The translations under genes were made by a program, and so were the position numbers. Below, one piece after another: positions 1 to 64,000 of a stretch of DNA of 64,000 bases. How positions within the stretch are numbered: the stretch's first letter is position 1; each line of letters starts with the position of its first letter. Origin of the DNA: Catellatospora methionotrophica (GTDB lineage: Bacteria > Actinomycetota > Actinomycetes > Mycobacteriales > Micromonosporaceae); the NCBI RefSeq assembly GCF_011297335.1, contig NZ_JAAOTJ010000005.1:124001-188000 (forward strand), given 5' to 3'. The notes below the pieces were generated by a model. That model was not told where the DNA came from. It searched no databases and saw nothing but the letters and a program-made list of their open reading frames with translations.

Positions 1-1104
1 GCCCGCCGCACCCGGGACATGGCCGCCGTGCTGCTGGCGGTGCTCGCCGCGTCGCTCGGCCCGCTCCAGTTCCTGCTCACCTCGGGGGCGCAGCAGGTCG
101 GGATGCAGCGGCTGGCCCCGATCGCCGACGTGCTCGGCTGGACTCCGCTGGCCGCGCCGTACGTGGTGGGCCTCGACGCGGTGCAGGGTCGATGGGCGGC
201 GGTGGCGGCCCGGCTCGCCATCACGGTGGTGACGATCCTGCTGCTGGCGTGGTGGTGGTCGAGTTCGCTGGAGTCGGCGATGGCCGGCACCTCCGGCGGC
301 GGCGAGGTGCGGACGCGTACGGTCACCGGCGCTCCGGTCGCCCGGTTCTTCGGCCGGGCCCGGCTGCCGCGCACCCCGTACGGCGCGATGGTGCAGCGCG
401 AGCGGCGCTACTGGGTGCGCGACGTGCGGCGGCGGGCCAGCCTGATCACGTTCACCGTGATCGGGGTGTTCCTGCCGGTGGTCATGAACCTCGGTCCGGG
501 CGCGGCGGGCAACGTCGTCGCGCAGAGCGTGAACGGCGGCTCGATGGTGCTGGTCGGCGCGCTGGCCGGGCTCGGCATCGCGAACCAGTTCGGCTACGAC
601 GGCACCGCGTACGCGACGCACGTGGTGGTGGGGGTGTCCGGCCGGGTCGAGTTGCGGGCCAGGGCGGTGGCGTACTCCTGGTACATCGTGCCGCTGCTGC
701 TGGCCCTGGCCGTGCTCAACGCGGTGCTGCGCGGGGACCTGCTGCTGCTCCCGGTCATGTTCGGCACCCTGTTCGCCGCGTACGGGACCGGGCTGGCCTG
801 CGCGATGCACGCGTCGGTCTGGGCGGCGTACGCCCTGCCGGAGAACCAGAACCCGTTCGCGATCAACACCGGCACCGGCGTCGCGAAGAGTTTCCTGGCG
901 ATGGGCGCCTGGTTCGCGGGCATGGTGCTGGCCGTGCCGATCGTGCTGCTGGTGGTGCTCGGCGGCTCGGTCGGCGCGGTGCTGGCGCTGCCGGTCGGGC
1001 TGGCGTACGCGGCGGGCGCGATCTGGCTTGGACTGATCACCGCGGGTGACATCCTCGACCACCGGCAACCTGAGCTGCTGGCGACGATCACCCCGCGGAC
1101 ATGA
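1..1104 (+). CDS. ABC-type exporter permease, C-terminal part (5' end outside window)
   Basis: The frame is open from base 1, so the N-terminus lies outside the window; 367 residues are visible. The protein is strongly hydrophobic, with about eight predicted membrane segments separated by short basic loops. A cytoplasmic stretch around residues 95-150 is rich in Arg (for example RERRYWVRDVRRR), as in ABC-2 type permeases that carry long loops. No ATPase motif is seen in the visible part. I infer an integral permease of an ABC exporter, whose ATPase would be encoded upstream. A few Gly/Ala-rich helices could fit another polytopic membrane family, so the class is moderate confidence and the substrate unknown. 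Confidence 0.6.
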   Translation, partial: ARRTRDMAAVLLAVLAASLGPLQFLLTSGAQQVGMQRLAPIADVLGWTPLAAPYVVGLDAVQGRWAAVAARLAITVVTILLLAWWWSSSLESAMAGTSGGGEVRTRTVTGAPVARFFGRARLPRTPYGAMVQRERRYWVRDVRRRASLITFTVIGVFLPVVMNLGPGAAGNVVAQSVNGGSMVLVGALAGLGIANQFGYDGTAYATHVVVGVSGRVELRARAVAYSWYIVPLLLALAVLNAVLRGDLLLLPVMFGTLFAAYGTGLACAMHASVWAAYALPENQNPFAINTGTGVAKSFLAMGAWFAGMVLAVPIVLLVVLGGSVGAVLALPVGLAYAAGAIWLGLITAGDILDHRQPELLATITPRT

Positions 1105-1192
1105 GCGGTTAACCTACGAATCATCGGCTGGTGGTGCAGCTCACCGAATAATCGTTGGAGTTACTGGGCCTCCATACGATGTAATAGTGGGT

Positions 1193-1336
1193 ATGAGCAT
1201 CATGAAGAAAATGGGGACGCGGAGCCGCAGCGCCGAGCAGATCCACCTCGAGCGCACCCATGCCGAGCGCGCGCAGCGTCGCCGCGCCGCGGAACTCGGT
1301 GACCCCATGGCAGCCGTCTTCGTACGCCTGCACTGA
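1193..1336 (+). CDS. small basic protein, 47 aa, unknown function
   Basis: The ORF begins MSIMKKMGTRSRSAEQ and is very basic, with many Arg, Glu and Ala, predicted helical and without a membrane segment or signal peptide. A second in-frame ATG lies 9 nt downstream, so the exact start is open; no strong ribosome-binding site precedes either. Support for a real gene comes from its place alone in a 460-nt gap and from a perfect 14-bp terminator hairpin 26 nt after the stop. I do not recognise the family. Confidence 0.45.
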   Translation: MSIMKKMGTRSRSAEQIHLERTHAERAQRRRAAELGDPMAAVFVRLH

Positions 1337-1362
1337 GACGTTTCTCCTCCTCCAAGAGCGTT

Positions 1363-1398
1363 GCGGCCCCTGTCGCGCCATCCGGCGACAGGGGCCGC
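1363..1398 (+). terminator. hairpin terminator after the 47-aa ORF
   Basis: Perfect 14-bp inverted repeat (GCGGCCCCTGTCGC and its complement) with an 8-nt loop. No T-run follows, as is common in high-GC actinobacteria. Confidence 0.7.
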
Positions 1399-1568
1399 GA
1401 TGCGTTCAGGGCCCTGGGCAGCCCGGCGACGTGAACCCACCTCCCGTATTCCGGTCGCGCGTGAGTACCGGTACGGTGGGCACGGCCGCCACCCCTGCGC
1501 TCATGACCCCTGCGTGACTTCCGCACGGCGTCAGCCAGGGCTGGCGAAAGAGAGGGAGGCGTGCGCGT

Positions 1569-3929
1569 ATGACGTCCGAGGCACCGCAGCAGCCCGGCTG
1601 GCCGCCGGCTGACGCAGCCGACCGCAAGAGTGGATTCGGCCTGTTCGAGGCGCCCCCCGCGCCCGACGAGTTCCCGGTCTTCACTCCCTACGGCAGCGCG
1701 CCGGAGGAGGCGTTCCCGCCGGACTCGGTCGCCGAGCAGGCCCCGCCGGCGTTCAGCGGCTTCCCCGCCGAACCCGCGGCCCCGGCCGCCGACGAGGCTC
1801 CATACGTGCCGGCCCCGGCCGTCGTGCCGATCCCGGGCGTACGCCACGAGATGTCGTCCGCGTTCGCGGCGCACGAGCCCTTCGTCGGCTCGACTCCCCC
1901 CGCTGAACCCGACTGGGCGACGCCCCCGGCGCAGCCGGACTGGGCCACGTCACAGGACTGGTCCACCCCCGCCGAGCAGCCCTGGCAGGCCGCACCCGCC
2001 GCCGAGCAGCCGTGGGAGCAGGCCGCCGCCGCGCCCACCCCCGAGCAGGCCTGGCCGGACTACTCCGACTTCGACTCCGGTTTCCCCAAGCCGCAGGAGC
2101 CCGCAGCCGCTCCCGAGCCGCCCCCGGCGACCGAGTCGGTCTCCTGGGCCGCGTTCGCCGCCGGCGAGTCGCACAAGCCCAGCGCCCCGTCCGGGCCGTG
2201 GACGCCGCCGCCCGCGGTCGCCGCGCTGATGGACCCCGAGCCGGAGGCCCCGGCCGCACCGGCCTACGAGCCGCCCGCCGCCTACGAGCCCGCGCCGTCC
2301 TACGAGCCGACGCCGTCGTACGAGTCCTCGTCATACCCGACGAGCTCGTCGTACGAGGCCGCGCCGCCGTTCGAGCCGACCCCGCCGCCCGCGTACGAGC
2401 CCGCCTCGTCCTACGAGCCCGCGCCGTCGTCCTATGAACCGGCTCCACCGCCCGCCTCGTCCTACGAGCCGGCTGCGCCGTCGTCCTACGAGCCCGCCTC
2501 GTCCTACGAGCCCGCCGCGCCGTCGTACGAGACCGCTGCTCCGTACGAGCCTGCCTCGTCGTCTTACGAGCCTGCTTCGTCGTCGTATGAGCCCGCCGCG
2601 CCGTATGAGCCCGCGCCGTCGTCCTACGAGCCCGCCTCCTCGTATGAGTCCGCGCCGTCGTCATACGAGCCGGCGTCCTCGTATGACCCGACGCCGCCGC
2701 CCGCTTACGAGCCCGCGCCGTCTTACGAGCCCGCCGCTGCGGCTCCGGTGAGCCCGCCGCCGAGCGCCGGTCCGGTGAGTTCGCCGCCCGCGCCGACCAC
2801 CCCGGTGAGCACGCCGCCCGCCATCCCGGTCACCCCGCCGCCGGGCGTCGCGCGCGCCTCGGCCGGAGTCGCCTCCGCAGCCGTGCCGACCGCCAGCCGG
2901 GTCAGCCCTGCCGACGACGTGCCCGCGACGCCGTCCAAGACCCAGGGCCGGGTGTACGGGTCGGCTACGGTCTCCGCGCCCGCCGAGCCGGAGATGCCGG
3001 CGGCCGCGCCCGTGTCGCCCCCGCCGCCACCGGCGCAGCCCGCGGCAGGTGCCGCGCGGGCCACCGCCCGCGTGACGGTGCCCAGCGCGCAGTCCGGTCC
3101 GGTGGAGCCGCACGCCGCCCCGCCGATCACCCGCTCGTCCACCGTGTACGGCGCGCCCGCCCGCCCGGTGGAGCAGCCCGCCCCGGCACAGCCCGCTCCA
3201 GCCGCGCCCGAGCAGTCCGCGCCGCAGAGTCCCGCTCCCGCGCTCGCCCAGCGCCAGCCGCGCCAGCACACGTTCGGCGACCTGCTCCAGCCCGCCGCGA
3301 CTCCGCAGGCCGCCGCCGCGCCGCCAGCCGCTCCCCCGGCTCCGGCCGGGCCGCAGCCCAGCGTGTACGGCAACCCGCCCGCGTCCCCGCCGGGGCCGCC
3401 CGCCCGCGGTCCGATGCAGCCACCGGCCCGGCCGTCCGGCCCGCCGCCGGGTGCGGGCTTCGTGCCCGGCCAGCGCCCGCCGATGGACTCGCCGCCGCCC
3501 CCGGCCCAGGAGCAGTCGAAGTTCGACAAGTTCAAGCCCGACGAGACCGGCACCGGTGCCGTCGAGATCAAGCCGGTACGCACCGGCCGCGTGATCGTCA
3601 TGGTGGTCATCGGCTGCGCGCTGCTGCTCGCGGTCGCCTTCGGTGTCCTGATCGGCGTGCAGAAGCTGATGGGCGGGGAGGACGCGGACCCGGCCTTCGG
3701 CGTCGGCGACTGCCTCAAGCAGTCGGGCAGCGCGGCGGTCGCCTCCGCGTGCACCGAGCCGGACACGTACAAGGTCGTCTCGGTCGCCGCCGCCAAGGAG
3801 GACTGCGAGGACAAGACGCAGCCGCACGTCACCGTGGGCAGCAAGGTGCTCTGCCTGGTGCCGAACACCGCCGGAGGCACCCAGCCGTCCACGGCTCCGT
3901 CGGGCCCCGCGACCACCCCGACGCCGTGA
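1569..3929 (+). CDS. Pro-rich repeat membrane protein with LppU-like extracellular C-terminal domain
   Basis: 786 residues starting at an ATG preceded by GGGAGG at a good distance. Residues 1-670 are a low-complexity Pro/Ala-rich cytoplasmic region. Between about residues 230 and 390 it holds some two dozen degenerate copies of Y-E-P-A/S (SSYEPA, PSYEPA), with near-identical codons. One membrane helix follows (VIVMVVIGCALLLAVAFGVL, about 676-698). The outer domain of about 70 residues holds four cysteines, in DCLKQ, ACTEP, DCED and LCLV contexts, a pattern typical of the LppU/SCO3897 type and likely to form two disulfides. I infer an envelope protein whose long inner arm is a docking or signalling platform. 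A strong terminator follows. The repeats may vary in number between strains. Confidence 0.7.
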   Translation: MTSEAPQQPGWPPADAADRKSGFGLFEAPPAPDEFPVFTPYGSAPEEAFPPDSVAEQAPPAFSGFPAEPAAPAADEAPYVPAPAVVPIPGVRHEMSSAFAAHEPFVGSTPPAEPDWATPPAQPDWATSQDWSTPAEQPWQAAPAAEQPWEQAAAAPTPEQAWPDYSDFDSGFPKPQEPAAAPEPPPATESVSWAAFAAGESHKPSAPSGPWTPPPAVAALMDPEPEAPAAPAYEPPAAYEPAPSYEPTPSYESSSYPTSSSYEAAPPFEPTPPPAYEPASSYEPAPSSYEPAPPPASSYEPAAPSSYEPASSYEPAAPSYETAAPYEPASSSYEPASSSYEPAAPYEPAPSSYEPASSYESAPSSYEPASSYDPTPPPAYEPAPSYEPAAAAPVSPPPSAGPVSSPPAPTTPVSTPPAIPVTPPPGVARASAGVASAAVPTASRVSPADDVPATPSKTQGRVYGSATVSAPAEPEMPAAAPVSPPPPPAQPAAGAARATARVTVPSAQSGPVEPHAAPPITRSSTVYGAPARPVEQPAPAQPAPAAPEQSAPQSPAPALAQRQPRQHTFGDLLQPAATPQAAAAPPAAPPAPAGPQPSVYGNPPASPPGPPARGPMQPPARPSGPPPGAGFVPGQRPPMDSPPPPAQEQSKFDKFKPDETGTGAVEIKPVRTGRVIVMVVIGCALLLAVAFGVLIGVQKLMGGEDADPAFGVGDCLKQSGSAAVASACTEPDTYKVVSVAAAKEDCEDKTQPHVTVGSKVLCLVPNTAGGTQPSTAPSGPATTPTP

Positions 3930-3951
3930 CAGCAGATCATCCGTAAGTGAC

Positions 3952-3985
3952 GAAAGGCCCTGTGGTGCTGACCACAGGGCCTTTC
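3952..3985 (+). terminator. intrinsic terminator
   Basis: Perfect 15-bp stem (GAAAGGCCCTGTGGT and its complement) with loop GCTG, followed by a T-rich stretch (TTTCTTTTC). It ends transcription of the Pro-rich protein gene before the MFS gene. Confidence 0.9.
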
Positions 3986-4038
3986 TTTTCGCCTTATCTC
4001 GTTCGCGCCGTGTCACCCCTGGACACCAGACTGGGCGC

Positions 4039-5325
4039 ATGTTGCGCGACTCCCTGCCCGCGAGGCCCGAAGCACGCCGGATGCTCGTCGGCACCCTCTT
4101 CTCCGCGCTGGGCCGGGGGCTGACGCTGCCGTTCCTGTTCATCTACCTCACCGACGTGCGGCACCTGTCCGGCACCACCGTCGGGCTGCTCATCGGCTGG
4201 TTCGGGCTGCTCACCCTGGCGGTCGCGCCGCTGTCGGGCTCGCTGATCGACCGGTTCGGCGCGCGCCGGGTGGTCATGCCCGCGCTGCTCATCGAGGCCG
4301 TCGGCGTCGGCTCGCTGGCCCTGGTCGGCAGCACCTGGCAGGCTGCGGTCGCGCTGACGCTGAGCGGCCTGGGCGCGTCGACGATCTGGGCGGGCCAGAA
4401 CACCATCCTCACCTCGATCACCGGCGAGCAGGAGCGGCAGCGGGTCTTCGGCCTGCAGTTCGCGCTGCTCAACCTCGGCATCGGCATCGGCTCGGCGACC
4501 GCGGGCAGCATCGTGGACACCGCCCGGCCGGGCACCTTCCAGCTGATCTACGTGCTGGACATGCTCTGCTACGCGGGCCCGTTCCTGATCCTGCTGACCC
4601 TGCCGAAGGTGGGCGGGCGGCTGGTGGAGACGCCGACGCTGACCGCGACCGGCCGCAGACGGGGGTACGCAGAGGTGCTGCGGCACCGGCCGTTCCGCCG
4701 CCTCATGATCTTCAGTGTGCTGCTCACGGTTTCGGGATACGCGCAGCTCGAGGTCGGATTCACCGGTTTCGCAACCAAGGTCGCGGGCGTCACCCCGCAG
4801 GTCATCGGGTACGCCTTCACCGCCAACACGGTCGTGATCGTTATCGCGCAGCTGATCGTCATCAAGAAGCTGCAGGGACGCAGCCGCACCCGGGCACTGG
4901 CCGCGGTCGGCGGCGTGTTCGGCCTCGCCTGGCTGGTGCTCGGCGCGGCCGGTTACGTCGACGGCAGCAACGCCGTGCTCAGCGCGATGATCGTGATCCT
5001 CTTCGGCGCGGTCTTCGCGGTCGGCGAGACGATGCTGTCGCCGGTCAGCCCGGCCCTGGTCAACGTGCTCGCCTCGGACGAGCTGCGCGGCCGGTACAAC
5101 GCGCTGTCCTCGATGGTGTGGGGCATGTCCGCGATCGTCGCCCCGGTCAGCGCGGGCCCGCTGCTCGGCGCGGGGCTCGGCGGGGTCTGGATCGCGCTGG
5201 TCACGATCGGCACGCTCGCCGCGTCGCTGGTGGCCCTGTCGCTGCGCAAGCTGATCACCCCTGAGCAGGACGGCCGCGCCGCCGAGCCGGTGCCCGCCGC
5301 GCTGGCAACACCCGTCCCGGCCTGA
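4039..5325 (+). CDS. MFS transporter
   Basis: 428 residues with 12 predicted membrane helices in two sets of six. Between helices 2 and 3 is GSLIDRFGARRVV, a clear form of the major facilitator motif A (G-x-L-x-D-R-x-G-x-R). The N-terminal half also has the LGRGLTLPFLFIYL segment usual in drug-efflux type members. There is no adjacent regulator or enzyme that would suggest a substrate. No strong ribosome-binding site is visible before the ATG. The gene is 42 nt upstream of the thioredoxin/NHL gene on the same strand, so the two may be co-transcribed. Export of a small hydrophobic compound is only a family-level guess. Confidence 0.85.
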   Translation: MLRDSLPARPEARRMLVGTLFSALGRGLTLPFLFIYLTDVRHLSGTTVGLLIGWFGLLTLAVAPLSGSLIDRFGARRVVMPALLIEAVGVGSLALVGSTWQAAVALTLSGLGASTIWAGQNTILTSITGEQERQRVFGLQFALLNLGIGIGSATAGSIVDTARPGTFQLIYVLDMLCYAGPFLILLTLPKVGGRLVETPTLTATGRRRGYAEVLRHRPFRRLMIFSVLLTVSGYAQLEVGFTGFATKVAGVTPQVIGYAFTANTVVIVIAQLIVIKKLQGRSRTRALAAVGGVFGLAWLVLGAAGYVDGSNAVLSAMIVILFGAVFAVGETMLSPVSPALVNVLASDELRGRYNALSSMVWGMSAIVAPVSAGPLLGAGLGGVWIALVTIGTLAASLVALSLRKLITPEQDGRAAEPVPAALATPVPA

Positions 5326-5367
5326 CCGGTACGACAGGTCACACCCCGTCGCCGAGTAGCCCGCAGC

Positions 5368-7194
5368 ATGATCGGGCAGAATGATCTGATGCGGGTACGA
5401 GCGCCGGAGCTGCGCGGACGAGGCTGGTTGAACACCGGCGGCAAGGACCTCAAGCTGGCCGACCTGCGCGGCCGGATCGTGATCCTGGACTTCTGGACCT
5501 TCTGCTGCATCAATTGTCTGCACGTGCTCGACGAGCTGCGCCCGCTCGAAGAGAAGTACGCCGACGTGCTGGTGATCATCGGGGTGCACTCGCCGAAGTT
5601 CGAGCACGAGCGCGACGCGGACGCGCTGGCCGCGGCGGTCGAGCGCTACGGCGTGGACCACCCTGTGCTCGACGACCCGACCATGGACATGTGGCAGCAG
5701 TACGCCGCCAAGGCCTGGCCGACCCTGTCGGTGATCGACCCCGAGGGCTACGTCGTGGCGAACATGGCCGGCGAGGGCCACGCCGAAGGGCTGCGCCGCC
5801 TGCTGGACGAGCTGATCGCCGTACACGAGGCGAAGGGCACCCTGCACCGCGGCGACGGCCCCTTCGTGCCCCCGCCGCCCAGCGACACGCTGCTGCGCTT
5901 CCCCGGCAAGGCACTGCCGCTGCCCGACGGCACCGTGCTGGTCTCCGACTCGGCCCGGCACAGCCTCGCCGTGCTCGACGCCGACCTGTCGGCGGTGCTG
6001 CGCCGCGTCGGCACCGGCGGTCGCGGGCGCGCCGACGGCGGCCCGGCCGAGGCGAGCTTCTCCGAGCCGCAGGGCATCTGCCTACTGCCGTCCGACGTCG
6101 CGGCCGTGGTCGGCTACGACGTCGTCGTCGCGGACACGGTCAACCACCTGCTGCGCGGCGTACGCCTGAGCGACCTGGTCGTGACCACGGTGGCCGGCAC
6201 CGGTCGGCAGTGGCGGTCCAGCCTCGACGACCACGCGCACGACGCGCGGGCCATGGACCTGTCCTCGCCGTGGGACGTCGCCTGGTACGACGGCAAGGTC
6301 ATCGTCGCCATGGCGGGCACGCACACGCTGTGGTGGTTCGACCCGGTCAAGCGCACCGTCGGCCTGTACGCCGGAACGACCGTCGAGGCGCTGCGCGACG
6401 GCCCGCTGGACCAGGTGTGGATGGCGCAGCCGTCCGGCCTGTCGACCTCGCCCGACGGCAGCCGCCTGTGGCTGGCCGACGCCGAGACCAGCTCGCTGCG
6501 CTGGATCGAGGACGGGCAGATGCACACCGCGGTCGGGCAGGGCCTGTTCGACTTCGGGCACGTGGACGGCCCCGCCGACCAGGCGCTGCTGCAGCACCCG
6601 CTGGGCGTGTGCGCGCTGCCGGACGGCTCGGTGCTGATCGCCGACACGTACAACGGTGCGGTCCGGCGCTGGCAGGACGGCCAGGTGTCCACCGTCGACA
6701 GCGGCCTGGCCGAGCCCAGCGACATCGTGCTCGACGCCGACGGCAGCGTGCTGGTGGTCGAGTCGGCGGCGCATCGGCTGGTCCGGCTCGCCCCCGCGGC
6801 GGCCGGTGTCGTGGACGGCGGCCGGCACAAGGTCGAGCGGCCGCCGTCGCCGCTGGCCCCCGGCACGGTCACGCTCGACGTCATCTTCACGCCCGCGCCC
6901 GGCCAGAAGCTGGACACCAGCTTCGGCGACCCGACCCGGCTGGAGGTGTCCGCCTCCCCCGCCGAACTGCTGCTGGACGGTGCCGGAGTGACCTCCGGCC
7001 TGACCCGCGAACTGGTCCTCAACCCGGCCGTCCCGCAGGGCGTGCTCCAGGTCGTGGCTCAGGCTGCGACCTGCGACGCCGACGCCGAGTTCCCCGCCTG
7101 CCACCTCACCCGCCAGGACTGGGGCGTCCCGATCGTCATCACCCCCGGCGCCCCCACCCGCCTCCCCCTGATCCTCCGCGGCCTCGACGCCTGA
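5368..7194 (+). CDS. thioredoxin-fold/NHL-repeat protein (NHLRC2-like)
   Basis: 608 residues. Residues about 10-160 form a thioredoxin-like AhpC/TSA-type domain with DFWTFCCINC (Cys46, Cys47, Cys50), the CCxxC signature of the NHLRC2 family. The rest is a six-bladed beta-propeller with NHL-type repeats (for example HPLGVCALPDGSVLIADTYN) and a C-terminal beta-sandwich. There is no signal peptide, so it is probably cytosolic, unlike DsbE/ResA. Known family members combine redox and propeller domains, but the substrate is unknown. The listed start has no clear ribosome-binding site; an ATG 21 nt downstream (MRVRAPEL) is equally good. Confidence 0.85.
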   Translation: MIGQNDLMRVRAPELRGRGWLNTGGKDLKLADLRGRIVILDFWTFCCINCLHVLDELRPLEEKYADVLVIIGVHSPKFEHERDADALAAAVERYGVDHPVLDDPTMDMWQQYAAKAWPTLSVIDPEGYVVANMAGEGHAEGLRRLLDELIAVHEAKGTLHRGDGPFVPPPPSDTLLRFPGKALPLPDGTVLVSDSARHSLAVLDADLSAVLRRVGTGGRGRADGGPAEASFSEPQGICLLPSDVAAVVGYDVVVADTVNHLLRGVRLSDLVVTTVAGTGRQWRSSLDDHAHDARAMDLSSPWDVAWYDGKVIVAMAGTHTLWWFDPVKRTVGLYAGTTVEALRDGPLDQVWMAQPSGLSTSPDGSRLWLADAETSSLRWIEDGQMHTAVGQGLFDFGHVDGPADQALLQHPLGVCALPDGSVLIADTYNGAVRRWQDGQVSTVDSGLAEPSDIVLDADGSVLVVESAAHRLVRLAPAAAGVVDGGRHKVERPPSPLAPGTVTLDVIFTPAPGQKLDTSFGDPTRLEVSASPAELLLDGAGVTSGLTRELVLNPAVPQGVLQVVAQAATCDADAEFPACHLTRQDWGVPIVITPGAPTRLPLILRGLDA

Positions 7195-7200
7195 CCCCGG

Positions 7201-7935
7201 TCAGGGGAGGAAGGGAGTGAGGGGGACTTCGGCGTGGTGGAGGGCTTCGCGGATGGCGCGGGCCAGGACCACGGCGCCGGGGGTGTCGCCGTGTAGGCAG
7301 ATGGAGTCGACGGCGTGCGGGAGCACGGTGCCGTCCAGGGCGATGACCCGCTGGTCGACCACCATCAGCAGGGCTCGGGCCACCACCTCCTCCTGGTCGG
7401 TGATGATCGCGCCGGCTTTGCTGCGCGGGAGCAGGGTGCCGTCGGCGCGGTAGGCGCGGTCGGCGAAGCCCTCGGCGTACACCGGAACGACCGCGTCCCC
7501 GGCCGCTGTCGCCAGCGGCGAGCCGGGCGCGCACAGCACCGGCAGCCCGGTCGCCAGCGCCGCGTCGACGATCGCGTCGATGTGCGCGGTCGCGTGGTAG
7601 AGCGCACCGTGCGGCTTGATGTACCGCACGCGGGTGCCTTCGACCGCGGCCAGCGCCTGCAGCGCCCCGACCTGGTAGATGATCTCGTCGCGGAGCTGGC
7701 TGAGGTCGTACTCGATGAATCGGCGGCCGAAGCCGGCCAGGTCGCGGTAGCCGACCTGCGCGCCCACGGTCACGCCCTGCCGGGCGGCCAGTTCGCAGCT
7801 GCGGCGCATCGTCGACGCGTCGCCCGCGTGGAAGCCGCAGGCGACGTTGGCGCTGGTCACCACGTCGAGCAGGGCTTCGTCGTCACCGAGCTCCCAGCGG
7901 CCGAAGCCCTCGCCGAGATCAGCGTTGAGATCCAT
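7201..7935 (-). CDS. pxpA: 5-oxoprolinase subunit A (LamB/YcsF family)
   Basis: 244 residues, the usual length of the family. The N-terminus MDLNADLGEGFG, then ANVACGFHAGD and later KPHGALYH, are diagnostic of LamB/YcsF proteins. PxpA acts with PxpB and PxpC in ATP-dependent opening of 5-oxoproline (pyroglutamate) to glutamate, removing a damaged form of glutamine and glutamate. No pxpB or pxpC lies beside it here, so the partners must be encoded elsewhere. It converges on the NHL gene with only 6 nt between the stops, and is divergent from the hemolysin III-type gene, with a 91-nt shared promoter region. Confidence 0.93.
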   Translation of the reverse strand: MDLNADLGEGFGRWELGDDEALLDVVTSANVACGFHAGDASTMRRSCELAARQGVTVGAQVGYRDLAGFGRRFIEYDLSQLRDEIIYQVGALQALAAVEGTRVRYIKPHGALYHATAHIDAIVDAALATGLPVLCAPGSPLATAAGDAVVPVYAEGFADRAYRADGTLLPRSKAGAIITDQEEVVARALLMVVDQRVIALDGTVLPHAVDSICLHGDTPGAVVLARAIREALHHAEVPLTPFLP

Positions 7936-8026
7936 GGAAGAACACCCTAGTGCCTGGGCGGGATGTTACCGGCCTCACGCGCGGGGGCTACGCGCCAGTA
8001 ACCTACGGTGTCGTAGCCTGGAGGGT

Positions 8027-8707
8027 ATGAATGGCACCGCCACCCCGCAGCGTCTGCGCCCCGTCGACATCGGCAAGCCGCGGATGCGTGGCTGGCTGCA
8101 TGCGTACGCCTTCTTCGTCGCCCTGGTCTGCGGCGTCGTCCTGGTGACGATCGCCGCGTTCCGGCCCGGCAGCACGCCCGTGATCAGCGTCGCGGTCTAC
8201 AGCCTCACCGTGTGCGGACTGTTCGGGGTCAGCGGGCTCTACCACCGGCGGGTCTGGAGCGAACGTGGCTACCAGACCATGCGGCGGCTCGACCACGCCA
8301 TGATCTTCATCTTCATCGCGGGCACGTACACACCGTTCTGCCTGCTCCTGCTGCCGTCCGGCGAGGCGGCACTGCTGCTCGCGCTGGTCTGGGTCGGCGC
8401 GCTGGGCGGCGCTGCCATGTCGCTGATCTGGCCGCACGCGCCGCGCTGGGTGTCCGCGCCGCTGTACCTCGCCCTGGGCTGGGTCGCCGTCGCCGTGCTG
8501 CCCGACATCCTGCACAACGGCGGCGTCACCGCGCTGGTCCTGCTCCTGGTAGGCGGCCTGGCCTACAGCGTCGGCGCCGTCTTCTACGCCCTGCGCCGCC
8601 CCAACCCCTGGCCCACCGTCTTCGGCCACCACGAGTTCTTCCACGCCTGCACCCTCGTAGCCGCCATCGCCCACCACATAGCCATCTACTTCGCCCTCTT
8701 CGCCTGA
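8027..8707 (+). CDS. trhA: hemolysin III / PAQR-type membrane protein
   Basis: 226 residues with seven predicted membrane helices. The family hallmarks are present: SGLYHR in helix 3, the RLDHAMIFIFIAGTYTP segment, and a C-terminal HHEFFHACTLVAAIAHH motif with the conserved histidines thought to bind metal. The Bacillus and E. coli relatives are linked to membrane-energetics and fluidity homeostasis rather than to true haemolysis. The start is the ATG directly after GGAGGGT. The gap is short for a ribosome-binding site, and TAGCCT lies 7 nt before the ATG, so a leaderless transcript is possible. Its 3' side carries the first copy of the repeated palindrome. Confidence 0.88.
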   Translation: MNGTATPQRLRPVDIGKPRMRGWLHAYAFFVALVCGVVLVTIAAFRPGSTPVISVAVYSLTVCGLFGVSGLYHRRVWSERGYQTMRRLDHAMIFIFIAGTYTPFCLLLLPSGEAALLLALVWVGALGGAAMSLIWPHAPRWVSAPLYLALGWVAVAVLPDILHNGGVTALVLLLVGGLAYSVGAVFYALRRPNPWPTVFGHHEFFHACTLVAAIAHHIAIYFALFA

Positions 8708-8775
8708 CCCCCTCGCCTCCAACCCCCTCACCCCCGACCCGCGCCCACCCCGCGCCAAAGCCGCCCACCATCTGT

Positions 8776-8838
8776 CGCAACTCTTAAAGAGTCGCGCCCA
8801 TAGGCACCTCCTGAGGCCGCGACTCTTTAAGAGTTGCG
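8776..8838. repeat. CTTAAAG palindromic element, copy 1 (bidirectional terminator candidate)
   Basis: Perfect 21-bp inverted repeat, arms 8776-8796 and 8818-8838, with a 21-nt loop. Each arm itself centres on a small palindrome, ACTCTTAAAGAGT. It sits between converging genes, 68 nt after the trhA-like stop and 61 nt from the sixA stop. The left flank is C-rich (CCCC and CCCCC runs); the right flank to the sixA stop is G-rich. Four more copies occur in the window. Confidence 0.9.
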
Positions 8839-8899
8839 GCAGGAACGGGCCGGCGCCGCGCGGGCCGCGCGCGGTGGTGGGGGGTGGGGGTGGGGAGGG

Positions 8900-9421
8900 T
8901 CAGGCGCGGGCGGTGTGGGCGGCTACGAGTTTGGCAGTGTCGGTGACGGGCCAGTCGGACTCTGGCTGGTGTACGGCGATGCCGCAGGTGCGCAGGCCGT
9001 CGGAGTCCACCTCGCCGCCGCCCGTGTCGAGCTGCTCGGACAGCTGGGAGATGGTCGGGTTGTGCCCGATGACGAGGACGTTGCGGAACTCCGGTTCCAC
9101 GGTCCGGATCAGGTCGAGCAGGTCGCCGGGCGCGCCGTCGTACAGCTCACGTTCGTAGCGGACCACCGGTGACCCCGCGCCGGCCAGCGCGACGGCGACC
9201 GAGTGCCAGGTCTGGCGGGTACGCCGAGCTGGCGAGCAGAGCACGAGATCGGGCACGTACCCGTGGTTGACCATCCAGGCCCCGGCGGCGGCGGCGTCAG
9301 CGTGGCCGCGGTCGGTGAGCGGGCGGTCGGTGTCGGACAAGCCGACCGGGCGGTCGGCCTTGGCGTGACGCAGCAGCACCAGAGTGCGTGGGCGCGTTGC
9401 GGCGCCGGTCAGCGGAGCCAT
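8900..9421 (-). CDS. sixA: histidine phosphatase family protein (SixA-like)
   Basis: 173 residues. The N-terminal LVLLRHAKA is the RHG/RHA catalytic motif of the phosphoglycerate-mutase-like superfamily, with the His as phospho-acceptor. LCSPARRTRQTW and VLVIGHNPT give the second Arg and the second catalytic His. Length and motif order match SixA, a phosphohistidine phosphatase. I chose the ATG at 9421, which gives MAPLTGAATRPRTL; the frame stays open further upstream but without a credible start. No operon partner is seen: the next gene, fadE5, is 181 nt upstream and separated by a hairpin. Confidence 0.88.
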   Translation of the reverse strand: MAPLTGAATRPRTLVLLRHAKADRPVGLSDTDRPLTDRGHADAAAAGAWMVNHGYVPDLVLCSPARRTRQTWHSVAVALAGAGSPVVRYERELYDGAPGDLLDLIRTVEPEFRNVLVIGHNPTISQLSEQLDTGGGEVDSDGLRTCGIAVHQPESDWPVTDTAKLVAAHTARA

Positions 9422-9517
9422 GTGCTCAGCTTGCCGCACGCGGCGCGGTTGCGCATCCCAACTTCGGCGATAACAGCCCGGCACGCGGCTGACGCCCCGC
9501 GCCCAGCGCTGGGACGG

Positions 9518-9551
9518 GAACGGCGCCCCCTCAGCCGAGGGGACGCCGTTC
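9518..9551 (-). terminator. hairpin terminator downstream of fadE5
   Basis: Inverted repeat GAACGGCGCCCCCT / AGGGGACGCCGTTC with one bulge and a 6-nt loop, about 52 nt past the fadE5 stop. Confidence 0.65.
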
Positions 9552-9602
9552 ACCTATTCGTGGGATGGGCGCGAGGTGTGGCCGGAGCCGCACCCCGTGG
9601 GG

Positions 9603-11438
9603 TCAGAAGGAGGCCTCGTCCAGGTCCATCGGGTCGAGCGTGGCCAGCTCGACGATGCGCCGGTCGGAGCCCAGGCGCGGCAGCACCTCGCGCGAGAAGA
9701 AACGCGCGGTGGCCACGACACCGTTGTAGAAGGCCTCGTCGCTGCCCGGCTCGCCGGACAGCTTGCGCAGCGCCACCTCGGCGCGGCGCAGCAGCAGCCA
9801 GCCGACGACCAGGTCGCCGATGGCCAGCAGCAGGCGGCGGGAGTGCAGGCCGACCTTGTACAGCGCGCGCGGGTCGTCGCCCTGCGACTCGGCCAGCCAG
9901 CCGGTGAAGGTGCCGAGCATGGCCTGTACGTCGCCGAGCGCGGCGGCGAGCGAGGCCCGCTCCTCCTTCAGCTGGCCGTTGCCGGCCTCGTTGGTCAGGA
10001 ACTCCTGGATCTCCCCGGCGACCGACATCAGGGCCCGGCCGTTGTCCCGTACGATCTTGCGGAACACCAGGTCGAGGCTCTGGATCGCGGTGGTGCCCTC
10101 GTACAGCGAATCGATCTTCGCGTCGCGGACGTACTGCTCCAGCGGGTAGTCCTGCAGGAAGCCCGAGCCGCCGAAGGTCTGCAGCGACTCGGAGCTGAGC
10201 AGCTCGGACGCGCGCTCGGAGCCGCAGCCCTTGACCAGCGGCAGCAGGAAGTCGTTGATCTTCTCGGCCCGCTTGGCGGCCTTCTCGTCACCGGCGGCCT
10301 TGGCCATGGCGACCCGGTCCTGCCAGTACGCCGTGTACGCGACCAGCGCCCGCAGGCCCTCGGCGTACGACTTCTGCAGCAGCAGCGAGCGGCGTACGTC
10401 CGGGTGCTGGGTGATGGCGACCCGCGGTGCGGTCTTGTCGGTCATCTTCAGCAGGTCGGCGCCCTGCACCCGCTCCTTGGCGTACGCCAGGGCGTTCAGG
10501 TAACCGGTCGACAGCGTCGCGATGGCCTTGGTGCCGACCATCATGCGGGCGTTCTCGATGATCAGGAACATCTGGCGGATGCCCTCGTGCACCTCGCCGA
10601 CGAGCCAGCCCTTGGCCGGAACGCCGTGCCCGCCGAAGGTGGTCTCGCAGGTCGTGGAGACCTTGATGCCCATCTTGTGCTCGACGTTGGTCACGAAGAC
10701 GCCGTTGCGCTCGCCCAGCTCGCCGCTCTCGGCGTCGAAGTGGAACTTCGGCACGACGAACAGCGACAGACCCTTGGTGCCCGGAGCGCCACCCTCGGGG
10801 CGGGCCAGCACGTAGTGAATGATGTTGTCCGACATGTCGTGCTCGGCCGAGGTGATGAAGCGCTTCACACCCTCGATGTGCCAGGAGCCGTCGTCCTGCT
10901 TGACCGCCTTGGTGCGGCCCGCGCCGACGTCGGAGCCCGCGTCGGGCTCGGTGAGCACCATCGTCGAGCCCCACTTGCGGTCGACGAACAGCTCCGCCCA
11001 CTTCTTCTGCTCGTCGGTGCCTTCGAGGAACAGCACGTGCGCGAACGACGGGCCCGAGCCGAACATCCAGACCGGCGCGTTCGAGCCGAGCACCAGCTCG
11101 GCGAACGCCCAGGTCAGGGTGCGCGGGGCGGAGCTGCCGCCGAGGGCGGGCGGCAGGTCCAGGCGCCAGAACTCGGAGTCCATCCAGGTCTTGAAGGACT
11201 GCTTGAAGCTCTCCGGCATGGCGACGGTGTAGTTCGCCGGGTCGTACACCGGCGGGTTGCGGTCGGCGTCGGCGTAGCTCGCGGCCAGGTCGACGCGCGC
11301 CATGCGGTCGATCTCGTGCAGCACGCTGCGCGCGGTGTCCGCGTCGATGTCGGCGAAGTGGCCCTCGCCGAAGGGCGTGTCGAAGACCTCGAACAGGTTG
11401 AACTCAAGATCACGCAAGTTGCTCTGGTAGTGGCTCAT
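9603..11438 (-). CDS. fadE5: acyl-CoA dehydrogenase FadE5
   Basis: 611 residues, the same length as mycobacterial FadE5. The protein starts [19 protein letters not shown] and keeps the FAD-binding stretch [20 protein letters not shown]. The catalytic base lies in [10 protein letters not shown] (Glu447). The C-terminal extension after the core dehydrogenase domain is typical of the FadE5 group, which oxidises a broad range of acyl-CoAs in the first step of beta-oxidation. Electrons go to ETF and then to a membrane acceptor; a likely acceptor gene, etfD, lies 19 kb away and shares its operator. A GGGCGGGAAGA ribosome-binding site precedes the ATG. It is monocistronic, with a hairpin downstream. 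Confidence 0.95.
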
Positions 11439-11462
11439 TCTTCCCGCCCTCAGCGCATTCAG

Positions 11463-11476
11463 TTACCGACCAGTAA
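11463..11476. promoter_or_regulatory. TTAC-N6-GTAA operator, fadE5 proximal site
   Basis: TTACCGACCAGTAA, 25 nt upstream of the fadE5 start. It has the inverted half-sites TTAC/GTAA separated by six bases, typical of a TetR-family operator, and overlaps the likely promoter. The same layout recurs 25 bp further upstream and before etfD at 30958-30971. Confidence 0.65.
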
Positions 11477-11487
11477 GTACGACTCTA

Positions 11488-11501
11488 TTACTCACGAGTA
11501 A
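11488..11501. promoter_or_regulatory. TTAC-N6-GTAA operator, fadE5 distal site
   Basis: TTACTCACGAGTAA, with an extended perfect inverted repeat TTACTC-AC-GAGTAA. It is 25 bp centre to centre from the proximal site, about two and a half helical turns. The regulator is not encoded next to it. Confidence 0.62.
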
Positions 11502-11603
11502 CCATCGGCAAGCAAACTCCCGACATCTCCCCACCCACACCAGGTGAAATCCCCCACACCCGCGCCTACCCGCTTAGCGCGCCCGTCGACTCGCTCCGCG
11601 GAT

Positions 11604-11670
11604 GAAGATCACTGTTTGTGGTCAAAAGGTGGGGTGTGGCCGCAGATCTTGACCGCAAACGGCGATCTTC
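11604..11670. repeat. long imperfect inverted repeat (22-bp arms) in the fadE5/44-aa ORF gap
   Basis: Arms 11604-11625 and 11649-11670 match at 19 of 22 positions (GAAGATC...GTTTG.GGTCAA and its complement), with a 23-nt loop. Read as + strand RNA, two of the three mismatches are G-U pairs, so the stem holds on that strand better than on the other. It lies 145 nt upstream of the 44-aa ORF. The rest of the 376-nt gap (11439-11814) holds the fadE5 operators and nothing else I can identify. Confidence 0.7.
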
Positions 11671-11814
11671 CCTCGCCAGCCGAACGGACATACTCCCCAT
11701 ACCGGACATGCGCAAGCGACCACGCCGCCGGAGCGCAACCATTCGGCAGCGGCGTCGTTCTTCCGGGTGACGCGCGGGCACCCTCGCCCCGCCCGCCACA
11801 GGGGAGGAAGAAAG

Positions 11815-11949
11815 ATGATCGAGAATCTGCGCAAGCTCATGTTCGAGCCGCGCTTCCCGGTCCGCTACATCGGCCGCCACCGGGCGCCGAGCGCACTGCC
11901 GGTGCTGAATCTCGCGGTCCGGCGCGGCCGGTCCACCTCGGTCGCCTAG
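11815..11949 (+). CDS. small basic protein, 44 aa, unknown function
   Basis: The ATG is preceded by the strong ribosome-binding site GGGGAGGAAG at 6-nt spacing, the main reason to call it. The product starts MIENLRKLMFEPRFPVRYIG and is rich in Arg and Pro with no membrane helix. Its TAG stop overlaps, by two bases, the TAG stop of the converging phosphatase gene, both being read from one CTAG. A long hairpin lies upstream in the probable leader. I do not recognise the family. Confidence 0.6.
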   Translation: MIENLRKLMFEPRFPVRYIGRHRAPSALPVLNLAVRRGRSTSVA

Positions 11950-13073
11950 TTCGCCGCGCCGAGTTCCCAGCTCGGCACCGAGGCCAGGGTGGGCTGCGAC
12001 GGACCCGCGTACTCCATCAGGATCAGCGCGATGTCGTCGTCCAGCCGGTTGTGCACCCACTCCATCAGCGCCGACTCGACCGAGGCCAGGCCGTCGCCCA
12101 CGGTGCCGTGGCCGAGCAGCTTCCAGGCCCGCTCGGTGATCGGGAAGAACTCGCCGTCGCGCCGCGCCTCGGCCAGGCCGTCGGTCAGCAGCAGCAGCCG
12201 GTCGCCCGGCTCCAGCCGCTCCACCCGGCTGCGCACCACCGGCATGAACCCCAGCGGCGGGGCGGGCGAAGGCGGATCGAGGGTGATGACCTCACCGCGC
12301 CGGATCAGGATCGGCGCGGGGTGGCCGCAGTTCACGATGGTCAGCGTGCCGCCACGCTCCTCGACCAGGCACGCCGTCACGAAGTCCTCGTCACCGACGC
12401 TGCGGGCCACGGCCCGGTCCAGGTCGGCGACGATCGCGCGCAGGTCGGCCCGTTCGAAGGCGACATGGCGGTACGAGCCCAGCACGATGCTCGCCGTACG
12501 CACCGCGTCCAGGCCCTTGCCCCGCACATCCCCGATGATCATGCGTACGCCGTACGGGGTGTCCAGCGCCTCGTACAGGTCACCGCCGATGTCGGCCGCC
12601 GCGGTCGCGGAGATGTAGCGGCCCGCCACCGCCAGCGCGCCCACCTTCGGCCCCAGCGGGCGCAGCACGGCCTGCTGGGCGATGGTGGCCAGCTTGGCCA
12701 GCTCGGCGATCCGTTCGGCCTGCCGCTGGCGGACCACCGCCACCAGCGCCGCGATGCCGGTCGCCAGACCGATGCCGACGACGTTGATGAACGCCGACAG
12801 GTCGTCGGCGCTCATGCCGAAGAAGGCGAACACGGTGCCCACCGCCGTCGCGACCACCCCGGCGACCAGCACGGCCTGCCACGGAGCGAACACCGCGGCG
12901 AGGAACGGCACCGTCGCCATGAGGCCGACGAAGCGGGCTTCACGGCCGTCGGCCAGCTCCACCGAGCTGATCAAGAAGAGCAGCACAAAGGCCGCGCCGA
13001 GTCCGGCGCGGAATCCAGGGCTTAGCGGGCGGCCGCCCGACAGGGCAAGTGGTATGCGTACGGCAACCAGCAT
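11946..13073 (-). CDS. membrane-bound SpoIIE-type PP2C phosphatase
   Basis: 375 residues. Residues 1-130 hold about five membrane helices and end in a coiled-coil-like linker (RQRQAERIAELAKLATIAQQ). The rest is a SpoIIE/PPM Ser/Thr phosphatase domain: DIGGDLYEAL and DVRGKGLDA carry the two metal-binding Asp residues, followed by NCGHPAPIL, LLLTDGLAEAR and the final DDDIALILMEY. Such proteins usually dephosphorylate anti-sigma-factor antagonists in partner-switching pathways. No anti-sigma or antagonist gene lies nearby, so the partner is unknown. The membrane part could sense an envelope or ligand signal. Confidence 0.9.
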   Translation of the reverse strand: MLVAVRIPLALSGGRPLSPGFRAGLGAAFVLLFLISSVELADGREARFVGLMATVPFLAAVFAPWQAVLVAGVVATAVGTVFAFFGMSADDLSAFINVVGIGLATGIAALVAVVRQRQAERIAELAKLATIAQQAVLRPLGPKVGALAVAGRYISATAAADIGGDLYEALDTPYGVRMIIGDVRGKGLDAVRTASIVLGSYRHVAFERADLRAIVADLDRAVARSVGDEDFVTACLVEERGGTLTIVNCGHPAPILIRRGEVITLDPPSPAPPLGFMPVVRSRVERLEPGDRLLLLTDGLAEARRDGEFFPITERAWKLLGHGTVGDGLASVESALMEWVHNRLDDDIALILMEYAGPSQPTLASVPSWELGAAN

Positions 13074-13227
13074 GCCTGATCAACTTCGCTACACCGCTCA
13101 GATTGTCTCGTCGGCGGAGCGCATTCTGTACGGTCGGGTGAGACGCTCTTTCACGTTTTTTCAGAAACTGTTTGGCTGGTTGTCGGAAACGAGCAGCGTG
13201 CGCCCGATCCGCGCGCGACGGCCGAGG

Positions 13228-13806
13228 TCAGGCCGTCGGCCACGTCCGCCAGTTGAGGTACGACCGCGACGCCGTCGGGCCGCGCTGGCCCTGATAGCGC
13301 GAGCCGTTCACGCTCGACCCGTACGGGTGCTCGGCCTCCGACGACAGCCGCAGCACGCAGAGCTGGCCGATCTTCATCCCCGGCCACAGCCGGATCGGCA
13401 GCGTCGCCACATTGGACAGTTCCAGCGTCACGTGCCCGGAGAAGCCCGGGTCGATGAAGCCCGCCGTCGAATGCGTCAGCAGCCCCAGCCGGCCCAGGCT
13501 CGACTTGCCCTCCAGCCGCGCCGCCAGCTGGTTGCCCAGCGTGACGACCTCCAGCGTCGAGGCGAGCACGAACTCTCCCGGGTGCAGCACGAACGGCTGC
13601 CCGTCCTGCACCTCGACCATGGTCGTCAGGTCGTCCTGCTGCTCGGCCGGGTCGATGTGCGTGTACAGGTGGTTGTTGAACACCCGGAACAGGCGGTCCA
13701 GCCGGACGTCGATGCTCGACGGCTGCACCAGGCTCGGCTCGAACGGCTCCAACTCCAGGTGGCCGGACTTGATCTCGGCCACGAGGTCCCGGTCGGATAG
13801 CAACAC
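13228..13806 (-). CDS. dcd: dCTP deaminase
   Basis: 192 residues, the family length. The GTG start gives VLLSDRDL, as in other Dcd proteins that begin [45 protein letters not shown] and [10 protein letters not shown] are the conserved nucleotide-binding and active-site segments. The Glu in the stretch from [12 protein letters not shown] is the expected catalytic base. Actinobacterial members are often bifunctional, making dUMP directly from dCTP. It feeds dTMP synthesis. It is divergent from the flavin-type gene at 13990, and the 183-nt gap holds an SOS box nearer that gene. Confidence 0.95.
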
Positions 13807-13960
13807 GCAGCGGAGCCTACCTTCCGCCCCTCCACGGCCGCGATTTCGCCGCTCATACCGGGCCGAACGGGCGAATTTTGCTCCGTCGCCGCAGTCCACG
13901 AGGGCTTCTTCGGCCGACGATCACCCGATAGGGGACGCACCGCGTGTCTCGATGGCGCAC

Positions 13961-13976
13961 TAGAACATGTGTTCGA
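13961..13976. promoter_or_regulatory. LexA (SOS) box
   Basis: TAGAACATGTGTTCGA differs at one position from the actinobacterial LexA consensus TCGAAC-N4-GTTCGA. It ends 13 nt before the ATG at 13990 and 154 nt from the dcd start. The position fits repression of the 13990 gene. Confidence 0.65.
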
Positions 13977-13989
13977 TAAAGTCCACCGC

Positions 13990-14496
13990 ATGGCAACCTG
14001 GACCGCATTCGCCGCCGCCACGCCGTGGCTGGCCTCGTCGATCCGCGCCCTGCTGCACCAGTACGGGCCGGGCATGGGCTACCTGGCGACCGTACGGGCC
14101 GACGGCGGGCCGCGGGTGCACCCCGTCTCCCCCATCGTCACCGACGAGGGCCTCTACTGCTTCGTGATCGACTCACCGAAGCGCCGAGACCTCGAACGCG
14201 ACGGGCGCTACGCCCTGCACGCCTTCCCCGCCGAGGACAGCGACGTCGAGGCGTACGTCAGCGGCCGCGCCCACCCCGTCACCAGCATCGCCACCGTCGA
14301 GCGCCTGGTCCGCCTGCACCGGGCCGCGCCGACCGTCGACTGGCGGCTGTACGAGCTCACCGTCGAGTCCGCGCTGCTGCACCGGCACGAGGCGGGCGCC
14401 TACCCGACCACCTGGCGCGACACGTCGGCGGACAGGAACGGGCCGACCCACGACAGCCGACCCCGCAAGCCTTTCCTCCAGCTCGTGGCGGCGTAG
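13990..14496 (+). CDS. pyridoxamine 5'-phosphate oxidase-fold protein, likely SOS-regulated
   Basis: 168 residues from the ATG at 13990 (MATWTAFAAATPWLASS). The split beta-barrel signature of the PNPOx-like/F420-binding superfamily is visible: GYLATVRADGGPRVHPVSPIV followed by GLYCFVIDSPKRRDLERDGRYALH. It lacks the clear substrate residues of true PdxH, so it is more likely a flavin- or F420-binding or haem-utilisation relative. An ATG 21 nt further upstream lies inside the SOS box, so I rejected that start. No ribosome-binding site is seen, so the mRNA may be leaderless or nearly so. Confidence 0.8.
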   Translation: MATWTAFAAATPWLASSIRALLHQYGPGMGYLATVRADGGPRVHPVSPIVTDEGLYCFVIDSPKRRDLERDGRYALHAFPAEDSDVEAYVSGRAHPVTSIATVERLVRLHRAAPTVDWRLYELTVESALLHRHEAGAYPTTWRDTSADRNGPTHDSRPRKPFLQLVAA

Positions 14497-14570
14497 TGGA
14501 GAACGCGGCGAACTGCCGCCGTCACCTACGTGCACGCGGGGCGTGACGTCAGGTACAGTGGTGGCCGCTC

Positions 14571-14644
14571 GCGGGTGTAGTTCAATGGCAGAACATCAGC
14601 TTCCCAAGCTGACAGTGAGGGTTCGATTCCCTTCACCCGCTCCA
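14571..14644 (+). tRNA. tRNA-Gly (CCC)
   Basis: Acceptor stem GCGGGTG/CACCCGC with discriminator T and encoded CCA. The anticodon arm is TCAGC-TTCCCAA-GCTGA, giving anticodon CCC. The T arm carries GGTTCGATTCC. A hairpin terminator follows 8 nt later. Confidence 0.95.
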
Positions 14645-14651
14645 CGGAGAA

Positions 14652-14684
14652 AAGCCTGGTAGGACGCGAGTCCCCACCAGGCTT
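14652..14684 (+). terminator. terminator after tRNA-Gly
   Basis: Stem AAGCCTGGT/ACCAGGCTT with a 15-nt loop, followed by TCTCTATTCTCC. Confidence 0.75.
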
Positions 14685-14716
14685 CTCTATTCTCCGCCGG
14701 CTTGCCCGTCATGCGG

Positions 14717-15226
14717 TCAGCCCACGTGCAGCACGAGGATCTCGTGGTCGGCGAGCGCGGTCAGCTGGTCCCGCAGGATCCGCAGGCCGTCGCGAGCGGC
14801 AGTGGCAGCCTCTTCGAACCCGTAGTCCATCGACGCGAAGTGCCGCAGCAGCTCGTCGTCACCATGAACGGCGGGATCCAGTCGCGGCAGGAGCACCCGG
14901 TGTGCCGGTGTGATCGGCAGCGTGAGGCTGAACGAGGAGTTGATGATGTCGAACTCCGCGCGGTGTTCGGACGCGAACAGGTCAGCCCCTCGCTCCTTGA
15001 GGTAGGTCAGCAGGTGGACCATGCAGTAGCCGGACCAGCCGTAGTCGTCGGCGACCCGGCGGCCGACCAGCCGCAGGGTGTCGCCGGGCAGCTCGTGGCC
15101 GCCACCGGCGACGTCCTCGTACGTACGGTCCGACCGGGCGTCGCGTGCGGCGGCGAGCTGTGCGGCGGCCACCAGCCGGGCGATGTCCGAGCGGTCGAGG
15201 ACGTGGAAGCTTGCTATCGCGGACAC
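14717..15226 (-). CDS. conserved-looking hypothetical protein, 169 aa
   Basis: The product starts MSAIASFHVLDRSDIARLV and is soluble and mostly helical by composition. It has no signal peptide and no motif that I recognise. The phrase YGWSGYCMVHLLTYLKERG and acidic patches such as DDELLRHF stand out. The gene starts only 3 nt after the stop of the membrane-protein gene upstream, so the two are surely co-transcribed and probably coupled. This hints at a soluble partner of that membrane protein. tRNA-Gly lies just beyond its 3' end. Confidence 0.75.
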   Translation of the reverse strand: MSAIASFHVLDRSDIARLVAAAQLAAARDARSDRTYEDVAGGGHELPGDTLRLVGRRVADDYGWSGYCMVHLLTYLKERGADLFASEHRAEFDIINSSFSLTLPITPAHRVLLPRLDPAVHGDDELLRHFASMDYGFEEAATAARDGLRILRDQLTALADHEILVLHVG

Positions 15227-15229
15227 GGG

Positions 15230-15577
15230 TCACTTTCCTGCTGGGCGGGAGCCGTCGTGGCAGTACGCGGTGGTGTGCACGCCGGGCGGGGCGGTGTCGG
15301 TCGCGAAGCCCGTGACGAACGCCGCCCCCAGCGAGAGCACGCCGACGATCGCACCGACGGCGAAGTCGCGCGACTTTATCGAGTCGGTCTCGACGATCGT
15401 GGACAGGCTGCCCAGGAAGACGATGAACCACGGCACGACGCCGAGGAACGCGGCGCTGAGATACCACGCCTGGGCGCAGCCGCCGAACTGTGAACGCCCC
15501 AGCAGCAGCATCACCGCCGCGGGACACAGTCCGACCAGGACACCCGCACTCCGCCGCAGCCACCTCGACGCCCCCAT
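15230..15577 (-). CDS. small membrane protein, 115 aa, unknown function
   Basis: Starts MGASRWLRRSAG, with three predicted membrane helices (VLVGLCPAAVMLLLG, WYLSAAFLGVVPWFIVFLG, AVGAIVGVLSLGAAFVTGF) and a Cys-containing outer tail. Two cysteines in GGCAQAW and AYCHDG could pair outside the membrane. The frame stays open far upstream, but the ATG at 15577 is the only start that keeps the membrane architecture compact and clear of the deacetylase gene. It forms a two-gene unit with the 169-aa gene downstream. Confidence 0.7.
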   Translation of the reverse strand: MGASRWLRRSAGVLVGLCPAAVMLLLGRSQFGGCAQAWYLSAAFLGVVPWFIVFLGSLSTIVETDSIKSRDFAVGAIVGVLSLGAAFVTGFATDTAPPGVHTTAYCHDGSRPAGK

Positions 15578-15624
15578 GCGCGGCAGGCTACGCCGATGGC
15601 GCGCGACCGTGGGGGCGGTGCTGT

Positions 15625-16491
15625 TCAGCCCGCGAGGACCTCGGACAGGGTCGCCGGTGCGAGGTCGCGCTCGGCCAGCCCGCGCAGGATGTGCGGCAGG
15701 GCCTCGTCGGTGAAGCGGGCGTTGGCCTCGGTGACGTGCAGGATGACGATCGAGCCGGGTTTGACCTTCTTGAGTACGGCGTTGACGATCGGGCGCCAGC
15801 CGGTGGCGAACGGGTCGCCGCTGACGACGTCGCCGTCGACGACGGTCAGGCCCAGTGGAGCCATGGCACGCAGCGCCGCCCGGTCGTGACACAGGCCGGG
15901 GAAGCGGAAGTAGCGGGTCTGGCGTCCGCCGTACGCCTCGATGATTGTGAAGGTCTTCGCGACGTCCTCGGTCATCGCGGCGGGGGCGATGCGCGGCAGG
16001 TTGTAGCAGCCGCTGGTGAAGCCCTGGTGGCCGAACGTGTGGTTGGCGAGCTCGAAGCGCGGGTTGGCGGCGAGGCGTTCGGTCAGCTCGGGGTAGCGCT
16101 GCACCCACTTGCCGGTCAGGAAGAACGTCGCCGGGACCTGCTCGCGCTCCAGCATTTCAATGATCTTGACATTGGCGTACGAGGTGATGCTGCCGTTCCT
16201 GAGCTGCGCCAGCATGCGGTCGGTCATGTCGGCGTCGAAGGTCAGCGCGACCAGGTTGCCGGTGCGTGGTCCGTGGTTGACGACCGGCGGCAGCAGCCCG
16301 GCCTTGGTCTGGCCGGGCCGCAGCGGCTTCGTGATCGGCGACGGCGCGGGGACGGCCGACGGGGTGGGCGACGCGACGGCGCTGGGGGACGGCGCGGCCA
16401 CGAACGCCGGTTCCTGCTCGGCGGGACCGCATCCGGCCAGCAGGACGGCGGTCACGGCGCACAGCAGCAGAACGGCGGAGGGGAGTCGCAC
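15625..16491 (-). CDS. polysaccharide deacetylase lipoprotein
   Basis: 288 residues from a GTG start. The N-terminus is a lipoprotein signal (VRLPSAVLLLCAVTAVLLAGC) with lipobox LAGC, then a Ser/Pro-rich linker of about 45 residues. The NodB-type domain shows VALTFDADM (catalytic Asp and metal Asp), NHTFGHQ (metal His residues), YFRFPGLCH and a final IVILHVTEAN. It should remove acetyl groups from a cell-envelope glycan such as peptidoglycan. The usual TFDDG is TFDAD here, a variation seen in some family members. It lies 53 nt downstream of the thioesterase gene and may share its transcript. Confidence 0.88.
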   Translation of the reverse strand: MRLPSAVLLLCAVTAVLLAGCGPAEQEPAFVAAPSPSAVASPTPSAVPAPSPITKPLRPGQTKAGLLPPVVNHGPRTGNLVALTFDADMTDRMLAQLRNGSITSYANVKIIEMLEREQVPATFFLTGKWVQRYPELTERLAANPRFELANHTFGHQGFTSGCYNLPRIAPAAMTEDVAKTFTIIEAYGGRQTRYFRFPGLCHDRAALRAMAPLGLTVVDGDVVSGDPFATGWRPIVNAVLKKVKPGSIVILHVTEANARFTDEALPHILRGLAERDLAPATLSEVLAG

Positions 16492-16544
16492 GCGGCAATG
16501 ATGGCAGGAGACGCCCCACCTCGCCGACCGAACCCGAATCGGGC

Positions 16545-16982
16545 TCAGCGCGAGAGGCTGCCCGCGATCTCGCGGCCCTGCTCGGTCCACGGCGTGGGGC
16601 GGCCGGAGCGGTCCATCTTCACCATGACGCGGCGGCCGTCGGCGAAGACCGTCGTGCCGTCCTCGGACAGGAAGCGGAAGCCGTACACGGCGCTGGTCTC
16701 GCCCATGCCGTCGAGCCAGAACTGGACCAGGATCGGGCCGGTGCCCCGGACGGGAGCGTGGTAGGTGATGGTGAACTCGCGGACCGCGGCGATCATGTCG
16801 GGGCTGCTGGGGACCCCGTTCTGGAAGCTGTAGCCGTGCTCGGCCCAGAACTCCGCCATCGCCCGCTCCAGGATCAGGGCATAGCGGGCGTTGTGCATGA
16901 GGCCGACGATGTCCAGGTCGTCGATGTGGACGACGGCGCGGCGGATGGTGCCGGTGGTGGGGTCGAGCGTGGCGGTGGTCAT
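16545..16982 (-). CDS. acyl-CoA thioesterase, hotdog fold (4HBT family)
   Basis: 145 residues. HIDDLDIVGLMHNARYALILERA matches the 4-hydroxybenzoyl-CoA thioesterase pattern, with the usual D-x-x-G-H-x-N region appearing as DIVGLMHN, so the His is kept. The later YHAPVRGTGPI and SAVYGFRFLSEDG fit the hotdog sheet. It starts 10 nt after the stop of the TetR gene and so belongs to the same operon. It would hydrolyse an acyl-CoA; the acyl group is unknown. Confidence 0.85.
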   Translation of the reverse strand: MTTATLDPTTGTIRRAVVHIDDLDIVGLMHNARYALILERAMAEFWAEHGYSFQNGVPSSPDMIAAVREFTITYHAPVRGTGPILVQFWLDGMGETSAVYGFRFLSEDGTTVFADGRRVMVKMDRSGRPTPWTEQGREIAGSLSR

Positions 16983-16992
16983 CTGGGGCCCT

Positions 16993-17622
16993 TCATTCGT
17001 ACGGCAGCAGGTCGGGGTCGGTGGCGAGCCCGCGCAGGCGGGCGAGCACGGCCTGACGGGCGTCGTCGAGGCTGCGCGCCAGCAGGCGCGAGTGCAGCAG
17101 CGCGGCGACTCCGGCCGCGTCGACCTCGAAGGCGAGCCGCCGGGGCACCGTGTCGGGTGGCAGCTCGCCGAGTTCGACGGCCTCGGTGACCAGGCGCTCC
17201 AGCAGGGTGATCCACTCGGCGAGGACCACCGCCAGGCGGTCGGGCACCGCGCCGGTGCGGCCGGTGGACTCGAACTCCGCGTTGGCGAAGAAGCAGCCGC
17301 CGGGAAGGATCCGTTCGCTGTAGAAGGCCAGGCGGTTCTCGTGCAGCGCGAACAGGCGGCGTACGCCACGGGGCCGGTCGAGGGCCGGGTGCACGATCCG
17401 GGCGGCCCACTGCTCGCGGGCGTGCTCGATCGCGGCGAGCTGCAGTTCCTCCTTGGAGGACCAGTGCGCGAAAAGACCTGACTTGCTGACGTGCAGCCGG
17501 TCGGCGAGCTGCCCGAGGGACAGGCCGTCGAGCCCGGCCTCGCTGGCCAGCGCCACGGCGGCGTCGAGCACCGCGGTGCGGGTGCGCTCGCCACGGGCCA
17601 GGCGGCCGTCAGTTCCGGTCAT
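16993..17622 (-). CDS. TetR-family repressor
   Basis: 209 residues. The N-terminal DNA-binding domain reads AVLDAAVALASEAGLDGLSLGQLADRLHVSKSGLFAHWSSKEELQLAAI, split here only for description: helix-turn-helix about residues 18-62. The C-terminal ligand domain (YsiA/TetR_C_16-like) includes GGCFFANAEFE. It is first in an operon with the thioesterase. A 10-bp perfect palindrome lies 23 nt upstream of its start, so autorepression is likely. Its ligand may be an acyl-CoA, judging by its partner. Confidence 0.92.
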   Translation of the reverse strand: MTGTDGRLARGERTRTAVLDAAVALASEAGLDGLSLGQLADRLHVSKSGLFAHWSSKEELQLAAIEHAREQWAARIVHPALDRPRGVRRLFALHENRLAFYSERILPGGCFFANAEFESTGRTGAVPDRLAVVLAEWITLLERLVTEAVELGELPPDTVPRRLAFEVDAAGVAALLHSRLLARSLDDARQAVLARLRGLATDPDLLPYE

Positions 17623-17644
17623 GGCGTCACCCTATAAAAAAGAC

Positions 17645-17654
17645 CGACCGGTCG
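17645..17654. promoter_or_regulatory. TetR operator candidate
   Basis: CGACCGGTCG, a perfect 10-bp palindrome within AGACCGACCGGTCGTACA. It lies directly before the TetR gene, next to the TATAAAAAA stretch of the likely promoter. This is the classic form of an actinobacterial TetR operator. Confidence 0.65.
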
Positions 17655-17685
17655 TACAGTTTTGTGAGTCGCCTCACCGCTCAAG

Positions 17686-17739
17686 CGAAGGAAGGGCACC
17701 TTCTTGACGCTCCGCGTTGTGGAAGGTGCCCTTCCTTCG
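17686..17739 (-). terminator. hairpin terminator after the NAD-kinase-like gene
   Basis: Perfect 18-bp inverted repeat (CGAAGGAAGGGCACCTTC and its complement) with an 18-nt loop. It directly follows the stop codon at 17740. Confidence 0.8.
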
Positions 17740-18642
17740 TCACGGCGTGACGAGGGTGAGGTGGCGGGTGCCGGTGGCGATGGTGATGCGCTGGCCCCAG
17801 GCCATCACGAGATGGTCGGCTTCGACACCGTCGGCGAAGGCGACCAGGCGCTCGCTCTCGCTGGTCAGGGTGAGGCGCTGGCCGGGCCCGAGACGGCCTG
17901 CCGTCAGCCGGGCGCCGGTGGCGGGCGACGGCCAGGCCTCCCGAACGAACCAGCACAGCTCGGAGGCGTCAGGGCCCGGCAGCGTGGCGGCGAGGTCACG
18001 CATCAGCGCGACCGAACCGCACCAGCCGGTGGCCCCGGTGCCCGTGCCTACCAGCACACCCGACGAGGAGTGCCGTTCCTGCTCGCCCTGCGCGGTGGCG
18101 ATGACGTAGCGGGACGACTGGTGGGTCTGGTGGCCGACGTAGATCTCGTTGAGGCCCGCGAGCTGCTGACCGTCGTCGAGAGTGGCCACCGCCATGGCGC
18201 GCGACTGGGTGGCGGCGCGCCCGGCGAGCACCGCGGGCAGCAGCTTGCCCACCTCGCGGGCGGCGAACCGGGCCAACACCCCCGGATTGCGGTCGGGCTC
18301 GGGGTTGACGCCCAGCACCGGCTGCCCGGCCAGATACTTGGCGACGTTCGCCACCAGGCCGTCCTGCCCGACGGTGACCACGATGTCCTCGGCCGCGAAC
18401 AGGAAACGCGACAGGTCGTCACGGTGTACGTGCCCGCGCCGCCAGTCCGCGGGCACGGCGGCGCTGACCGTGGCCAGCGCCGCCTCCTGCGCGGCGTGCC
18501 GCGTCTCCACCTCGGCGATCTCCCTGCCCCGCTCCTTCAGGAAGTACGCCGCGGCGGCACGGGTGCCGTGCCGGCCCAGCAGCTCGTCGAGCTCGCTGCG
18601 CCGGGACACCACGACGACCCGTGGGGCGAGCGTCGCGCTCAT
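17740..18642 (-). CDS. NAD-kinase-like protein with altered GGDG motif
   Basis: 300 residues. The fold is suggested by VTVGQDGLVANVAKYL, at the place of the NAD kinase GGDGT-x-L motif, then VLGVNPEPDRNPGVL, ALxE-like GLNEIYVGHQ, and SSGVLVGTGTGATGW, at the place of D-G-x-x-x-S-T-P-T-G-S-T-A-Y. The second Gly of GGDG is Gln and the Thr is Leu, so catalysis may be altered. The ATG overlaps the TGA of the 35-aa ORF (ATGA), so it is translated by coupling. It is the last gene of the SPFH operon, which is divergent from an NrtR-like NAD-sensing regulator, supporting an NAD(P)-linked role. True NAD kinase cannot be excluded. Confidence 0.75.
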   Translation of the reverse strand: MSATLAPRVVVVSRRSELDELLGRHGTRAAAAYFLKERGREIAEVETRHAAQEAALATVSAAVPADWRRGHVHRDDLSRFLFAAEDIVVTVGQDGLVANVAKYLAGQPVLGVNPEPDRNPGVLARFAAREVGKLLPAVLAGRAATQSRAMAVATLDDGQQLAGLNEIYVGHQTHQSSRYVIATAQGEQERHSSSGVLVGTGTGATGWCGSVALMRDLAATLPGPDASELCWFVREAWPSPATGARLTAGRLGPGQRLTLTSESERLVAFADGVEADHLVMAWGQRITIATGTRHLTLVTP

Positions 18643-18746
18643 GCCTGCTCCTCGCCGCGCCTGCCGCCGGCCTGAGCGCCAGTGGACGGGATGCGCTCGC
18701 TCCCTGGCTCCGCCTGACGGCCGGGGGATCCGTTCCGCGCGTTCAT
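18639..18746 (-). CDS. 35-aa ORF between the SPFH and NAD-kinase-like genes
   Basis: Starts MNARNGSPGRQAEPG, hydrophilic and Gly/Arg-rich. The ATG has a good ribosome-binding site (GGCAGGAGAC, 4-nt spacing), and its TGA overlaps the next ATG. It could be a real micro-protein, or only a device that carries ribosomes from the SPFH gene to the kinase-like gene. Confidence 0.5.
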   Translation of the reverse strand: MNARNGSPGRQAEPGSERIPSTGAQAGGRRGEEQA

Positions 18747-18763
18747 GGTGTCTCCTGCCCCGT

Positions 18764-19801
18764 TCAGCGGTCCGACGAGGCCGCACCGAAGCGCGAGAGC
18801 AGGTTGGTGACGACATCGGGCGTGACGGTGAGCTGGCCGATCTCCGGCAGCTGTCCGGCCAGCTCGCGCAGTGCAAGGCCCTGCAGCACCGCGGGCGGCA
18901 GGTCCCGGTAGGCCGCGAGTTTGGCCGCCTCGGCCTCGCCCTCGGCGACACCCAGCGCGCGTACGCCGGCGGCCTTGGCCTCGGCCAGCAACTGCTCCTT
19001 CTCCGCCTCGGCGGCGTTGAGCAGCTTCTCGCGCTCGGCCCGGCCCTGTGCCTCGACGAGCTGCGCGGCGGCGACGAGTTCGGCCTTGCGCCGGGTGTTC
19101 GCGCCGTTCTGCTCGACGAGCTGCTGCTCGCGCCGGGCCAGCTCGATCTTGTTCTGGAGCTCGTTCTCGGCGATGCCGCGCTCCTGCTCGACGGCCTGCG
19201 CGCGGCGGGCGAAGGTGGCCCGGTCGGCCTCGACCTGCACCGCTTCCCTGGTCGGGGTCTGCAGCGCGCGCTCCAGCTCGGGCTCGGGCCGGATCGCGAC
19301 GACGCGGGCGCTGACCACCTGTACGCCCAGGTCGGACAGTCGCGGCTCGTTGCCCAGCGCGGCCGACACGGCCTCGCGGACCCCGGCGACCTCGGTCAAC
19401 GCCTCGGCGAGCGGCAGCCGGGTCAGCAGGTCCAGCGCGGGCTGCTGGGCCAGCTCGGCCAGCAGCGTCGCGATCTGGTCCAGCGGCCGGGCGCGCGCCT
19501 TGCCGGTGTACGGATCGATGGAGAAGTCGAGACGGCCGACCGCCACGGCCGGGTCGGCCACCCGGTACGTCACCGTGGCCTGCACCGTGACGTCGGTGAA
19601 GTCGCTGGTGCGGGCATGGAACAGCAGCGGCAGTTCGCGGTCGTCGACCGGCACCTCGCTGAGCACGGCGGTCAGCGGGCGGTACCAGAAGGCCAGGCCG
19701 ATGCCTTCCCGCTTGGCGCGGCCGCGCACGCTGTGGCGCACCCAGTTCGTCGGCGTGCTGCGCAGGTGGCGCATGAAGAAGCGCCTGGAAACGTCGGCCA
19801 T
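18764..19801 (-). CDS. SPFH/band 7 domain protein
   Basis: 345 residues. The SPFH core covers about residues 45-205 (PLLFHARTSDFTDVTVQATVTY; SALGNEPRLSDLGVQVVSARV). It is followed by an Ala/Glu-rich coiled coil of about 100 residues (EQERGIAENELQNKIELARRE), the usual stomatin/flotillin layout, and a short C-terminal domain. No membrane helix is evident at the N-terminus, so attachment to the membrane would be peripheral. SPFH proteins form large ring or cage scaffolds. It is the first gene of the operon with the 35-aa ORF and the NAD-kinase-like gene, and is transcribed away from the Nudix regulator across two operator-like sites. Confidence 0.9.
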   Translation of the reverse strand: MADVSRRFFMRHLRSTPTNWVRHSVRGRAKREGIGLAFWYRPLTAVLSEVPVDDRELPLLFHARTSDFTDVTVQATVTYRVADPAVAVGRLDFSIDPYTGKARARPLDQIATLLAELAQQPALDLLTRLPLAEALTEVAGVREAVSAALGNEPRLSDLGVQVVSARVVAIRPEPELERALQTPTREAVQVEADRATFARRAQAVEQERGIAENELQNKIELARREQQLVEQNGANTRRKAELVAAAQLVEAQGRAEREKLLNAAEAEKEQLLAEAKAAGVRALGVAEGEAEAAKLAAYRDLPPAVLQGLALRELAGQLPEIGQLTVTPDVVTNLLSRFGAASSDR

Positions 19802-19840
19802 CGTGATCGCTCTCCTTCGGAGAATTCCCCGGTCCCTTTT

Positions 19841-19858
19841 TCGTCACGCTGACGATAA
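19841..19858. promoter_or_regulatory. operator candidate 1 in the SPFH/Nudix divergent promoter
   Basis: TCGTCACGCTGACGATAA contains the perfect inverted repeat TCGTCA-CGC-TGACGA. It lies 40 nt upstream of the SPFH start. A second, related 18-mer follows 34 bp further on. An NrtR-type regulator is encoded alongside. Confidence 0.6.
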
Positions 19859-19874
19859 GCGCCGTGATACATTC

Positions 19875-19892
19875 TCGTCAAGGTGGTGATAA
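19875..19892. promoter_or_regulatory. operator candidate 2 in the SPFH/Nudix divergent promoter
   Basis: TCGTCAAGGTGGTGATAA matches site 1 at 13 of 18 positions and keeps TCGTCA and GATAA at the ends. It ends 5 nt before the chosen Nudix start, a position suited to autoregulation. Confidence 0.55.
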
Positions 19893-19897
19893 ATCAG

Positions 19898-20587
19898 ATG
19901 GCCGACTTTCCCAGCCCTATGGGCACAGCTTCCGTCACAGCCGATCTGGTCGTGCTGACGGTGCAGGACAACGAGTTGCGGGTCCTGCTGGTGCGCCGGG
20001 GCATCGAACCCCATCGGGGCGCGTGGGCGTTGCCCGGCGGCTTCGTGCTGGCCGACGAGGACCTCGACGCGGCCGCCGTACGCGAGCTGCGGGAGGAGAC
20101 CGGGCTGACCGCACCGGTCGGCCACCTGGAGCAGCTGGCCAGCTACGGGGCCCCCGGACGGGACCCGCGGGGGCGGGTGGTGACCGTGGCATACCTGGCA
20201 CTGCTGCCGCACCTGCCCGCCCCGGTCGCGGGCAGCGACGCCGAGGGCGCGGCCTGGGTGGCGCTACCCGTCGGGGAACTGGCCTTCGACCACGCGCGCA
20301 TCCTGGCCGACGGTGTCGAGCGGGCCCGCGCCAAGCTGGAGTACTCCCCGCTGGCGACCGCGTTCTGCCCGCCCGAGTTCACCATCACCGAACTACGCGA
20401 GGTCTACGAGACCGTCTGGGACGCCCGGCTCGACCCGCGCAACTTCCACCGCAAGGTGACCAGTACGCCCGGCTTCGTCGAGCCCGTGGGCCGCAGCGTC
20501 GCCGCCGACCGCGGCCGCCCCGCCCAACTCTTCCGCCGCGGCCCCACCCACCTCCTCCACCCCCCCATGCTCCGCCCCACCCCCTGA
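19898..20587 (+). CDS. NrtR-like regulator: Nudix domain with winged HTH
   Basis: 229 residues. The Nudix box is intact: GGFVLADEDLDAAAVRELREETGL (shown in full only because its Glu residues matter: RE-L-REET) at about residues 41-64. After about residue 150, FTITELREVYETVWDARLDPRNFHRKV is the winged-helix domain found in NrtR regulators, which bind ADP-ribose derivatives and control NAD genes. Whether the Nudix domain still hydrolyses cannot be told from sequence. A GTG 15 nt upstream is another possible start, but it lies within operator site 2. It is divergent from the SPFH/NAD-kinase-like operon, its likely target. Confidence 0.85.
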   Translation: MADFPSPMGTASVTADLVVLTVQDNELRVLLVRRGIEPHRGAWALPGGFVLADEDLDAAAVRELREETGLTAPVGHLEQLASYGAPGRDPRGRVVTVAYLALLPHLPAPVAGSDAEGAAWVALPVGELAFDHARILADGVERARAKLEYSPLATAFCPPEFTITELREVYETVWDARLDPRNFHRKVTSTPGFVEPVGRSVAADRGRPAQLFRRGPTHLLHPPMLRPTP

Positions 20588-20640
20588 CCACCCCCGCCCC
20601 ACCGCCCCACGGCCTCCGGCCTCCGGCCGCCGTCTTCTGC

Positions 20641-20703
20641 CGCAACTCTTAAAAAGTCGCGGCCTCAGAGGGTGTCTGAGGCCGCGACTTTTTAAGAGTT
20701 GCG
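20641..20703. repeat. CTTAAAG palindromic element, copy 2
   Basis: Perfect 29-bp inverted repeat, arms 20641-20669 and 20675-20703, with a 5-nt loop (GGGTG). It is the longest of the five stems and has CTTAAAAAG in place of CTTAAAGAG on the left arm, with the matching change on the right arm. It sits between the converging Nudix and NlpC/P60 genes, 53 nt and 57 nt from the two stops, with C-rich left and G-rich right flanks. Confidence 0.92.
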
Positions 20704-20760
20704 CGAGGGGTGAGGGCCGGGGCGGGCCGGGGCGGGCTGGGTCGGGCCTCGGGGGGTGGG

Positions 20761-21768
20761 TTAGGCGGGGCGGCCGAAGCTGTGGACGGGGGCTGCGTCC
20801 ATGCGGCGCATGGTGATGGGTTTGCCGGTTTGGGAGGCGTGGACGATCCAGCCGTTGCCGGCGTACATGCCGACGTGGTGCAGGTCGCTGTAGTAGAAGA
20901 CGAGGTCGCCGGGTCGGAGGTCGGCGCGGCTGACGGACTTGACGGCGGCGCGCTGTGCCCTGGCGTTGTGGGGCAGCGTGATCCCGGCCTTCAGCCAGGC
21001 GGCCTTGGTCAGGCCGGAGCAGTCGAACGTGTTCGGGCCCTCGTCGCCCCAGCCGTACATCTTGCCGATCTGGCTGCACGCGAACGAGATGACCTTGCCG
21101 ACCGCGCCGCCGGGGTACGTCGTCGGGCAGGGCACCGGGCGCAGCTCGCCGATGCCGCCGTTGCTGGCGTACGCCTGCAGGCGCAGCTTGTTCAGCTTCG
21201 TGATCTCCGCCTGGATGCCCTTGGACCGCTCCGCCTGCAAAGCCTCGGTCTTGGCCAGCTCGGCGATCGTCGCGTCCAGTGGCTGCTTCACCGCGTCCAG
21301 CGCCGCCTTCGCGGTCAGAGTGTCGGCGATGCGCTCCTTCTTGTCATGCGCGAGCTGGTCGAGCACGAGCAGCCGCTTGGCCATCACGCCCGCGTCGCCG
21401 CTCTGCAGGAACGCGTTGACCTGAGCCACGGTGCCGCCCCGGTAGAGCTGGTCGGCGAGCACGCCGATGCGGGCCCTGGTGACCTGCACCTTCTGCTCCA
21501 GCGGCGTGAGCTGCGCGGTCAGCTCATCGGCCTTCTTGCGCTGCTTGGCCAGCTTGAGCTTGGTCGCGTTGTGCTCTTCGATGACCGGCTCGAGCTTGAC
21601 CCACTGCTCGTCGATCTGCTTCTCGATCTCGGCCGGGGTCGGGGCGGCGTGGGCCTGCGCCGCCGGTGCGAGCAGGGCGAGGAGGACGACCGCGACCGTC
21701 AGGACGCCGCGGCGTAGGCGTGGTGCGCTGGGGAGCCCCGCGTCGTGGGGCCGATTATGGCTACACAC
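20761..21768 (-). CDS. secreted NlpC/P60 peptidoglycan endopeptidase (RipA-like), paralogue A
   Basis: 335 residues. A signal peptide ends at AQAHAAP (about residue 42). Residues 45-190 form a long coiled coil of paired helices (KLEPVIEEHNATKLKLAKQRKKAD). The C-terminal NlpC/P60 domain carries FDCSGLTKAAW (catalytic Cys), LHHVGMY (catalytic His) and IVHAS. It should cut peptidoglycan stem peptides during division or growth, the coiled coil probably acting as an inhibitory or FtsX-type docking element. The GTG start has TAACGT 8 nt upstream and TTGCGT at 18 nt from that, so a leaderless mRNA is plausible. Confidence 0.92.
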   Translation of the reverse strand: MCSHNRPHDAGLPSAPRLRRGVLTVAVVLLALLAPAAQAHAAPTPAEIEKQIDEQWVKLEPVIEEHNATKLKLAKQRKKADELTAQLTPLEQKVQVTRARIGVLADQLYRGGTVAQVNAFLQSGDAGVMAKRLLVLDQLAHDKKERIADTLTAKAALDAVKQPLDATIAELAKTEALQAERSKGIQAEITKLNKLRLQAYASNGGIGELRPVPCPTTYPGGAVGKVISFACSQIGKMYGWGDEGPNTFDCSGLTKAAWLKAGITLPHNARAQRAAVKSVSRADLRPGDLVFYYSDLHHVGMYAGNGWIVHASQTGKPITMRRMDAAPVHSFGRPA

Positions 21769-21841
21769 GGGGATTCACGTTAGGCAACACCGTTACAAGA
21801 ACGCAATTCCGCCGAGGCTGTCGCGTGTCATCAGGGACGTT

Positions 21842-22675
21842 CTATCCGATCGCGACGAACAGATCGTCGAGCGTGCCGTGGAACTGGTCGTTGTTGGTGG
21901 CGACACCCTTGCCGCCGATACGCAGCGGGGCGTCGTTCTCGATGCTCAGGTCGGCCGGGAGGGTGGCCTCGCCCTGCTGCACGCCGTCGACGGAGATGCG
22001 CAGCACGGCCCCGTCACGGGCGCACTCGACGGTGTGCCAGCGCCCGTCCGCGACACCCTGGGTGGCCTGCGCGACGTGGATGACGTTCTTGCCGCCCTGC
22101 GGCCCGGCCACGACGCAGGAGGGGATGCCCTTGGCCCCGTCGACCTGCAACTTGAACTGCGTCCCGACCTGCGAGTAGCCCTTCTGCAGCACGTTGGCGC
22201 CCTTGCTCGTCTCCTCGGGCGCCATCAGCACGGCCGCGCCCCAGCGGAAGGCGCGCAGGCCGGGGTTGAGCGCCGGGTCGGCCCCGGCGTCGAGGATCGC
22301 GCGAGGGCACTGCTTGTCGTCCTTGCCGGGGCACGGCGCGGGGAAGCGCACCGCGAAGTCGCCGTCGCGCGGCACCAGCGAGATGTCGCCGCCCACCTGG
22401 CTCTCCTCGCGCACGGTGAGCGCACCGATGGTCGAGCCGACGACGCGGGCCTGCTCCAGGCCGTTCGTGAAGTCGAAGACCACGCCGTCGCCGGTGACCT
22501 GGGCGGACGGGCTGGGAGCAGCCGCGCTCGGGCTCGGGACCGCCGGGGCGGACGGCGAGGGGGTCGCGGTGGGCGTCTCGGGCTCGCCGCTCGCCAGCCA
22601 CACCACCAGCACCGTGCCGACCACGGCCAGCAGCACCAGTCCGGCAATGATCGCGGGCCACCGCTTGAATCGCAT
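21842..22675 (-). CDS. membrane-anchored LamG/concanavalin A-like domain protein
   Basis: 277 residues. MRFKRWPAIIAG starts a single N-terminal membrane helix (about 8-30), followed by a Pro/Ser/Thr-rich linker to about residue 60. The outer domain has the shape of a laminin-G-like lectin: VVFDFTNGLEQARVVG, RDGAVLRISVDGVQQGEATLP and a closing FHGTLDDLFVAIG. Two Cys pairs (CPGKDDKQC and CVVA/VECARDG) may form disulfides. Such domains bind glycans or wall polymers. It lies between wall hydrolase genes, which suits an envelope role. The gene is 73 nt upstream of paralogue A on the same strand. Confidence 0.8.
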   Translation of the reverse strand: MRFKRWPAIIAGLVLLAVVGTVLVVWLASGEPETPTATPSPSAPAVPSPSAAAPSPSAQVTGDGVVFDFTNGLEQARVVGSTIGALTVREESQVGGDISLVPRDGDFAVRFPAPCPGKDDKQCPRAILDAGADPALNPGLRAFRWGAAVLMAPEETSKGANVLQKGYSQVGTQFKLQVDGAKGIPSCVVAGPQGGKNVIHVAQATQGVADGRWHTVECARDGAVLRISVDGVQQGEATLPADLSIENDAPLRIGGKGVATNNDQFHGTLDDLFVAIG

Positions 22676-22858
22676 TCGCTCATATTTACCAGAGCCGCGC
22701 CCGCCCCGAACACCCGGTGAACAGCCGTCGCACCTGCCGGAACGGCCCACCTGGGTTGTGGAGAATACTTTCATGTATACGACGCGCACCGGCAACTATT
22801 GACTAACCGTACGGCCGAGGGCAGGGTGACCGCATCGGACAGTCGAAGGGAGCCGTAC

Positions 22859-24838
22859 GTGTCACCCCGAATCCCCCTGCGCCGGCTGGCGCTGCTCACC
22901 GCGGTGGGTCTGGGGCTCGGCGCCGGCATCACGCCGGTGGCCGCCCAGGCCGAGTCACCACCCACCCGGCAGGACGACTACCTGGCGGCCGCCCAGGAGT
23001 ACGGCGTACCCGCGGAGGTGTTGCTAGGCGTCTCCTATCTGGAGTCGCGCTGGGACGCCAACGCGGGCGCGCCCAGCACCTCGGGCGGCTACGGCCCGAT
23101 GCACCTCACCGACGCGGCCTACGTGGCCGCCCTGGCCCCGGCCGCCGAGCCGGAGACCACGGGTGACCCCGCGCCCGCCGAGGACGCCCGTGGCGACGAC
23201 AGCCGCCCCAAGGCCACCGGGCACCCCGTCGACGCCCCGGCCCCGGCCGAGGCCTCGCTGCACACCCTGCCCGCCGCGGCGGAGCTGACCGGCCTGTCGG
23301 CCGAGACGCTGCGCACCGACCCGGTCGCCAACATCCGGGGCGGAGCGGCGCTGCTGGCCTCGTACCAGGACGCGCTCGGCGCGCCGAAGGGCGCGGACAC
23401 CGACCCGGCCGCCTGGTACGGCGCTGTCGCCCGCTACTCGGGCGCGGACAGCGAGCAGGCCGCGGCGGCGTTCGCCGACGAGGTGTACGCCACCCTGCGC
23501 GACGGCGTCGCCCGCACCACCGACGAGGGCCACGCGCTGAGCCTGCCCGGCCGTTCGGTGACCCCGATCAAGGACTGGCTGATCCGGCTCGGCCTGCGCA
23601 AGCTCGCCCGGCCCGACGGCATCGAGTGCCCGATCGACATCTCGTGCGAGTCGCTGCCCGCCCCGTACGAGGCGTTCGGCGACGGCGACTACGGCAACCA
23701 CGACAAGGGCAACCGCCCCCAGCAGCAGCGCATCGAGTACATCGTCATCCACGACACCGAGGCGAGCTGGGCCACCACCCTGAAACTGGTCGCCGACCCG
23801 ACGTACGTGAGCTGGCACTACTCGCTGCGCTCGGTCGACGGGCACATCGCCCAGCACGTCAAGGTGAAGGACGTCGGCTGGCACGCGGGCAACTGGTACG
23901 TCAACGCCAAGTCGATCGGCCTGGAGCACGAGGGCTTCGCGGCGAACGGAGCCTGGTACACCGAGGCGCTCTACCGCACCTCGGCGAAGCTGGTGCGGCA
24001 CCTGGCGCTGCGGCTGGGCATCCCGCTGGACCGCAAGCACATCATCGGCCACGACAACGTTCCCGGCACCATCACCTCCACCGTCGCCGGGATGCACTGG
24101 GACCCGGGCCCGTACTGGGACTGGTCGCACTACTTCGACCTGCTCAAGGCCCCGTTCCGGGGGCTGCCGGCGCCGCTGGCGGGCCACGCCGGGCTGGTCA
24201 CCCTGAACCCGGACTTCGCCACCAACAAGCCCGCGTTCACCGGCTGCACCGGCGCGGCGAGCAACCCGTGCCCGCTGCGCTCCAGCTCCTCGGTGATCCT
24301 GCGGACCGCTCCCGACCTGACCGCGCCGCTGGTGCGCGACCCGGGCCGGTGCGGTACGAAGGCGAGCACGATGCTGGTCAGCGACCACTGCGCGCGGGCC
24401 TCGGCGGGCCAGACGTACGCGGTCGCCGAGCGGGCCGGTGAGTGGACCGCGATCTGGTACCTCGGCCAGAAGGCCTGGTTCCGCAACGCCGACGCGGGTC
24501 CGCTGTGGAACGTCGGGTTCGTGGTGGAGCCGAAGCCGGGCCTGGCGAGCATCCCGGTGTTCGGGCGGGCCTTCCCGGAGGCCGCGGCCTACCCGGCCGG
24601 GGTGCCGGTGCAGGCGGTCAGCCCGCTGGCCCAGTACACGATCACGGCCGGTCAGCGGTATGCGGCCGGGCCGGTGCTCGACGGCGAGTACTACCGTGCC
24701 GCCACGTTCGACGGCTCGGGTCCCGGCGACTGGACGGTCATCCGGGGCGCGCAGCAGTACGTGCAGATCCAGTTCGGCCAGCGCATCGGATACGTGCTGC
24801 GCTCGGACGTGGTGCTGAAGCCGGCCGTCACGTTCTGA
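22859..24838 (+). CDS. secreted N-acetylmuramoyl-L-alanine amidase with N-terminal lysozyme-like domain
   Basis: 659 residues from a GTG with AAGGGAG 6 nt upstream. The signal peptide ends near VAAQAES. Residues about 35-215 look like a transglycosylase-type domain (YGVPAEVLLGVSYLESRWD, GGYGPMHL, WYGAVARYSG). The centre is an amidase_2/PGRP domain: YIVIHDTEASWATT (zinc His), HYSLRSVDGHIAQHV, DVGWHAGN, IGHDNVPGT (zinc His) and WDPGPYWDW. The C-terminal 180 residues resemble SH3-type wall-binding repeats. It should cut peptidoglycan between MurNAc and L-Ala. The fusion of two potential hydrolase domains is notable. A strong terminator follows. Confidence 0.9.
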   Translation: MSPRIPLRRLALLTAVGLGLGAGITPVAAQAESPPTRQDDYLAAAQEYGVPAEVLLGVSYLESRWDANAGAPSTSGGYGPMHLTDAAYVAALAPAAEPETTGDPAPAEDARGDDSRPKATGHPVDAPAPAEASLHTLPAAAELTGLSAETLRTDPVANIRGGAALLASYQDALGAPKGADTDPAAWYGAVARYSGADSEQAAAAFADEVYATLRDGVARTTDEGHALSLPGRSVTPIKDWLIRLGLRKLARPDGIECPIDISCESLPAPYEAFGDGDYGNHDKGNRPQQQRIEYIVIHDTEASWATTLKLVADPTYVSWHYSLRSVDGHIAQHVKVKDVGWHAGNWYVNAKSIGLEHEGFAANGAWYTEALYRTSAKLVRHLALRLGIPLDRKHIIGHDNVPGTITSTVAGMHWDPGPYWDWSHYFDLLKAPFRGLPAPLAGHAGLVTLNPDFATNKPAFTGCTGAASNPCPLRSSSSVILRTAPDLTAPLVRDPGRCGTKASTMLVSDHCARASAGQTYAVAERAGEWTAIWYLGQKAWFRNADAGPLWNVGFVVEPKPGLASIPVFGRAFPEAAAYPAGVPVQAVSPLAQYTITAGQRYAAGPVLDGEYYRAATFDGSGPGDWTVIRGAQQYVQIQFGQRIGYVLRSDVVLKPAVTF

Positions 24839-24849
24839 GCAGATAAGGC

Positions 24850-24883
24850 AGAAGGGCTCCCCGCGATCGCGGGGAGCCCTTCT
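24850..24883. terminator. bidirectional intrinsic terminator
   Basis: Perfect 16-bp inverted repeat (AGAAGGGCTCCCCGCG and its complement) with a 2-nt loop, between the converging amidase and NlpC/P60 genes. It is of the ordinary GC-rich kind, unlike the CTTAAAG elements. Confidence 0.92.
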
Positions 24884-24894
24884 TCATGCGTCCG

Positions 24895-25887
24895 TCAGTA
24901 GGCGCGGCGGTAACCGGCCACCGGCATCACGTCGATGTACTGCATCCGGACCACGTCACCGGTGTGCGGCGCGTGCACCATCACCCGCCGGCCGCCGACC
25001 GTGCCGACGTACATGCCCACGTGGTGCAGGTCGCCGTAGAAGAAGACCAGGTCGCCGACGATCGGGCTGGTCACCTTCTTCGTCTCGCCCCACTGGTCCT
25101 TCGTGTAGTGGGTCAGGCTGACGCCCGCCTTGCCGTACGCCCACTGGGTCAGGCCGGAGCAGTCGAAGGTGCTGGGACCGGCGGCGCCCCACACGTACGG
25201 CTTGCTGATCTGCTTGCAGGCCCACGAGGCGGCGGTCTGGCCCTTGCCGGAGCCCATCTGCGCCGGGCAGGCCGCGCCGATCTTCAGCGCGCCACCGGAG
25301 CCGCCGGAGCCGTACGCCTGCGTGCGCAGCTTCTGCAGGCCGCTCATCTGGCCCTCGATGACCTTCTTCTTCGCGGCCAGGTCGGCGTCCTTGGCCTTCT
25401 GGTCCGCGATGGCCTTGTCGAGCGTGGCCTTCTCGCCGTCGTACTTGGCCTTCGCCTCGGAGGTGGCCGAGATCTGCTCCTGCTTGCCGTGCGCGATCTG
25501 CTGCAGGATCATCAGCTGGTCCGCGAACTGCTGGGGAGAACCACTGCTCAGCAGCGCGTTGACCTCGGTGCTACGGCCACCCTTGTAGTACTCGGCGGCG
25601 ATGACGCCGACGCGGGTCCGGGTCACCTCGACGGTCACCCGCAGCGGCTGGAGCTTCGCCTCCAGCGTGGCGGACTTCTTCTGCAGCTTCACCAGGTCGC
25701 TGTGGACCTTGTTGTAGTCCTCGACCAGCGGCTCGAGCTTCTCCCACGTCTTGGCGATCTCGGCCTCGATCTCGGTGATCGACGGCTCGGCGTGCGCGGG
25801 CAGCGCCGGCACGAGACCGACGAACATGGCCGCGGCCAGCACCAGCGCTCGGGTGAGCGAGCGTGTCGCGGTACGGAGGGGGGTCAC
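24895..25887 (-). CDS. secreted NlpC/P60 peptidoglycan endopeptidase, paralogue B
   Basis: 330 residues from a GTG with AAAAGGAGCTCC just upstream. The layout is that of paralogue A: signal peptide (cleavage near PAHAEPS), a coiled coil to about residue 190 with shared phrases (ITEIEAEIAKTWEKLEPLVEDYN), then the NlpC/P60 domain with FDCSGLTQWAYGKAG, LHHVGMYVG and VMVHAPH as catalytic segments. The two clearly come from a duplication. A possible promoter with a leader of about 110 nt lies upstream. The leader showed no c-di-AMP riboswitch motif when I looked for one. Confidence 0.92.
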   Translation of the reverse strand: MTPLRTATRSLTRALVLAAAMFVGLVPALPAHAEPSITEIEAEIAKTWEKLEPLVEDYNKVHSDLVKLQKKSATLEAKLQPLRVTVEVTRTRVGVIAAEYYKGGRSTEVNALLSSGSPQQFADQLMILQQIAHGKQEQISATSEAKAKYDGEKATLDKAIADQKAKDADLAAKKKVIEGQMSGLQKLRTQAYGSGGSGGALKIGAACPAQMGSGKGQTAASWACKQISKPYVWGAAGPSTFDCSGLTQWAYGKAGVSLTHYTKDQWGETKKVTSPIVGDLVFFYGDLHHVGMYVGTVGGRRVMVHAPHTGDVVRMQYIDVMPVAGYRRAY

Positions 25888-26000
25888 CGGAGCTCCTTTT
25901 CCGCCGACCGCGGCCGGTGAAGCAGGGGTGAACCGGCTGCGGTGTCCGGTGCGGGGGTCGCGAGGGGTCACGACCCGGCGTACGCACCAGACGGTCACCA

Positions 26001-26030
26001 ACCCTAGGAAAGAAGGTGAGCTGGTTTCAA
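26001..26030 (-). promoter_or_regulatory. promoter candidate for NlpC/P60 paralogue B
   Basis: On the minus strand TTGAAA and TAGGGT are 18 nt apart, about 114 nt before the GTG. Confidence 0.45.
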
Positions 26031-26165
26031 GCCAAGAGCGGGACAACTTCGCTGAGCTGCACTGATGTCACTCAGCGTGCCCCACGAGCGGGGCGGCTGC
26101 GGCACCCGCGACGGCAGGGCTGACCTGCGTGGCGAGCGCCACGGTCACGCAGGGTCAGGCTGCCG

Positions 26166-27176
26166 TCATACCGCGGACGCCATGATGGCGTTGAGCACAT
26201 CGTCGAGGGTGACCACGCCGACCGGCAGCTGGCCCTCGCTCACCAGCACGATGTGCCGCCGCTCGCGGCGCATCGACAGCAGCAGCTCGGCCAGCGACCG
26301 GTCCGGCGGCACGATCGCCAGCGGCCGGACCAGCGCGGCCGGGATCGGCTCCCGGCGGCTCGCGCCCTCCAGCCCGATCACGTCCTTGATGTGCACGAAG
26401 CCCAGCACCCGCCGGGTGCCGCGGGCCACCACCGGGAACCGCGACCGCCCGGTGCGGGTGGCCAGCACCTCCAGGGCGGCCGGGGAGGTGTCGTCGGTGA
26501 CGATGGTGACCGACGACCACGGCCGCAGCGCGTCGGCGGCGGTGCGCTGGTGCAGTGCCAGCGCGCCCGCGATCCGCGCGTGCTGCTCCGGGTCGAGCAG
26601 ACCCTCGGTGTGCGCCTGCTGCACCAGACCGGCCAGTTCCTCGGCGGTGAAGACCGTCTTGACCGCGTCGGCGGCCTCGACCCGCCACAGCCGCAGCACC
26701 TTGCGTGAGGCCCACTTCATGGCCACCAGCAGCGGCTTGGTGGCGATGCAGAACGCCAGCATCGGCGGGCCCAGCCAGAGCACGCTGGCCTCCGGCCCGG
26801 CCAGCGTGATGTTCTTCGGCACCATCTCGCCGATCACGGTGTGCAGGAAGACCACGATGAGCAGCGCCAGCACGAAGGCGATCGGGTGCTGCATGTTCTC
26901 GGGCAGGCCGAGCGCGTGGAACGCGGGCTCGATGAAGTGGGCCAGCGCCGGTTCCGCGATCGCGCCCAGCGCCAGCGAGCACAGCGTGATGCCCAGCTGC
27001 GCGCCCGCGATCATCAGGGGGATCTGGTTCATCGCCGACAGCGCCCAGGCAGCCGGGCGCGAGGTCTGCGCCTTCGGTTCGATGACGGTACGCCGGGAGG
27101 CGATCAGCGCGAACTCCGCGCCGACGAAGAACGCGTTGCCCAGCAGCAGTGCCGCCGTGATCAGCAGGTCACTCAT
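26166..27176 (-). CDS. CNNM/CBS-domain membrane protein (CorC/HlyC family), short form
   Basis: 336 residues. Residues 1-195 are the CNNM (DUF21) membrane domain, with the signature NAFFVGAEFALIASRR and GEMVPKNITLAGP. Two CBS domains follow (SSVTIVTDDTSPAALEVL; QLPVGVVTLDDVLNAIM). It lacks the C-terminal CorC-type domain of the next gene. Family members transport Mg2+ or Co2+, or adjust such transport in response to nucleotides. It starts within the last 8 nt of the upstream paralogue, so the pair is translationally coupled and may form heterodimers. Confidence 0.9.
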   Translation of the reverse strand: MSDLLITAALLLGNAFFVGAEFALIASRRTVIEPKAQTSRPAAWALSAMNQIPLMIAGAQLGITLCSLALGAIAEPALAHFIEPAFHALGLPENMQHPIAFVLALLIVVFLHTVIGEMVPKNITLAGPEASVLWLGPPMLAFCIATKPLLVAMKWASRKVLRLWRVEAADAVKTVFTAEELAGLVQQAHTEGLLDPEQHARIAGALALHQRTAADALRPWSSVTIVTDDTSPAALEVLATRTGRSRFPVVARGTRRVLGFVHIKDVIGLEGASRREPIPAALVRPLAIVPPDRSLAELLLSMRRERRHIVLVSEGQLPVGVVTLDDVLNAIMASAV

Positions 27177-28473
27177 CGTCGTCGCCCGCCAGCCGGACCA
27201 GGCGAACCTGCTCCACCCGGTGCCGGTCCATCTCCACCACGGTGAACTCCCAGTCGTTGGCGACCAGGGCGTCGCCCACCACCGGGATCCGGCCCAGCTC
27301 CGCCATCAGGTATCCGCCCAGCGTCTCGTACGGCCCCTCGGGCAGCCGGAACCCGGTCTGCTCGTCCAGCTCGTCCTCGCGCAGCATGCCGTCGACCAGC
27401 CAGGTCCGCACGCCGCCGGGAACGGTCACCTCGATCGATCCCGACTCCTCCTCCTCGGCGGTGTCGTGCTCGTCGGCGATCTCCCCGACCAGCTCCTCGA
27501 CCAGGTCCTCGATGGTGACCACACCGTCGGTGCCGCCGTACTCGTCGACGACGATGGCGAAGTCGGAGCGGCCCGCCCGCAGCGCGGCGACCACCTTGTC
27601 CAGGTCGAGCGAGCCCGGCACCAGCACCGGTTCGCGGGCCACGGCGGCGACCGTGGTCAGCGAGCGGCGAGCGGGCGGCACGGCGAGCGCGTCGGTGACC
27701 GACACGACGCCGGTGACGGTGTCCAGCGTCTGCTCGTACACCGGAAAGCGGCTGTGCCCGGTCTCCCGCGCGGCCTCGAACAGCTCCGCGACGGTGGCCG
27801 ACCCGGCCAGGCCCACCACGTCGATGCGCGGGGTCATCGCCTCGGCCGCGTGCTTGTCGCTGAAGCGCACCGTGCGCTGCAGCAGCAGGGCGGTGTCGGT
27901 GGGCAGCGCCCCGGCCTGCGCCGAGATCGCGGCCAGCAGGCCCAGCTCCTCGGGAGAGCGGGCGCTGGCCAGCTCCTCCTGGGGCTCGATGCCCATCCGG
28001 CGGACCAGCCAGTTGGCGGTGCCGTTGAGAATGAAGATCATCGGCTTGAACGTGCGGGAGAAGACCCGCATCGGCCCGGCCGTACGCAGCGCCACCGGCA
28101 TCGGCCGGGACAGTGCCGCGTTCTTGGGCACCAGCTCGCCGAACAGCATCGAGAACAGGGTCGCGATGCCCAGCGAGATCACGTGGCTCAGCCCCGCGGA
28201 CACGCCCAGCGGCTCGACGAGCGGCCGCAGCGCGGGCTCGGCCAGGTAACCGGTGAGCAGCGCGGTCAGCGTGATGCCGAGCTGCGCTCCGGAGAGCTGG
28301 AACGACAGCTCCCGCAGTGCGCGGCGCACCGTACGCGCCGGGCGCTCGCCCCGGTCGGCCCGGGTGTCGATCTCCGCCCGGTCGACCGTGACCAGCGCGA
28401 ACTCGGCGGCCACGAAGAAGGCTGTGCCGACCGTGAGCAGCACGAAGAACAGAATGGGCAGGATTGCCGACAA
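27169..28473 (-). CDS. CNNM/CBS/CorC_HlyC membrane protein, long form
   Basis: 434 residues. CNNM membrane domain with AFFVAAEFALVTVDRAEID and GELVPKNAALSRP, a CBS pair (EAMTPRIDVVGL; DFAIVVDEYGGTDGVVTIEDLVEELVG, read as segments), and a complete C-terminal CorC_HlyC domain (EGPYETLGGYLMAELGRIPVVGD). It is probably a divalent-metal transporter or transport regulator. The start is uncertain: TTG at 28473 is the first standard start in frame, yet the best ribosome-binding site (GAGGTGATC) lies too far upstream for it, and an in-frame stop sits 24 nt before. It is the first gene of the two-gene operon. Confidence 0.88.
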   Translation of the reverse strand: MSAILPILFFVLLTVGTAFFVAAEFALVTVDRAEIDTRADRGERPARTVRRALRELSFQLSGAQLGITLTALLTGYLAEPALRPLVEPLGVSAGLSHVISLGIATLFSMLFGELVPKNAALSRPMPVALRTAGPMRVFSRTFKPMIFILNGTANWLVRRMGIEPQEELASARSPEELGLLAAISAQAGALPTDTALLLQRTVRFSDKHAAEAMTPRIDVVGLAGSATVAELFEAARETGHSRFPVYEQTLDTVTGVVSVTDALAVPPARRSLTTVAAVAREPVLVPGSLDLDKVVAALRAGRSDFAIVVDEYGGTDGVVTIEDLVEELVGEIADEHDTAEEEESGSIEVTVPGGVRTWLVDGMLREDELDEQTGFRLPEGPYETLGGYLMAELGRIPVVGDALVANDWEFTVVEMDRHRVEQVRLVRLAGDDDE

Positions 28474-28597
28474 CGCGTCGATGACGAGATCACCTCAGCG
28501 CCCGATTCTGCCAGAACCCGTCACCCCACCCGCCTTCGCGGGCACGCCCACCCCCACCCACCTGCCGCAACCGCCCTCGCGGCCCAAGCCCCCGCCA

Positions 28598-28656
28598 CAA
28601 CTCTTAAAGAGTCGCGCCCTCAGCACGTGGCCGAGGGCGCGAGTCTTTAAGAGTCG
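28598..28656. repeat. CTTAAAG palindromic element, copy 3
   Basis: Arms 28598-28621 and 28633-28656 match at 22 of 24 positions, with an 11-nt loop ending GTGGCC. It lies 75 nt past the etfD stop, between two genes on the same strand, so here it serves only one gene end. The right arm reads CGCGAGTCTTTAAGAG, a change shared only with copy 5. Flanks are C-rich on the left and G-rich on the right. Confidence 0.88.
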
Positions 28657-28731
28657 CGGCCCGGGTGGCGCGCGTCGCGCGTCGCGCGGCGGGCGGGCCG
28701 CGCGGTGGGCGGATGGGTGGGGGTCTGGGGG

Positions 28732-30894
28732 TCAGGGGGTGGGTTTGACGGAGCGGAGGAGGACGGTGGCTACGTCGATGACCTCGACGTCTTCCTCGCC
28801 CTTGGAGCGGACGCCGTCGGTGATCATCGTGGAGCAGAAGGGGCAGCCGACGGCGATCGTCTTCGCGCCGGTGGCCAGGGCCTCCTCGGTGCGCTCGACG
28901 TTGATCCGCTTGCCGATGCGCTCCTCCATCCACATACGCGCGCCACCGGCGCCGCAGCAGAACGAGCGCTCCTCGCGGCGGCCCATCTCCAGGATGCCGG
29001 TGCCGCCCCCGGCGGACGTGGTGGTGCCCGCGCCGATGGCCGCGCCGAGCACCTCGCGCGGCGGGGTGAACACGCGGTTGTGACGGCCCAGGAAGCACGG
29101 GTCGTGGTAGGTCAGGCCGCCGTCGACGGGTGCGACCGGGGTGAGCTTGCCGGTCTTGACCAGGTGGGCCAGCAGCTCGGTGTGGTGCACCACCTCGACC
29201 TCCAGCCCCAGCTCCTTGTACTCGTTGCCGAGGGTGTTGAAGCAGTGCGGGCAGGTCGCGACGATCTTCAGCGCGCCGGACTCCTTGATCGTCTCGACGT
29301 TCTGCTGGGCGAGCATCTGGTAGACGAACTCGTTGCCGATCCGGCGGGCCGGGTCACCGGTGCAGGTCTCGTTGTTGCCGAGGATCGCGAAGTCGACCCC
29401 GGCCTCGTTGAGCAGCGTCGCGACGGCGCGGGTGGTCTTCTTCGCCTTGTCCTCGAACGCCCCCGCGCAGCCGACCCAGAACAGGTACTCGAAGCTCTCG
29501 GTCTCGCCGACCCGCGGCACCGGGAAGTCCAGGCCCTTGGTCCAGTCCTCGCGGGTGTTGGGCGGCGCGCCCCACGGGTTGCCCTTGTTCTCCAGGTTGC
29601 GCAGCATCGCGCCGGCCTCCGACGGGAAGCTCGACTCGATCATCACCTGGTAGCGGCGCATGTCGACGATGTGGTCGACGTGCTCGATGTCTACCGGGCA
29701 CTGCTCCACGCAGGCACCGCACATGGTGCAGGACCAGAGCGCGTCCGGGTCGATGATGCCCAGCTCGGACGCACCGCCGATGAGCGGGCGCTCGGCTTCG
29801 GCCAGGGCGAGCACGTTGACGCCGGCCAGCTGCTCGGCGGTGCCCTTCTCCTCGCCGGACAGGTCCTTGCCGCCACCGGCCAGCAGGTAGGGGGCCTTGG
29901 CGTACGCGTGGTCGCGCAGCGACAGCACGATCAGCTTCGGCGACAGCGGCTTGCCGGTGTTCCAGGCGGGGCACTGCGACTGGCAGCGGCCGCACTCGGT
30001 GCAGGTGGAAAAGTCCAGCAGGCCCTTCCAGCCGAAGTGCTCGACCTGGGAGACGCCGAAGGTGTCCTTCTCCGGGTCGGCCTCTTCGAGGTCGATCGGG
30101 GCACCGTTGGAGGTCATCGGCTTGAGCGCGCCGAGCGCGGGAGCGCCGTCGGCGTTGCGCTTGAAGTAGATGTTGAAGAAGGCCAGGAAGCGGTGCCAGG
30201 CCACGCCCATGGTGGGGTTCAGGCCGATGGTGATCGCCCAGCCCATCGACACGACGATCTTCACCAGGGCGGTGATCGTGATCGCGGTCAGCGAGGCGGG
30301 CAGGATCGCGCCGAGGGCGTGCGAGAGCGGCGTGGCCCAGGCCGGGTGGTGGAACAGGCCGGCCGACACCTTGAACCCGCGGATCAGGAAACCGAGGACC
30401 AGCACGGCCAGGATGACGTACTCGACGAAGAACGCCTGCCACATCGTCGACCCGGCGAAGCGCGAGCGCGAGGTGCTCGACGGCAGCTGGCGCAGCCGGA
30501 TCACGATCAGCGTGACGATCGCCGGGATGCCGAGGATGCCGATCCACTCGGTCACGAACGCGAACACGTCCCAGCCGCCGACGATCGGCAGCTCCCACGC
30601 GGGGTTGACGACCTCGAAGTAGGCGCCGGCCACCAGGGTCGACAGCACGATGAAGCCGATCATCACCAGCCAGTGCGCCGCGCCGACGACGGACCACTTG
30701 AGCATCCTCGTGTGGCCGAAGGTCTCGGTGAGCATGTTCTTCCACCGGGCGGCCCGCTGACCGGAGCGGGTGGGATCGGCCTGGCCCAGCCTGATCACGG
30801 CGAGGATCTGCCGCACCGCCCGCACGACCAGCCATACCGCGACTGCCGTCACGGCGACCGCGATGACCGTGCTGACGATCTGTACGCCGCCCAT
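28732..30894 (-). CDS. etfD: membrane Fe-S oxidoreductase, EtfD-like (Rv0338c type)
   Basis: 720 residues from an ATG with GGGAGG 7 nt upstream. Six or so membrane helices fill residues 1-260 and could bind haem b (NarI-like). Two [4Fe-4S] motifs follow at about residues 297 (CTECGRCQSQCP) and 389 (CTMCGACVEQCP). Two CCG-type cysteine-rich domains of the heterodisulfide reductase kind come after (CPHCFNTLGNEY; SFCCGAGGARMW). Layout and phrases match mycobacterial EtfD, thought to pass electrons from ETF to menaquinone in beta-oxidation. It carries the same TTAC-N6-GTAA operator as fadE5, which supports this role. Confidence 0.9.
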   Translation of the reverse strand: MGGVQIVSTVIAVAVTAVAVWLVVRAVRQILAVIRLGQADPTRSGQRAARWKNMLTETFGHTRMLKWSVVGAAHWLVMIGFIVLSTLVAGAYFEVVNPAWELPIVGGWDVFAFVTEWIGILGIPAIVTLIVIRLRQLPSSTSRSRFAGSTMWQAFFVEYVILAVLVLGFLIRGFKVSAGLFHHPAWATPLSHALGAILPASLTAITITALVKIVVSMGWAITIGLNPTMGVAWHRFLAFFNIYFKRNADGAPALGALKPMTSNGAPIDLEEADPEKDTFGVSQVEHFGWKGLLDFSTCTECGRCQSQCPAWNTGKPLSPKLIVLSLRDHAYAKAPYLLAGGGKDLSGEEKGTAEQLAGVNVLALAEAERPLIGGASELGIIDPDALWSCTMCGACVEQCPVDIEHVDHIVDMRRYQVMIESSFPSEAGAMLRNLENKGNPWGAPPNTREDWTKGLDFPVPRVGETESFEYLFWVGCAGAFEDKAKKTTRAVATLLNEAGVDFAILGNNETCTGDPARRIGNEFVYQMLAQQNVETIKESGALKIVATCPHCFNTLGNEYKELGLEVEVVHHTELLAHLVKTGKLTPVAPVDGGLTYHDPCFLGRHNRVFTPPREVLGAAIGAGTTTSAGGGTGILEMGRREERSFCCGAGGARMWMEERIGKRINVERTEEALATGAKTIAVGCPFCSTMITDGVRSKGEEDVEVIDVATVLLRSVKPTP

Positions 30895-30957
30895 ACCCAC
30901 GCCTCCCTGCGTCGGAACAGCCCTGTGTATAAACCCCACCGGCAGACTACGCCCTAG

Positions 30958-30971
30958 TTACCGTTCAGTAA
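30958..30971. promoter_or_regulatory. TTAC-N6-GTAA operator before etfD
   Basis: TTACCGTTCAGTAA, 64 nt upstream of the etfD start. It differs from the fadE5 proximal site (TTACCGACCAGTAA) at only two of 14 positions. A TTATAC on the minus strand between site and gene could be the -10. Confidence 0.65.
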
Positions 30972-31128
30972 TGTGAGGGTTCGCACAGGCTGTCCATCAC
31001 CCTAGGGCAGCGGCAGGTCACCGGGGGTCGGACGGCTCCGGACAGCATCGGGGGGTCACAGCCCGTGCGCGTACGCGCGAACAGGCCGCGACCCCGGATC
31101 GCGAGCTATCGTGGAGCGCTGCGTTAGC

Positions 31129-31392
31129 TCAGCGCCACTTGGAGAGCAGACCGAGCGCGCCGACCATCGCGCCGAAGCCGACAGCGAGGTTCCAATACCC
31201 CCAACCCGCCACCGGGTACGCCGTCTCGGACAGGTAGTACACCACCAGCCAGGCGATGCCCACGACGATCAGAGCGACCGCGGTGACCGGCAGCCAGATC
31301 GGGCTCGGCTTCTTGTCCGCGGCGGTCGCCGAGGGCAGCACGTCGGTAGGCGGCGTGTAGATCTTCTTCTTGCGGAGCTGCGACTTCGGCAC
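31129..31392 (-). CDS. crgA: cell division protein CrgA
   Basis: 87 residues from a GTG with GGAGAC 5 nt upstream. VPKSQLRKKKIYTPP is the typical charged N-terminus. Two membrane helices follow (WLPVTAVALIVVGIAWLVVYYL and WNLAVGFGAMVGALGLL), joined by the conserved GWGYWN loop. CrgA binds FtsZ and septal proteins and helps to control septum formation. It is divergent from the DUF881 gene, the same order as in Mycobacterium and Streptomyces. The extra upstream residues in the open frame are not needed. Confidence 0.95.
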   Translation of the reverse strand: MPKSQLRKKKIYTPPTDVLPSATAADKKPSPIWLPVTAVALIVVGIAWLVVYYLSETAYPVAGWGYWNLAVGFGAMVGALGLLSKWR

Positions 31393-31504
31393 GGTTGTCT
31401 CCTGGAGGGGCCCTGCCCACACCGGTCGATGACCTCGAGCATGGGCCTGAATAATGTTCGACAGATAGCGTAGTCAGATCGTCGCGTTTTGGCACGGAGG
31501 GGGA

Positions 31505-32311
31505 GTGGTGGAATACACATCCGGCACCTCGTCATGGCGTAAAGCCGTGCTCCGAGCCGGGCGCGCGTTCGGCCGCCTACCCGGTCGGCGCCGTAGCGGG
31601 TGGACCCTCGGCGTGCCGCTCATCGCGGCGACGGCCGGTCTGCTGTTCACCGTGAGCGCGACCACCTCCCAGGGAACCACGCTACGCGAGGACAACAGCG
31701 TTCGGCTGAATCAAGTCGTGAGCAAGAAGGAAATCGAGGTCGGCAACGCGGTCGGCGACGTGAACCGGCTGCGCGCCGACATCGACGCGCTGACCGGTGC
31801 GCAGGCCGGCGGCGACGGCCCGCTCACGGCCGAGCGCACCCGCGGCGAGGGCTACCTGGCCGACGCCGGGCTCACCGCGGTGCACGGGCCCGGCCTGACC
31901 GTACGCATGGACGACGCGCCGCCCGGCGGCAACGGCCTGTCCACCGGCGCGACCCAGGACGACCTGGTCGTGCACCAGCAGGACGTGCAGGCCGTGGTGA
32001 ACGCGCTGTGGGCGGGCGGGGCCGAGGCCATGACCATCATGGGCGTACGGGTCGTCACCACCACGGCCGTGCAGTGCGTCGGCAACACCCTGCTGCTCGA
32101 AGGGCGGCGCTACTCCCCCGAGTTCGTGATCTCGGCGATCGGCGACCCGGCCAGGATGCAGGCCTCGCTCGACGCCGCCCAGGGCGTACGGGCCTTCCGT
32201 GACGCTGTACGCGCGTACGGGCTGGGATATAGCGTCACCCGCGAGACGAACATCGTTGCTCCCGCGTACCAGGGATCGGTGCTGCTGCGCCATGCTTCGG
32301 TGCCGCGTTAG
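31505..32311 (+). CDS. DUF881 family membrane-anchored protein
   Basis: 268 residues with a single N-terminal membrane helix (WTLGVPLIAATAGLLFTVSA). A short coiled coil (NQVVSKKEIEVGNAVGDVNRLRADIDAL, shown as segments) and a conserved alpha/beta domain follow, with GPGLTVRMDDAP and DLVVHQQDVQAVVNALWAGGAEAM. This is the DUF881/YlxW-type fold found beside crgA in most actinobacteria. A role in division or envelope assembly is inferred from the locus alone. Two adjacent GTG codons could serve as start, both close to GGAGG. Confidence 0.9.
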   Translation: MVEYTSGTSSWRKAVLRAGRAFGRLPGRRRSGWTLGVPLIAATAGLLFTVSATTSQGTTLREDNSVRLNQVVSKKEIEVGNAVGDVNRLRADIDALTGAQAGGDGPLTAERTRGEGYLADAGLTAVHGPGLTVRMDDAPPGGNGLSTGATQDDLVVHQQDVQAVVNALWAGGAEAMTIMGVRVVTTTAVQCVGNTLLLEGRRYSPEFVISAIGDPARMQASLDAAQGVRAFRDAVRAYGLGYSVTRETNIVAPAYQGSVLLRHASVPR

Positions 32312-32329
32312 TAAGAGCCGGAGACACGG

Positions 32330-33442
32330 ATGAGCAGGCATCGGGCGCAAGAACCCGAGGACGACGAGACCACCACGTTCCCCCGCGTGGCCGACCCCGC
32401 GCCGGACGCCGACGCCGGGTCGATCACCAGCGTGCTGCCGATCATCCCCGCCGACGCCACCACGGTGCTGCCGGTGATCACCGCCTACGGCCCTGCCGCC
32501 AGTGACGAGACGACGCAGCTGCCCCGGATCACGGACCAGACCTCCGCGCTGCCGCAGGTCGTACGGCCCGGACCCGCTGTGGCCACCGGACGGGCCGTGT
32601 CCACCGACGAGACCGGCCTGCTGGGCGCGATCCCGCCCGCGCCGCCCTCGTCGCCCGAGGACGACGCCAAGCCGTCGCCGCGGCCCCGCTGGAGCGGCGA
32701 GCCGCCACCGCCGCCGGTCAAGGCGATCCGGGCCGGGGAGAAGAACTACCGCAGCATCCACTCCGAGTACACCCGGACCACCGTCGGCACGGTCGTGCGC
32801 TCCACGCTGCGCGGCACCGGCGAGCTGATGATCACGTTCGGCCTCGTCATCCTGCTGTTCGCCGGGTACGAGGTGTGGGGCAAGACGGCCATCGTCGACG
32901 CCCACCAGAGCGAGCTGGAGCAGCAGCTGAACTGGGACGAGCCGACCGTGGGCCCGACCCCGTCGGTGTCGGCCTCCCCGCTGGCGCCGCTGCCCGGCAA
33001 CGCGGTCGCGAAGCTCTACCTGCCCACGCTGAAGAAGCACTGGGTGGTGGTGCAGGGCGTGACGCAGAAGGACATCCGGTTCGCGCCGGGGCACTACCCC
33101 AACAGCGCCATGCCGGGCCAGAAGGGCAACTTCTCGGTCGCCGGGCACCGCAACCGGGCCACCTTCTGGGACCTGGACAAGCTCAAGTCGGGCGACAAGA
33201 TCGTCGTCGAGACCAAGACCGCCTTCTTCGTGTACGAGGTGGTCAAGCAGCGCATCGTGCTGCCGACCGCGGTGGAGGTGGTGCGCGCCGTGCCGCCGAC
33301 CATGGAGGCGGGCAAGCTGATCACGCTGACCACCTGCAACCCGAAGTTCGACAACTACCAGCGGCTGATCATCCACGGCAAGCTCGTCGACGAGCAGCCT
33401 CGCTCCGAAGGCCGCCCGGTCGAGCTGGCGGGGATGGCCTGA
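32330..33442 (+). CDS. class E sortase with TTxLP-repeat cytoplasmic tail
   Basis: 370 residues. Residues 1-160 are a cytoplasmic, Pro-rich tail with five T-T/S-x-L/F-P motifs: TTTFP 14, TSVLP 33, TTVLP 44, TTQLP 61, TSALP 71. One membrane helix follows ([18 protein letters not shown], about 166-184). The sortase barrel holds His273 (VAGHRNR), Cys336 (TLTTCNP) and Arg345 (YQRLIIHG), the full catalytic triad. Class E enzymes join LAxTG-type proteins to peptidoglycan. The stop overlaps the next ATG (TGATG). The long tail is unusual and could be a kinase/FHA docking site. Confidence 0.93.
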
Positions 33443-33726
33443 TGTACGCGTGGATCTGGCGCAAGCTGCCCTTCGGCCTCGGCGGCAAGCTGGGCGGCTC
33501 ACTGGTGCTGCTCGGCGTCGTCGGCGCGCTGCTCTGGTACGTGGTCTTCCCTTGGGCCGAACCACTGCTGCCCTTCGACGACGTCCAGGTCGGCGACCCC
33601 GACAGCGGCTACTCGCAGCTCGACGAGCCGGCGGCCGACCCGTCGGGCACGCCCGAGCCCGGCGACGGCCACGACATCCCGTACGACACCGGGGAGACCC
33701 CCGTGCCGTCACCCAGTAACAGGTGA
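33442..33726 (+). CDS. small membrane protein linked to the sortase gene, 94 aa
   Basis: [19 protein letters not shown] leads into one membrane helix (LVLLGVVGALLWYVVFPWA), then an acidic outer tail rich in Asp, Pro and Gly. Start and stop both overlap their neighbours (TGATG with the sortase gene, GTGA with trpG), so it is part of a coupled chain. Similar small proteins occur at this place in other actinobacteria by my recollection of the locus; their function is unknown to me. A sortase accessory role is only an inference. Confidence 0.8.
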   Translation: MYAWIWRKLPFGLGGKLGGSLVLLGVVGALLWYVVFPWAEPLLPFDDVQVGDPDSGYSQLDEPAADPSGTPEPGDGHDIPYDTGETPVPSPSNR

Positions 33727-34379
33727 GTCCCGTGCGCGTGCTCGTGATCGACAACTACGACTCGTTCGTCTACAACCTGGTGCAGTACCTCGGCCAGCTC
33801 GGGGTGGAGTGCGAGGTGCGGCGCAACGACGAGATCAGCGTCGCCGACGTGGGGCGGGCCGGGGCGGCCGGCGTGCTGCTCTCCCCCGGCCCCGGTGCGC
33901 CCGAGTCGGCCGGGATCTGCCTCGACGTGATCGCCGCGTACGCCGGGAAGATCCCGCTGTTCGGGGTGTGCCTGGGGCACCAGGCCATCGGGCAGGCCTT
34001 CGGCGGCACGGTGACCCGCGCCCCGGAGTTGCTGCACGGCAAGACGTCCCTGGTCACGCACACCGGCGCGGGCGTGCTGGCGGGGCTGCCGGATCCGTTC
34101 ACGGCCACCCGGTACCACTCGCTGGCCGTCCTGGAGGACACCCTGCCCGCCGAGATCGAGGTCACCGGGCGTACGGAGTCCGGCGTGGTGATGGCGATGC
34201 GGCACCGCTCGCTGCCCATCGAGGGCGTGCAGTTCCACCCGGAGTCGGTGCTCACCCAGGGCGGGCACCTGATGCTGGCTAACTGGCTCGCCTCGTGCGG
34301 CCACCCGCAGGCCCTGGACCGCGCCCCGGAGCTGGCCGAAGAGGTCGAGCAGCGCCGCCTGGCGGCCTTCCCCGTCTGA
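33723..34379 (+). CDS. trpG: glutamine amidotransferase, anthranilate/aminodeoxychorismate synthase component II
   Basis: 218 residues. VLVIDNYDSFVYNLVQYL is the classic N-terminus. LLSPGPGAP forms the oxyanion loop, and GVCLGHQAIGQAFGG holds the catalytic Cys83, with the His and Glu in GVQFHPESVLT. It supplies ammonia to the chorismate-using partner for tryptophan or folate synthesis. It sits in the same place as Rv0013 of M. tuberculosis. Either GTG at 33723 or GTG at 33732 may be used; the first overlaps the TGA of the preceding gene. It converges on pknB over a shared terminator. Confidence 0.95.
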   Translation: MSPVRVLVIDNYDSFVYNLVQYLGQLGVECEVRRNDEISVADVGRAGAAGVLLSPGPGAPESAGICLDVIAAYAGKIPLFGVCLGHQAIGQAFGGTVTRAPELLHGKTSLVTHTGAGVLAGLPDPFTATRYHSLAVLEDTLPAEIEVTGRTESGVVMAMRHRSLPIEGVQFHPESVLTQGGHLMLANWLASCGHPQALDRAPELAEEVEQRRLAAFPV

Positions 34380-34416
34380 ACCGGCGGTCCCCCCGGCCCG
34401 GTCCGTGAAACGACGA

Positions 34417-34450
34417 CAGCGCCCGTTCCCTGTCCGGGGAACGGGCGCTG
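34417..34450. terminator. bidirectional terminator between trpG and pknB
   Basis: Perfect 14-bp inverted repeat (CAGCGCCCGTTCCC and its complement) with a 6-nt loop, centred between the two converging stops. Confidence 0.88.
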
Positions 34451-34463
34451 ATCAGGTCTGCCG

Positions 34464-36170
34464 TCAGGCCGGCGGTGAGGCCGTCACGGACGGCGACGGC
34501 GGGGGCTCCTGCTGTTCGAGCTGGAATACCACGAGAGTGATCGTGGTGCCCTTCGGTCGCAGCGTGTCCGCCTTCGGGTCCTGCCGCTGCACGGTGCCGA
34601 CCTTGCTCTCGTCGGCGGTCGGGTCGCCCTGCACGATCTTGTTGTTGAGGCCGAGGCCGGTCAGGATCGCGATGGCCTCCGACTGCGACTTGCCGACCAG
34701 GGAGGGAACCTTGACCAGGCCCTTCGAGACGATCACGGTGACGGTGCCGCCCTCGGAGATCATCTCGCCTTCGGCGGGACTCGTCTCCAGCACCTCACCG
34801 GCCTGCTTCTCGCTGTCCTTCTCCTTGAACTCGGCCACCAGCCCGAGCGCCTTGAGCTGGTTCTCCGCGTTGGCGCGGTTCGAACCGATCAGCGGCGGCA
34901 CCTTGACCTGCGGCTTGCCGCCGCAGATCTGGTAGGTGACCACGGTCTTCTCCCGGACCGCGCTGTTCTTGGCCGGGTTCTGCTTGGCGACCGTGTTCTC
35001 CTGGCAGTTCGACAGCAGCAGCGGCTCACCCAGCGTCGGCACGAGGCCGACCGAGATCAGCTCCTGCCGGGCCTGCGGCTCGGTCTTGCCGAACAGGTCC
35101 GGGACCGACACGTCCTTGGGCTGGTTGGCCAGGATCAGACCGGCGGTCAGCGCCACCACGGCCAGCACGCCGAGCGCGGTCAGCGTCGCGATCACCCAGC
35201 CGGAGGCGCGGCGGCGGCGGGCGTCGCCGACCCGGGCCGGGGTGTTGCGGTTGGCGCTGGTCCGCGCGGGCGCGGTCATCGGGAGCGTCTGCTCCTCGCG
35301 GAGCACCGGCGTCGCCAGGACCGGGCGGCCCGCGGCGGCACGCAGCAGGTCGGCACGCATCTCACCGGCCGACTGGTAGCGGTTGGCCGGGTTCTTCGAC
35401 AGCGCCTTGAGCACGACCGCGTCGACGTCGGGGGTGACGTCCCGGTTCGACTCGCTCGGGGCCGGCGGCTCCTCCCGGACGTGCTGGTAGGCGACCGCGA
35501 CCGGGGAGTCGCCGACGAACGGCGGGTGCCCGCAGAGCAGCTCGAACAGCACACAGCCGGCGGCGTACACGTCGGATCGGGCGTCGACCGCCTCGCCGCG
35601 CGCCTGCTCCGGGGACAGGTACTGGGCGGTGCCGATGACGGCCGAGGTCTGCGTCATGGTGGTCGCGCCGGAGGCCAGGGCCCGCGCGATACCGAAGTCC
35701 ATGACCTTGACCTGGGAGTTCGGCGTGAACATGACGTTGCCGGGCTTGATGTCACGGTGGATGATGCCGTGCCGGTGGCTGAACTCCAGCGCGGCACAGA
35801 TGTCGGCGGTGATCTCCATGGCGCGGCGCGGCATCAGCCGCCCCTCGGCGGCCAGCACTTCCTTGAGGGTGCGGCCGGCCACGAACTCCATGACGATGTA
35901 CGGCAGGACCTCGCCGGTGGCGGCGCGCTCCTCGCCGGTGTCGTAGACCGCGACGATGGCCGGGTGGTTCAGGGCCGCCGCGTTCTGCGCCTCACGGCGG
36001 AAGCGCATCTGGAACGTCGCGTCCCGAGCCAGGTCCGTACGCAGCAGTTTGATCGCGACGTCGCGCCCGAGGCGCAGGTCGCGTCCACGGTGCACCTCGG
36101 CCATGCCGCCGTAGCCGAGCAACTCGCCGACTTGATACCTGCCACCCAGCAGGCGTGCCTGCGCGTTCAT
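34464..36170 (-). CDS. pknB: Ser/Thr protein kinase PknB with three PASTA domains
   Basis: 568 residues. Kinase domain about 10-275, with GYGGMAEVHRG (Gly loop), the VAIKLL lysine, HRDIKPGN (catalytic Asp near 137) and DFGIARA. One membrane helix follows (about 325-347). The outer part has three PASTA repeats starting near DVSVPDLFGK, VKVPPLIGSN and VKVPSLVGKS, fewer than the usual four of mycobacteria. The C-terminal tail is Ser/Pro-rich. PknB senses muropeptides or lipid II and controls wall synthesis and division. Its ATG overlaps the pknA TGA (ATGA), so it is the last gene of the fha-pkn operon. Confidence 0.97.
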   Translation of the reverse strand: MNAQARLLGGRYQVGELLGYGGMAEVHRGRDLRLGRDVAIKLLRTDLARDATFQMRFRREAQNAAALNHPAIVAVYDTGEERAATGEVLPYIVMEFVAGRTLKEVLAAEGRLMPRRAMEITADICAALEFSHRHGIIHRDIKPGNVMFTPNSQVKVMDFGIARALASGATTMTQTSAVIGTAQYLSPEQARGEAVDARSDVYAAGCVLFELLCGHPPFVGDSPVAVAYQHVREEPPAPSESNRDVTPDVDAVVLKALSKNPANRYQSAGEMRADLLRAAAGRPVLATPVLREEQTLPMTAPARTSANRNTPARVGDARRRRASGWVIATLTALGVLAVVALTAGLILANQPKDVSVPDLFGKTEPQARQELISVGLVPTLGEPLLLSNCQENTVAKQNPAKNSAVREKTVVTYQICGGKPQVKVPPLIGSNRANAENQLKALGLVAEFKEKDSEKQAGEVLETSPAEGEMISEGGTVTVIVSKGLVKVPSLVGKSQSEAIAILTGLGLNNKIVQGDPTADESKVGTVQRQDPKADTLRPKGTTITLVVFQLEQQEPPPSPSVTASPPA

Positions 36171-37420
36171 CGCGTACGTCGTCCTTCGGTCATTGGGTCC
36201 ATGCTCACGTGGTTCGTCCCGTTCAGCCATCCGGCGGCTGAAAGTGTGACGAGTTCGGAATGTGCCGGGCTGCTCCCGGTGCGGTCCCGCTCCCGCATCA
36301 GGTACCCCGCGTAACCGGCGCAAGCAAGCACTGCCAGCATCCCGATGACCACCAGGACCACGGTCAGGGCGGTCCGGCCGCCGCCACCGGCCGGCGCGGG
36401 AGCCTGCGGCCCGTACGGTACCCCGTGGACCGGGGTCAGTGAGGCAGGCGCAGCCGGGACGGGCGCAGATCCTCGCTGGTAGCCCCCGTTGGGGCGACCC
36501 GGGGCCGGGCTCAACGGCCGCGACGGTCCCGGCGAGACCGGGGTGGCCGAGACGGGGCTCGGTGACACCGGCTGCACCGGCAGGGTCGGGCCGGTGCCGT
36601 GGGACAGCGCCCCGGCGGCCTGGCGGGCCGCGTTGGCGAACGCCGCCGCCGTCGGCCAGCGGTTGCCGGGTTCCTTGGCCATGGCCCGCTCGACGATCTG
36701 GCGCACCACCGGCGGGATGTCGTTCGGCATCGCCTTCGGGGTGCCGGTGACGTGCTTCATCGCGATCTCAAGTGGGGTGTCGCCGTCGTACGGCCGGTGC
36801 CCGGTGAGGCACTGGTAGGCCACCACGCCCAGCGAGTACACGTCGGAGATGGCGGACGCGCCGACCCCGGACGCCTGCTCCGGGGCCAGGTAGGACGCGG
36901 TGCCCATGACCGCCCCGGTGGCGGTGAGCTGGCTGGCCGCCGCCGACCGGGCGATGCCGAAGTCGGTCAGCACCAGCGTGCCGTTGGGGCGCACCAGCAG
37001 GTTGCCCGGCTTCACGTCGCGGTGCACGATGCCCTTGTCGTGGGCTGCCTGCAGCGCGTCCGCGGCCTGCGCGATCAGCATCATGGTGCGGGCCGGGGTG
37101 AGCCGGCCGACCTTGTTGAGTGTGCGGGAGAGCGGGTCGCCCTCGATCAGCTCCATGATCAGGTAGGCCAGGTGCTGGTCGTTGCCGAAGTCGTAGATCC
37201 GTACGACGCCGGGGTGGTTGACGCCCGCCATCGTCTTGGCCTCGGCGTGGAAGCGCTTGACGAAGCCCGGCTCCTCCAGCAGCGCCGAAAGCATGATCTT
37301 GATGGCGACGGTGCGGTCGAGCACGTCGTCGGTGCCCTTCCAGACGTCACCCATGCCGCCGGAGGCGATCCGCGAATCGATGCGGTAGCGGCCGTTGAGC
37401 ACGGTGCCAGGGGAGACCAT
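36167..37420 (-). CDS. pknA: Ser/Thr protein kinase PknA
   Basis: 417 residues. Kinase domain about 10-270 with SGGMGDVWKG, VAIKIM, HRDVKPGNLL (Asp near 132) and DFGIARS. A Pro/Ser-rich linker and one membrane helix (TVVLVVIGMLAVLACAGYAGYL, about 352-375) follow, with a short outer tail and no PASTA domains. PknA acts with PknB on FtsZ, MurD, Wag31-type and other cell-shape substrates. Starts at the ATG overlapping the pbpA stop (TGATG); a GTG one codon earlier is the alternative. Confidence 0.96.
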   Translation of the reverse strand: MVSPGTVLNGRYRIDSRIASGGMGDVWKGTDDVLDRTVAIKIMLSALLEEPGFVKRFHAEAKTMAGVNHPGVVRIYDFGNDQHLAYLIMELIEGDPLSRTLNKVGRLTPARTMMLIAQAADALQAAHDKGIVHRDVKPGNLLVRPNGTLVLTDFGIARSAAASQLTATGAVMGTASYLAPEQASGVGASAISDVYSLGVVAYQCLTGHRPYDGDTPLEIAMKHVTGTPKAMPNDIPPVVRQIVERAMAKEPGNRWPTAAAFANAARQAAGALSHGTGPTLPVQPVSPSPVSATPVSPGPSRPLSPAPGRPNGGYQRGSAPVPAAPASLTPVHGVPYGPQAPAPAGGGGRTALTVVLVVIGMLAVLACAGYAGYLMRERDRTGSSPAHSELVTLSAAGWLNGTNHVSMDPMTEGRRTR

Positions 37421-38940
37421 CACTTGCCACCCTTGTCCTCGATCACGCCTTTCATGACCAGCCCGGCGATCCGGGCCGCCTCGCCACTGCCACCCTTGCC
37501 GGCGTCGTCCAGGATCACCGCGACGGCGGCGACCGCACGGCCGTCCTTCATCGCGAACCCGATGAACCAGCCGTCGGAACCGGCGTTGGCCTCCTCGTCG
37601 GCGGTGCCGGTGCCGGTCTTGCCGCCGACCACGTAGCCGCTGATCTTCGCGCTCTTGCCGGTGCCGTTCTCCACGACACTGACCATCATCTCGCGCAGCT
37701 GCGCGGCCTCACTCGGCGTGCAACTGCGCCGCAGCTCCTTGGGGGCCGCCGAGTACAGGCCGGTGGTGAGATCCGGCCCGACCAGCCGCTCGACCAGGTA
37801 CGGCCGCATCTGCGAGCAGTCGTTGGCGATCGACGCCGCGACCATCGCGTTCTGCAGCGGCGTCACCCGGACCTCGTTGAGGCCGATCGACGAGATCGCG
37901 ATGTTCGGCTTGTCGTCGCCGCCCGAGCTGGTCGTCAGCGGGCCGAGCACGCTCTCGGCGACCCGCAGGCCCCGGTCGGTGGCGGACAGGTTGCCGACCC
38001 GCAGGCTGTCGTCGTAGAAGCCGAAGGCCCGCGCGGTGTCGTTGAGCCGCTGGGAGCCGAGCTCCACGCCGAGGCGGGCGAACGCCGTGTTGCAGGAGAC
38101 GGTCAGCGCCTCCTTCAGCGTGACCTGGTCCTCAGGGCAGGTCGACGACGTCGCGTTGCGGATGATGTGCGAGGTGCCCGGAGCCTGGTAGCCCGGTCCG
38201 GCCTGCAGCGGCGTGTCCGGGTTCTTGTTCGCCGACAGCGCCGCGGCCGAGACCAGCACCTTGAACGTCGACGCGGGCGGGTAGGTCTCCTGCAGCGCCC
38301 GGTTCAGCAGCGGGTTGCCCGCCTGGCCTTCCAGCTTCTTGTAGGACGCGTCGGCCTTGCCGTCGTGGGAGACCAGCAGGTTCGGGTCGAAACTCGGGAA
38401 GGAGGCCATCGCCAGGATCCCGCCGGTGTTCGGGTCGATCGCCACCACCGCGCCGGACTTCACGCCGAGCTTGTTCTTGACCAGCTGCTCGTACGCGGTG
38501 TCCTGGGCGGTCTTCGACAGGGTCAGCGTCACGTTGCCGCCCGCGGTGTGCGAGCCGGTGAAGATGTCGCGCAGCCGGTCGGCGAACAGCTTGTCCGAGG
38601 TGCCGGACAGAATGTCGTTCTCCAGCTGCTCCACGCCGGTCGCCGAGCCGTTGACCGGCTTGTAGCCGAGCACGTGCGCGTACGCCGCGCCCGCCGGGTA
38701 GCTGCGCAGGTACTTCAGGTTGCCCTTGGTGGCCGTGGAGAGCGCGACCGGCTTGCTGCCGGGGTTGCTCACCATGATGTAGCCGCGCTGCCGGTCGTAC
38801 TCGTCGATCTGCACCCGTCCGTTGTACGGACTGGTCCGGTAGTCGTTGCCCTTGTACGCCTGGACCCAGTTCAGGTTGGCGAAGAGCAGACCGAACAGCA
38901 CCATCACGACCACGCCGACGCGTCGCAGAGGGGCGTTCAC
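37420..38940 (-). CDS. pbpA: penicillin-binding protein 2 / PbpA transpeptidase
   Basis: 506 residues. An N-terminal membrane helix (VGVVVMVLFGLLFANLNWVQAY) is followed by a dimerisation domain and the transpeptidase domain with Ser224 in STFK, SCN in LTVSCNTAF and the KTGT motif in VGGKTGTGTA. It is a class B PBP that crosslinks peptidoglycan with its SEDS partner RodA, whose gene overlaps it by 4 nt (ATGA). Its septal/elongation activity in related bacteria is regulated by PknA and PknB. Confidence 0.96.
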   Translation of the reverse strand: MNAPLRRVGVVVMVLFGLLFANLNWVQAYKGNDYRTSPYNGRVQIDEYDRQRGYIMVSNPGSKPVALSTATKGNLKYLRSYPAGAAYAHVLGYKPVNGSATGVEQLENDILSGTSDKLFADRLRDIFTGSHTAGGNVTLTLSKTAQDTAYEQLVKNKLGVKSGAVVAIDPNTGGILAMASFPSFDPNLLVSHDGKADASYKKLEGQAGNPLLNRALQETYPPASTFKVLVSAAALSANKNPDTPLQAGPGYQAPGTSHIIRNATSSTCPEDQVTLKEALTVSCNTAFARLGVELGSQRLNDTARAFGFYDDSLRVGNLSATDRGLRVAESVLGPLTTSSGGDDKPNIAISSIGLNEVRVTPLQNAMVAASIANDCSQMRPYLVERLVGPDLTTGLYSAAPKELRRSCTPSEAAQLREMMVSVVENGTGKSAKISGYVVGGKTGTGTADEEANAGSDGWFIGFAMKDGRAVAAVAVILDDAGKGGSGEAARIAGLVMKGVIEDKGGK

Positions 38941-40403
38941 CGGCGTACACCTCCCGTCGATGCGGGCGTGCGCGCCGCGTCTGAGATCCGCAGCAGCAAC
39001 GCCACCAGCAGCCAGTTGGCCACCAGCGACGAGCCGCCCGCGGACAGGAACGGCGTGGTCTGACCCGTCAGCGGGATCAGCTTGCTCACCCCACCGATGA
39101 TCACGAACACCTGCAGTGCCAGCGTGAACGCCAGACCGCCGGCCAGCAGTTTGCCGAACGAGTCGCGTACCGCCAGCGCGGCGCGCAGGCCACGGGAGAC
39201 CACGAGCAGGTACAGCGCCAGCAGCGCGGTGAGGCCGAACAGTCCGACCTCCTCGCCCATGCCGGCGAAGATGAAGTCGTTGCGCACCTCGGGCACCAGC
39301 AGCGGGTTGCCCGCGCCGGGGCCGGTGCCGAACATGCCGCCGGTGCCCAGGCCCATCAGTGACTGGGTGAGCTGCCAGCCCCGCACGTACGGGTCGGCGA
39401 ACGGGTCCAGCCAGATGTCGACGCGCTGCCCGAAGTTGGTGAACGGGCCGCCCACGGCCCCGGCCAGCACGTACGCCAGCACCGCGCCGCCGGCGAACAG
39501 CACCAGGCCGATGAGCAGCCAGCTGACCCGCTCGGTGGCGACGTACAGCGTCACCACGAACATGCCGAAGTACAGCAGCGAGGTGCCCAGGTCCTTCTCG
39601 AAGATGAGGACCAGCAGGCTCATCGCCCAGACCACGATGACCGGGCCCAGGTCGCGCCCGCGCGGGAAGTCGATGCCGAGGAACCGGCGGCTGGCCAGCG
39701 CCAGCACCTCGCGCTTGCGGACCAGGTAGTAGGCGAAGAAGGCCAGCAGCATCAGCTTGGCGAACTCACCGGGCTGGATGGCGAAGAAGCTGCCGAACCG
39801 GATCCACAGCTTCGCGCCGTTGACCTCGGAGACGCTGCCGGGGAGCACGGCGGGCAGCATCACCAGGACGATGCCGGCCAGGCCGAGCGTCCAGGCGAAC
39901 TTGGACACCTCGCGGTGGTCGCGGACGAACCACAGCAGGACCATCGCGCCGGTCACCGCGATCAGCGTCCAGAGCAGCTGCTTGCCGCCGTCGCCAGCGA
40001 AGATCGCCAGCTCGGGCCGCTCGTCGATCTTCGCCCGGCCCAGGTCGAGCCGGCGCAGGAAGGCCACGCCGAGCCCGTTGAGCAGTGCCACGGTCGGCAC
40101 CAGCACCGGGTCGGCGAACGGCGCACGCAGCCGGATGACCACGTGCAGCGCCAGGAACACGGCGGTGAGCACACCGGCCGGGTACCAGAAGTCCATCGTG
40201 ACCGTGTCGAGCATGTTCGCCTCGACCGCCGCCAGGTAACCGGCGACCATGGCCATGGCGAGCAGGAGCAGCCACAGTTCGGTGCGGCGCACCCTGCGGG
40301 CCGCCGGGTCCAGGCGCAGCAGCGACGGCTTCGCCGCCATCGGCGTATCGGGCACGGCGGCGGCCGCTGCTGCTGCGGGAGGGGCGGTGTGGGGGGTGGT
40401 CAC
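38937..40403 (-). CDS. rodA: SEDS glycosyltransferase RodA/FtsW family
   Basis: 488 residues with about 12 membrane helices. SEDS hallmarks are GAKLWIRFGSFFAIQPGEFAKL (split motif with the Gly-Ala-x-x-W-I and Q-P-x-E-F-x-K elements), FEKDLGTSLLYFGMF and a C-terminal GMGEEVGLFG followed by FLSAGGSSLVANW. It polymerises lipid II into glycan strands and works with PbpA. The N-terminal 40 residues are Ala/Pro-rich and cytoplasmic. The gap to pstP is 13 nt, within the operon. Confidence 0.96.
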   Translation of the reverse strand: MTTPHTAPPAAAAAAAVPDTPMAAKPSLLRLDPAARRVRRTELWLLLLAMAMVAGYLAAVEANMLDTVTMDFWYPAGVLTAVFLALHVVIRLRAPFADPVLVPTVALLNGLGVAFLRRLDLGRAKIDERPELAIFAGDGGKQLLWTLIAVTGAMVLLWFVRDHREVSKFAWTLGLAGIVLVMLPAVLPGSVSEVNGAKLWIRFGSFFAIQPGEFAKLMLLAFFAYYLVRKREVLALASRRFLGIDFPRGRDLGPVIVVWAMSLLVLIFEKDLGTSLLYFGMFVVTLYVATERVSWLLIGLVLFAGGAVLAYVLAGAVGGPFTNFGQRVDIWLDPFADPYVRGWQLTQSLMGLGTGGMFGTGPGAGNPLLVPEVRNDFIFAGMGEEVGLFGLTALLALYLLVVSRGLRAALAVRDSFGKLLAGGLAFTLALQVFVIIGGVSKLIPLTGQTTPFLSAGGSSLVANWLLVALLLRISDAARTPASTGGVRR

Positions 40404-40416
40404 GACGTCCTCAAGC

Positions 40417-41784
40417 TCAATTCGGCCGGCAGGGCACCGGACTCGGCACCACCGGCTCGCTGGGCGGGCTGCTCGCGTCGGCCGGCAGTGGGGTGGCCGA
40501 CGGCGTGGCCCCGGCCGACGGCGTCGCCGACGGGGAGGGGTTCGCCGAGGACGGGCAGCTGGGCAGGATGTTCATGTTCGCCGGATCGTCGCGGATCAGG
40601 TTCTCCAGCCGGGAGACCGCGTCGGCCTCGCTGTCGGCCTGGATGCCCTTGCGCACCTGCTCCTGCGCGATGCTGGTCAGGTCGTCCAGGGAGACCCCGC
40701 TGACCTGCTCGGGCTGGGACAGGTCGAAGCCGGCGATCTGGCCCGGCACGCCGCGGAATATCGCGACCTGCCCGGCCTCGGTCGCGCCGATGTAGTAGCG
40801 CGACTGCGAGTAGTCCCAGGCGAACCAGACACCCGCGCCGAGCACCACGAGCAGGCCCAGCACGAGCAGTCCGGCCCGGACCGGGTGCCGGGCGCGCCGC
40901 GCGGAGGGCTCCGCGGCCGGTGCGGGCGGCTCGGCGGCCGCCGGGCGCGGGGTGGCGGTCAGCGCCGAGGCGCGGGCCGCCGGGGTCGACTCGACCTGAG
41001 CCTCGCTGGTGTTGCCGCGGTCCCGGGCGGCCGCGCCGCCGACCACGGGCGCCTGCTCGACGATGTCCTCGTCGGTGGCGTCCGCGATGATCACGGTGAT
41101 GTTGTCCGGCCCGCCGCCGCGCAGGGCGAGCGCGATCAGGCGCTCCACGCAGGCCGTCGGGTCGACGTACTCCCGCATGGTCTGGCCGATGGTGTCGGCG
41201 CTGACCACGCCCGACAGGCCGTCGGAGCAGATCAGGTAGCGGTCGCCGGGGTGCACCGGGCGGACCGTGTAGTCCGGCTCGATGTCGCGGCCGTCCATGG
41301 CGCGGGTGAGCAGCGAGCGCTGGGGATGGCTGCTGGCCTCCTCCGCGCTGATCCGGCCCTCGTCCACCAGCATCTGGACGTACGTGTCGTCCTTGGTGAT
41401 CTGGTTGAACTCGCCGTCGCGCAGCATGTACGCCCGCGAGTCGCCGATGTGGGCCATGCCCAGTTTGGAGCCGGTGAAGAGCATCGCGGTCAGGGTGGTG
41501 CCCATACCCTCCAGGTGGGGGTTGGCGTCCACGGTGTCGCGAAGCTGCTGGTTGGCGAGGTTGACGGCCGACCGGAGGGCGTCGACGATGGCGTCACCGG
41601 GGACGTCCTCGTCGAGCGGGGCCATGGCGCCGATGACGATGTTGCTGGCGACGTCACCGGCGGCCATGCCGCCCATGCCGTCGGCGACGGCGAGCAGCCG
41701 CGGCCCAGCGTAGACGGAGTCCTGGTTTCCGTCTCGGATGAGGCCGCGGTCACTGCGGGCCGCGTAGCGCAGGATGATTGTCAT
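40417..41784 (-). CDS. pstP: PP2C Ser/Thr phosphatase PstP
   Basis: 455 residues. The PP2C domain (about 1-240) carries RDGNQDSVYAG, LLAVADGMGGMAAGDVASN, GMGTTLTAML, AHIGDSRAYML, CSDGLSG and GGGPDNITVIIAD, covering the metal-binding Asp residues. A linker, one membrane helix (AGLLVLGLLVVLGAGVWFAW) and an outer domain of about 140 residues follow. It reverses PknA/PknB phosphorylation. Starts at ATG 41784, which overlaps the fhaB TGA by ATGA; the open frame continues upstream but lies inside fhaB. Confidence 0.97.
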   Translation of the reverse strand: MTIILRYAARSDRGLIRDGNQDSVYAGPRLLAVADGMGGMAAGDVASNIVIGAMAPLDEDVPGDAIVDALRSAVNLANQQLRDTVDANPHLEGMGTTLTAMLFTGSKLGMAHIGDSRAYMLRDGEFNQITKDDTYVQMLVDEGRISAEEASSHPQRSLLTRAMDGRDIEPDYTVRPVHPGDRYLICSDGLSGVVSADTIGQTMREYVDPTACVERLIALALRGGGPDNITVIIADATDEDIVEQAPVVGGAAARDRGNTSEAQVESTPAARASALTATPRPAAAEPPAPAAEPSARRARHPVRAGLLVLGLLVVLGAGVWFAWDYSQSRYYIGATEAGQVAIFRGVPGQIAGFDLSQPEQVSGVSLDDLTSIAQEQVRKGIQADSEADAVSRLENLIRDDPANMNILPSCPSSANPSPSATPSAGATPSATPLPADASSPPSEPVVPSPVPCRPN

Positions 41785-42272
41785 GGCCGTAATTCGAGGG
41801 ACGTGCGGCCGATGCGAATCGGCACGCCGAGGGGTACGGGAGTAGGTCCGCTCACCTTGCTGCGGTCCAGATACGTGCCATTGGTCGAGCCGAGGTCCTC
41901 CACCATCCACTGCCCGTCCCGGGGGACCAGGCGGGCGTGGCGGGCGGAGGCGTAGTCGTCGGTGATGACCAGCGTGGAGTCCTCCGCCCGGCCGATGGTG
42001 ATCTGAGCCTCGCCCAGCGTGATCTTGGTGCCGGCGAGCGAGCCCGCCGTGACGACCAAGGTGTGCGCGGCCCGGCCCTTCTTGACCTTGGCCGGGCGCG
42101 CGCTACCCGCCGCCTGCGCGGTCCCCGCGACTCCGCGGGGTGCGGCGACCAGCCGGCTCGTACGCGAGCCGGCGAACAGATCCCGTCGGATGACCCCGAC
42201 CACGGTGAACACGAAGATCCACAGCAGTACGAGGAAGCCGAACCGGGCGGCGGTGAGGACGATTTCGGGCAA
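41781..42272 (-). CDS. fhaB: FHA-domain membrane protein FhaB/FipA
   Basis: 163 residues. An N-terminal membrane helix (FGFLVLLWIFVFTVVGVI) is followed by a basic linker and a C-terminal FHA domain: ITIGRAEDSTLVITDDYASARHARL, then DLGSTNGTYLD, holding the Arg, Ser and Asn that read phospho-Thr. FHA domains dock phosphorylated partners; in mycobacteria FhaB recruits FtsZ-associated proteins and PBPs. It lies between fhaA and pstP in the operon. Confidence 0.96.
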   Translation of the reverse strand: MPEIVLTAARFGFLVLLWIFVFTVVGVIRRDLFAGSRTSRLVAAPRGVAGTAQAAGSARPAKVKKGRAAHTLVVTAGSLAGTKITLGEAQITIGRAEDSTLVITDDYASARHARLVPRDGQWMVEDLGSTNGTYLDRSKVSGPTPVPLGVPIRIGRTSLELRP

Positions 42273-42278
42273 GGCCGA

Positions 42279-43028
42279 TCAGCCGTCCACGCGGAACGTC
42301 AGGGTGGTCGTGCCGATCTGGACCATGTCGCCCGGATTCAGGGCGACCGCGGAGACCCGCTGGCCGTTGACCATCGTCCCGTTGGTCGACCCGAGATCGG
42401 TCAGCACCACCTGTGCGCCGTCGAAGTCCAGCCGGGCGTGCCGCCGCGAGATGCCGACGTCGGGCAGGCGCAGGTTGGCCTGGTCCCCACGACCGATCGT
42501 GGTCGAGCCGATGGCCAGCGGGAACGTCCGCCCGTCACCGGAGACGAGGCGCACATTGCGCGCGCCGCCACCACCCGGCGGTGGACCCGCCTGCTGGCCG
42601 CCGTACGGCGGGTACTGCTGCGGCGGGGCCTCGTAGCTCGCCTGCGGCGCCTGGTCGGCCGTGTAGACCTCGGCCGAGACCCGGAACATGCCCGTGTCCA
42701 GCCCGTCTCCACGCTCGATCTCGACGATCACGTCGCCGTACACCGTCCAGGCCTGCTCACCGATGAACTCGGCCTGCGACTGCGCCAGCTCCTGAGCCAG
42801 CGCGGCAGCGTACGGCGCCAGACGACTGTGGTCGTAGGGCGAGAGATCGATCACATAGCGGTTCGGCACCAGCGTGCGCCCACCAACCAGGATCGCCTTG
42901 TGAGCTTCTGCCTCACGCTGCATGGCATTCAGGATCTCCACAGGGTGGACGACCCCCTTGAATACCTTCGCGAAGGCGCCCTCAACCAGGCCTTCCAGGC
43001 GTTTCTCGAAGCGTTGCAACACGCTCAC
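42279..43028 (-). CDS. fhaA: FhaA, DUF3662 plus FHA domain
   Basis: 249 residues from a GTG with GAGGAGGACC just upstream. The N-terminal DUF3662 domain (about 1-115) starts SVLQRFEKRLEGLVEGAFAKVFKG. A short Gln/Pro/Tyr-rich linker precedes the FHA domain (TTIGRGDQANLRLPDVGISRRHARL; LGSTNGTMVNGQRV). The linker is much shorter than in mycobacterial FhaA (over 500 residues). FhaA binds phosphorylated MviN/MurJ-type partners. It is the first gene of the operon; the promoter must lie within 43029-43329. Confidence 0.95.
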   Translation of the reverse strand: MSVLQRFEKRLEGLVEGAFAKVFKGVVHPVEILNAMQREAEAHKAILVGGRTLVPNRYVIDLSPYDHSRLAPYAAALAQELAQSQAEFIGEQAWTVYGDVIVEIERGDGLDTGMFRVSAEVYTADQAPQASYEAPPQQYPPYGGQQAGPPPGGGGARNVRLVSGDGRTFPLAIGSTTIGRGDQANLRLPDVGISRRHARLDFDGAQVVLTDLGSTNGTMVNGQRVSAVALNPGDMVQIGTTTLTFRVDG

Positions 43029-43329
43029 CGGTCCTCCTCGGGTTCCGAGGACATGATGTTATCTGCCCTCCACTCCCGCGTCTTCGCCCAATACGTCCGC
43101 CGTTGCCGACGCCACGCCAGCATGCCGACCATCCTTGCCTCCGATTTCACCCATGGCCAGGTGGTCGTGTTAATGTTCTCCCCGCAACGCCGACCGGGAT
43201 AACCGGTTGGCGAGGCGGAGCAGGCATAGCGTAAGCTGTGCCAGCACGCAACGGGAGGTGACTCCCTCGCGAACCGCAGGGACTCGCAAAGTTCCTGCAC
43301 ACGCCACGGGGCAGCAGCATCGTCCCGAC
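43029..43329. other. 301-nt intergenic region between fhaA and tRNA-Leu
   Basis: It must hold the fha-pkn operon promoter on the minus strand and the tRNA-Leu promoter on the plus strand. Short AT-richer stretches occur near 43165-43185 (GTGTTAATGTTC) and near 43226-43240 (GGCATAGCGTAAGCTG). I cannot place either promoter with confidence, and see no ORF. Confidence 0.5.
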
Positions 43330-43415
43330 GGGGATGTGGCGGAATGGCAGACGCGCACGGTTCAGGTCCGTGTGTCCGAAAGGACGTGGGGGTTCAACTC
43401 CCCCCATCCCCACCA
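43330..43415 (+). tRNA. tRNA-Leu (CAG)
   Basis: Acceptor GGGGATG/CATCCCC with discriminator A and encoded CCA. The anticodon arm is CACGG-TTCAGGT-CCGTG, anticodon CAG. A long variable arm (TGTCCGAAAGGAC) confirms class II. A tRNA-Leu beside fhaA is also found in mycobacteria. Confidence 0.96.
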
Positions 43416-43423
43416 GCAAGAAG

Positions 43424-43452
43424 AGGTCTCCTCCGGGAGACCTTTTCTTTTT
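43424..43452 (+). terminator. intrinsic terminator after tRNA-Leu
   Basis: Stem AGGTCTCC/GGAGACCT, 4-nt loop, followed by TTTTCTTTTTG. Confidence 0.9.
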
Positions 43453-43737
43453 GTCTCAGGTCTGCATCGGTCGCCGGACTGTCGGGCGTTACACAGCAAG
43501 ATCGCTGATTCCGGTCAGAACCCCCTCACCGCCACCTCACCCCACCGAGAAGATCACAATCTGATCTCGACCCCGAGATCCCCACCGGCCCGGGGACGGC
43601 CCGGCCGCGCGAGGGCGTCGGGCTCGTGGTGACGGTCGCGCTGCGCCGATAGCGGATTCCGGCTGCAACATTCCCGCGTGCCACCGCGTGCCACAGGAAA
43701 GCCGCCGTTCCGGGCGGCCTCGGCCCGGGAGCGTCGC
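43453..43737. other. intergenic region upstream of the ECF sigma gene
   Basis: No convincing ORF or repeat is seen. The last 60 nt must contain the sigma gene's promoter; no clear -35/-10 pair or self-type ECF promoter could be identified by eye. Confidence 0.4.
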
Positions 43738-44232
43738 ATGTCACCACCCACGGGGTTCACCGAGCTCTACGTGGCCCACTTCCCGCGCCTGGCCACCCAG
43801 CTCTACGCCTACCTCGGCGACCACGCCGAGGCGCAGGACCTGACGCAGGAGGCGTTCTGCCGGGCGCTGGACCGCTGGCACCGGATCAGCGCGTACGACG
43901 ATCCGGTCGGCTGGGTGCGACGGGTCGCCTGGAACCTGGCCACCAGCCGGTTGCGGCGGCGCGCCACCGCCCTGCGCTACCTGTCCCGCCAGCGGGAGGA
44001 GCACGTGGCCGGGCCGGAACCGGACCGGGTCGCCCTGGTCGAGGCGCTGGCGAAGCTGCCCGCCAAGCACCGGCTCGCGGTCGTGCAGCATCACCTCGGC
44101 CAGCTGTCCACCGCCGAGATCGCGCAGCAGCAGGGGGTCGCCGAGGGCACCGTGCGGTCCTGGCTGTCGCGCGGCCGGATCGCGCTGGCCGCCCACGTCA
44201 GCGACGTCAGCGAGGAGAGCAGCCGTGCCTGA
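43738..44232 (+). CDS. ECF sigma factor, SigE-like actinobacterial type
   Basis: 164 residues from the ATG after GGGAG (7-nt spacing). Region 2 covers FTELYVAHFPRLATQLYAYLGDHAEAQDLTQEAFCRALDRW (segments shown only for position, about 6-50). Region 4 is LPAKHRLAVVQHHLGQLSTAEIAQQQGVAEGTVRSWLSRGR, with the helix-turn-helix at about 120-150. Such sigma factors direct RNA polymerase to stress-type promoters. The next gene starts inside its last 8 nt and encodes a one-helix membrane protein, its probable regulator. Confidence 0.93.
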   Translation: MSPPTGFTELYVAHFPRLATQLYAYLGDHAEAQDLTQEAFCRALDRWHRISAYDDPVGWVRRVAWNLATSRLRRRATALRYLSRQREEHVAGPEPDRVALVEALAKLPAKHRLAVVQHHLGQLSTAEIAQQQGVAEGTVRSWLSRGRIALAAHVSDVSEESSRA

Positions 44233-45535
44233 GCCGATGGACCAGACCTTCGCCGCCTTCGCCGCGAACACCGTGGGCACGTTCCGGCCCGCGCCGGTCG
44301 AGGCCGTGGCCGTGGCGGTACGCCGCCGACGGCGCACCCGGCGCGGCGTGCTCGCCGCGCTGACCCTGGCCGCGCTCGTCACCCCGCTGACGCTGCTGCA
44401 GCTCGGCGGCCGCGGCGAAGCCCCGCCGCCGGTGATCACCCCGTCGACGCCGGCGGTGCTCAGCCCCGACCCGTCGCCCACACCCGGTCCGTCCCTGACC
44501 GCCGGCTCCTCCCTGGAACGGCGGCAGGTGCAGGTGCCCGGGGTGGCTCCCGGCTACCCGCCGCGCGTGGTGTTCACGGACGCCACGCACGGCTGGGCCC
44601 TGCTGCAACGGTGCGACGGCGACAGCGCCGCCTGCGAACTGGAGGACTGCACCCGCGCCGACAACGCGTGCGCGGGAGTGCTGGCCCGCACCGACGACGC
44701 CGGTCGCACCTGGCGCAGGGTGCCCGGAACGCCTGCTCTCGACGGCAAGGTGATCAGCCAGTACGCCCTCGACGGGCAGACGCTCGCACTCCATCTGGTG
44801 GGCGAGGGGTTCCTGCTGACACGTGACGGCGGGGCGACCTTCACGACGCACCCGCTCTCGGCCCCGCCGCCGGAGGCACTGCTGGCCGTCGCCCGCGAGC
44901 AGGGCCGGGACGGCTACGCGGTGCTGTGTCCGGGAGCACGCGGGTTCGAGGACGGCGCGAGCGGCCGTACATGCGCCAGGGAACAGCTCGTCAGGATCGG
45001 TTCGGGCCCGGTGCGCCCGCAGCCCGGGCTCGGCGGCAGCGACCAGCCGTCCGTGGTCCGCCGGGGCGCGGACGGGCGGCTGTGGCTGCTCACCTCCCTC
45101 GACTTCGAGCGGGACCGGGTCGGTATCCAGGTCAGCACCGACGACGCCCGCACCTGGCAGCAGGTCCCCACCCCGCCCTCGGCGGTGCTGGACGGGCTGC
45201 TGCTGTCGCCCGACGGCAGGACGGTCGGGATCATCGGGCCCGGCGGGGTCCTGTGGCGGTTGGCGGGCGACCGCTGGACCCCGCTGCCCGGCCTGCCCGC
45301 CGAGGCCTTCCCGCACCTGGTCGCGGCGCTCGACGGCGGCGACCTGATCGCCGCCGACCCCCGGGGCGTCTGGCGGGTACGCGGCGACAGGACCACCCTG
45401 CTGCCCGGCCTGAGCCCGATGGACAGCCTGCGGCTGCTCCCCGACGGCACCCTGCTCGGCTACGGCGCGGACGCGGTCTGGCTGAGCCCGGACCCCGGCG
45501 AGGAGGTGAACCGGCGCTGGGCGGTGATCACCTAG
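44225..45535 (+). CDS. membrane-anchored BNR/sialidase-type propeller protein, possible anti-sigma partner
   Basis: 436 residues, GTG start overlapping the sigma gene. The first 38 residues are cytoplasmic and basic (VAVAVRRRRRTRRG), then one membrane helix (VLAALTLAALVTPLTLLQLGG). The outer part after a Pro/Ser linker resembles a six-bladed propeller, with BNR-like Asp-box phrases such as TDDAGRTWRRV, TRDGGATFTTH and STDDARTWQQV. Four clustered cysteines lie near residues 135-155. There is no typical zinc-binding anti-sigma domain, so any inhibition would rely on the short inner tail. A sensor role is inferred from position and topology. Confidence 0.75.
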   Translation: MPEPMDQTFAAFAANTVGTFRPAPVEAVAVAVRRRRRTRRGVLAALTLAALVTPLTLLQLGGRGEAPPPVITPSTPAVLSPDPSPTPGPSLTAGSSLERRQVQVPGVAPGYPPRVVFTDATHGWALLQRCDGDSAACELEDCTRADNACAGVLARTDDAGRTWRRVPGTPALDGKVISQYALDGQTLALHLVGEGFLLTRDGGATFTTHPLSAPPPEALLAVAREQGRDGYAVLCPGARGFEDGASGRTCAREQLVRIGSGPVRPQPGLGGSDQPSVVRRGADGRLWLLTSLDFERDRVGIQVSTDDARTWQQVPTPPSAVLDGLLLSPDGRTVGIIGPGGVLWRLAGDRWTPLPGLPAEAFPHLVAALDGGDLIAADPRGVWRVRGDRTTLLPGLSPMDSLRLLPDGTLLGYGADAVWLSPDPGEEVNRRWAVIT

Positions 45536-45631
45536 GCACCGCCGCACCGGCTGACGGGTAGCCACGCGGCGTAACGGGCCAGGTAAGCTCTCCGCTGGTC
45601 GCGTTCGTCGATTGGTTACAGGGAGTGTCTG

Positions 45632-46696
45632 GTGAGTGTCGCGTTGGTGACCGGTTCGGCCGGTCTGATCGGTTCCGAGGCAGCCCGCCACTTCGCCGGC
45701 CTGGGTATGCACGTCGTCGGGCTCGACAACGACATGCGCAAGTACTTCTTCGGCGAGGACGGCTCGACCGCCTGGAGCCTGGTGAACCTCACCAGCAAGC
45801 TCGGCGACTCGTACACGCACTACGACGTCGACATCCGCGACCGCGACGTGCTCAAGAAGATCTTCGAGCGGTACGGCCGGGACATCTCGCTCGTGATCCA
45901 CACCGCGGCCCAGCCCAGCCACGACTGGGCGGCCAAGGAGCCGTTCACCGACTTCGACGTCAACGCCGTCGGCACCCTGAACGTGCTGGAGTACACCCGC
46001 CAGCACTCCCCCGACGCGGCCTTCATCTTCTGCTCGACGAACAAGGTCTACGGCGACACCCCGAACCGACTGCCGCTGATCGAGCAGGAGACCCGGTACG
46101 AGATCGCCGAGGACCACCAGTTCGCCGACGGCATCACCGAAGAGATGACGATCGACAACAGCATGCACTCGATCTTCGGCGTCTCCAAGGTCGCCGCGGA
46201 CGTGGCGGTGCAGGAGTACGGCCGCTACTTCGGCATGAAGACCGCCTCCTTCCGCGGCGGCACCCTGACCGGCCCCGCCCACTCCGCCGCCGAACTGCAC
46301 GGCTTCCTGGCGTACCTGATGCGCTGCGTGATGGAGGGCCGGACCTACAACCTGTTCGGCTACAAGGGCAAGATGGTCCGCGACGCGATCCACTCGCACG
46401 ACGTGCTCACCGCGTTCGAGGCGTTCTACCGCAACCCGCGCTCCGGCGAGGTCTACAACCTCGGCGGCGGCCGCTTCTCGAACACCTCCCACCTGGAGGC
46501 CTTCGCCGTCGCCGAGAAGATCGCGGGCAAGGAAGCCAAGGTCAACTACGTGGAGCAGGCCCGCATGGGCGACCACCAGTGGTACGTCAGCGACATGGCC
46601 AAGTTCCAGGCGCACTACCCGGACTGGCGGATGACCTACGACGTGCCCGCTATCCTCAACGAGATCTACGAGGCCAACGCCGACAAGTGGATGTGA
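45632..46696 (+). CDS. NAD-dependent epimerase/dehydratase, CDP-paratose 2-epimerase-like
   Basis: 354 residues. The Rossmann motif at the N-terminus is [12 protein letters not shown]. The catalytic region lies in [15 protein letters not shown] and a Ser-x-x-K-type phrase ([15 protein letters not shown]) replaces the usual YxxxK. The order and phrases ([28 protein letters not shown]) are those of the CDP-paratose/tyvelose 2-epimerase group. The substrate here is not necessarily a CDP-sugar. The gene is followed after 32 nt by a WecG/TagA-type transferase, so both may build one glycan. Confidence 0.85.
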
Positions 46697-46728
46697 CCCC
46701 CATCGGCGCGCGATCCCCGAGGAACGTC

Positions 46729-47547
46729 ATGACGACGACGCTGAACAGCGGCAGCAAGCGCAACGTGCTCGGCGTCCTCGTCGACGCCACCGACTACGCC
46801 GACGCCACCGAACGGATCATCCGCGCGGCGACCGACGGGCGGCCGTACGCGGTCACCGCGCTCGCGGTGCACGGCGTGATGGAGGGCGTCGCCGATGGCA
46901 CGCTCGGCGCGCAGCTCAACAGCTTCGACCTGATCACCCCCGACGGTCAGCCGGTGCGCTGGGCGCTCAACCTGCTGCACGGCGCGGGCCTGCGCGACCG
47001 GGTGTACGGCCCGGAGCTCACCCTGCGGGTGCTGGGCCGCGCCGCCGAGCAGGGCCTGCCGGTGTACCTCTACGGCTCCACCCAGCCCGTGCTGGACCTG
47101 CTGATCCCGGCGCTGATCGCGAAGTACCCGGCGCTGAAGATCGCCGGGAGCGAGCCGTCGAAGTTCCGTGGCGTCGAGCCCGGCGAGCCCGAGCAGATCG
47201 CGGCGCGCATCGCCGACTCCGGCGCGCGGCTGGTGCTGGTCGGCCTCGGCTGCCCGCGCCAGGAGAAGTTCGCCTACGCGATGCGGCCGTACCTGGAGAT
47301 GCCGCTGCTGGCGGTCGGGGCGGCGTTCGACTACCACGCCGGTGGGCTACGCAAGCCGCCCGCGTGGATGCAGCGCCACGCCCTGGAGTGGCTGTGGCGG
47401 CTGGGCCTGGAGCCCAAGCGCCTGTGGCGCCGCTACCTGATCCTCAACCCGAAGTACCTGGCCCGCCTCACCGCCCAGAAGACCCGCCTCTGGCGCGCCA
47501 CCCCGACGACCCCGGCCACCGACTCCCCGTCGTCCTTCGCCGTCTGA
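46729..47547 (+). CDS. WecG/TagA/CpsF family glycosyltransferase
   Basis: 272 residues from an ATG with GAGGAA 5 nt upstream. The family core is present: LITPDGQPVRWALNLL, YLYGSTQPVLDLL, LVLVGLGCPRQEKFAY and AVGAAFDYHAGGLRKPP with the WMQRHALEWLWRL helix. Members transfer ManNAc-type or glucuronic sugars to lipid-linked acceptors in teichoic acid or capsule synthesis. The C-terminal tail (about 40 residues) is basic and may bind the membrane, as in TagA. Probably co-transcribed with the epimerase gene. The fourth CTTAAAG element follows its 3' end. Confidence 0.9.
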   Translation: MTTTLNSGSKRNVLGVLVDATDYADATERIIRAATDGRPYAVTALAVHGVMEGVADGTLGAQLNSFDLITPDGQPVRWALNLLHGAGLRDRVYGPELTLRVLGRAAEQGLPVYLYGSTQPVLDLLIPALIAKYPALKIAGSEPSKFRGVEPGEPEQIAARIADSGARLVLVGLGCPRQEKFAYAMRPYLEMPLLAVGAAFDYHAGGLRKPPAWMQRHALEWLWRLGLEPKRLWRRYLILNPKYLARLTAQKTRLWRATPTTPATDSPSSFAV

Positions 47548-47625
47548 CACCCACCCGCCCTCCGAACCTCCCACCAGCCCAGCCCAGCCGGCCGGGCGGC
47601 CGGGCGGCCGGGCCTCCCCACCTGC

Positions 47626-47688
47626 CGCAACTCTTAAAGAGTCGCGGCTTCGGGGGGAGGCCGATGCCGCGACTCTTTAAGAGTTGCG
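47626..47688. repeat. CTTAAAG palindromic element, copy 4
   Basis: Perfect 23-bp inverted repeat, arms 47626-47648 and 47666-47688, extended by four more pairs after one mismatch. It sits between the converging WecG-type gene and the 112-aa gene, 78 nt and 46 nt from the stops. The right flank has GGGGTGGGGGTGGGGGTGGG, a clear G-quadruplex motif. Confidence 0.92.
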
Positions 47689-47734
47689 CGGGGTGGGGGT
47701 GGGGGTGGGGCGTGGTCGTGGCGGGCTGGGGGGG

Positions 47735-48073
47735 TTAGCGGCGGAGGTAGACGAGGTCTAGGACGGAGCGGGTGGCGTCGAACCAGCGCTCGAGCCATTC
47801 GGGGGTGGGAGGGCTGTTGCGGGGTGGGAGTTCGAGGAGGAGGCCGCGCAGGAGCGGGTGGTCGACCAGGTTGGACTCGGCGGGCATGTCGAGCCAGCTC
47901 GACGGGGTGAAGGACTGCTCGTTGAACCGGTCCAGGCCGAGCGCCTGCAGCGGCCCGCCGCCCGGCTCCAGCAGCGTGTCACCCGGCAGGTGGGCCCGCT
48001 CGGAATCGCGCAGGCCACGCTCGCGCGGAGCGGGGTTGGCGTTCTGGCTGGGCACGTGTTCAGGCATCGTCAT
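47735..48073 (-). CDS. hypothetical protein, 112 aa
   Basis: Starts MTMPEHVPSQNANPAPRERG; an ATG 6 nt downstream is an alternative. It is soluble, Pro/Leu-rich and without a signal peptide. The phrase GPLQALGLDRFNEQSFTPSSW and the C-terminal WLERWFDATRSVLDLVYLRR look like conserved segments, but I do not recognise the family. Its codon use is that of the surrounding genes. The gene is divergent from the 257-aa gene, with about 166 nt between starts. Confidence 0.7.
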   Translation of the reverse strand: MTMPEHVPSQNANPAPRERGLRDSERAHLPGDTLLEPGGGPLQALGLDRFNEQSFTPSSWLDMPAESNLVDHPLLRGLLLELPPRNSPPTPEWLERWFDATRSVLDLVYLRR

Positions 48074-48239
48074 CTTCGTCCTACCCGGTCGGCGAGTTTC
48101 GCGGTGTGGTGGGGCGCCGTCTGATACAACGACCGCGACGGAATGCAGGCGACGGTCTACCCGCGATCGTCACTGCATGTGTTGCTTGCGTGACTAAGCG
48201 CAAGCTAACTAGTTGTGCTTCGTGTGCGGGGGAACCACC

Positions 48240-49013
48240 ATGGCCGCTGAACCAGCGTCCACACCATTGCCATCTCAGGTCACGCCGGCGCAGCTCATCG
48301 GCGAGATCAGCCGGCTCGTACGGCAACTGCCCTGTCCGCACTGCGGTCAGGACGACGCCGGCTCCTCGCGCGCCCACTATCAGGCGCTGGTCCCGGCAGC
48401 CCGGGAACCTTACGACGACGTCGCGCCGCTCGACCCGCTGGACGAGATCGGCGACGAGGAACGCTGGCTGTGGCGGCTGGTCGAGGAGGCCGAGCGCGCC
48501 GCCGAGGCCGCGCCGCCCGGTCCGGACCCACGGCAGGTCGCCCTCGCCGAGCAGCGCTGCCAGGAGGCGTACGAGGCCGAGCAGAAGGTCCAGACGCGCA
48601 TCCACGCGACGATCACCGCGCTCGCCCAGCCGTCGTCGTGGCTGCGGCCCCGGCACCGGGCAGCGCTCGCCCGGCACCTGCGCGAAGACCGGGCCGCCGC
48701 GGTGCTCACCGCGATCCAGCGCGGCCGCATCGAGGAGATCCGTGGGCGGCTGCGTGCCGTGGCCCATCGCCGGGCCGACTACCTGGAGGCGAATCGGACC
48801 ACGCTGGAGGCCGGGCGCAACGCGCGGGTGGAGCTGACCAGGGTGCTCGACGACCTGATCGACCGGTACGCCCGGATGGCGCAGCCGCCCGCCTGGTTCA
48901 AGTTCGGGCTGGACTATCCGCCGGAGCCCGGCACCCGCCGCGAGTGGCTGCAGCATGCCCGGGAGACGATGATCGAGCGGCGGCGGGCGAACCTGCACCG
49001 GGTGCTGCTGTGA
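48240..49013 (+). CDS. hypothetical helical protein with CPHC motif, 257 aa
   Basis: The ATG at 48240 follows GGGGGA at 6-nt spacing; TTG and GTG starts further upstream (48213, 48222) would add a second Cys pair (CFVC). The product has RQLPCPHCGQDD near residue 32, followed by mainly charged helices with many Arg, Glu and Ala, suggesting a coiled-coil or helical-bundle protein. No catalytic motif is recognised. The lone CPHC could bind metal only together with another site. A terminator hairpin directly follows the stop. Confidence 0.7.
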   Translation: MAAEPASTPLPSQVTPAQLIGEISRLVRQLPCPHCGQDDAGSSRAHYQALVPAAREPYDDVAPLDPLDEIGDEERWLWRLVEEAERAAEAAPPGPDPRQVALAEQRCQEAYEAEQKVQTRIHATITALAQPSSWLRPRHRAALARHLREDRAAAVLTAIQRGRIEEIRGRLRAVAHRRADYLEANRTTLEAGRNARVELTRVLDDLIDRYARMAQPPAWFKFGLDYPPEPGTRREWLQHARETMIERRRANLHRVLL

Positions 49014-49018
49014 ACGAA

Positions 49019-49057
49019 GGACCCCCTTCAGGCCACGGGTGGCACGGAAGGGGGTCC
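49019..49057 (+). terminator. hairpin terminator
   Basis: Perfect 11-bp inverted repeat (GGACCCCCTTC and its complement) with a 17-nt loop, 5 nt after the stop of the 257-aa gene. Confidence 0.75.
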
Positions 49058-49102
49058 CCGCGTAAGAGTGAGCCAGTACCGTCGTCGGGTGCGGGGGTCG
49101 AC

Positions 49103-49327
49103 CTAGAGATCGAACTCCCCGTCCTTGGCACCCTCCACAAAGGCGTCCCACTCGTCCGGCGTGAAGATCAGTGCCGGCCCGGTCGGGTTCTTGGAGTCGC
49201 GCAGCGCGATAGCACCACCAACGAATGCGACTTCAACACAGTTGTCGCAGTTCGGCCCACTCCGCGTGCTCTTGTACCAACGCGCTTCACTCAGATCGAC
49301 TCGAAACCCCTTGGTCTCGATTTCCAT
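49103..49327 (-). CDS. DUF397 protein
   Basis: 74 residues. RWYKSTRSGPNCDNCVEVAFVGGAIALRDSKNP is the DUF397 hallmark, W-x-K-S-x-x-S-x-x-x-x-x-C-V-E-V. These small proteins pair with XRE regulators across filamentous actinomycetes, and affect development and antibiotic control in Streptomyces. Its ATG lies 37 nt inside the end of the XRE gene, giving overlap and coupling. It probably acts as an antagonist of that regulator. Confidence 0.93.
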   Translation of the reverse strand: MEIETKGFRVDLSEARWYKSTRSGPNCDNCVEVAFVGGAIALRDSKNPTGPALIFTPDEWDAFVEGAKDGEFDL

Positions 49328-50178
49328 AGTGGCTCCTCCGCCAGTTGTGCGATCAGCTCGGCGGACTCCTCGGCGCTCAACGCAGCCCCTCGGATGTTCT
49401 CGAAGATCTTCGTGTACTTCACCAGCTCGTCGTTCTTCTCCAGGAATAGTCCCCCGGTCGCATTCTCCGCGTAAACGACATCTGAATCTCCCGCTTCGGG
49501 AAACTCCAGGATGGCGAAAGTACCGTCCATACCGGCGTGTGGACCTGCCTCGAACGGCAACACCTGCAAGGTCACGTTAGGCCACGAGGTTGCTTCGGCC
49601 AGTAGTCGAAGCTGGTCTCGCATGACCCTGTCGCCGCCCACGGGCCGGCTCACCACCGACTCATCGAGCACCACCTGAAAGCTGATCGCATCGTCTTGTC
49701 GCGTGAGCAACGATTGGCGGGCTATCCGGACACGGACACGATTCATGATCGCTTCTTCGTCCCAGTCCGGCCAGGCGCCGCGAATCATCGCCTCGGCATA
49801 TTCTGCCGACTGCAGCAGGCCGGGGACAACCTGCTGTTCGTACGCGCGGATGGAACTGGCCGCGGCCTCCAGCCCTACATAGGCGCCCACCAGGACGCTG
49901 CTGTACGGATGCCACCAGCCCTTCTGCCTCGCCTCCTTGGCGATCTCCACGAGCACGTCGACCTCGTCGGTCGGCGTGTTGTAGATGGTCAGCATGTCAC
50001 GGACGTCGCGACTCGTGACCGAGCTGTGCCCGGTCTCGATTCGCGAGATCTTGGACTGTGAGCACTCCATCCTCTCGGCGACGAACTCCAGCGTGATGCC
50101 GGCATGTTCGCGCCGCTTGCGCAGTTCGGCACCGAGTCTTCTTCGGCGCACGGTCGGGCTCTGTCGGGTTGTTGTCAC
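49291..50178 (-). CDS. XRE-family regulator with DUF5753 domain
   Basis: 295 residues from a GTG with GGAGG 7 nt upstream. The helix-turn-helix is at about residues 12-70 (GAELRKRREHAGITLEFVAERMECSQSKISRIE in two pieces). The rest is DUF5753, with YEQQVVPGLLQSAEYAEAMI, RQSLLTRQDD and QVLPFEAGPHAGMDGTFAILEF as family phrases. It pairs with the DUF397 gene that overlaps it. The 384-nt region upstream, shared with the 50563 gene, contains repeated AACTTGCAT sites that may be its targets. Confidence 0.92.
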   Translation of the reverse strand: MTTTRQSPTVRRRRLGAELRKRREHAGITLEFVAERMECSQSKISRIETGHSSVTSRDVRDMLTIYNTPTDEVDVLVEIAKEARQKGWWHPYSSVLVGAYVGLEAAASSIRAYEQQVVPGLLQSAEYAEAMIRGAWPDWDEEAIMNRVRVRIARQSLLTRQDDAISFQVVLDESVVSRPVGGDRVMRDQLRLLAEATSWPNVTLQVLPFEAGPHAGMDGTFAILEFPEAGDSDVVYAENATGGLFLEKNDELVKYTKIFENIRGAALSAEESAELIAQLAEEPLWKSRPRGFESI

Positions 50179-50237
50179 GGCGCACCTCCGCGACGCACGT
50201 CGGCGGAGGCACGTTTGTCGGTGCCCCCGCCCGATGG

Positions 50238-50246
50238 AACTTGCAT
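50238..50246. promoter_or_regulatory. AACTTGCAT site, copy 1
   Basis: The 9-mer AACTTGCAT recurs 153 bp downstream in the same intergenic region (50179-50562). This copy lies 60 nt upstream of the XRE gene's GTG. Confidence 0.4.
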
Positions 50247-50383
50247 ATGTCGTGTTGCGAGTCTGCTCCGACGATCGGCGAATCTTCAACCGGCCGAACG
50301 CACAGAGGGTGCGACTCGGCATCGCCGGGCAGACCGACACCAGCTTGTCACATACCGGACGAAGGACACCAGAGCGCATACGC

Positions 50384-50409
50384 AGTTTGCAACTTGCATT
50401 CAGCAAACT
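50384..50409. promoter_or_regulatory. inverted repeat AGTTTGC-N12-GCAAACT around AACTTGCAT copy 2
   Basis: AGTTTGC (50384-50390) and GCAAACT (50403-50409) flank the second AACTTGCAT (50391-50399). This gives a symmetrical, AT-rich site in a GC-rich genome, in the middle of the XRE/50563 gene divergent promoter. Nothing else with clear structure is seen in this gap. Confidence 0.5.
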
Positions 50410-50562
50410 CTTGCGGCACAGTGTCTGTTATGGCCGCCGCTGTGCTGATCTTCCGTTTTCATGATCACACAGGGTGGGGGGAGCTTCACCTCTAGCGTTC
50501 AACGAGCGACTCCCGATTTCGTGTTGTCCAGATCGCACCGGTACGAGAGAGCAGGAGAAAAG

Positions 50563-50877
50563 GTGACTCCCCAAGCCGGCGACATCCTCCACGTCACTCG
50601 CGAAGCCAGCGTTCAGTTCCTCCGCCCGATGATGTTCCGGGTGATCCGCGTGCACGACTGGCCGACGTACGAGGGCTGGGTCTGGCTCGACGGTTACCAG
50701 CTCAACGCCGCCGGTGACGCGGTGGAACGCCGCTCGATCTTCGTACAGCGCGCCGGCCTGCGCATCGTGCCCGACAACAGCGCCTCGGCCCGCGCCCGCA
50801 CGGCGCCCGGCCGCACCGGACAGCGCCCCGCGCTGAGCCGCCCGCACCTGCGCCCCGCGACCGCGGGCGCCCGCTGA
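50563..50877 (+). CDS. hypothetical protein, 104 aa, divergent from the XRE-DUF397 pair
   Basis: The GTG follows GCAGGAG at 5-nt spacing. The first 70 residues form a compact beta-rich domain (VTPQAGDILHVTREASVQFL; IRVHDWPTYEGWVWLDGYQL), resembling a small barrel. The C-terminal 35 residues are basic and Pro/Arg-rich. I do not recognise the family, but the region looks well conserved in type. Position suggests it is a target or third part of the XRE-DUF397 module. Confidence 0.7.
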   Translation: MTPQAGDILHVTREASVQFLRPMMFRVIRVHDWPTYEGWVWLDGYQLNAAGDAVERRSIFVQRAGLRIVPDNSASARARTAPGRTGQRPALSRPHLRPATAGAR

Positions 50878-51114
50878 GGATTTCTCGCGATCGGCCTCCG
50901 GCCTGGCCGTACCGGCTCTACGCTCGAATGACCCTGTTTGAACGACGGTGGCGACTCACGCGGCCGACTGCGGTCCGCAGACAGCCCCGGCGAGTCGCCG
51001 TCGTCGCGGAACATGGCTCGTCCCGGCGCGCCGCCGCTCTCGCGGCGCGCCAACGGACTCCCCACGTTCCGGCCCTCGCGTGGCACGGCACCCGCTCACC
51101 CGGGGGACGGCGCC

Positions 51115-51438
51115 ATGGACATTCGAACGATCGCTTCTGGGCGTGAGCCCAGGGCGACCATTCCACATCGGTCCCACCGGCTCGCCGCACTGTGTGGTGC
51201 GGCGCTGGCAGCGGCGTTGTTCACGCCGGTGCCGGCGACGGCAGGGACGGACGAGGTGCGCGCCGCGACGGTCGCGGACGCGTCCAGCGCGCGGCAGGCA
51301 CCGGTGCCTGTCGCGGTCAAAACGCACGCCGTGCCACCGGAGCTGCTGGCACCTTCGCTCATCTCCACCGGCATGATCGGCATCGGTCTCGCCCTGGGCG
51401 GGATCGTCATCGTCACCCACCGGCGCCGCCAGTGGTGA
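51115..51438 (+). CDS. small secreted protein with LISTG sorting-like C-terminus
   Basis: 107 residues. A signal peptide covers about residues 15-43 (LAALCGAALAAALFTPVPATA). A short Ala/Val-rich outer part follows. The C-terminus reads LISTG (82-86), a 14-residue hydrophobic stretch and THRRRQW. This is the layout of a sortase signal, although class E enzymes prefer LAxTG. Without sorting it would be a one-helix membrane protein. GGGGGA precedes the ATG. Confidence 0.7.
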   Translation: MDIRTIASGREPRATIPHRSHRLAALCGAALAAALFTPVPATAGTDEVRAATVADASSARQAPVPVAVKTHAVPPELLAPSLISTGMIGIGLALGGIVIVTHRRRQW

Positions 51439-51458
51439 CGGCCTCCTGCCGCACAGAA

Positions 51459-51489
51459 CGCGCCCATGCCGTACGACGGCATGGGCGCG
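51459..51489. terminator. terminator between converging genes
   Basis: Perfect 13-bp stem CGCGCCCATGCCG/CGGCATGGGCGCG with a 5-nt loop. Confidence 0.85.
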
Positions 51490-51505
51490 GTTCGTATGCG
51501 TGAGG

Positions 51506-52501
51506 TCAGTCGTCGTCACCGTCGGGGCTGGGGCTCTCCTCCGGGCTGGGGACGGGCTCCGGGGACGGGCTCGGCGGCGGCGGCGACGACGCCGATGCCG
51601 ACGCCACCACGATGGTCACCGTTTCCCCGATCTTCACCACCGACCCGCCGTCCGGCTTCACCTCGACCACGGTGCCCGGATCGGCGTCATCGGTGGGGCG
51701 CAGGCTGATCTCCGGGTTCAGGCCCACCGCGTTCAGCGCGTCGATGGCCTCCTGCTGCGACATGCCCACCAGGTTCGTCGGCACGGTCGCGGTGGACACC
51801 GACGCTGACACCGACACCGACGGGCTGGGCGCGGCGCTGCTGGGCGCGGCCGAGGTCAGCGCCGGGGTCGGCGAAGCGCTCGGCGCGGGCGTCGGTCCAC
51901 TGCCCCGCAGCGCGAACCAGGCGCCCACACCGAACAGCGCGAGCAGCAACAGGGCGATGGCGATGATGATCAGCGGGGCCCGCCAGGTGCGCTGGCCCTC
52001 GCCATACTCGACACCGGGCGGTGGGGTGGCGTCGCGCATCGGTGCGGACTCCCGTTCGGGCACGCCCGCGCGGCCGGTCCAGATGTCCTGAGCGGGCATC
52101 ACGCTGGTGCGCTCGTTCGGCGGCTCGGGCCGTTCGCCGACGGACGGCGGCGCGGAGGCCGGCTGGCCTTCCGGTGAGCCGGCCACGGATCCCCAGGGCA
52201 ACGTGGACGCCGCCTCGTCGCGGCCACCGGCCGGGAGCACTGTCGTCGCCTCGTCGTCCCGCCCACCGGAGGGGAGCACCGTGGTCGCCTCGTCGCCAGG
52301 TGCGCCGCCTGAGGGCAGCACCGTCGTCGCGTCGTCGTCCCGGCGGCCGCCCGACGGCAGCACGGTCGTCGGCTCGTCACCGGGTGCGGGCGAGTCCGTC
52401 CGGTGCACGGGCATCGGGGCGGTCTCGTCGGGTGGGGGCGACCCGGGGCCGCTCCCGCCCGCCGCCGGATCGCTGTCGTCGTGCCGCTGCTCATCGGACA
52501 T
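51506..52501 (-). CDS. PASTA-domain membrane protein with TTVLP-repeat cytoplasmic tail
   Basis: 331 residues. Residues 1-165 are a cytoplasmic tail with a tandem repeat of 13-14 residues centred on DDEATTVLPSGG. TTVLP starts at residues 45, 59, 73 and 86, with STLP at 99 and TSVMP further on. One membrane helix follows (LIIIAIALLLLALFGVGAW, about 170-190). The outer part has a Ser/Ala/Pro linker and one PASTA domain (ATVPTNLVGMSQQEAIDALNAVGL). It has no kinase domain. The tail resembles that of the sortase at 32330. It may link muropeptide sensing to the PknA/B-FHA system. Confidence 0.88.
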   Translation of the reverse strand: MSDEQRHDDSDPAAGGSGPGSPPPDETAPMPVHRTDSPAPGDEPTTVLPSGGRRDDDATTVLPSGGAPGDEATTVLPSGGRDDEATTVLPAGGRDEAASTLPWGSVAGSPEGQPASAPPSVGERPEPPNERTSVMPAQDIWTGRAGVPERESAPMRDATPPPGVEYGEGQRTWRAPLIIIAIALLLLALFGVGAWFALRGSGPTPAPSASPTPALTSAAPSSAAPSPSVSVSASVSTATVPTNLVGMSQQEAIDALNAVGLNPEISLRPTDDADPGTVVEVKPDGGSVVKIGETVTIVVASASASSPPPPSPSPEPVPSPEESPSPDGDDD

Positions 52502-52579
52502 GCTGAGGTCCTACCACGTCGAGAAGTCGGTTAAGCCTTACCGGGCGCGTGGCGTGCCGAAGCGCTCGGCGCATCGCCG

Positions 52580-53263
52580 TCAGCCCGCCGCGGGCGGTGA
52601 CGGCGGAGCCTCCGTGGAGCAGGTCAGGTCGACCTGCTCATCCCACTTGACCTTGGCACCGGCCAGGATCGACGTCTCCCGCACGGTGCCCTCGTTGCCG
52701 CTCACGTACTTGCCGATCCGCAGGCCCGCCGCGACGAGTTCGGTCTTCGCCGCGTCACAGGACTTGTCCACCACGTTCGGCATGTCGAACTCGAACACCG
52801 GGCCCACCACGTAGACGCGCACGTTCGTGCCGCGCGGCGCGGGAGCACCCGCCGCCGGGTCCGTACGCAGCACGGTGTGCGCCGTTCCGGGCTCGTCGAC
52901 GAAGGAGACGGTCACACTGACCCGCAGATCCTTCATGAGCTGGGCGCGTGCCTCCCGGAAGTCCCGCGTGGTCACGTCCACCATCAACTGGCCACCGGGC
53001 GCGGGAGAGGCCGGGCTCGGCTCGGGGGTCGGCGACGGCGGCAGCTCGCTCGGGGAGGCCTCGGGCGTCGGCGACACCAGGGCGGATGGGCTGCTGCTCG
53101 GCTGCGTGGTCGGCTCGCCGTCGCCGGCCGCGTACCATCCGATCGCGAGCCCCGCGACGGCCAGCAGCACGGTGGCCGTCGCCAGGATGGCAACGGTGCC
53201 GGGGCTGAACCCGCGTGGTCGCTGCGGCGTCAACGGCGCCGTCTGTGCCCACGGGTCGGTCAT
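52580..53263 (-). CDS. membrane-anchored PASTA-domain protein
   Basis: 227 residues. A short inner part (MTDPWAQTAPLTPQRPRGF), one membrane helix (VAILATATVLLAVAGLAIGWY), a Ser/Pro linker, then two PASTA-like domains. The second (FDMPNVVDKSCDAAKTELVAAGLRIGKY) is clear; the first (VDVTTRDFREARAQLMKDLRVSV) is weaker. A Cys pair may brace the second domain. Its stop is 79 nt from the start of the other PASTA gene on the same strand, so they may form an operon. It probably binds peptidoglycan or lipid II. Confidence 0.85.
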   Translation of the reverse strand: MTDPWAQTAPLTPQRPRGFSPGTVAILATATVLLAVAGLAIGWYAAGDGEPTTQPSSSPSALVSPTPEASPSELPPSPTPEPSPASPAPGGQLMVDVTTRDFREARAQLMKDLRVSVTVSFVDEPGTAHTVLRTDPAAGAPAPRGTNVRVYVVGPVFEFDMPNVVDKSCDAAKTELVAAGLRIGKYVSGNEGTVRETSILAGAKVKWDEQVDLTCSTEAPPSPPAAG

Positions 53264-53361
53264 GATGGTCTCCTCTTTCGGGGTACGCCCGGCGAACGCT
53301 ACGCCGCAACGAGAGTAAACCGTTCACACGAACCGCCCTCGCATTGCTATACGCTCGCGTC

Positions 53362-54657
53362 ATGTCACTTCAGGGCCCGGGTACGCGGCTGGGACTGAGC
53401 TCGGTCGCCGTCGCGGCCGGCGTCGCCGCGGCAGCGGGAGCAGCACAGTTGGGCGTCGGATACGGCTTGGGCGTCTTCTCCTGGGTGCCCACCGTGCACG
53501 GCGGCGATGAGGCCGCGTGGCTGGCGAGTCTGGCCTGGACGGTGTGGATTTCCGCCCTGTCGGTGGTGCTCGGTGCCGTAGTGGCCGATCGCGTCGGTCA
53601 ACCGACTGTCCAGTCGTCGACAGCGGTCCGCGTGCTGCGCCGCGCCGCGCTGTCGATCGCGGCGGCGCTGGGCGGCCTGGTGGTCGTCGCGCTGACCGCG
53701 GTGCCCGCGCGGGTCGCCGAGCGCGCCGACACGTTCGCCCCGCACCTGATAGTCGGCGGATACGCCATCGCCGGGGTGCTGCTGGGCCTGTTCATCTCGG
53801 TGGCCGCCCTGGTCGCCCGCTCGATCGCGGCCAACGTGCTGGCGACCGGCGGCTGGCTGTGGCTGCTGGCGGTCACCGCGGCGGCCGACGGCATCGCGGC
53901 CGGGCGCGACCCGGTCGTGGCGCAGCTCGGCTCCTGGCCGGTCACCACGGACGGTCCCTGGTTCCGCAGCGTCTACCTACCCGGCGCGGCCATCGCGGCA
54001 GTCGCCGCCGTCGTCATCGGCTTCCTGGCCGCGCTGCCCGCCGCGCGCCGCCGCGACGGCCAGGCGGGCGTGGCCCTGTCCGGTGCCGCCGGACCCGCCC
54101 TGGTCGCGGTGGCCTACCTGCTGGCCGCGCCGAAGCTGACCGGGGCACTGCCCGAGCAGCTCTCGGCACACCTCGTCGCACCGTATGCCGTCGTCACCGG
54201 CCTGGTCGGCTCGGTGCTCGCCCTCGTGCTCTGCGGCCCGCGCCGCCCGCGCCCGGTGAGCGAGCCGGACGCGCCGGTCCCGCCGCAGTCCACCGGCCAC
54301 GACGCCGCTCCGGCTCCGGCCGTGCCCGCCCAGGCCACCCCGGCCAAGGAGGCGTCCGGCAAGGAACCCACCGACCAGCTGGCAGCCGACAAGACCGGTT
54401 CCGACAAGACCGGTTCCGACAAGGGCGGTTCCGACAAGGGCGCGCCCAGCCGGACGGCCACCGGGCGGGCGGCCGTCGTCAAGCCCACGCCGGTGAGCCC
54501 GGCTGCCGCCAAGCCGGTGCAGGTGAACCCGGCCGTCGGCACCGCCGCGTCGGCGGACGAGACGACCGCGTCCGGCACTGCCTCGAACACCGGCACGAGC
54601 GGGGTCTCCCCCGCCACCGACCCGCCGGGGCCACGTCAGCCGCGCAAAAAACGCTGA
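53362..54657 (+). CDS. polytopic membrane protein with charged repeat tail, unknown function
   Basis: 431 residues with about eight membrane helices in residues 10-305. The rest is a hydrophilic tail of about 120 residues containing DKTGSDKTGSDKGGSDKG, a short tandem repeat, and ending in PRQPRKKR. I do not recognise the family. ATG 53362 is 8 nt after TATACG, with TTCACA 19 nt further upstream, so the mRNA may be leaderless. It is divergent from the PASTA gene, with 98 nt between starts. Confidence 0.75.
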   Translation: MSLQGPGTRLGLSSVAVAAGVAAAAGAAQLGVGYGLGVFSWVPTVHGGDEAAWLASLAWTVWISALSVVLGAVVADRVGQPTVQSSTAVRVLRRAALSIAAALGGLVVVALTAVPARVAERADTFAPHLIVGGYAIAGVLLGLFISVAALVARSIAANVLATGGWLWLLAVTAAADGIAAGRDPVVAQLGSWPVTTDGPWFRSVYLPGAAIAAVAAVVIGFLAALPAARRRDGQAGVALSGAAGPALVAVAYLLAAPKLTGALPEQLSAHLVAPYAVVTGLVGSVLALVLCGPRRPRPVSEPDAPVPPQSTGHDAAPAPAVPAQATPAKEASGKEPTDQLAADKTGSDKTGSDKGGSDKGAPSRTATGRAAVVKPTPVSPAAAKPVQVNPAVGTAASADETTASGTASNTGTSGVSPATDPPGPRQPRKKR

Positions 54658-54739
54658 CCTGCGGCACTCGCACTTGAAGGACTGACCCGCGGCAGCTGCC
54701 GGTCGGTGTGTGAGCCGGTGTAGCCGAGCGGGTCGTGGC

Positions 54740-55969
54740 TTAGCGCACCACCACCAGGCCCGCGCTGCCCGCCCCGCGTGAGCGCAGCACCCGGGCGGTC
54801 CGTTCGCCGCTGGCCCGGCAGGCCGCGCGGCGGGCCACCGGGCACGCCGACACCAGCAGCACCCGGACCGGCCCGCCGTCGAGCTGCATGTACGTCGGCA
54901 GTGCCGCGACGGCGGACACGGTGAACCGGCCCGGCGCGGTCTCCAGGAACGTGAACCGGCTGATGACCCCGTCGCGGGTCACGTCGGAGAAGCTCTGGTT
55001 CGACACGTGGTTGCCCATGCCGTACGCGACCCAGCGGCCCCCGATCCGTTCGAAGGGCTGGACCACGTGCGCGTGGTGGCCGAGGATCAGGTCCACCGCG
55101 CCGTCGCGCAGCAGCTGCCGGGCGACGGACACCTGCTGCTCGTTGGGGCGCTGCCGATACTCGGTGCCCCAGTGGATCGACGCGATGACGACCTCGGCCC
55201 CGGCGTCGCGGGCGCGGACCGCCGCCTGCCGCACCCGTGCCGGATCCAGCGCGTTGACCAGCCACTCCTTGCCCCTGGGCCGGTTGATCCCGTTGAAGGA
55301 GAAGGTGTACGACAGCAGCGCCACCTTGACCCCGCGCACCGTGACGATGGTGGGGGTGTCCTGCTCGGCGCGGCTGCGGGCCATGCCCGCGTGGGCGATC
55401 CCGGCCGCGTCCAGCGCCCCGAGGGTGCGGCGCACGCCGGACTCGCCGCCGTCGAGCGAGTGGTTGGACGCGGTCGAGCAGGCGTCGTAACCGGTCTGCC
55501 GCAGCGCGGGCACGATCTGCGGCGGCACCTTGAAGATCGGGTATCCGGTGAACGGCCCCTGCGGCCCGCCCAGCGGCGTCTCCAGGTGGCAGACGGCCAG
55601 GTCCGCTGCCTCGATCACGGGGCGCACACCCCGTAGCAGCGGCGCGAAGTCGTAGCCGCGGCCACCGGCGTCGCGCTGCGCCTGCCGCCACAGGCCGTTG
55701 TGCAGGAGCACATCGCCGCTGGCGGCCACGGTGAACGTACGCGGCACGAACGGCGCGGGCGTCGGCGCGGCGGCGGCCGGGCCGGGCGACGCCGCACCGC
55801 TCGGCGCGGGCCGGGGCACCGGTGCCGTCGCGGCGGGCAGCACCCGTGGCGACGGTGGAGCCCCACCGGGCGGCCACGGCGGCAGCGCCACCCCCGCGAC
55901 GACGGCCAGCAGCCCGGCCAGGGTCGCGGGCAGCGCCCAGGGCCGAAGGTCCCTACGGTCACCGGTCAC
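54740..55969 (-). CDS. CapA family protein (PGA_cap, calcineurin-like fold)
   Basis: 409 residues. An N-terminal membrane helix (LPATLAGLLAVVAGVALPPW) and a Pro/Ala-rich linker precede the CapA domain. Metal-binding segments are FTVAASGDVLLH, ADLAVCHLETPL, ACSTASNHSLDGG, VIASIHWGTEY and LILGHHAHVVQPFE. Members include CapA of poly-gamma-glutamate synthesis, but without capB/C nearby this is more likely a wall-associated metallophosphatase-like enzyme. It lies 52 nt downstream of the GCS2 gene on the same strand, possibly co-transcribed. Confidence 0.9.
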   Translation of the reverse strand: MTGDRRDLRPWALPATLAGLLAVVAGVALPPWPPGGAPPSPRVLPAATAPVPRPAPSGAASPGPAAAAPTPAPFVPRTFTVAASGDVLLHNGLWRQAQRDAGGRGYDFAPLLRGVRPVIEAADLAVCHLETPLGGPQGPFTGYPIFKVPPQIVPALRQTGYDACSTASNHSLDGGESGVRRTLGALDAAGIAHAGMARSRAEQDTPTIVTVRGVKVALLSYTFSFNGINRPRGKEWLVNALDPARVRQAAVRARDAGAEVVIASIHWGTEYRQRPNEQQVSVARQLLRDGAVDLILGHHAHVVQPFERIGGRWVAYGMGNHVSNQSFSDVTRDGVISRFTFLETAPGRFTVSAVAALPTYMQLDGGPVRVLLVSACPVARRAACRASGERTARVLRSRGAGSAGLVVVR

Positions 55970-56021
55970 GGCTGCACCCTCCCCCGAGGTAGGCGGTCAC
56001 ACCATCCGCTGTCAGGCCGAG

Positions 56022-57497
56022 TCAGCCCACGGGCCAGGTGTGCACCGGTTCGTTGCTGCGCTGGTGCTCGGCATAGCGGCCGACCATCGTCCGCAGCGCA
56101 GCGGGACGGGTCGCCCCGGCCCGCTCCAGCGCGCGCACCGTGTCGACCTGCCAGGTGGAGCCGTTGCGGCCGGTGAGGCAGCGCTGCTCGATGATGCCGA
56201 GCAGCCGGTCGCGCTGGGCCGGGTCGACGCCGAAGCGGTCCAGCCCTTCGGCGGCCTTGGGCAGCAGCACCTCCAGCACGAGGTCGGTCACCCTGATCTC
56301 GCCGAGCCGCGGCCACCAGACCGGCGCGACGATGCCCCGGCGGGCCGCGGCGTGGAAGTTGTCCTGCGCGACGCTGAACGGCAGCTGCGTCCAGAGCGGG
56401 CGGTCCTCCTCCACCAGGGCGCGCACGAGTCCGAAGTAGAGCGCTCCGTTGGCCAGCATGTCGACCACGGTCGGACCGGCGGGCAGCACCCGGTTCTCCA
56501 CCCGCAGGTGCGGCCGGCCGCCCATGATGTCGTACACCGGGCGGTTCCAGCGGTAGATGGTGCCGTTGTGCAGGCGCAGTTCCCCTAGCCGAGGAACCCC
56601 GCCGCTGTGCAGCACCGCCAGGGGATCTTCCTCCTCCGCGATCGGCAGCAGGGGCGGGAAGTAGCGCACGTTCTCCTCGAACAGGTCGAAGATCGAGGTG
56701 ACCCAGCGTTCCCCGAACCAGACCCGGGGGCGTACGCCCTGGGCTTTCAGCTCGTCCGGCCGGGTGTCGGTGGCCTGCTCGAACAGCGCGATCCGGGTCT
56801 CAGACCACAGCTGGTGGCCGAACAGGTAGGGCGAGTTGGCCCCGACCGCGACCTGCACCCCGGCGATGACCTGCGAGGCGTTCCAGTACGCGGCGAACTC
56901 GGCGGGCGAGACCTGCAGGTGGAACTGCAGGCTGGTGCAGGCGGCCTCGGGCGCGATGGAGTCGGTGCGGATGCGCAGCCGGTCGGCCCCCCTGATGTCG
57001 ACGCCGATCTGCTCGCCGCGGGCGGCCAGGATCTCCTCGTTGAGCGAGCGGTAGCGCCCGTTCACCGACAGGTTCTCGGCGACGGCGTGGTCGGTGGTGA
57101 GCGTGGGCAGGATGCCGATGGTCAGCAGGGCCGCGTCGTGCTTGCGGGCGTGCGCGTCGGCGCGGCGCAGGCTCTCGATGATCTGCTGCTCGTACAGGAC
57201 CAGACCGTCGTCGGAGATGAGCCGCGGCGGCACGTTCAGCTCCAGATTGAACCGTCCCAGTTCGGTCTGGAACTGCGGATCGGCCAGGTCGCGCAGAACC
57301 TCCTCGTTCACCATCGTCGGCAGCTGCTCGTGGTCGACGAGGTTCAGCTCGATCTCCAGCCCGGTCGTCGGATGGTCGTGGTCGAAGCTGAAATCGTTGA
57401 GCATCAACGCGAACACGTCCAGGCAGCGTCTGACCTTCTGCCGGTAGTGCTCCCTTTCCTGGCGGGTGAACGTCTGCAGCGAAACGTCCTTGCCCAT
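56022..57497 (-). CDS. glutamate-cysteine ligase family 2 (GCS2) carboxylate-amine ligase
   Basis: 491 residues from an ATG with GAGGG just upstream. TTGLEIELNLVDHEQLP is the family's N-terminal substrate/metal motif, with Glu residues of the E-x-E type. RFNLELNVPP, GILPTLTT, AACTSLQFHLQVSP and HLRVENRVLPAGPT follow in family order. Such enzymes form gamma-glutamyl amide bonds by ATP. A thiol pathway role (EgtA, ergothioneine) is possible, but the rest of the egt cluster is not here. It is divergent from the MarR gene, which may regulate it. Confidence 0.88.
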   Translation of the reverse strand: MGKDVSLQTFTRQEREHYRQKVRRCLDVFALMLNDFSFDHDHPTTGLEIELNLVDHEQLPTMVNEEVLRDLADPQFQTELGRFNLELNVPPRLISDDGLVLYEQQIIESLRRADAHARKHDAALLTIGILPTLTTDHAVAENLSVNGRYRSLNEEILAARGEQIGVDIRGADRLRIRTDSIAPEAACTSLQFHLQVSPAEFAAYWNASQVIAGVQVAVGANSPYLFGHQLWSETRIALFEQATDTRPDELKAQGVRPRVWFGERWVTSIFDLFEENVRYFPPLLPIAEEEDPLAVLHSGGVPRLGELRLHNGTIYRWNRPVYDIMGGRPHLRVENRVLPAGPTVVDMLANGALYFGLVRALVEEDRPLWTQLPFSVAQDNFHAAARRGIVAPVWWPRLGEIRVTDLVLEVLLPKAAEGLDRFGVDPAQRDRLLGIIEQRCLTGRNGSTWQVDTVRALERAGATRPAALRTMVGRYAEHQRSNEPVHTWPVG

Positions 57498-57654
57498 GAG
57501 CCCTCCCCGACGCACGGTGACCAAACGAACCCTCAGAGTACGGTTCCTGGGCGACAGTCGTATCGGGTGGTCGTCCCGATTGGCACACCCGGTGTCCCAC
57601 TCTGCGGGAAACGAAGGGCAACAAATGTGCCATCTCTCCATATACGATGCGGAA

Positions 57655-58125
57655 ATGGAGCTACTCGAGGATTCGAGGCTCACCGCCATGGGCCTTTTGA
57701 CAGAGGCGTACACCAGCCTCAACACCCTCTGCGCGGAGCAGCTCGCCGCGCACGGCCTGGCACCTGTGGAGTTCGAAGTGCTGGTGCGGCTGGCCCGCTC
57801 ACCCGCGCATCGACTGCGCATGACCGACCTCTCCCGACAGACGGCGATGAGCACGAGCGGGGTGACCCGCATGATCGACAGGCTTGAGCGGGAAGCCCTG
57901 GTCTGCCGGGTGCCCTGCGACATCGACCGGCGCAGCTCGTATGCCGCACTCACCAGCAAAGGCCTGGCCCGCCTGCAGGAGACCGTCCCCGGCCACTTGG
58001 AACTGCTTGACGAATGGCTCGTCGGACCACTGACCCAGCGCCAACTGCAGGGCCTGCTCGTCGGCCTGCGGGTGGTGCGCGACGCGGTCCGGCCCGAGGC
58101 GACCGCCGGTGTGCATGACCAGTGA
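57655..58125 (+). CDS. MarR-family regulator
   Basis: 156 residues. The winged helix covers about residues 30-110: FEVLVRLARSPAHRLRMTDLSRQTAMSTSGVTRMIDRLEREALVCR in segments, then CDIDRRSSYAALTSKG, the typical wing. MarR dimers bind palindromes and respond to phenolics or oxidants. TACGAT lies 7 nt before ATG 57655, so the transcript may be leaderless; an ATG 30 nt upstream (MCHLSIYD) is less likely. The 157-nt divergent gap with the GCS2 gene probably holds its operator. Confidence 0.92.
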   Translation: MELLEDSRLTAMGLLTEAYTSLNTLCAEQLAAHGLAPVEFEVLVRLARSPAHRLRMTDLSRQTAMSTSGVTRMIDRLEREALVCRVPCDIDRRSSYAALTSKGLARLQETVPGHLELLDEWLVGPLTQRQLQGLLVGLRVVRDAVRPEATAGVHDQ

Positions 58126-58406
58126 CGACCGCGGACGGCGGCCTGCTGCTGCCGCTGCGGCAGAACCGGCGGCAGAACTGCCGAGGTCCTGCCAGAAAGG
58201 ACGGTTAAAGCCCCGAATCGGGTGAACCGGGCTGCTAGCGTCATGGCCCTGTGGTGGACGGCCACGCCGACCAGGTTGTCGGCGGTCCAGCACGGGGGTT
58301 GCATCGGCGCGGGCGGAGACGGCGGGGGGCGCGGTTCGCTACGGCGAGCCGCGGAGGGACATCATCCGTCGGGGGGCCGCCCGCGCCGAACCCTGCTCCG
58401 GCGCGG

Positions 58407-60860
58407 TCAGAGGTGGCTGAGCAGTTCCAGGGCCCGCGGCGTGAGCGAGATGCCTGTGCTGTCGCGCAGCTCGTAGAGCCGGGTCACCACCGCGGCCGGC
58501 TCGTCGCTGGTCGCGGCCAGCCCGACGAGCGCCTCCATCGTGTCCCGCCGGTCGCTGAGTCCGCTGGTCAGCCGCGCCGCCGCCGCGAACCACGAGGCCG
58601 CGAGCGTACGGTGTCCCCGCTGCCAGGCCACCGTCGCCTCGATCATCGCGCAGTACCAGTCCTCCTCGGGCTCCTCCGCGCCGGACACGTCCACTCCGGA
58701 ACCGGTCCCCTCCAGCAGCATCGCCCGGATGTCGGACAGCGTCTTCTCCGCCTCCTCCAGCCGGTCGCCCTGCGCGTACGCCAGCCCCACCACGCCCACC
58801 AGGCGACGGCGCTCACCCGGATTGCCGACCTCGGCCAGCATCTCCACGGCCTGCTGCCCGACCCGCACCGCCTCGTCGTAACGGCCGTCCAGGCGCAGCA
58901 CCTCGGCCAGATTGGCCCTGGCCAGGGCACGCAGCTTGTGTTCCCCGGACCGCGCCGACAGCCGGTCGACCGCGGCCAGCCGCCGCTGGGCCGCGGCCAG
59001 GTCGGCCTCGCGCAGGTCGTGCCAGATCAGGTTGTGCTGGGCCACCGCCATGTCGTCGACCCGCCCGGTGCGCGTGGCCAGCGCCAGGGTCGCCTCCCCG
59101 TGGCGGCGGGCGTCGTCGTACTCCCCCGCGCTCTGGTGCACGACCTGCAGCACGCCACGGGCCGCCAGCTCCCCGGTCACGTCCCCTACCAGGAGGAACG
59201 CCGCCAGTGCGGTCTCGCCCCTGGCCAGTTCGGCGCGGCCCGCGCCGTGTTCGGCGGCGAGCTGCACCACGCCCAGGTTCGCCCAGGCGCGCAGGGCCGG
59301 GTCCGCGTCGGCGGTACGCGGATCGTCGAGCAGCCGCAGCAGCCACTGCCTGCCCTCCTGGTCCCGCCCGCGAAAGCGCCACCAGCGGGGCAACTTCGAG
59401 GCCAGGCACAGCGCGGTGTGCGGATCGTGCTCGGCGGCGTGGGCCAGGGCCGCCCACAGGTCACTGGCCACGTCGTCGAGCCGGGCGACGGCGGCGGCCA
59501 GCGTCGAGCCCATCATCGTCGGGGCGGTGCGGGCCGCGAACCGGGCGAAGACCACACCGTGCTGCCGCCGTGCCCCGGCCAGCTCCCCGGCGACCTCGGC
59601 CTGCTCGGTGGCGTACTCCTTCACGACGTCCAGCAGCACGAACCGGAACGCGCCCGAGCCACGCACCTGCACCAGTCCCAGTTCGACCAGGCGCTCCAGC
59701 ACCGGCACCACGTCGACCTGCGTGCCGAGCAGATCCTCGGCCAGTTCGACGGACCAGCGGTAGCCGAACACGGCCAGCCGCCGCAGCGCCTCCCGCTGCG
59801 CGGGCTCCAGCAGGCGATAGCTGGCCGTCACGACGTCCCGCAGTGTCACCACCGGCGGCGAGGCGGCGACGTCGGCGCTGCCCAGCTCCAGCAGCCGGTT
59901 GCCGTACCGGGCGAGCATCTCGGCCGGGTCCAGCACCCGTCCCCGGGCCGCTGCCAGCTCGATGGCCAGTGGCAGCCCACCGAGCCTGCGTACCAGCGTG
60001 ACCAGCGCGTCCACCTCGACGTCGGCGGGCGAGCGGCGCACCTGCCGCCACCGGGCCAGAAACAGCGCGCTCGCCGGGTGCCGCTCGGCCTCTGCCAGCG
60101 ACCGCGTCCCGGCGGGCGGCAGCGCCAGCGGTCCCAGCGGCCAGACCTGCTCGCCTGCCGGGCCCAGCGGAGCCCGCGCCGAGGCCAGCACCCGCAACGC
60201 GGGCGCGATCGCGAGCAGTTCGGCCAGCACGGTCCGGGAGGCGTCCGGCGAGCGGTCCACCGCGTCCAACATGAGCAGCACCGGCTGCTCCAGCCGGGCG
60301 GGCAGGTCGGCCGGGCGGCTCACCTCCAGCACCGCGCAGACCACGTCGCGCACATCGCTGGCGGTGTCCCCCGCGGCGACGCTGATCGCGCGCACTCCCG
60401 CCGGGAACCGCGGCTGCGCCTGGAACGCCACGTTGATCGCGAGCGCGCTCTTGCCCACCCCGGCCAGGCCCACCAGCGTGGTGAGGCCGGGCTGACCGGT
60501 CAGGTGCTCGATCAGGGCGGCGGCCTCGTCGGCCCGGCCGTACAACTCTGGCGGCGCGGGCAGGGTGAACGCGGGCCGGGCGGGCGGCGCGGACACCTGG
60601 CCACGGGCGGCGAGGTGGAACTCCGCGGCCGCGTCACCGGTCAGCGCCAGCGCGCCGACCAGCAGCTCCACCGTGCTGCGCTGCGGGCGGGCGGCGCGTC
60701 CGTGCTCCAGGTCGCGGACGGTGCGCACGCCGAGCCCGGCGCGCGCGGCGAGCTCCGACTGGGTCAGCCGCGCGGTGTCCCGGTGCGCGCGAAGGAGCGC
60801 GCTGAAGGAGGCCGCCGACGCGTCGGCGGCCTCTACGGAAGCCGGGTGACCTGGGACCAT
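58407..60860 (-). CDS. XRE-HTH/NB-ARC/TPR regulator (AfsR/LuxR-like STAND protein)
   Basis: 817 residues. XRE helix-turn-helix at about 20-75 (LLRAHRDTARLTQSELAARAGL). The P-loop NTPase has Walker A GLAGVGKSAL (131-140), a Walker B-like VLLMLDAVDRS and GLPLAIELAAAR. A winged-helix segment follows. The C-terminal half has about seven TPR-like repeats (GRAELARGETALAAFLLVGD; YDEAVRVGQQAVEMLAEVGN). STAND proteins of this kind act as ligand-gated transcription switches, often for secondary metabolism. The start is the ATG at 60860; a TTG 66 nt upstream (MSAPKSRRS) is possible. No target cluster is adjacent. Confidence 0.9.
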   Translation of the reverse strand: MVPGHPASVEAADASAASFSALLRAHRDTARLTQSELAARAGLGVRTVRDLEHGRAARPQRSTVELLVGALALTGDAAAEFHLAARGQVSAPPARPAFTLPAPPELYGRADEAAALIEHLTGQPGLTTLVGLAGVGKSALAINVAFQAQPRFPAGVRAISVAAGDTASDVRDVVCAVLEVSRPADLPARLEQPVLLMLDAVDRSPDASRTVLAELLAIAPALRVLASARAPLGPAGEQVWPLGPLALPPAGTRSLAEAERHPASALFLARWRQVRRSPADVEVDALVTLVRRLGGLPLAIELAAARGRVLDPAEMLARYGNRLLELGSADVAASPPVVTLRDVVTASYRLLEPAQREALRRLAVFGYRWSVELAEDLLGTQVDVVPVLERLVELGLVQVRGSGAFRFVLLDVVKEYATEQAEVAGELAGARRQHGVVFARFAARTAPTMMGSTLAAAVARLDDVASDLWAALAHAAEHDPHTALCLASKLPRWWRFRGRDQEGRQWLLRLLDDPRTADADPALRAWANLGVVQLAAEHGAGRAELARGETALAAFLLVGDVTGELAARGVLQVVHQSAGEYDDARRHGEATLALATRTGRVDDMAVAQHNLIWHDLREADLAAAQRRLAAVDRLSARSGEHKLRALARANLAEVLRLDGRYDEAVRVGQQAVEMLAEVGNPGERRRLVGVVGLAYAQGDRLEEAEKTLSDIRAMLLEGTGSGVDVSGAEEPEEDWYCAMIEATVAWQRGHRTLAASWFAAAARLTSGLSDRRDTMEALVGLAATSDEPAAVVTRLYELRDSTGISLTPRALELLSHL

Positions 60861-61159
60861 GGCCGCAAAGACTACGCACCCGAAACCGAACGTGGGAGTC
60901 GAGCGTCTACTTTTTGGCGCACTCAACGGACATGACCGGTATCACAGTGCAACCGTCCGGACGGCCTGTCGGGCCTGCTCCCACCCGCCGCCCGCCCGAC
61001 CCGGCGGTCCGGCTCGCGCCCGCACCCGCTGTCCACCTGCCGACAAACTGCAACCCACCCACGCCACATCGAGTGTCTTCAGATACCGGACCGTCACGGG
61101 GCGGCCCGGCCACCCCCACCCACCCCACCCGCCCACCACCCGCCACCCACCACCCGCCG
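60861..61159. other. intergenic region upstream of the STAND regulator
   Basis: It should hold the promoter of the gene at 58407-60860. Its left 100 nt are more AT-rich and include TTGCACTGTGATACC on the minus strand. Its right part, from about 61100, is a CCCACCC-type C-rich tract that belongs to the fifth CTTAAAG element. I see no ORF that I would call. Confidence 0.5.
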
Positions 61160-61222
61160 CGCAACTCTTAAAGAGTCGCGCCCTCAACCAGTGGCCGAGG
61201 GCGCGAGTCTTTAAGAGTTGCG
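61160..61222. repeat. CTTAAAG palindromic element, copy 5
   Basis: Arms 61160-61185 and 61197-61222 match at 25 of 26 positions, with an 11-nt loop ending GTGGCC. The single mismatch (CGCGAGTC in place of CGCGACTC) and the loop end are shared with copy 3. It lies 25 nt past the stop of the binding-lipoprotein gene. The flanks are C-rich on the left and G-rich on the right (GGGAAGGGGCGGGTGGGTGGG-like, with quadruplex potential). Confidence 0.9.
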
Positions 61223-61247
61223 GCACGGGAAGGGGCGGGTGGGTGGG

Positions 61248-62450
61248 TTAGCTGAGGCGGACCCAGGCGCCTTGGCGGACGGTGAAGGGGGCGAGGGCGT
61301 CGGCTTCGAGGCCGCCGTGGGAGATGGGCTGGAAGGCGTACGCGCCGGTGATGCCCTCGATGGGGCCGCCTTCGAGGCGGCCGCGCAGGCGCTGGGGGTC
61401 CATGCTGACGGCGCGGCGGGCGGCGGTCGCCAGCAGCGTCAGCGCGTCGGCGCCGTACGGGGCGAAGCCGGTGAACGAGCCGTACTGCTGGATGTAGCGG
61501 TAGATGAAGCTGCGCTGGGCGCGTCCGGAGGGCGTGGTGGCCACCGTGGGGGCCCCGGCGAGCACGCCGGGGTGCACGACGTAGGCGCCCTCCATCGCGC
61601 GGCTGTTGGGGCCGTTGAGGGTCTCGTCCGCACCGGCGCCCGCGTCGAGGAACACCTTGCCCTTGTAGCCGGCGCTGCGCAGCGCGGCGACCGCTGCGGC
61701 ACTCACCGGTGCCTGTGCCCAGATGACGACCGCGTCGGGCTTGGCGTCGGCGACCCGGTTGGCCGCGCCGCCGTAGGCCCGGCCGGAGCGGGGCAGCCGT
61801 ACCGTGTCGACGATCTCGCGGCCGCTGGCGAGCATGGCCCGGGGCAGCGCGCGGACCCCGGCGTCGCCGTGGCCGTCGGACGTCGCCAGTACCGCGACCT
61901 TCTCCAGCTTGAGCTTGCGGATCTCGCGTCCCATGATGGCGGCCACGTCGGAGGCGTTGGCCCCGAGCTGGTAGACGAACCGGCGGTTGGGCAGCGGCAC
62001 CGTCATGTCGTCGCCGCTGTTGAGGCAGAGGAACGGGACCTTGCTGGCCTCGGCCACCGCGATGATCGCGCGGGCGGTCTCGACGGTCACGCCGCCGATG
62101 ATCGCGCAGACCTTGTCCTGCTCGATGAGGTCTTTGGCCTGCTGCATCGCGGTCGCGGCGGTGCCGCCGTTGTCCTTGAACACCAGCCGGATGTAGAGGC
62201 GGCCCTCACCGTACGGGATGCCGACCGAGTTGATCTCGTCAGCGCCGACCTTCAGCGCCTGCTCCTGCAGCTTGCCGAGGGTCGAACCGGGGCCGGTGAG
62301 CTCCAGGTTGACGCCGAGCACGAGTTCCCCGGTGGCGCCTGCGGCGGTCGCGTCGGGCTCGGAGCAGGCGGCCAGCAGCGCCGTGGCGGCCAGTCCGAGT
62401 CCGCCGGCGAGGGCGCTGCGTCGGGTCAGTCCACCTGTGGCGCTGTTCAT
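61248..62450 (-). CDS. ABC transporter substrate-binding lipoprotein (Peripla_BP_6, branched-chain amino acid type)
   Basis: 400 residues. The N-terminus has TRRSALAGGLGLAATALLAACS: a twin-Arg-like start and lipobox LAAC, so it is probably exported by Tat and lipidated. The two-lobed binding fold is shown by VLGVNLELTGPGSTLG, AIIGGVTVETARAI, VPFLCLNSGDD, VAVLATSDGHGDAG and APYGADALTLLA. It would bind an amino acid or small amide for an ABC importer or a sensor. No permease or ATPase is adjacent. The gene upstream is the histidine-kinase-type protein, so a sensing role is possible. Confidence 0.9.
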   Translation of the reverse strand: MNSATGGLTRRSALAGGLGLAATALLAACSEPDATAAGATGELVLGVNLELTGPGSTLGKLQEQALKVGADEINSVGIPYGEGRLYIRLVFKDNGGTAATAMQQAKDLIEQDKVCAIIGGVTVETARAIIAVAEASKVPFLCLNSGDDMTVPLPNRRFVYQLGANASDVAAIMGREIRKLKLEKVAVLATSDGHGDAGVRALPRAMLASGREIVDTVRLPRSGRAYGGAANRVADAKPDAVVIWAQAPVSAAAVAALRSAGYKGKVFLDAGAGADETLNGPNSRAMEGAYVVHPGVLAGAPTVATTPSGRAQRSFIYRYIQQYGSFTGFAPYGADALTLLATAARRAVSMDPQRLRGRLEGGPIEGITGAYAFQPISHGGLEADALAPFTVRQGAWVRLS

Positions 62451-62514
62451 GAACGTGCCTTTCCGTGGTGCAAGGGGGTGCGTGGGCCGCGGTGTGATCC
62501 ACTGCCGCCCACGT

Positions 62515-62544
62515 ATCGTGCTGGCCGGTCGGCGCGGGGGTCAA
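62515..62544 (-). promoter_or_regulatory. promoter candidate for the binding-lipoprotein gene
   Basis: On the minus strand TTGACC (62544-62539) and CACGAT (62520-62515) are 18 nt apart, 65 nt before the ATG. Confidence 0.4.
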
Positions 62545-62657
62545 GCCAGGTAACTATGGCCTGGGACACACCTCTACCTGCGGGTATACCCCGCGACCAC
62601 GGCCGGTGTGCGCCGTTGCCGGGCTTCATCGGCCGCCGCCGCACCGCGATGTCGACG

Positions 62658-62686
62658 GACGCCGCCGGGGTGGCCCCGGCGGCGTC
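62658..62686 (-). terminator. hairpin terminator after the kinase-type gene
   Basis: Perfect 13-bp stem GACGCCGCCGGGG/CCCCGGCGGCGTC with loop TGG, 22 nt past the stop. Confidence 0.85.
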
Positions 62687-62708
62687 GTCACGATGAGGGG
62701 ACCGCCGG

Positions 62709-64000
62709 TCAGCGGTAGTTGGCCGCCCGGTAGTTGTAGTCGTCCCGGTCGTCGCGGGCGTCCTGCTCGCGGCTGAAGTCCCAGCCGTTGGCCGACTCCC
62801 GGCCCGGCCGTCCGCCGACGGCGAAGCCGCCCTGGCCGGGCGCGCCGCCGAGTTCCTGGTTGCCACGCCGCCAGCCGCGGAAGTAGTTGCTGGTGTGCGC
62901 GGCGATGCCGGCGGCGTCGCGGACTATGCGCAGCGGGCGCTCCTCGCGCTCCGGCGTGGAGCCGGGCACCAGGTTCGCCGCAGGAACGCGCCGGGGCAGG
63001 CCCGCGGTGGTGTCGTTGCCGACCTGCGGACGGGCCGCCTGCTCGGCGGCGCGCCAGCCGCTGTCCATGGTCGAGTTCCAGGTGGTCTCGGCGCTGGTGT
63101 CCGGCCCGCTGAACCAGGCCGAGGAGACCGACGCGAAGATCAGCAGGTCGTCGTCCTCGCCCTCGGCCGGGCTGGAGGCCCGCTCGGTGCGTCGCGGCTT
63201 GGGCCGGGCGCCGGTCAGCGCGCTGTCGTCGACCAGGCGCAGCGGCGGCTCGTCGCGGCCACCGCGGCCGTTGCGGCGCGCGGGCTCGTCGGCCAGGCGC
63301 AGCGACGGGGACTCCGGCAGCACCAGATCGTCGTCGAGCCACGGCGGCGTGATGCGGCCGTCGGTGGGGCGGGCGGTCTCGTCCGGCTCGGGGTTCAGCG
63401 GCCAGTTGGCGCGGGAACCCGCGGGCGCGGTCGGCTGCTGCGGCGGCAGACCCAGCGGGTCGGCCGGCATCCGGGTGATGTCGGTTGGCACGTCAGTCGC
63501 GGACGGCGCGTTGAAACGGGGCCGCTCACCGGTGTCGCGCAGATTGTCGTGCTGGAAGCCGCTACGGGCCCGCTCGGCGAGCTCGTTGGCCAGCCGCTCG
63601 GCAGCCGACGGCTGGTAGCCGCCACGCGGCGCGCGGTTGTCGAGGTCACGAGGGCGATCCGCGCCGGGCTGCTGGTAACCACCACGGGGGGCGCGGTCGT
63701 CGAGCGGCTCGGGCTGCTGGAAACCGCCGCGCGGGGCGCGGTCGTCGAGCGGCTCGGGCTGCTGGAAACCACGGGGAGCGCGGTCGTCCAGCGGCTCGGG
63801 CTGCTGGAAACCGCCGCGCGGGGCGCGATCGTCGACCTGCTCAGGCTGCTGGAAACCGCCGCGCGGGGCGCGATCGTCGAGCGGCTCGGGCTGCTGGAAA
63901 CCGCCGCGCGGGGCGCGGTCGTCGAGCGGCTCGGGCTGCTGGTAGCCGCCGCGCGGGGCGCGGGCGTCCCGGCCGTTCAGCAGTTCGGCGGCGAAGGGCT
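62709..64000 (-). CDS. C-terminal tail of a probable conservon-type (nitrate/nitrite-sensing) histidine kinase, 5' end outside window
   Basis: About 430 codons are visible and the frame is open to the window edge, so the N-terminus and any kinase domain lie beyond. The tell-tale is near the C-terminus: GLPRRVPAANLVPG, followed by IVRDAAGIAAHTSNYFRGWRRG, which closely resembles the end of CvnA-type kinases of actinobacterial conservons. Upstream of it is a 15-residue tandem repeat and an Asp/Pro-rich disordered stretch. The cvnB-C-D genes normally following are absent; a binding lipoprotein gene follows instead. The kinase identity cannot be confirmed without the missing part. Confidence 0.65.
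   Translation of the reverse strand, partial: PFAAELLNGRDARAPRGGYQQPEPLDDRAPRGGFQQPEPLDDRAPRGGFQQPEQVDDRAPRGGFQQPEPLDDRAPRGFQQPEPLDDRAPRGGFQQPEPLDDRAPRGGYQQPGADRPRDLDNRAPRGGYQPSAAERLANELAERARSGFQHDNLRDTGERPRFNAPSATDVPTDITRMPADPLGLPPQQPTAPAGSRANWPLNPEPDETARPTDGRITPPWLDDDLVLPESPSLRLADEPARRNGRGGRDEPPLRLVDDSALTGARPKPRRTERASSPAEGEDDDLLIFASVSSAWFSGPDTSAETTWNSTMDSGWRAAEQAARPQVGNDTTAGLPRRVPAANLVPGSTPEREERPLRIVRDAAGIAAHTSNYFRGWRRGNQELGGAPGQGGFAVGGRPGRESANGWDFSREQDARDDRDDYNYRAANYR
63668..63966 (-). repeat. 45-bp tandem repeat (about seven units) within the kinase-type gene
   Basis: The anchor GCTGCTGG recurs at 63668, 63713, 63758, 63800, 63845, 63890 and 63935: spacing 45 bp five times and 42 bp once. 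Each unit encodes GFQQPEPLDDRAPRG with few changes. DNA identity between units is high, so this is a recent or homogenised minisatellite. Confidence 0.93.

Follow-up and report, generated by a model that had tools for sequence, protein, structure and literature searches.

Five paired-palindrome copies in the window

The analyzed stretch of DNA (the window) comprises 64,000 nucleotides of Catellatospora methionotrophica and contains five copies of an intergenic inverted repeat. The copies (unstranded), their flanking tracts and several neighboring genes are the following:

8027-8707, plus strand: HlyIII-related gene (PF03006) flanking copy 1
8708-8775, plus strand: approach to copy 1, rich in C and poor in G, mirrored by a G-rich tract at 8839-8899
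8776-8838, unstranded: copy 1, two palindromes centered at 8786 and 8828, between convergent genes
8900-9379, minus strand: histidine phosphatase gene (PF00300), partner gene at copy 1
19883-20587, plus strand: NUDIX/NrtR gene, partner gene at copy 2
20588-20640, plus strand: C-rich approach to copy 2, mirrored by a G-rich tract at 20704-20760
20641-20703, unstranded: copy 2, in the gap of a convergent gene pair, with perfect arms of 29 bp that both carry the AAAAAG/CTTTTT variant
20761-21768, minus strand: NlpC/P60 gene (PF00877) flanking copy 2
28541-28595, plus strand: C-rich approach to copy 3, mirrored by a G-rich tract at 28659-28731
28596-28658, unstranded: copy 3, right arm changed, between two minus-strand genes (not convergent)
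46693-47547, plus strand: WecG/TagA glycosyltransferase gene (PF03808) flanking copy 4
47548-47625, plus strand: C-rich approach to copy 4, mirrored by a G-rich tract at 47689-47734
47626-47688, unstranded: copy 4, palindromes centered at 47636 and 47678, between convergent genes
61105-61159, plus strand: C-rich approach to copy 5, mirrored by a G-rich tract at 61223-61247
61160-61222, unstranded: copy 5, right arm changed, 25 nt past the stop of the following gene
61248-62450, minus strand: periplasmic binding protein gene (PF13458), ended by copy 5

A search for CTCTTWAAGAG with at most one mismatch gave 10 matches in the window, two per copy, against an expectation of 0.09, and such a count was not attained in any of 100 shuffled sequences. 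The sites that the initial annotation had placed at 8776, 20641, 28598, 47626 and 61160 were all confirmed, far above chance, as 63-bp inverted repeats, with arms of 29-55 nt and a complementarity of 78-100%. RNA folding of the five copies on both strands yielded -49 to -59 kcal/mol, with z values from -6.4 to -13.2. The same sequence had been claimed at all five sites; the palindrome is indeed present at each of them, but copies 2, 3 and 5 are variants. The matched AAAAAG/CTTTTT variant of copy 2 was also found in another genome (G002) at 1801254 and 3358550. Distances to the neighboring stop codons were 68/61 nt (copy 1), 53/57 nt (copy 2), 73 nt (copy 3), 78/46 nt (copy 4) and 25 nt (copy 5), in agreement with the 25-80 nt initially reported. 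Copy 3 is located downstream of the minus-strand gene with its stop at 28732 and ahead of the minus-strand gene starting at 28473, and copy 5 is also flanked by two minus-strand genes and not by a convergent pair. An Rfam scan of the window revealed only two tRNAs above the gathering score, none of them at the copies.

In all nine relatives with sequence across the copy 5 site, the gene at 61248-62450 is followed by DNA that in this assembly is found at the end of contig C32. At this contig end the DNA adjoins an identical element core, and in none of these relatives does the left side of the window follow the gene. Copy 5 lies on a break in synteny that arose at the hairpin either by rearrangement or through a misjoin of the assembly, and its left-hand context is uncertain for this reason.

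Anatomy and placement of the element family

A genome-wide search of the kind proposed by the initial annotation recovered about 106 two-arm copies. The element is a doublet in which the palindrome CAACTCTTnAAGAGTyGCG appears twice in inverted order, with centers 42 bp apart and a 23-bp spacer of variable sequence and fixed length between the palindromes. When the gap was left free from 16 to 46, 40 of the 43 exact two-arm matches spanned 59 bp and the other three 58 bp, and in a second count 68/73 showed a single spacing. The outer half of each palindrome, CAACTCTT, is near invariant: in the comparison of orthologues, whose copies had been found via their arms, it differs at 57 of 1472 aligned positions, against 556 of 2115 in the spacer. 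Spacer orientation is inverted between species in some cases.

The mean hairpin stability of the family is about -47 kcal/mol. The inner stem was not clearly more stable than that formed by swapped halves of different copies (-15.6 versus -14.7 kcal/mol, p = 0.10), so that selection for inner-stem pairing is unsupported. Base pairing is not maintained in the middle of the element. Covariation between arms is weak and partly structured by species. Raw counts of changes in the upstream and downstream arms of codirectional copies were 34 and 43 inside, 3 and 2 in the core, and 56 and 71 outside, respectively; a direction-dependent conservation of the arms was discarded.

Among 147 collected copies, 69 lie between convergent and 60 between codirectional genes, two between divergent genes, one inside an ORF and 15 at contig edges. 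The background of neighboring gene pairs in the same loci is 64 convergent, 215 codirectional and 59 divergent, which gives a convergent excess (Fisher p = 2e-12) and a divergent deficit (p = 3.6e-7) of copies. The upstream stop is the nearer one in 54 of the 60 codirectional copies. Random placement within genes or far from stops, named at the outset as the observation that would count against a gene-end element, did not occur: only one of the 132 classifiable copies is inside a called ORF, which scores weakly, and copies are at a median of 40.5 nt from a stop. Most of the G002 stretches used in pair counts were picked because copies occur there, and in these element-bearing stretches 5/47 convergent pairs carry the element (3/12 in the window), while none of the 76 divergent pairs does so in the window and 400 kb of contiguous tiles of G002 taken together. 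On an 8.9-Mb contig of G002, the 29 best-matching copies are distributed from 1.27 to 7.68 Mb, and none of these 29 listed copies is at the outer contig ends. Depletion near the origin, suspected from the contig ends, was dismissed after dnaA had been placed at 4.20 Mb.

The C-rich left and G-rich right flanks described for the window are a property of the whole family, and the approach tracts exceed the controls on both sides. Reading toward the element, convergent copies show C 0.64 and G 0.22, compared to 0.46 and 0.27 in convergent gaps free of the element. In codirectional copies the C/G values are 0.65/0.21 on the 3'-UTR side (control 0.37/0.34) and 0.55/0.21 on the side of the next gene (control 0.36/0.31). 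In terms of composition, the element has the C-rich and G-poor RNA that precedes the stop zone of Rho-dependent terminators.

Occurrence in relatives and likeness to known elements

The suggested comparison across relatives located the element family in 7 of 354 genomes of the taxonomic family (carriers G000, G002, G003, G005, G006, G010 and G019; the non-carriers include G001, G004, G007, G008 and G009). Four of the five sites of the window were traced via their gene into five other carrier genomes (20 cases), and the element was present in 15 of these cases, including one recognized by a single arm (G005, site 5), decayed in two and replaced or absent in three. Most flanks turn over between orthologous sites while the outer arms stay near invariant. 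Five non-carrier genomes lack the element at all four sites, and unrelated inverted repeats or plain hairpins are mostly found there instead. Loose single-arm matches in non-carriers amounted to 5 in G001 and 10 in G007 with up to two mismatches, and to 1 each in G026 and G046. We propose that this family expanded within a six-genome group of Catellatospora and was kept at gene 3' ends. Within a genome, near-identical spacers were observed between unlike flanks, with 0/23 differences for loci L095/L154 of G002 and 1/23 for L028/L126 of G000. A plasmid origin was discarded, copy 1 having no match in a plasmid search, and 65 viral contig stretches matching a single palindrome were judged near chance from the information content.

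REPINs are described as having conserved ends in inverted order and, between them, a spacer that is less well conserved but of importance in its length (PMC3116915). The element shares with the REPINs of Pseudomonas a pair of strongly conserved, inverted palindromic ends, the lower conservation of a spacer of set length, an extragenic location and a multicopy nature. It differs in its 63-bp size, its C-rich approach tracts and its retention at orthologous gene ends, and also in the absence of a Y1/RAYT gene, since no Y1 transposase (PF01797) was matched in the element-bearing genomes G006 or G019, within the reach of the search, or near copies. The GTAG or CGTC tag of REPs and REPINs was absent on inspection from the foot of the consensus palindrome (CTGCCGC). 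Y1 matches elsewhere include three 150-residue frames in G000, one each in G003 and G007, one with a stop in each of G002 and G005 and a partial one in G010, and no palindrome was found within about 1.5 kb of any of the nine Y1 matches. A RAYT-driven REPIN was rejected because Y1 genes within reach of the search do not follow the distribution of the element and the nine Y1 loci are without the palindrome.

REP sequences are reported mostly between convergent and unidirectional genes and mainly downstream of coding regions (PMC3733652). The element resembles REP/BIME sequences in such placement and as a short palindrome in many extragenic copies, and differs from them in its sequence, its AT-centered palindrome and its fixed 42-bp doublet. 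No title among the open-access literature matches listed was concerned with this element.

Bidirectional intrinsic terminators, on which Ju et al. reportedly worked in 2019, share with the element a hairpin between convergent genes that is symmetrical for both strands. The element is a GC-rich stem-loop at gene ends, as in intrinsic terminators, but lacks a U-run and has one sequence common to about 100 copies. None of the five copies of the window has a U-run after the stem, with only a short ACTCTTY tract past the inner stem, and a simple terminator scan reported no terminator at the three copies scanned (1, 4 and 5). In Neisseria, inverted pairs of the DNA-uptake sequence, a conserved short word, serve as terminators at gene ends; the copies described here differ from these in being gene-end doublets almost always outside called ORFs.

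Proposed role of the doublets and other palindrome families

There is little agreement on the way in which transcription ends in high-GC actinomycetes, whose genomes have few clear U-tracts. The preferred explanation, with a probability of roughly 0.5 (0.52), is that the elements are REPIN-like, apparently RAYT-independent doublets acting as bidirectional gene-end hairpins, probably terminators, with Rho help being plausible. A polymerase arriving from either side would meet a C-rich stretch and then a long hairpin, which most likely makes the 3' end of the transcript by halting RNA polymerase in both directions. Several observations count against this explanation: the missing U-run, the inner stem not clearly more stable than with swapped halves, the weak covariation of the arms, a fixed spacing and an invariant word that exceed the needs of a terminator, and the small share of convergent pairs carrying the element. 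In G019, moreover, the 45 clusters of the same palindrome (20 convergent, 18 codirectional, five divergent, one inside a gene and one at an edge) are less strictly placed at gene ends. The putative bidirectional terminator of the initial annotation fits the gene-end placement, the symmetrical structure and the C-rich tracts that lead in from either side, but the sequence is more constrained than a hairpin needs, given the near-invariant CAACTCTT, the fixed spacing and a middle not kept paired. The REP-like element at gene ends, originally offered as the alternative, is equally supported because the element is built like a REP doublet, and both readings are compatible. We infer termination, any participation of Rho and a spreading machinery that does not look like RAYT.

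That the doublets are purely a self-spreading REPIN-like population, moved by a non-RAYT enzyme, landing anywhere and surviving where least harmful, with termination incidental, is doubtful. Their anatomy, which matches that of REPINs, the near-identical spacers between unlike flanks in G002 and G000 and the restriction to 7/354 genomes are in favor of it, and a placement bias alone is also recorded for ordinary REPs (PMC3733652). Retention at orthologous gene ends, with outer arms near invariant while most flanks turn over, argues against it, as do the missing Y1 transposase in G006 and G019 and the missing palindromes beside the nine Y1 matches. Mobile DNA tends to favor the outer regions of chromosomes, and the absence of the 29 best-matching copies of G002 from the outer contig ends also speaks against it.

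It is unlikely that the doublet is instead a docking site at gene ends where a sequence-specific DNA-binding protein binds cooperatively to two palindromic operators on the same face of the helix, four turns apart, and blocks RNA polymerase both ways or manages the supercoils between convergent genes. The 42-bp pitch, also 41-42 bp in unrelated palindrome families, would suit such a site, as would the near invariance of CAACTCTT, the little covariation and the middle not kept paired. Against this, no candidate protein was found, the matched AAAAAG/CTTTTT changes of some copies preserve pairing and spoil each palindrome, and the same palindrome in G019 varies in spacing (30 to 59 bp) and occurs singly in 29 of the 45 clusters. 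Least probable is an RNA stability or processing element, with the transcript ending further on and the hairpin protecting the RNA or being cut by RNase III to give the 3' end. Such a role is consistent with the long stem that transcripts of both strands would have at their end, and mRNA stabilization has been put forward as one of the functions of REPs, but the invariant word, the fixed spacer length and the convergent excess would be left unexplained.

Sequence-tagged gene ends in a soil genus would offer a direct test of how actinomycete transcription ends, and a REPIN-like population independent of RAYT, if true, would reveal another route by which repeats of this type can spread.

Unrelated palindrome families sharing a 41-42 bp pitch were found in Catellatospora and in one further Micromonosporaceae genus, which points to a protein not yet named. 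A general Micromonosporaceae geometry was discarded, since 504 kb of six genomes (G013, G066, G020, G027, G016 and G033) contained three pairs, none at 41-42 bp. The single palindrome pair in 60 kb of G048, from another family, was not at 41-42 bp either. Within Catellatospora, stretches of 100 kb from G009 and from G007 had no pairs at this pitch, with two pairs at 31 bp in G009. In G019, 8/8 GCTTTGC pairs and 9/10 TTTCC-type spacings are at 41-42 bp; 12 of 25 loose GCTTTGC clusters are intragenic, and those displayed consist of a single match each, with no more than three mismatches. A tentative generalization is a class of largely gene-end doublets in which the word varies and the pitch is fixed at four helical turns, which would imply an undescribed protein family with a switchable word specificity and a fixed geometry, for either RAYT-free spreading or binding that stops RNA polymerase. 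The CAGTTTC pairs of Catellatospora (16/16 at 41-42 bp) resemble the element in their doublet design, with a 41-bp pitch, and in occupying the same gene ends in relatives; they differ from it in having an unrelated palindrome and in being present in all 11 Catellatospora genomes searched.

Copy number and anatomy of the element

The five copies of a palindromic intergenic element claimed by the initial annotation were present as described when the 64-kb window was searched by sequence. The core word gave ten matches, two per copy (0.09 in shuffled sequences), the pairing of the arms spans 29-55 nt, and strong RNA folding was obtained on both strands. Rfam matched nothing in the window other than two tRNA genes (14571-14641 and 43330-43412). 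In the 8.39-Mb genome of origin (G000, 56 contigs), a single arm had 346 matches with up to two mismatches and the reversed pattern had none. Searched with a two-arm pattern of fixed spacing and up to three mismatches, G000 yielded 106 copies and another Catellatospora genome, G002, 77; the controls yielded none. All 43 stretches that a two-arm pattern matched in genome_contigs, a collection of 84,980 species by its own description, come from four Catellatospora species. Several of them have both flanks in common with loci of G000 and G002, which places the window in Catellatospora. Exact palindromes CAACTCTTNAAGAGTYG occurred in 7 of 354 family genomes, namely 6 of the 11 Catellatospora genomes and one of another genus (G019), with 581 forward matches in the latter. 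Looser single-arm matches numbered 5 and 10 in two Catellatospora non-carriers (G001 and G007).

The consensus of 147 copies (65 from G000, 41 from named species, 37 from G002 and 4 from others) reads CCCC-TGCCGCAACTCTTRAAGAGTYGCGSC, followed by a middle of variable sequence and the inverse. Each arm is a palindrome in its own right, so that the element consists of two palindromes with 42 bp between centres. In exact matches with the gap left free from 16 to 46, the span was 59 bp in 40 of 43 copies and 58 bp in 3; among 177 copies, with 56-62 bp allowed and many taken from fixed-spacing searches, it was 59 bp in 165, 58 in 11 and 61 in one. With a nearly invariant outer half CAACTCTT, a middle that is free to vary and arm-arm covariation that is clear at no positions but 5 and 8 (partly a species effect), the sequences fit a recognised word at fixed spacing better than a hairpin maintained by pairing alone. 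Pairing also matters in some copies, since matched changes occur in both arms: copy 2 and two copies from G002 have AAAAAG/CTTTTT, and others have GACT in both arms.

Gene-end placement and candidate function

The 147 copies were collected by sequence and not by position, and genes were called with a simple codon-usage program written for this analysis, which limits the placement counts: 69 copies were convergent, 60 codirectional, 2 divergent, 15 at contig edges and one inside a called gene, a weakly scoring ORF. As background, the longer loci contain 64 pairs of convergent genes, 215 of codirectional and 59 of divergent ones. The median distance from copy to stop codon was 40.5 nt. The element was found in 3/12 convergent, 2/35 codirectional and 0/11 divergent gene pairs of the window, in 5/47, 3/157 and 0/48 of two element-bearing G002 stretches, and in 0/18, 0/53 and 0/17 of two G002 stretches near contig ends. 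The full list of G002 copies with up to one mismatch (n=29) spans 1.27-7.68 Mb on a contig 8.9 Mb long that has dnaA at 4.20 Mb; those with two mismatches, among the matches listed, reach 5.55 Mb.

Read toward the element, the intergenic flanks of convergent copies contain 64% C and 22% G (controls 46/27). Codirectional copies show 65% C and 21% G on the 3'-UTR side (controls 37/34); on the side of the next gene the values are 55% and 21% (controls 36/31). The composite unit first proposed, a palindrome between C-rich and G-rich tracts, is thus right for this family, its flanks being C-richer and G-poorer than controls. A consistent C-rich tract was not seen by eye in the printed G019 copies.

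Gene ends orthologous to those at four of the five window copies (sites numbered by copy) were fetched from eleven Catellatospora genomes. The six carriers kept the element at 6, 5, 4 and 4 of 6 over the four sites (15/20 without G000), with flanks widely divergent among most carriers except G002 and G010, which are alike at site 1. Site 5 falls at a contig edge in G005, where a single arm is seen; in G002 and G003 the outer arms at this site have decayed and the inner stem is kept. The five non-carriers had the element at none of the four sites. They carried CAGTTTC doublets (site 1 in G004 and G009; site 2 in G004, G008 and G009), an ACTTGCC repeat (site 1 in G001 and G007), GGAAGGGC-type hairpins (site 4 in G004, G008 and G009) or plain hairpins; the genes abut at site 2 in G001 and G007, and nothing clear was seen at site 1 in G008. 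It looks as if the gene-end function could be filled by different hairpins.

Taken together, placement, symmetry, C-rich approach and the replacement by other hairpins point to a bidirectional transcript end as the most likely role of the element. Given the lack of a U-run, the invariant word and the fixed pitch, a plain intrinsic terminator is unlikely to be the full explanation. In anatomy the element resembles a REPIN, an inverted doublet of repetitive extragenic palindromes (REPs), as described in PMC3116915, and the gene-end preference is that of REPs (PMC3733652), but association with a Y1 transposase (RAYT), a defining feature of REPINs, was looked for and not found, so the element is here called REPIN-like and not a REPIN. 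The main text of a 2025 REP survey (PMC12306157) does not mention Catellatospora or Micromonospora.

Spread, spacer inversion and contig breaks

Within a single genome, some loci whose flanks differ have spacers identical or one base apart, which suggests that the copies themselves multiply, and not merely the sites. In 100 orthologous pairs whose flanks are homologous on either side, the spacer was clearly in the same orientation in 27 (15 loci), clearly inverted in 9 (6 loci), different in length in 8 and ambiguous in 56. A hairpin or cruciform can let short spacers between inverted repeats flip, and we infer that the element DNA may form such a structure in the cell.

By our reading of the match lists, at least 16 G000 contig ends have a copy no more than about 500 bases away (e.g. 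C9, C12, C32, C45 and C56), probably because hairpins halted sequencing; the many contigs ending at or near a copy suggest the element as an assembly breaker. Contig C32 (L132) stops at an element core identical to that of copy 5 (61160-61222), and this C32 copy is counted among the 15 edge copies. Nine relatives have sequence that crosses site 5; after the gene at 61248-62450 they carry DNA 90-98% similar to the end of C32, and the window's left side at copy 5 matches none of the nine. Either a genome rearrangement at the element or an assembler join through the hairpin would account for this break, and the two copies may be the same element. Retention at site 5 on the gene's side is unaffected.

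Sister palindrome families and their pitch

A word-free scan for palindrome pairs found a 41-42 bp pitch in 3/4 pairs of the window, 1/2 of sister-group loci and, in tiles mostly picked for element content, 5/7 of G002 and 12/35 of G019; shuffled sequences gave no pairs. The CAGTTTC family was present in 11/11 Catellatospora genomes and 0/30 other genomes searched, with 16/16 Catellatospora pairs at 41 bp; of its 18 clusters, 10 were convergent and 7 codirectional, and one lay inside a gene. In G019, 8/8 GCTTTGC pairs and 9/10 of the TTTCC type were at 41-42 bp. Against a common pitch, G019 CTCTT pairs range from 30 to 59 bp, G009 has a 31-bp pair family, and no pairs at 41-42 bp turned up in samples of other genera.

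TTTCC-type palindromes of G019 also form triple arrays with 42 and 41 bp pitch (L241 10745-10828, L248 7257-7340). Tiles L240-L259 of this genome contain the same CAACTCTT palindrome as the element, often within 41-bp palindromes ending CCAAGATC/GATCTTGG; it is single or variably spaced, and the word is thus shared by two genera. A second kind of long hairpin, AAGGGCACCTTC...GAAGGTGCCC, is repeated in several convergent gaps:

G002, L260, 4118
G002, L260, 11114
G002, L273, 3474
G002, L274, 17329
G004 and G008, site 4 (L288, L290)

A gene-end hairpin ATCTAGATGA.TTGTGGTCG with its inverse is repeated in G002 (L260 4118, L271 16299). The palindrome pair ACGAGCCnGCCTCGT lies at 2495 and 2552 of the window, 57 bp apart inside the called gene 1569-3929, and at 2390 and 2444 of L404 in G007, 54 bp apart. 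A AAGGACCCCCTTC...GGAAGGGGGTCC hairpin is common to convergent gaps of the window (49013-49102) and G002 (L266 4017-4122).
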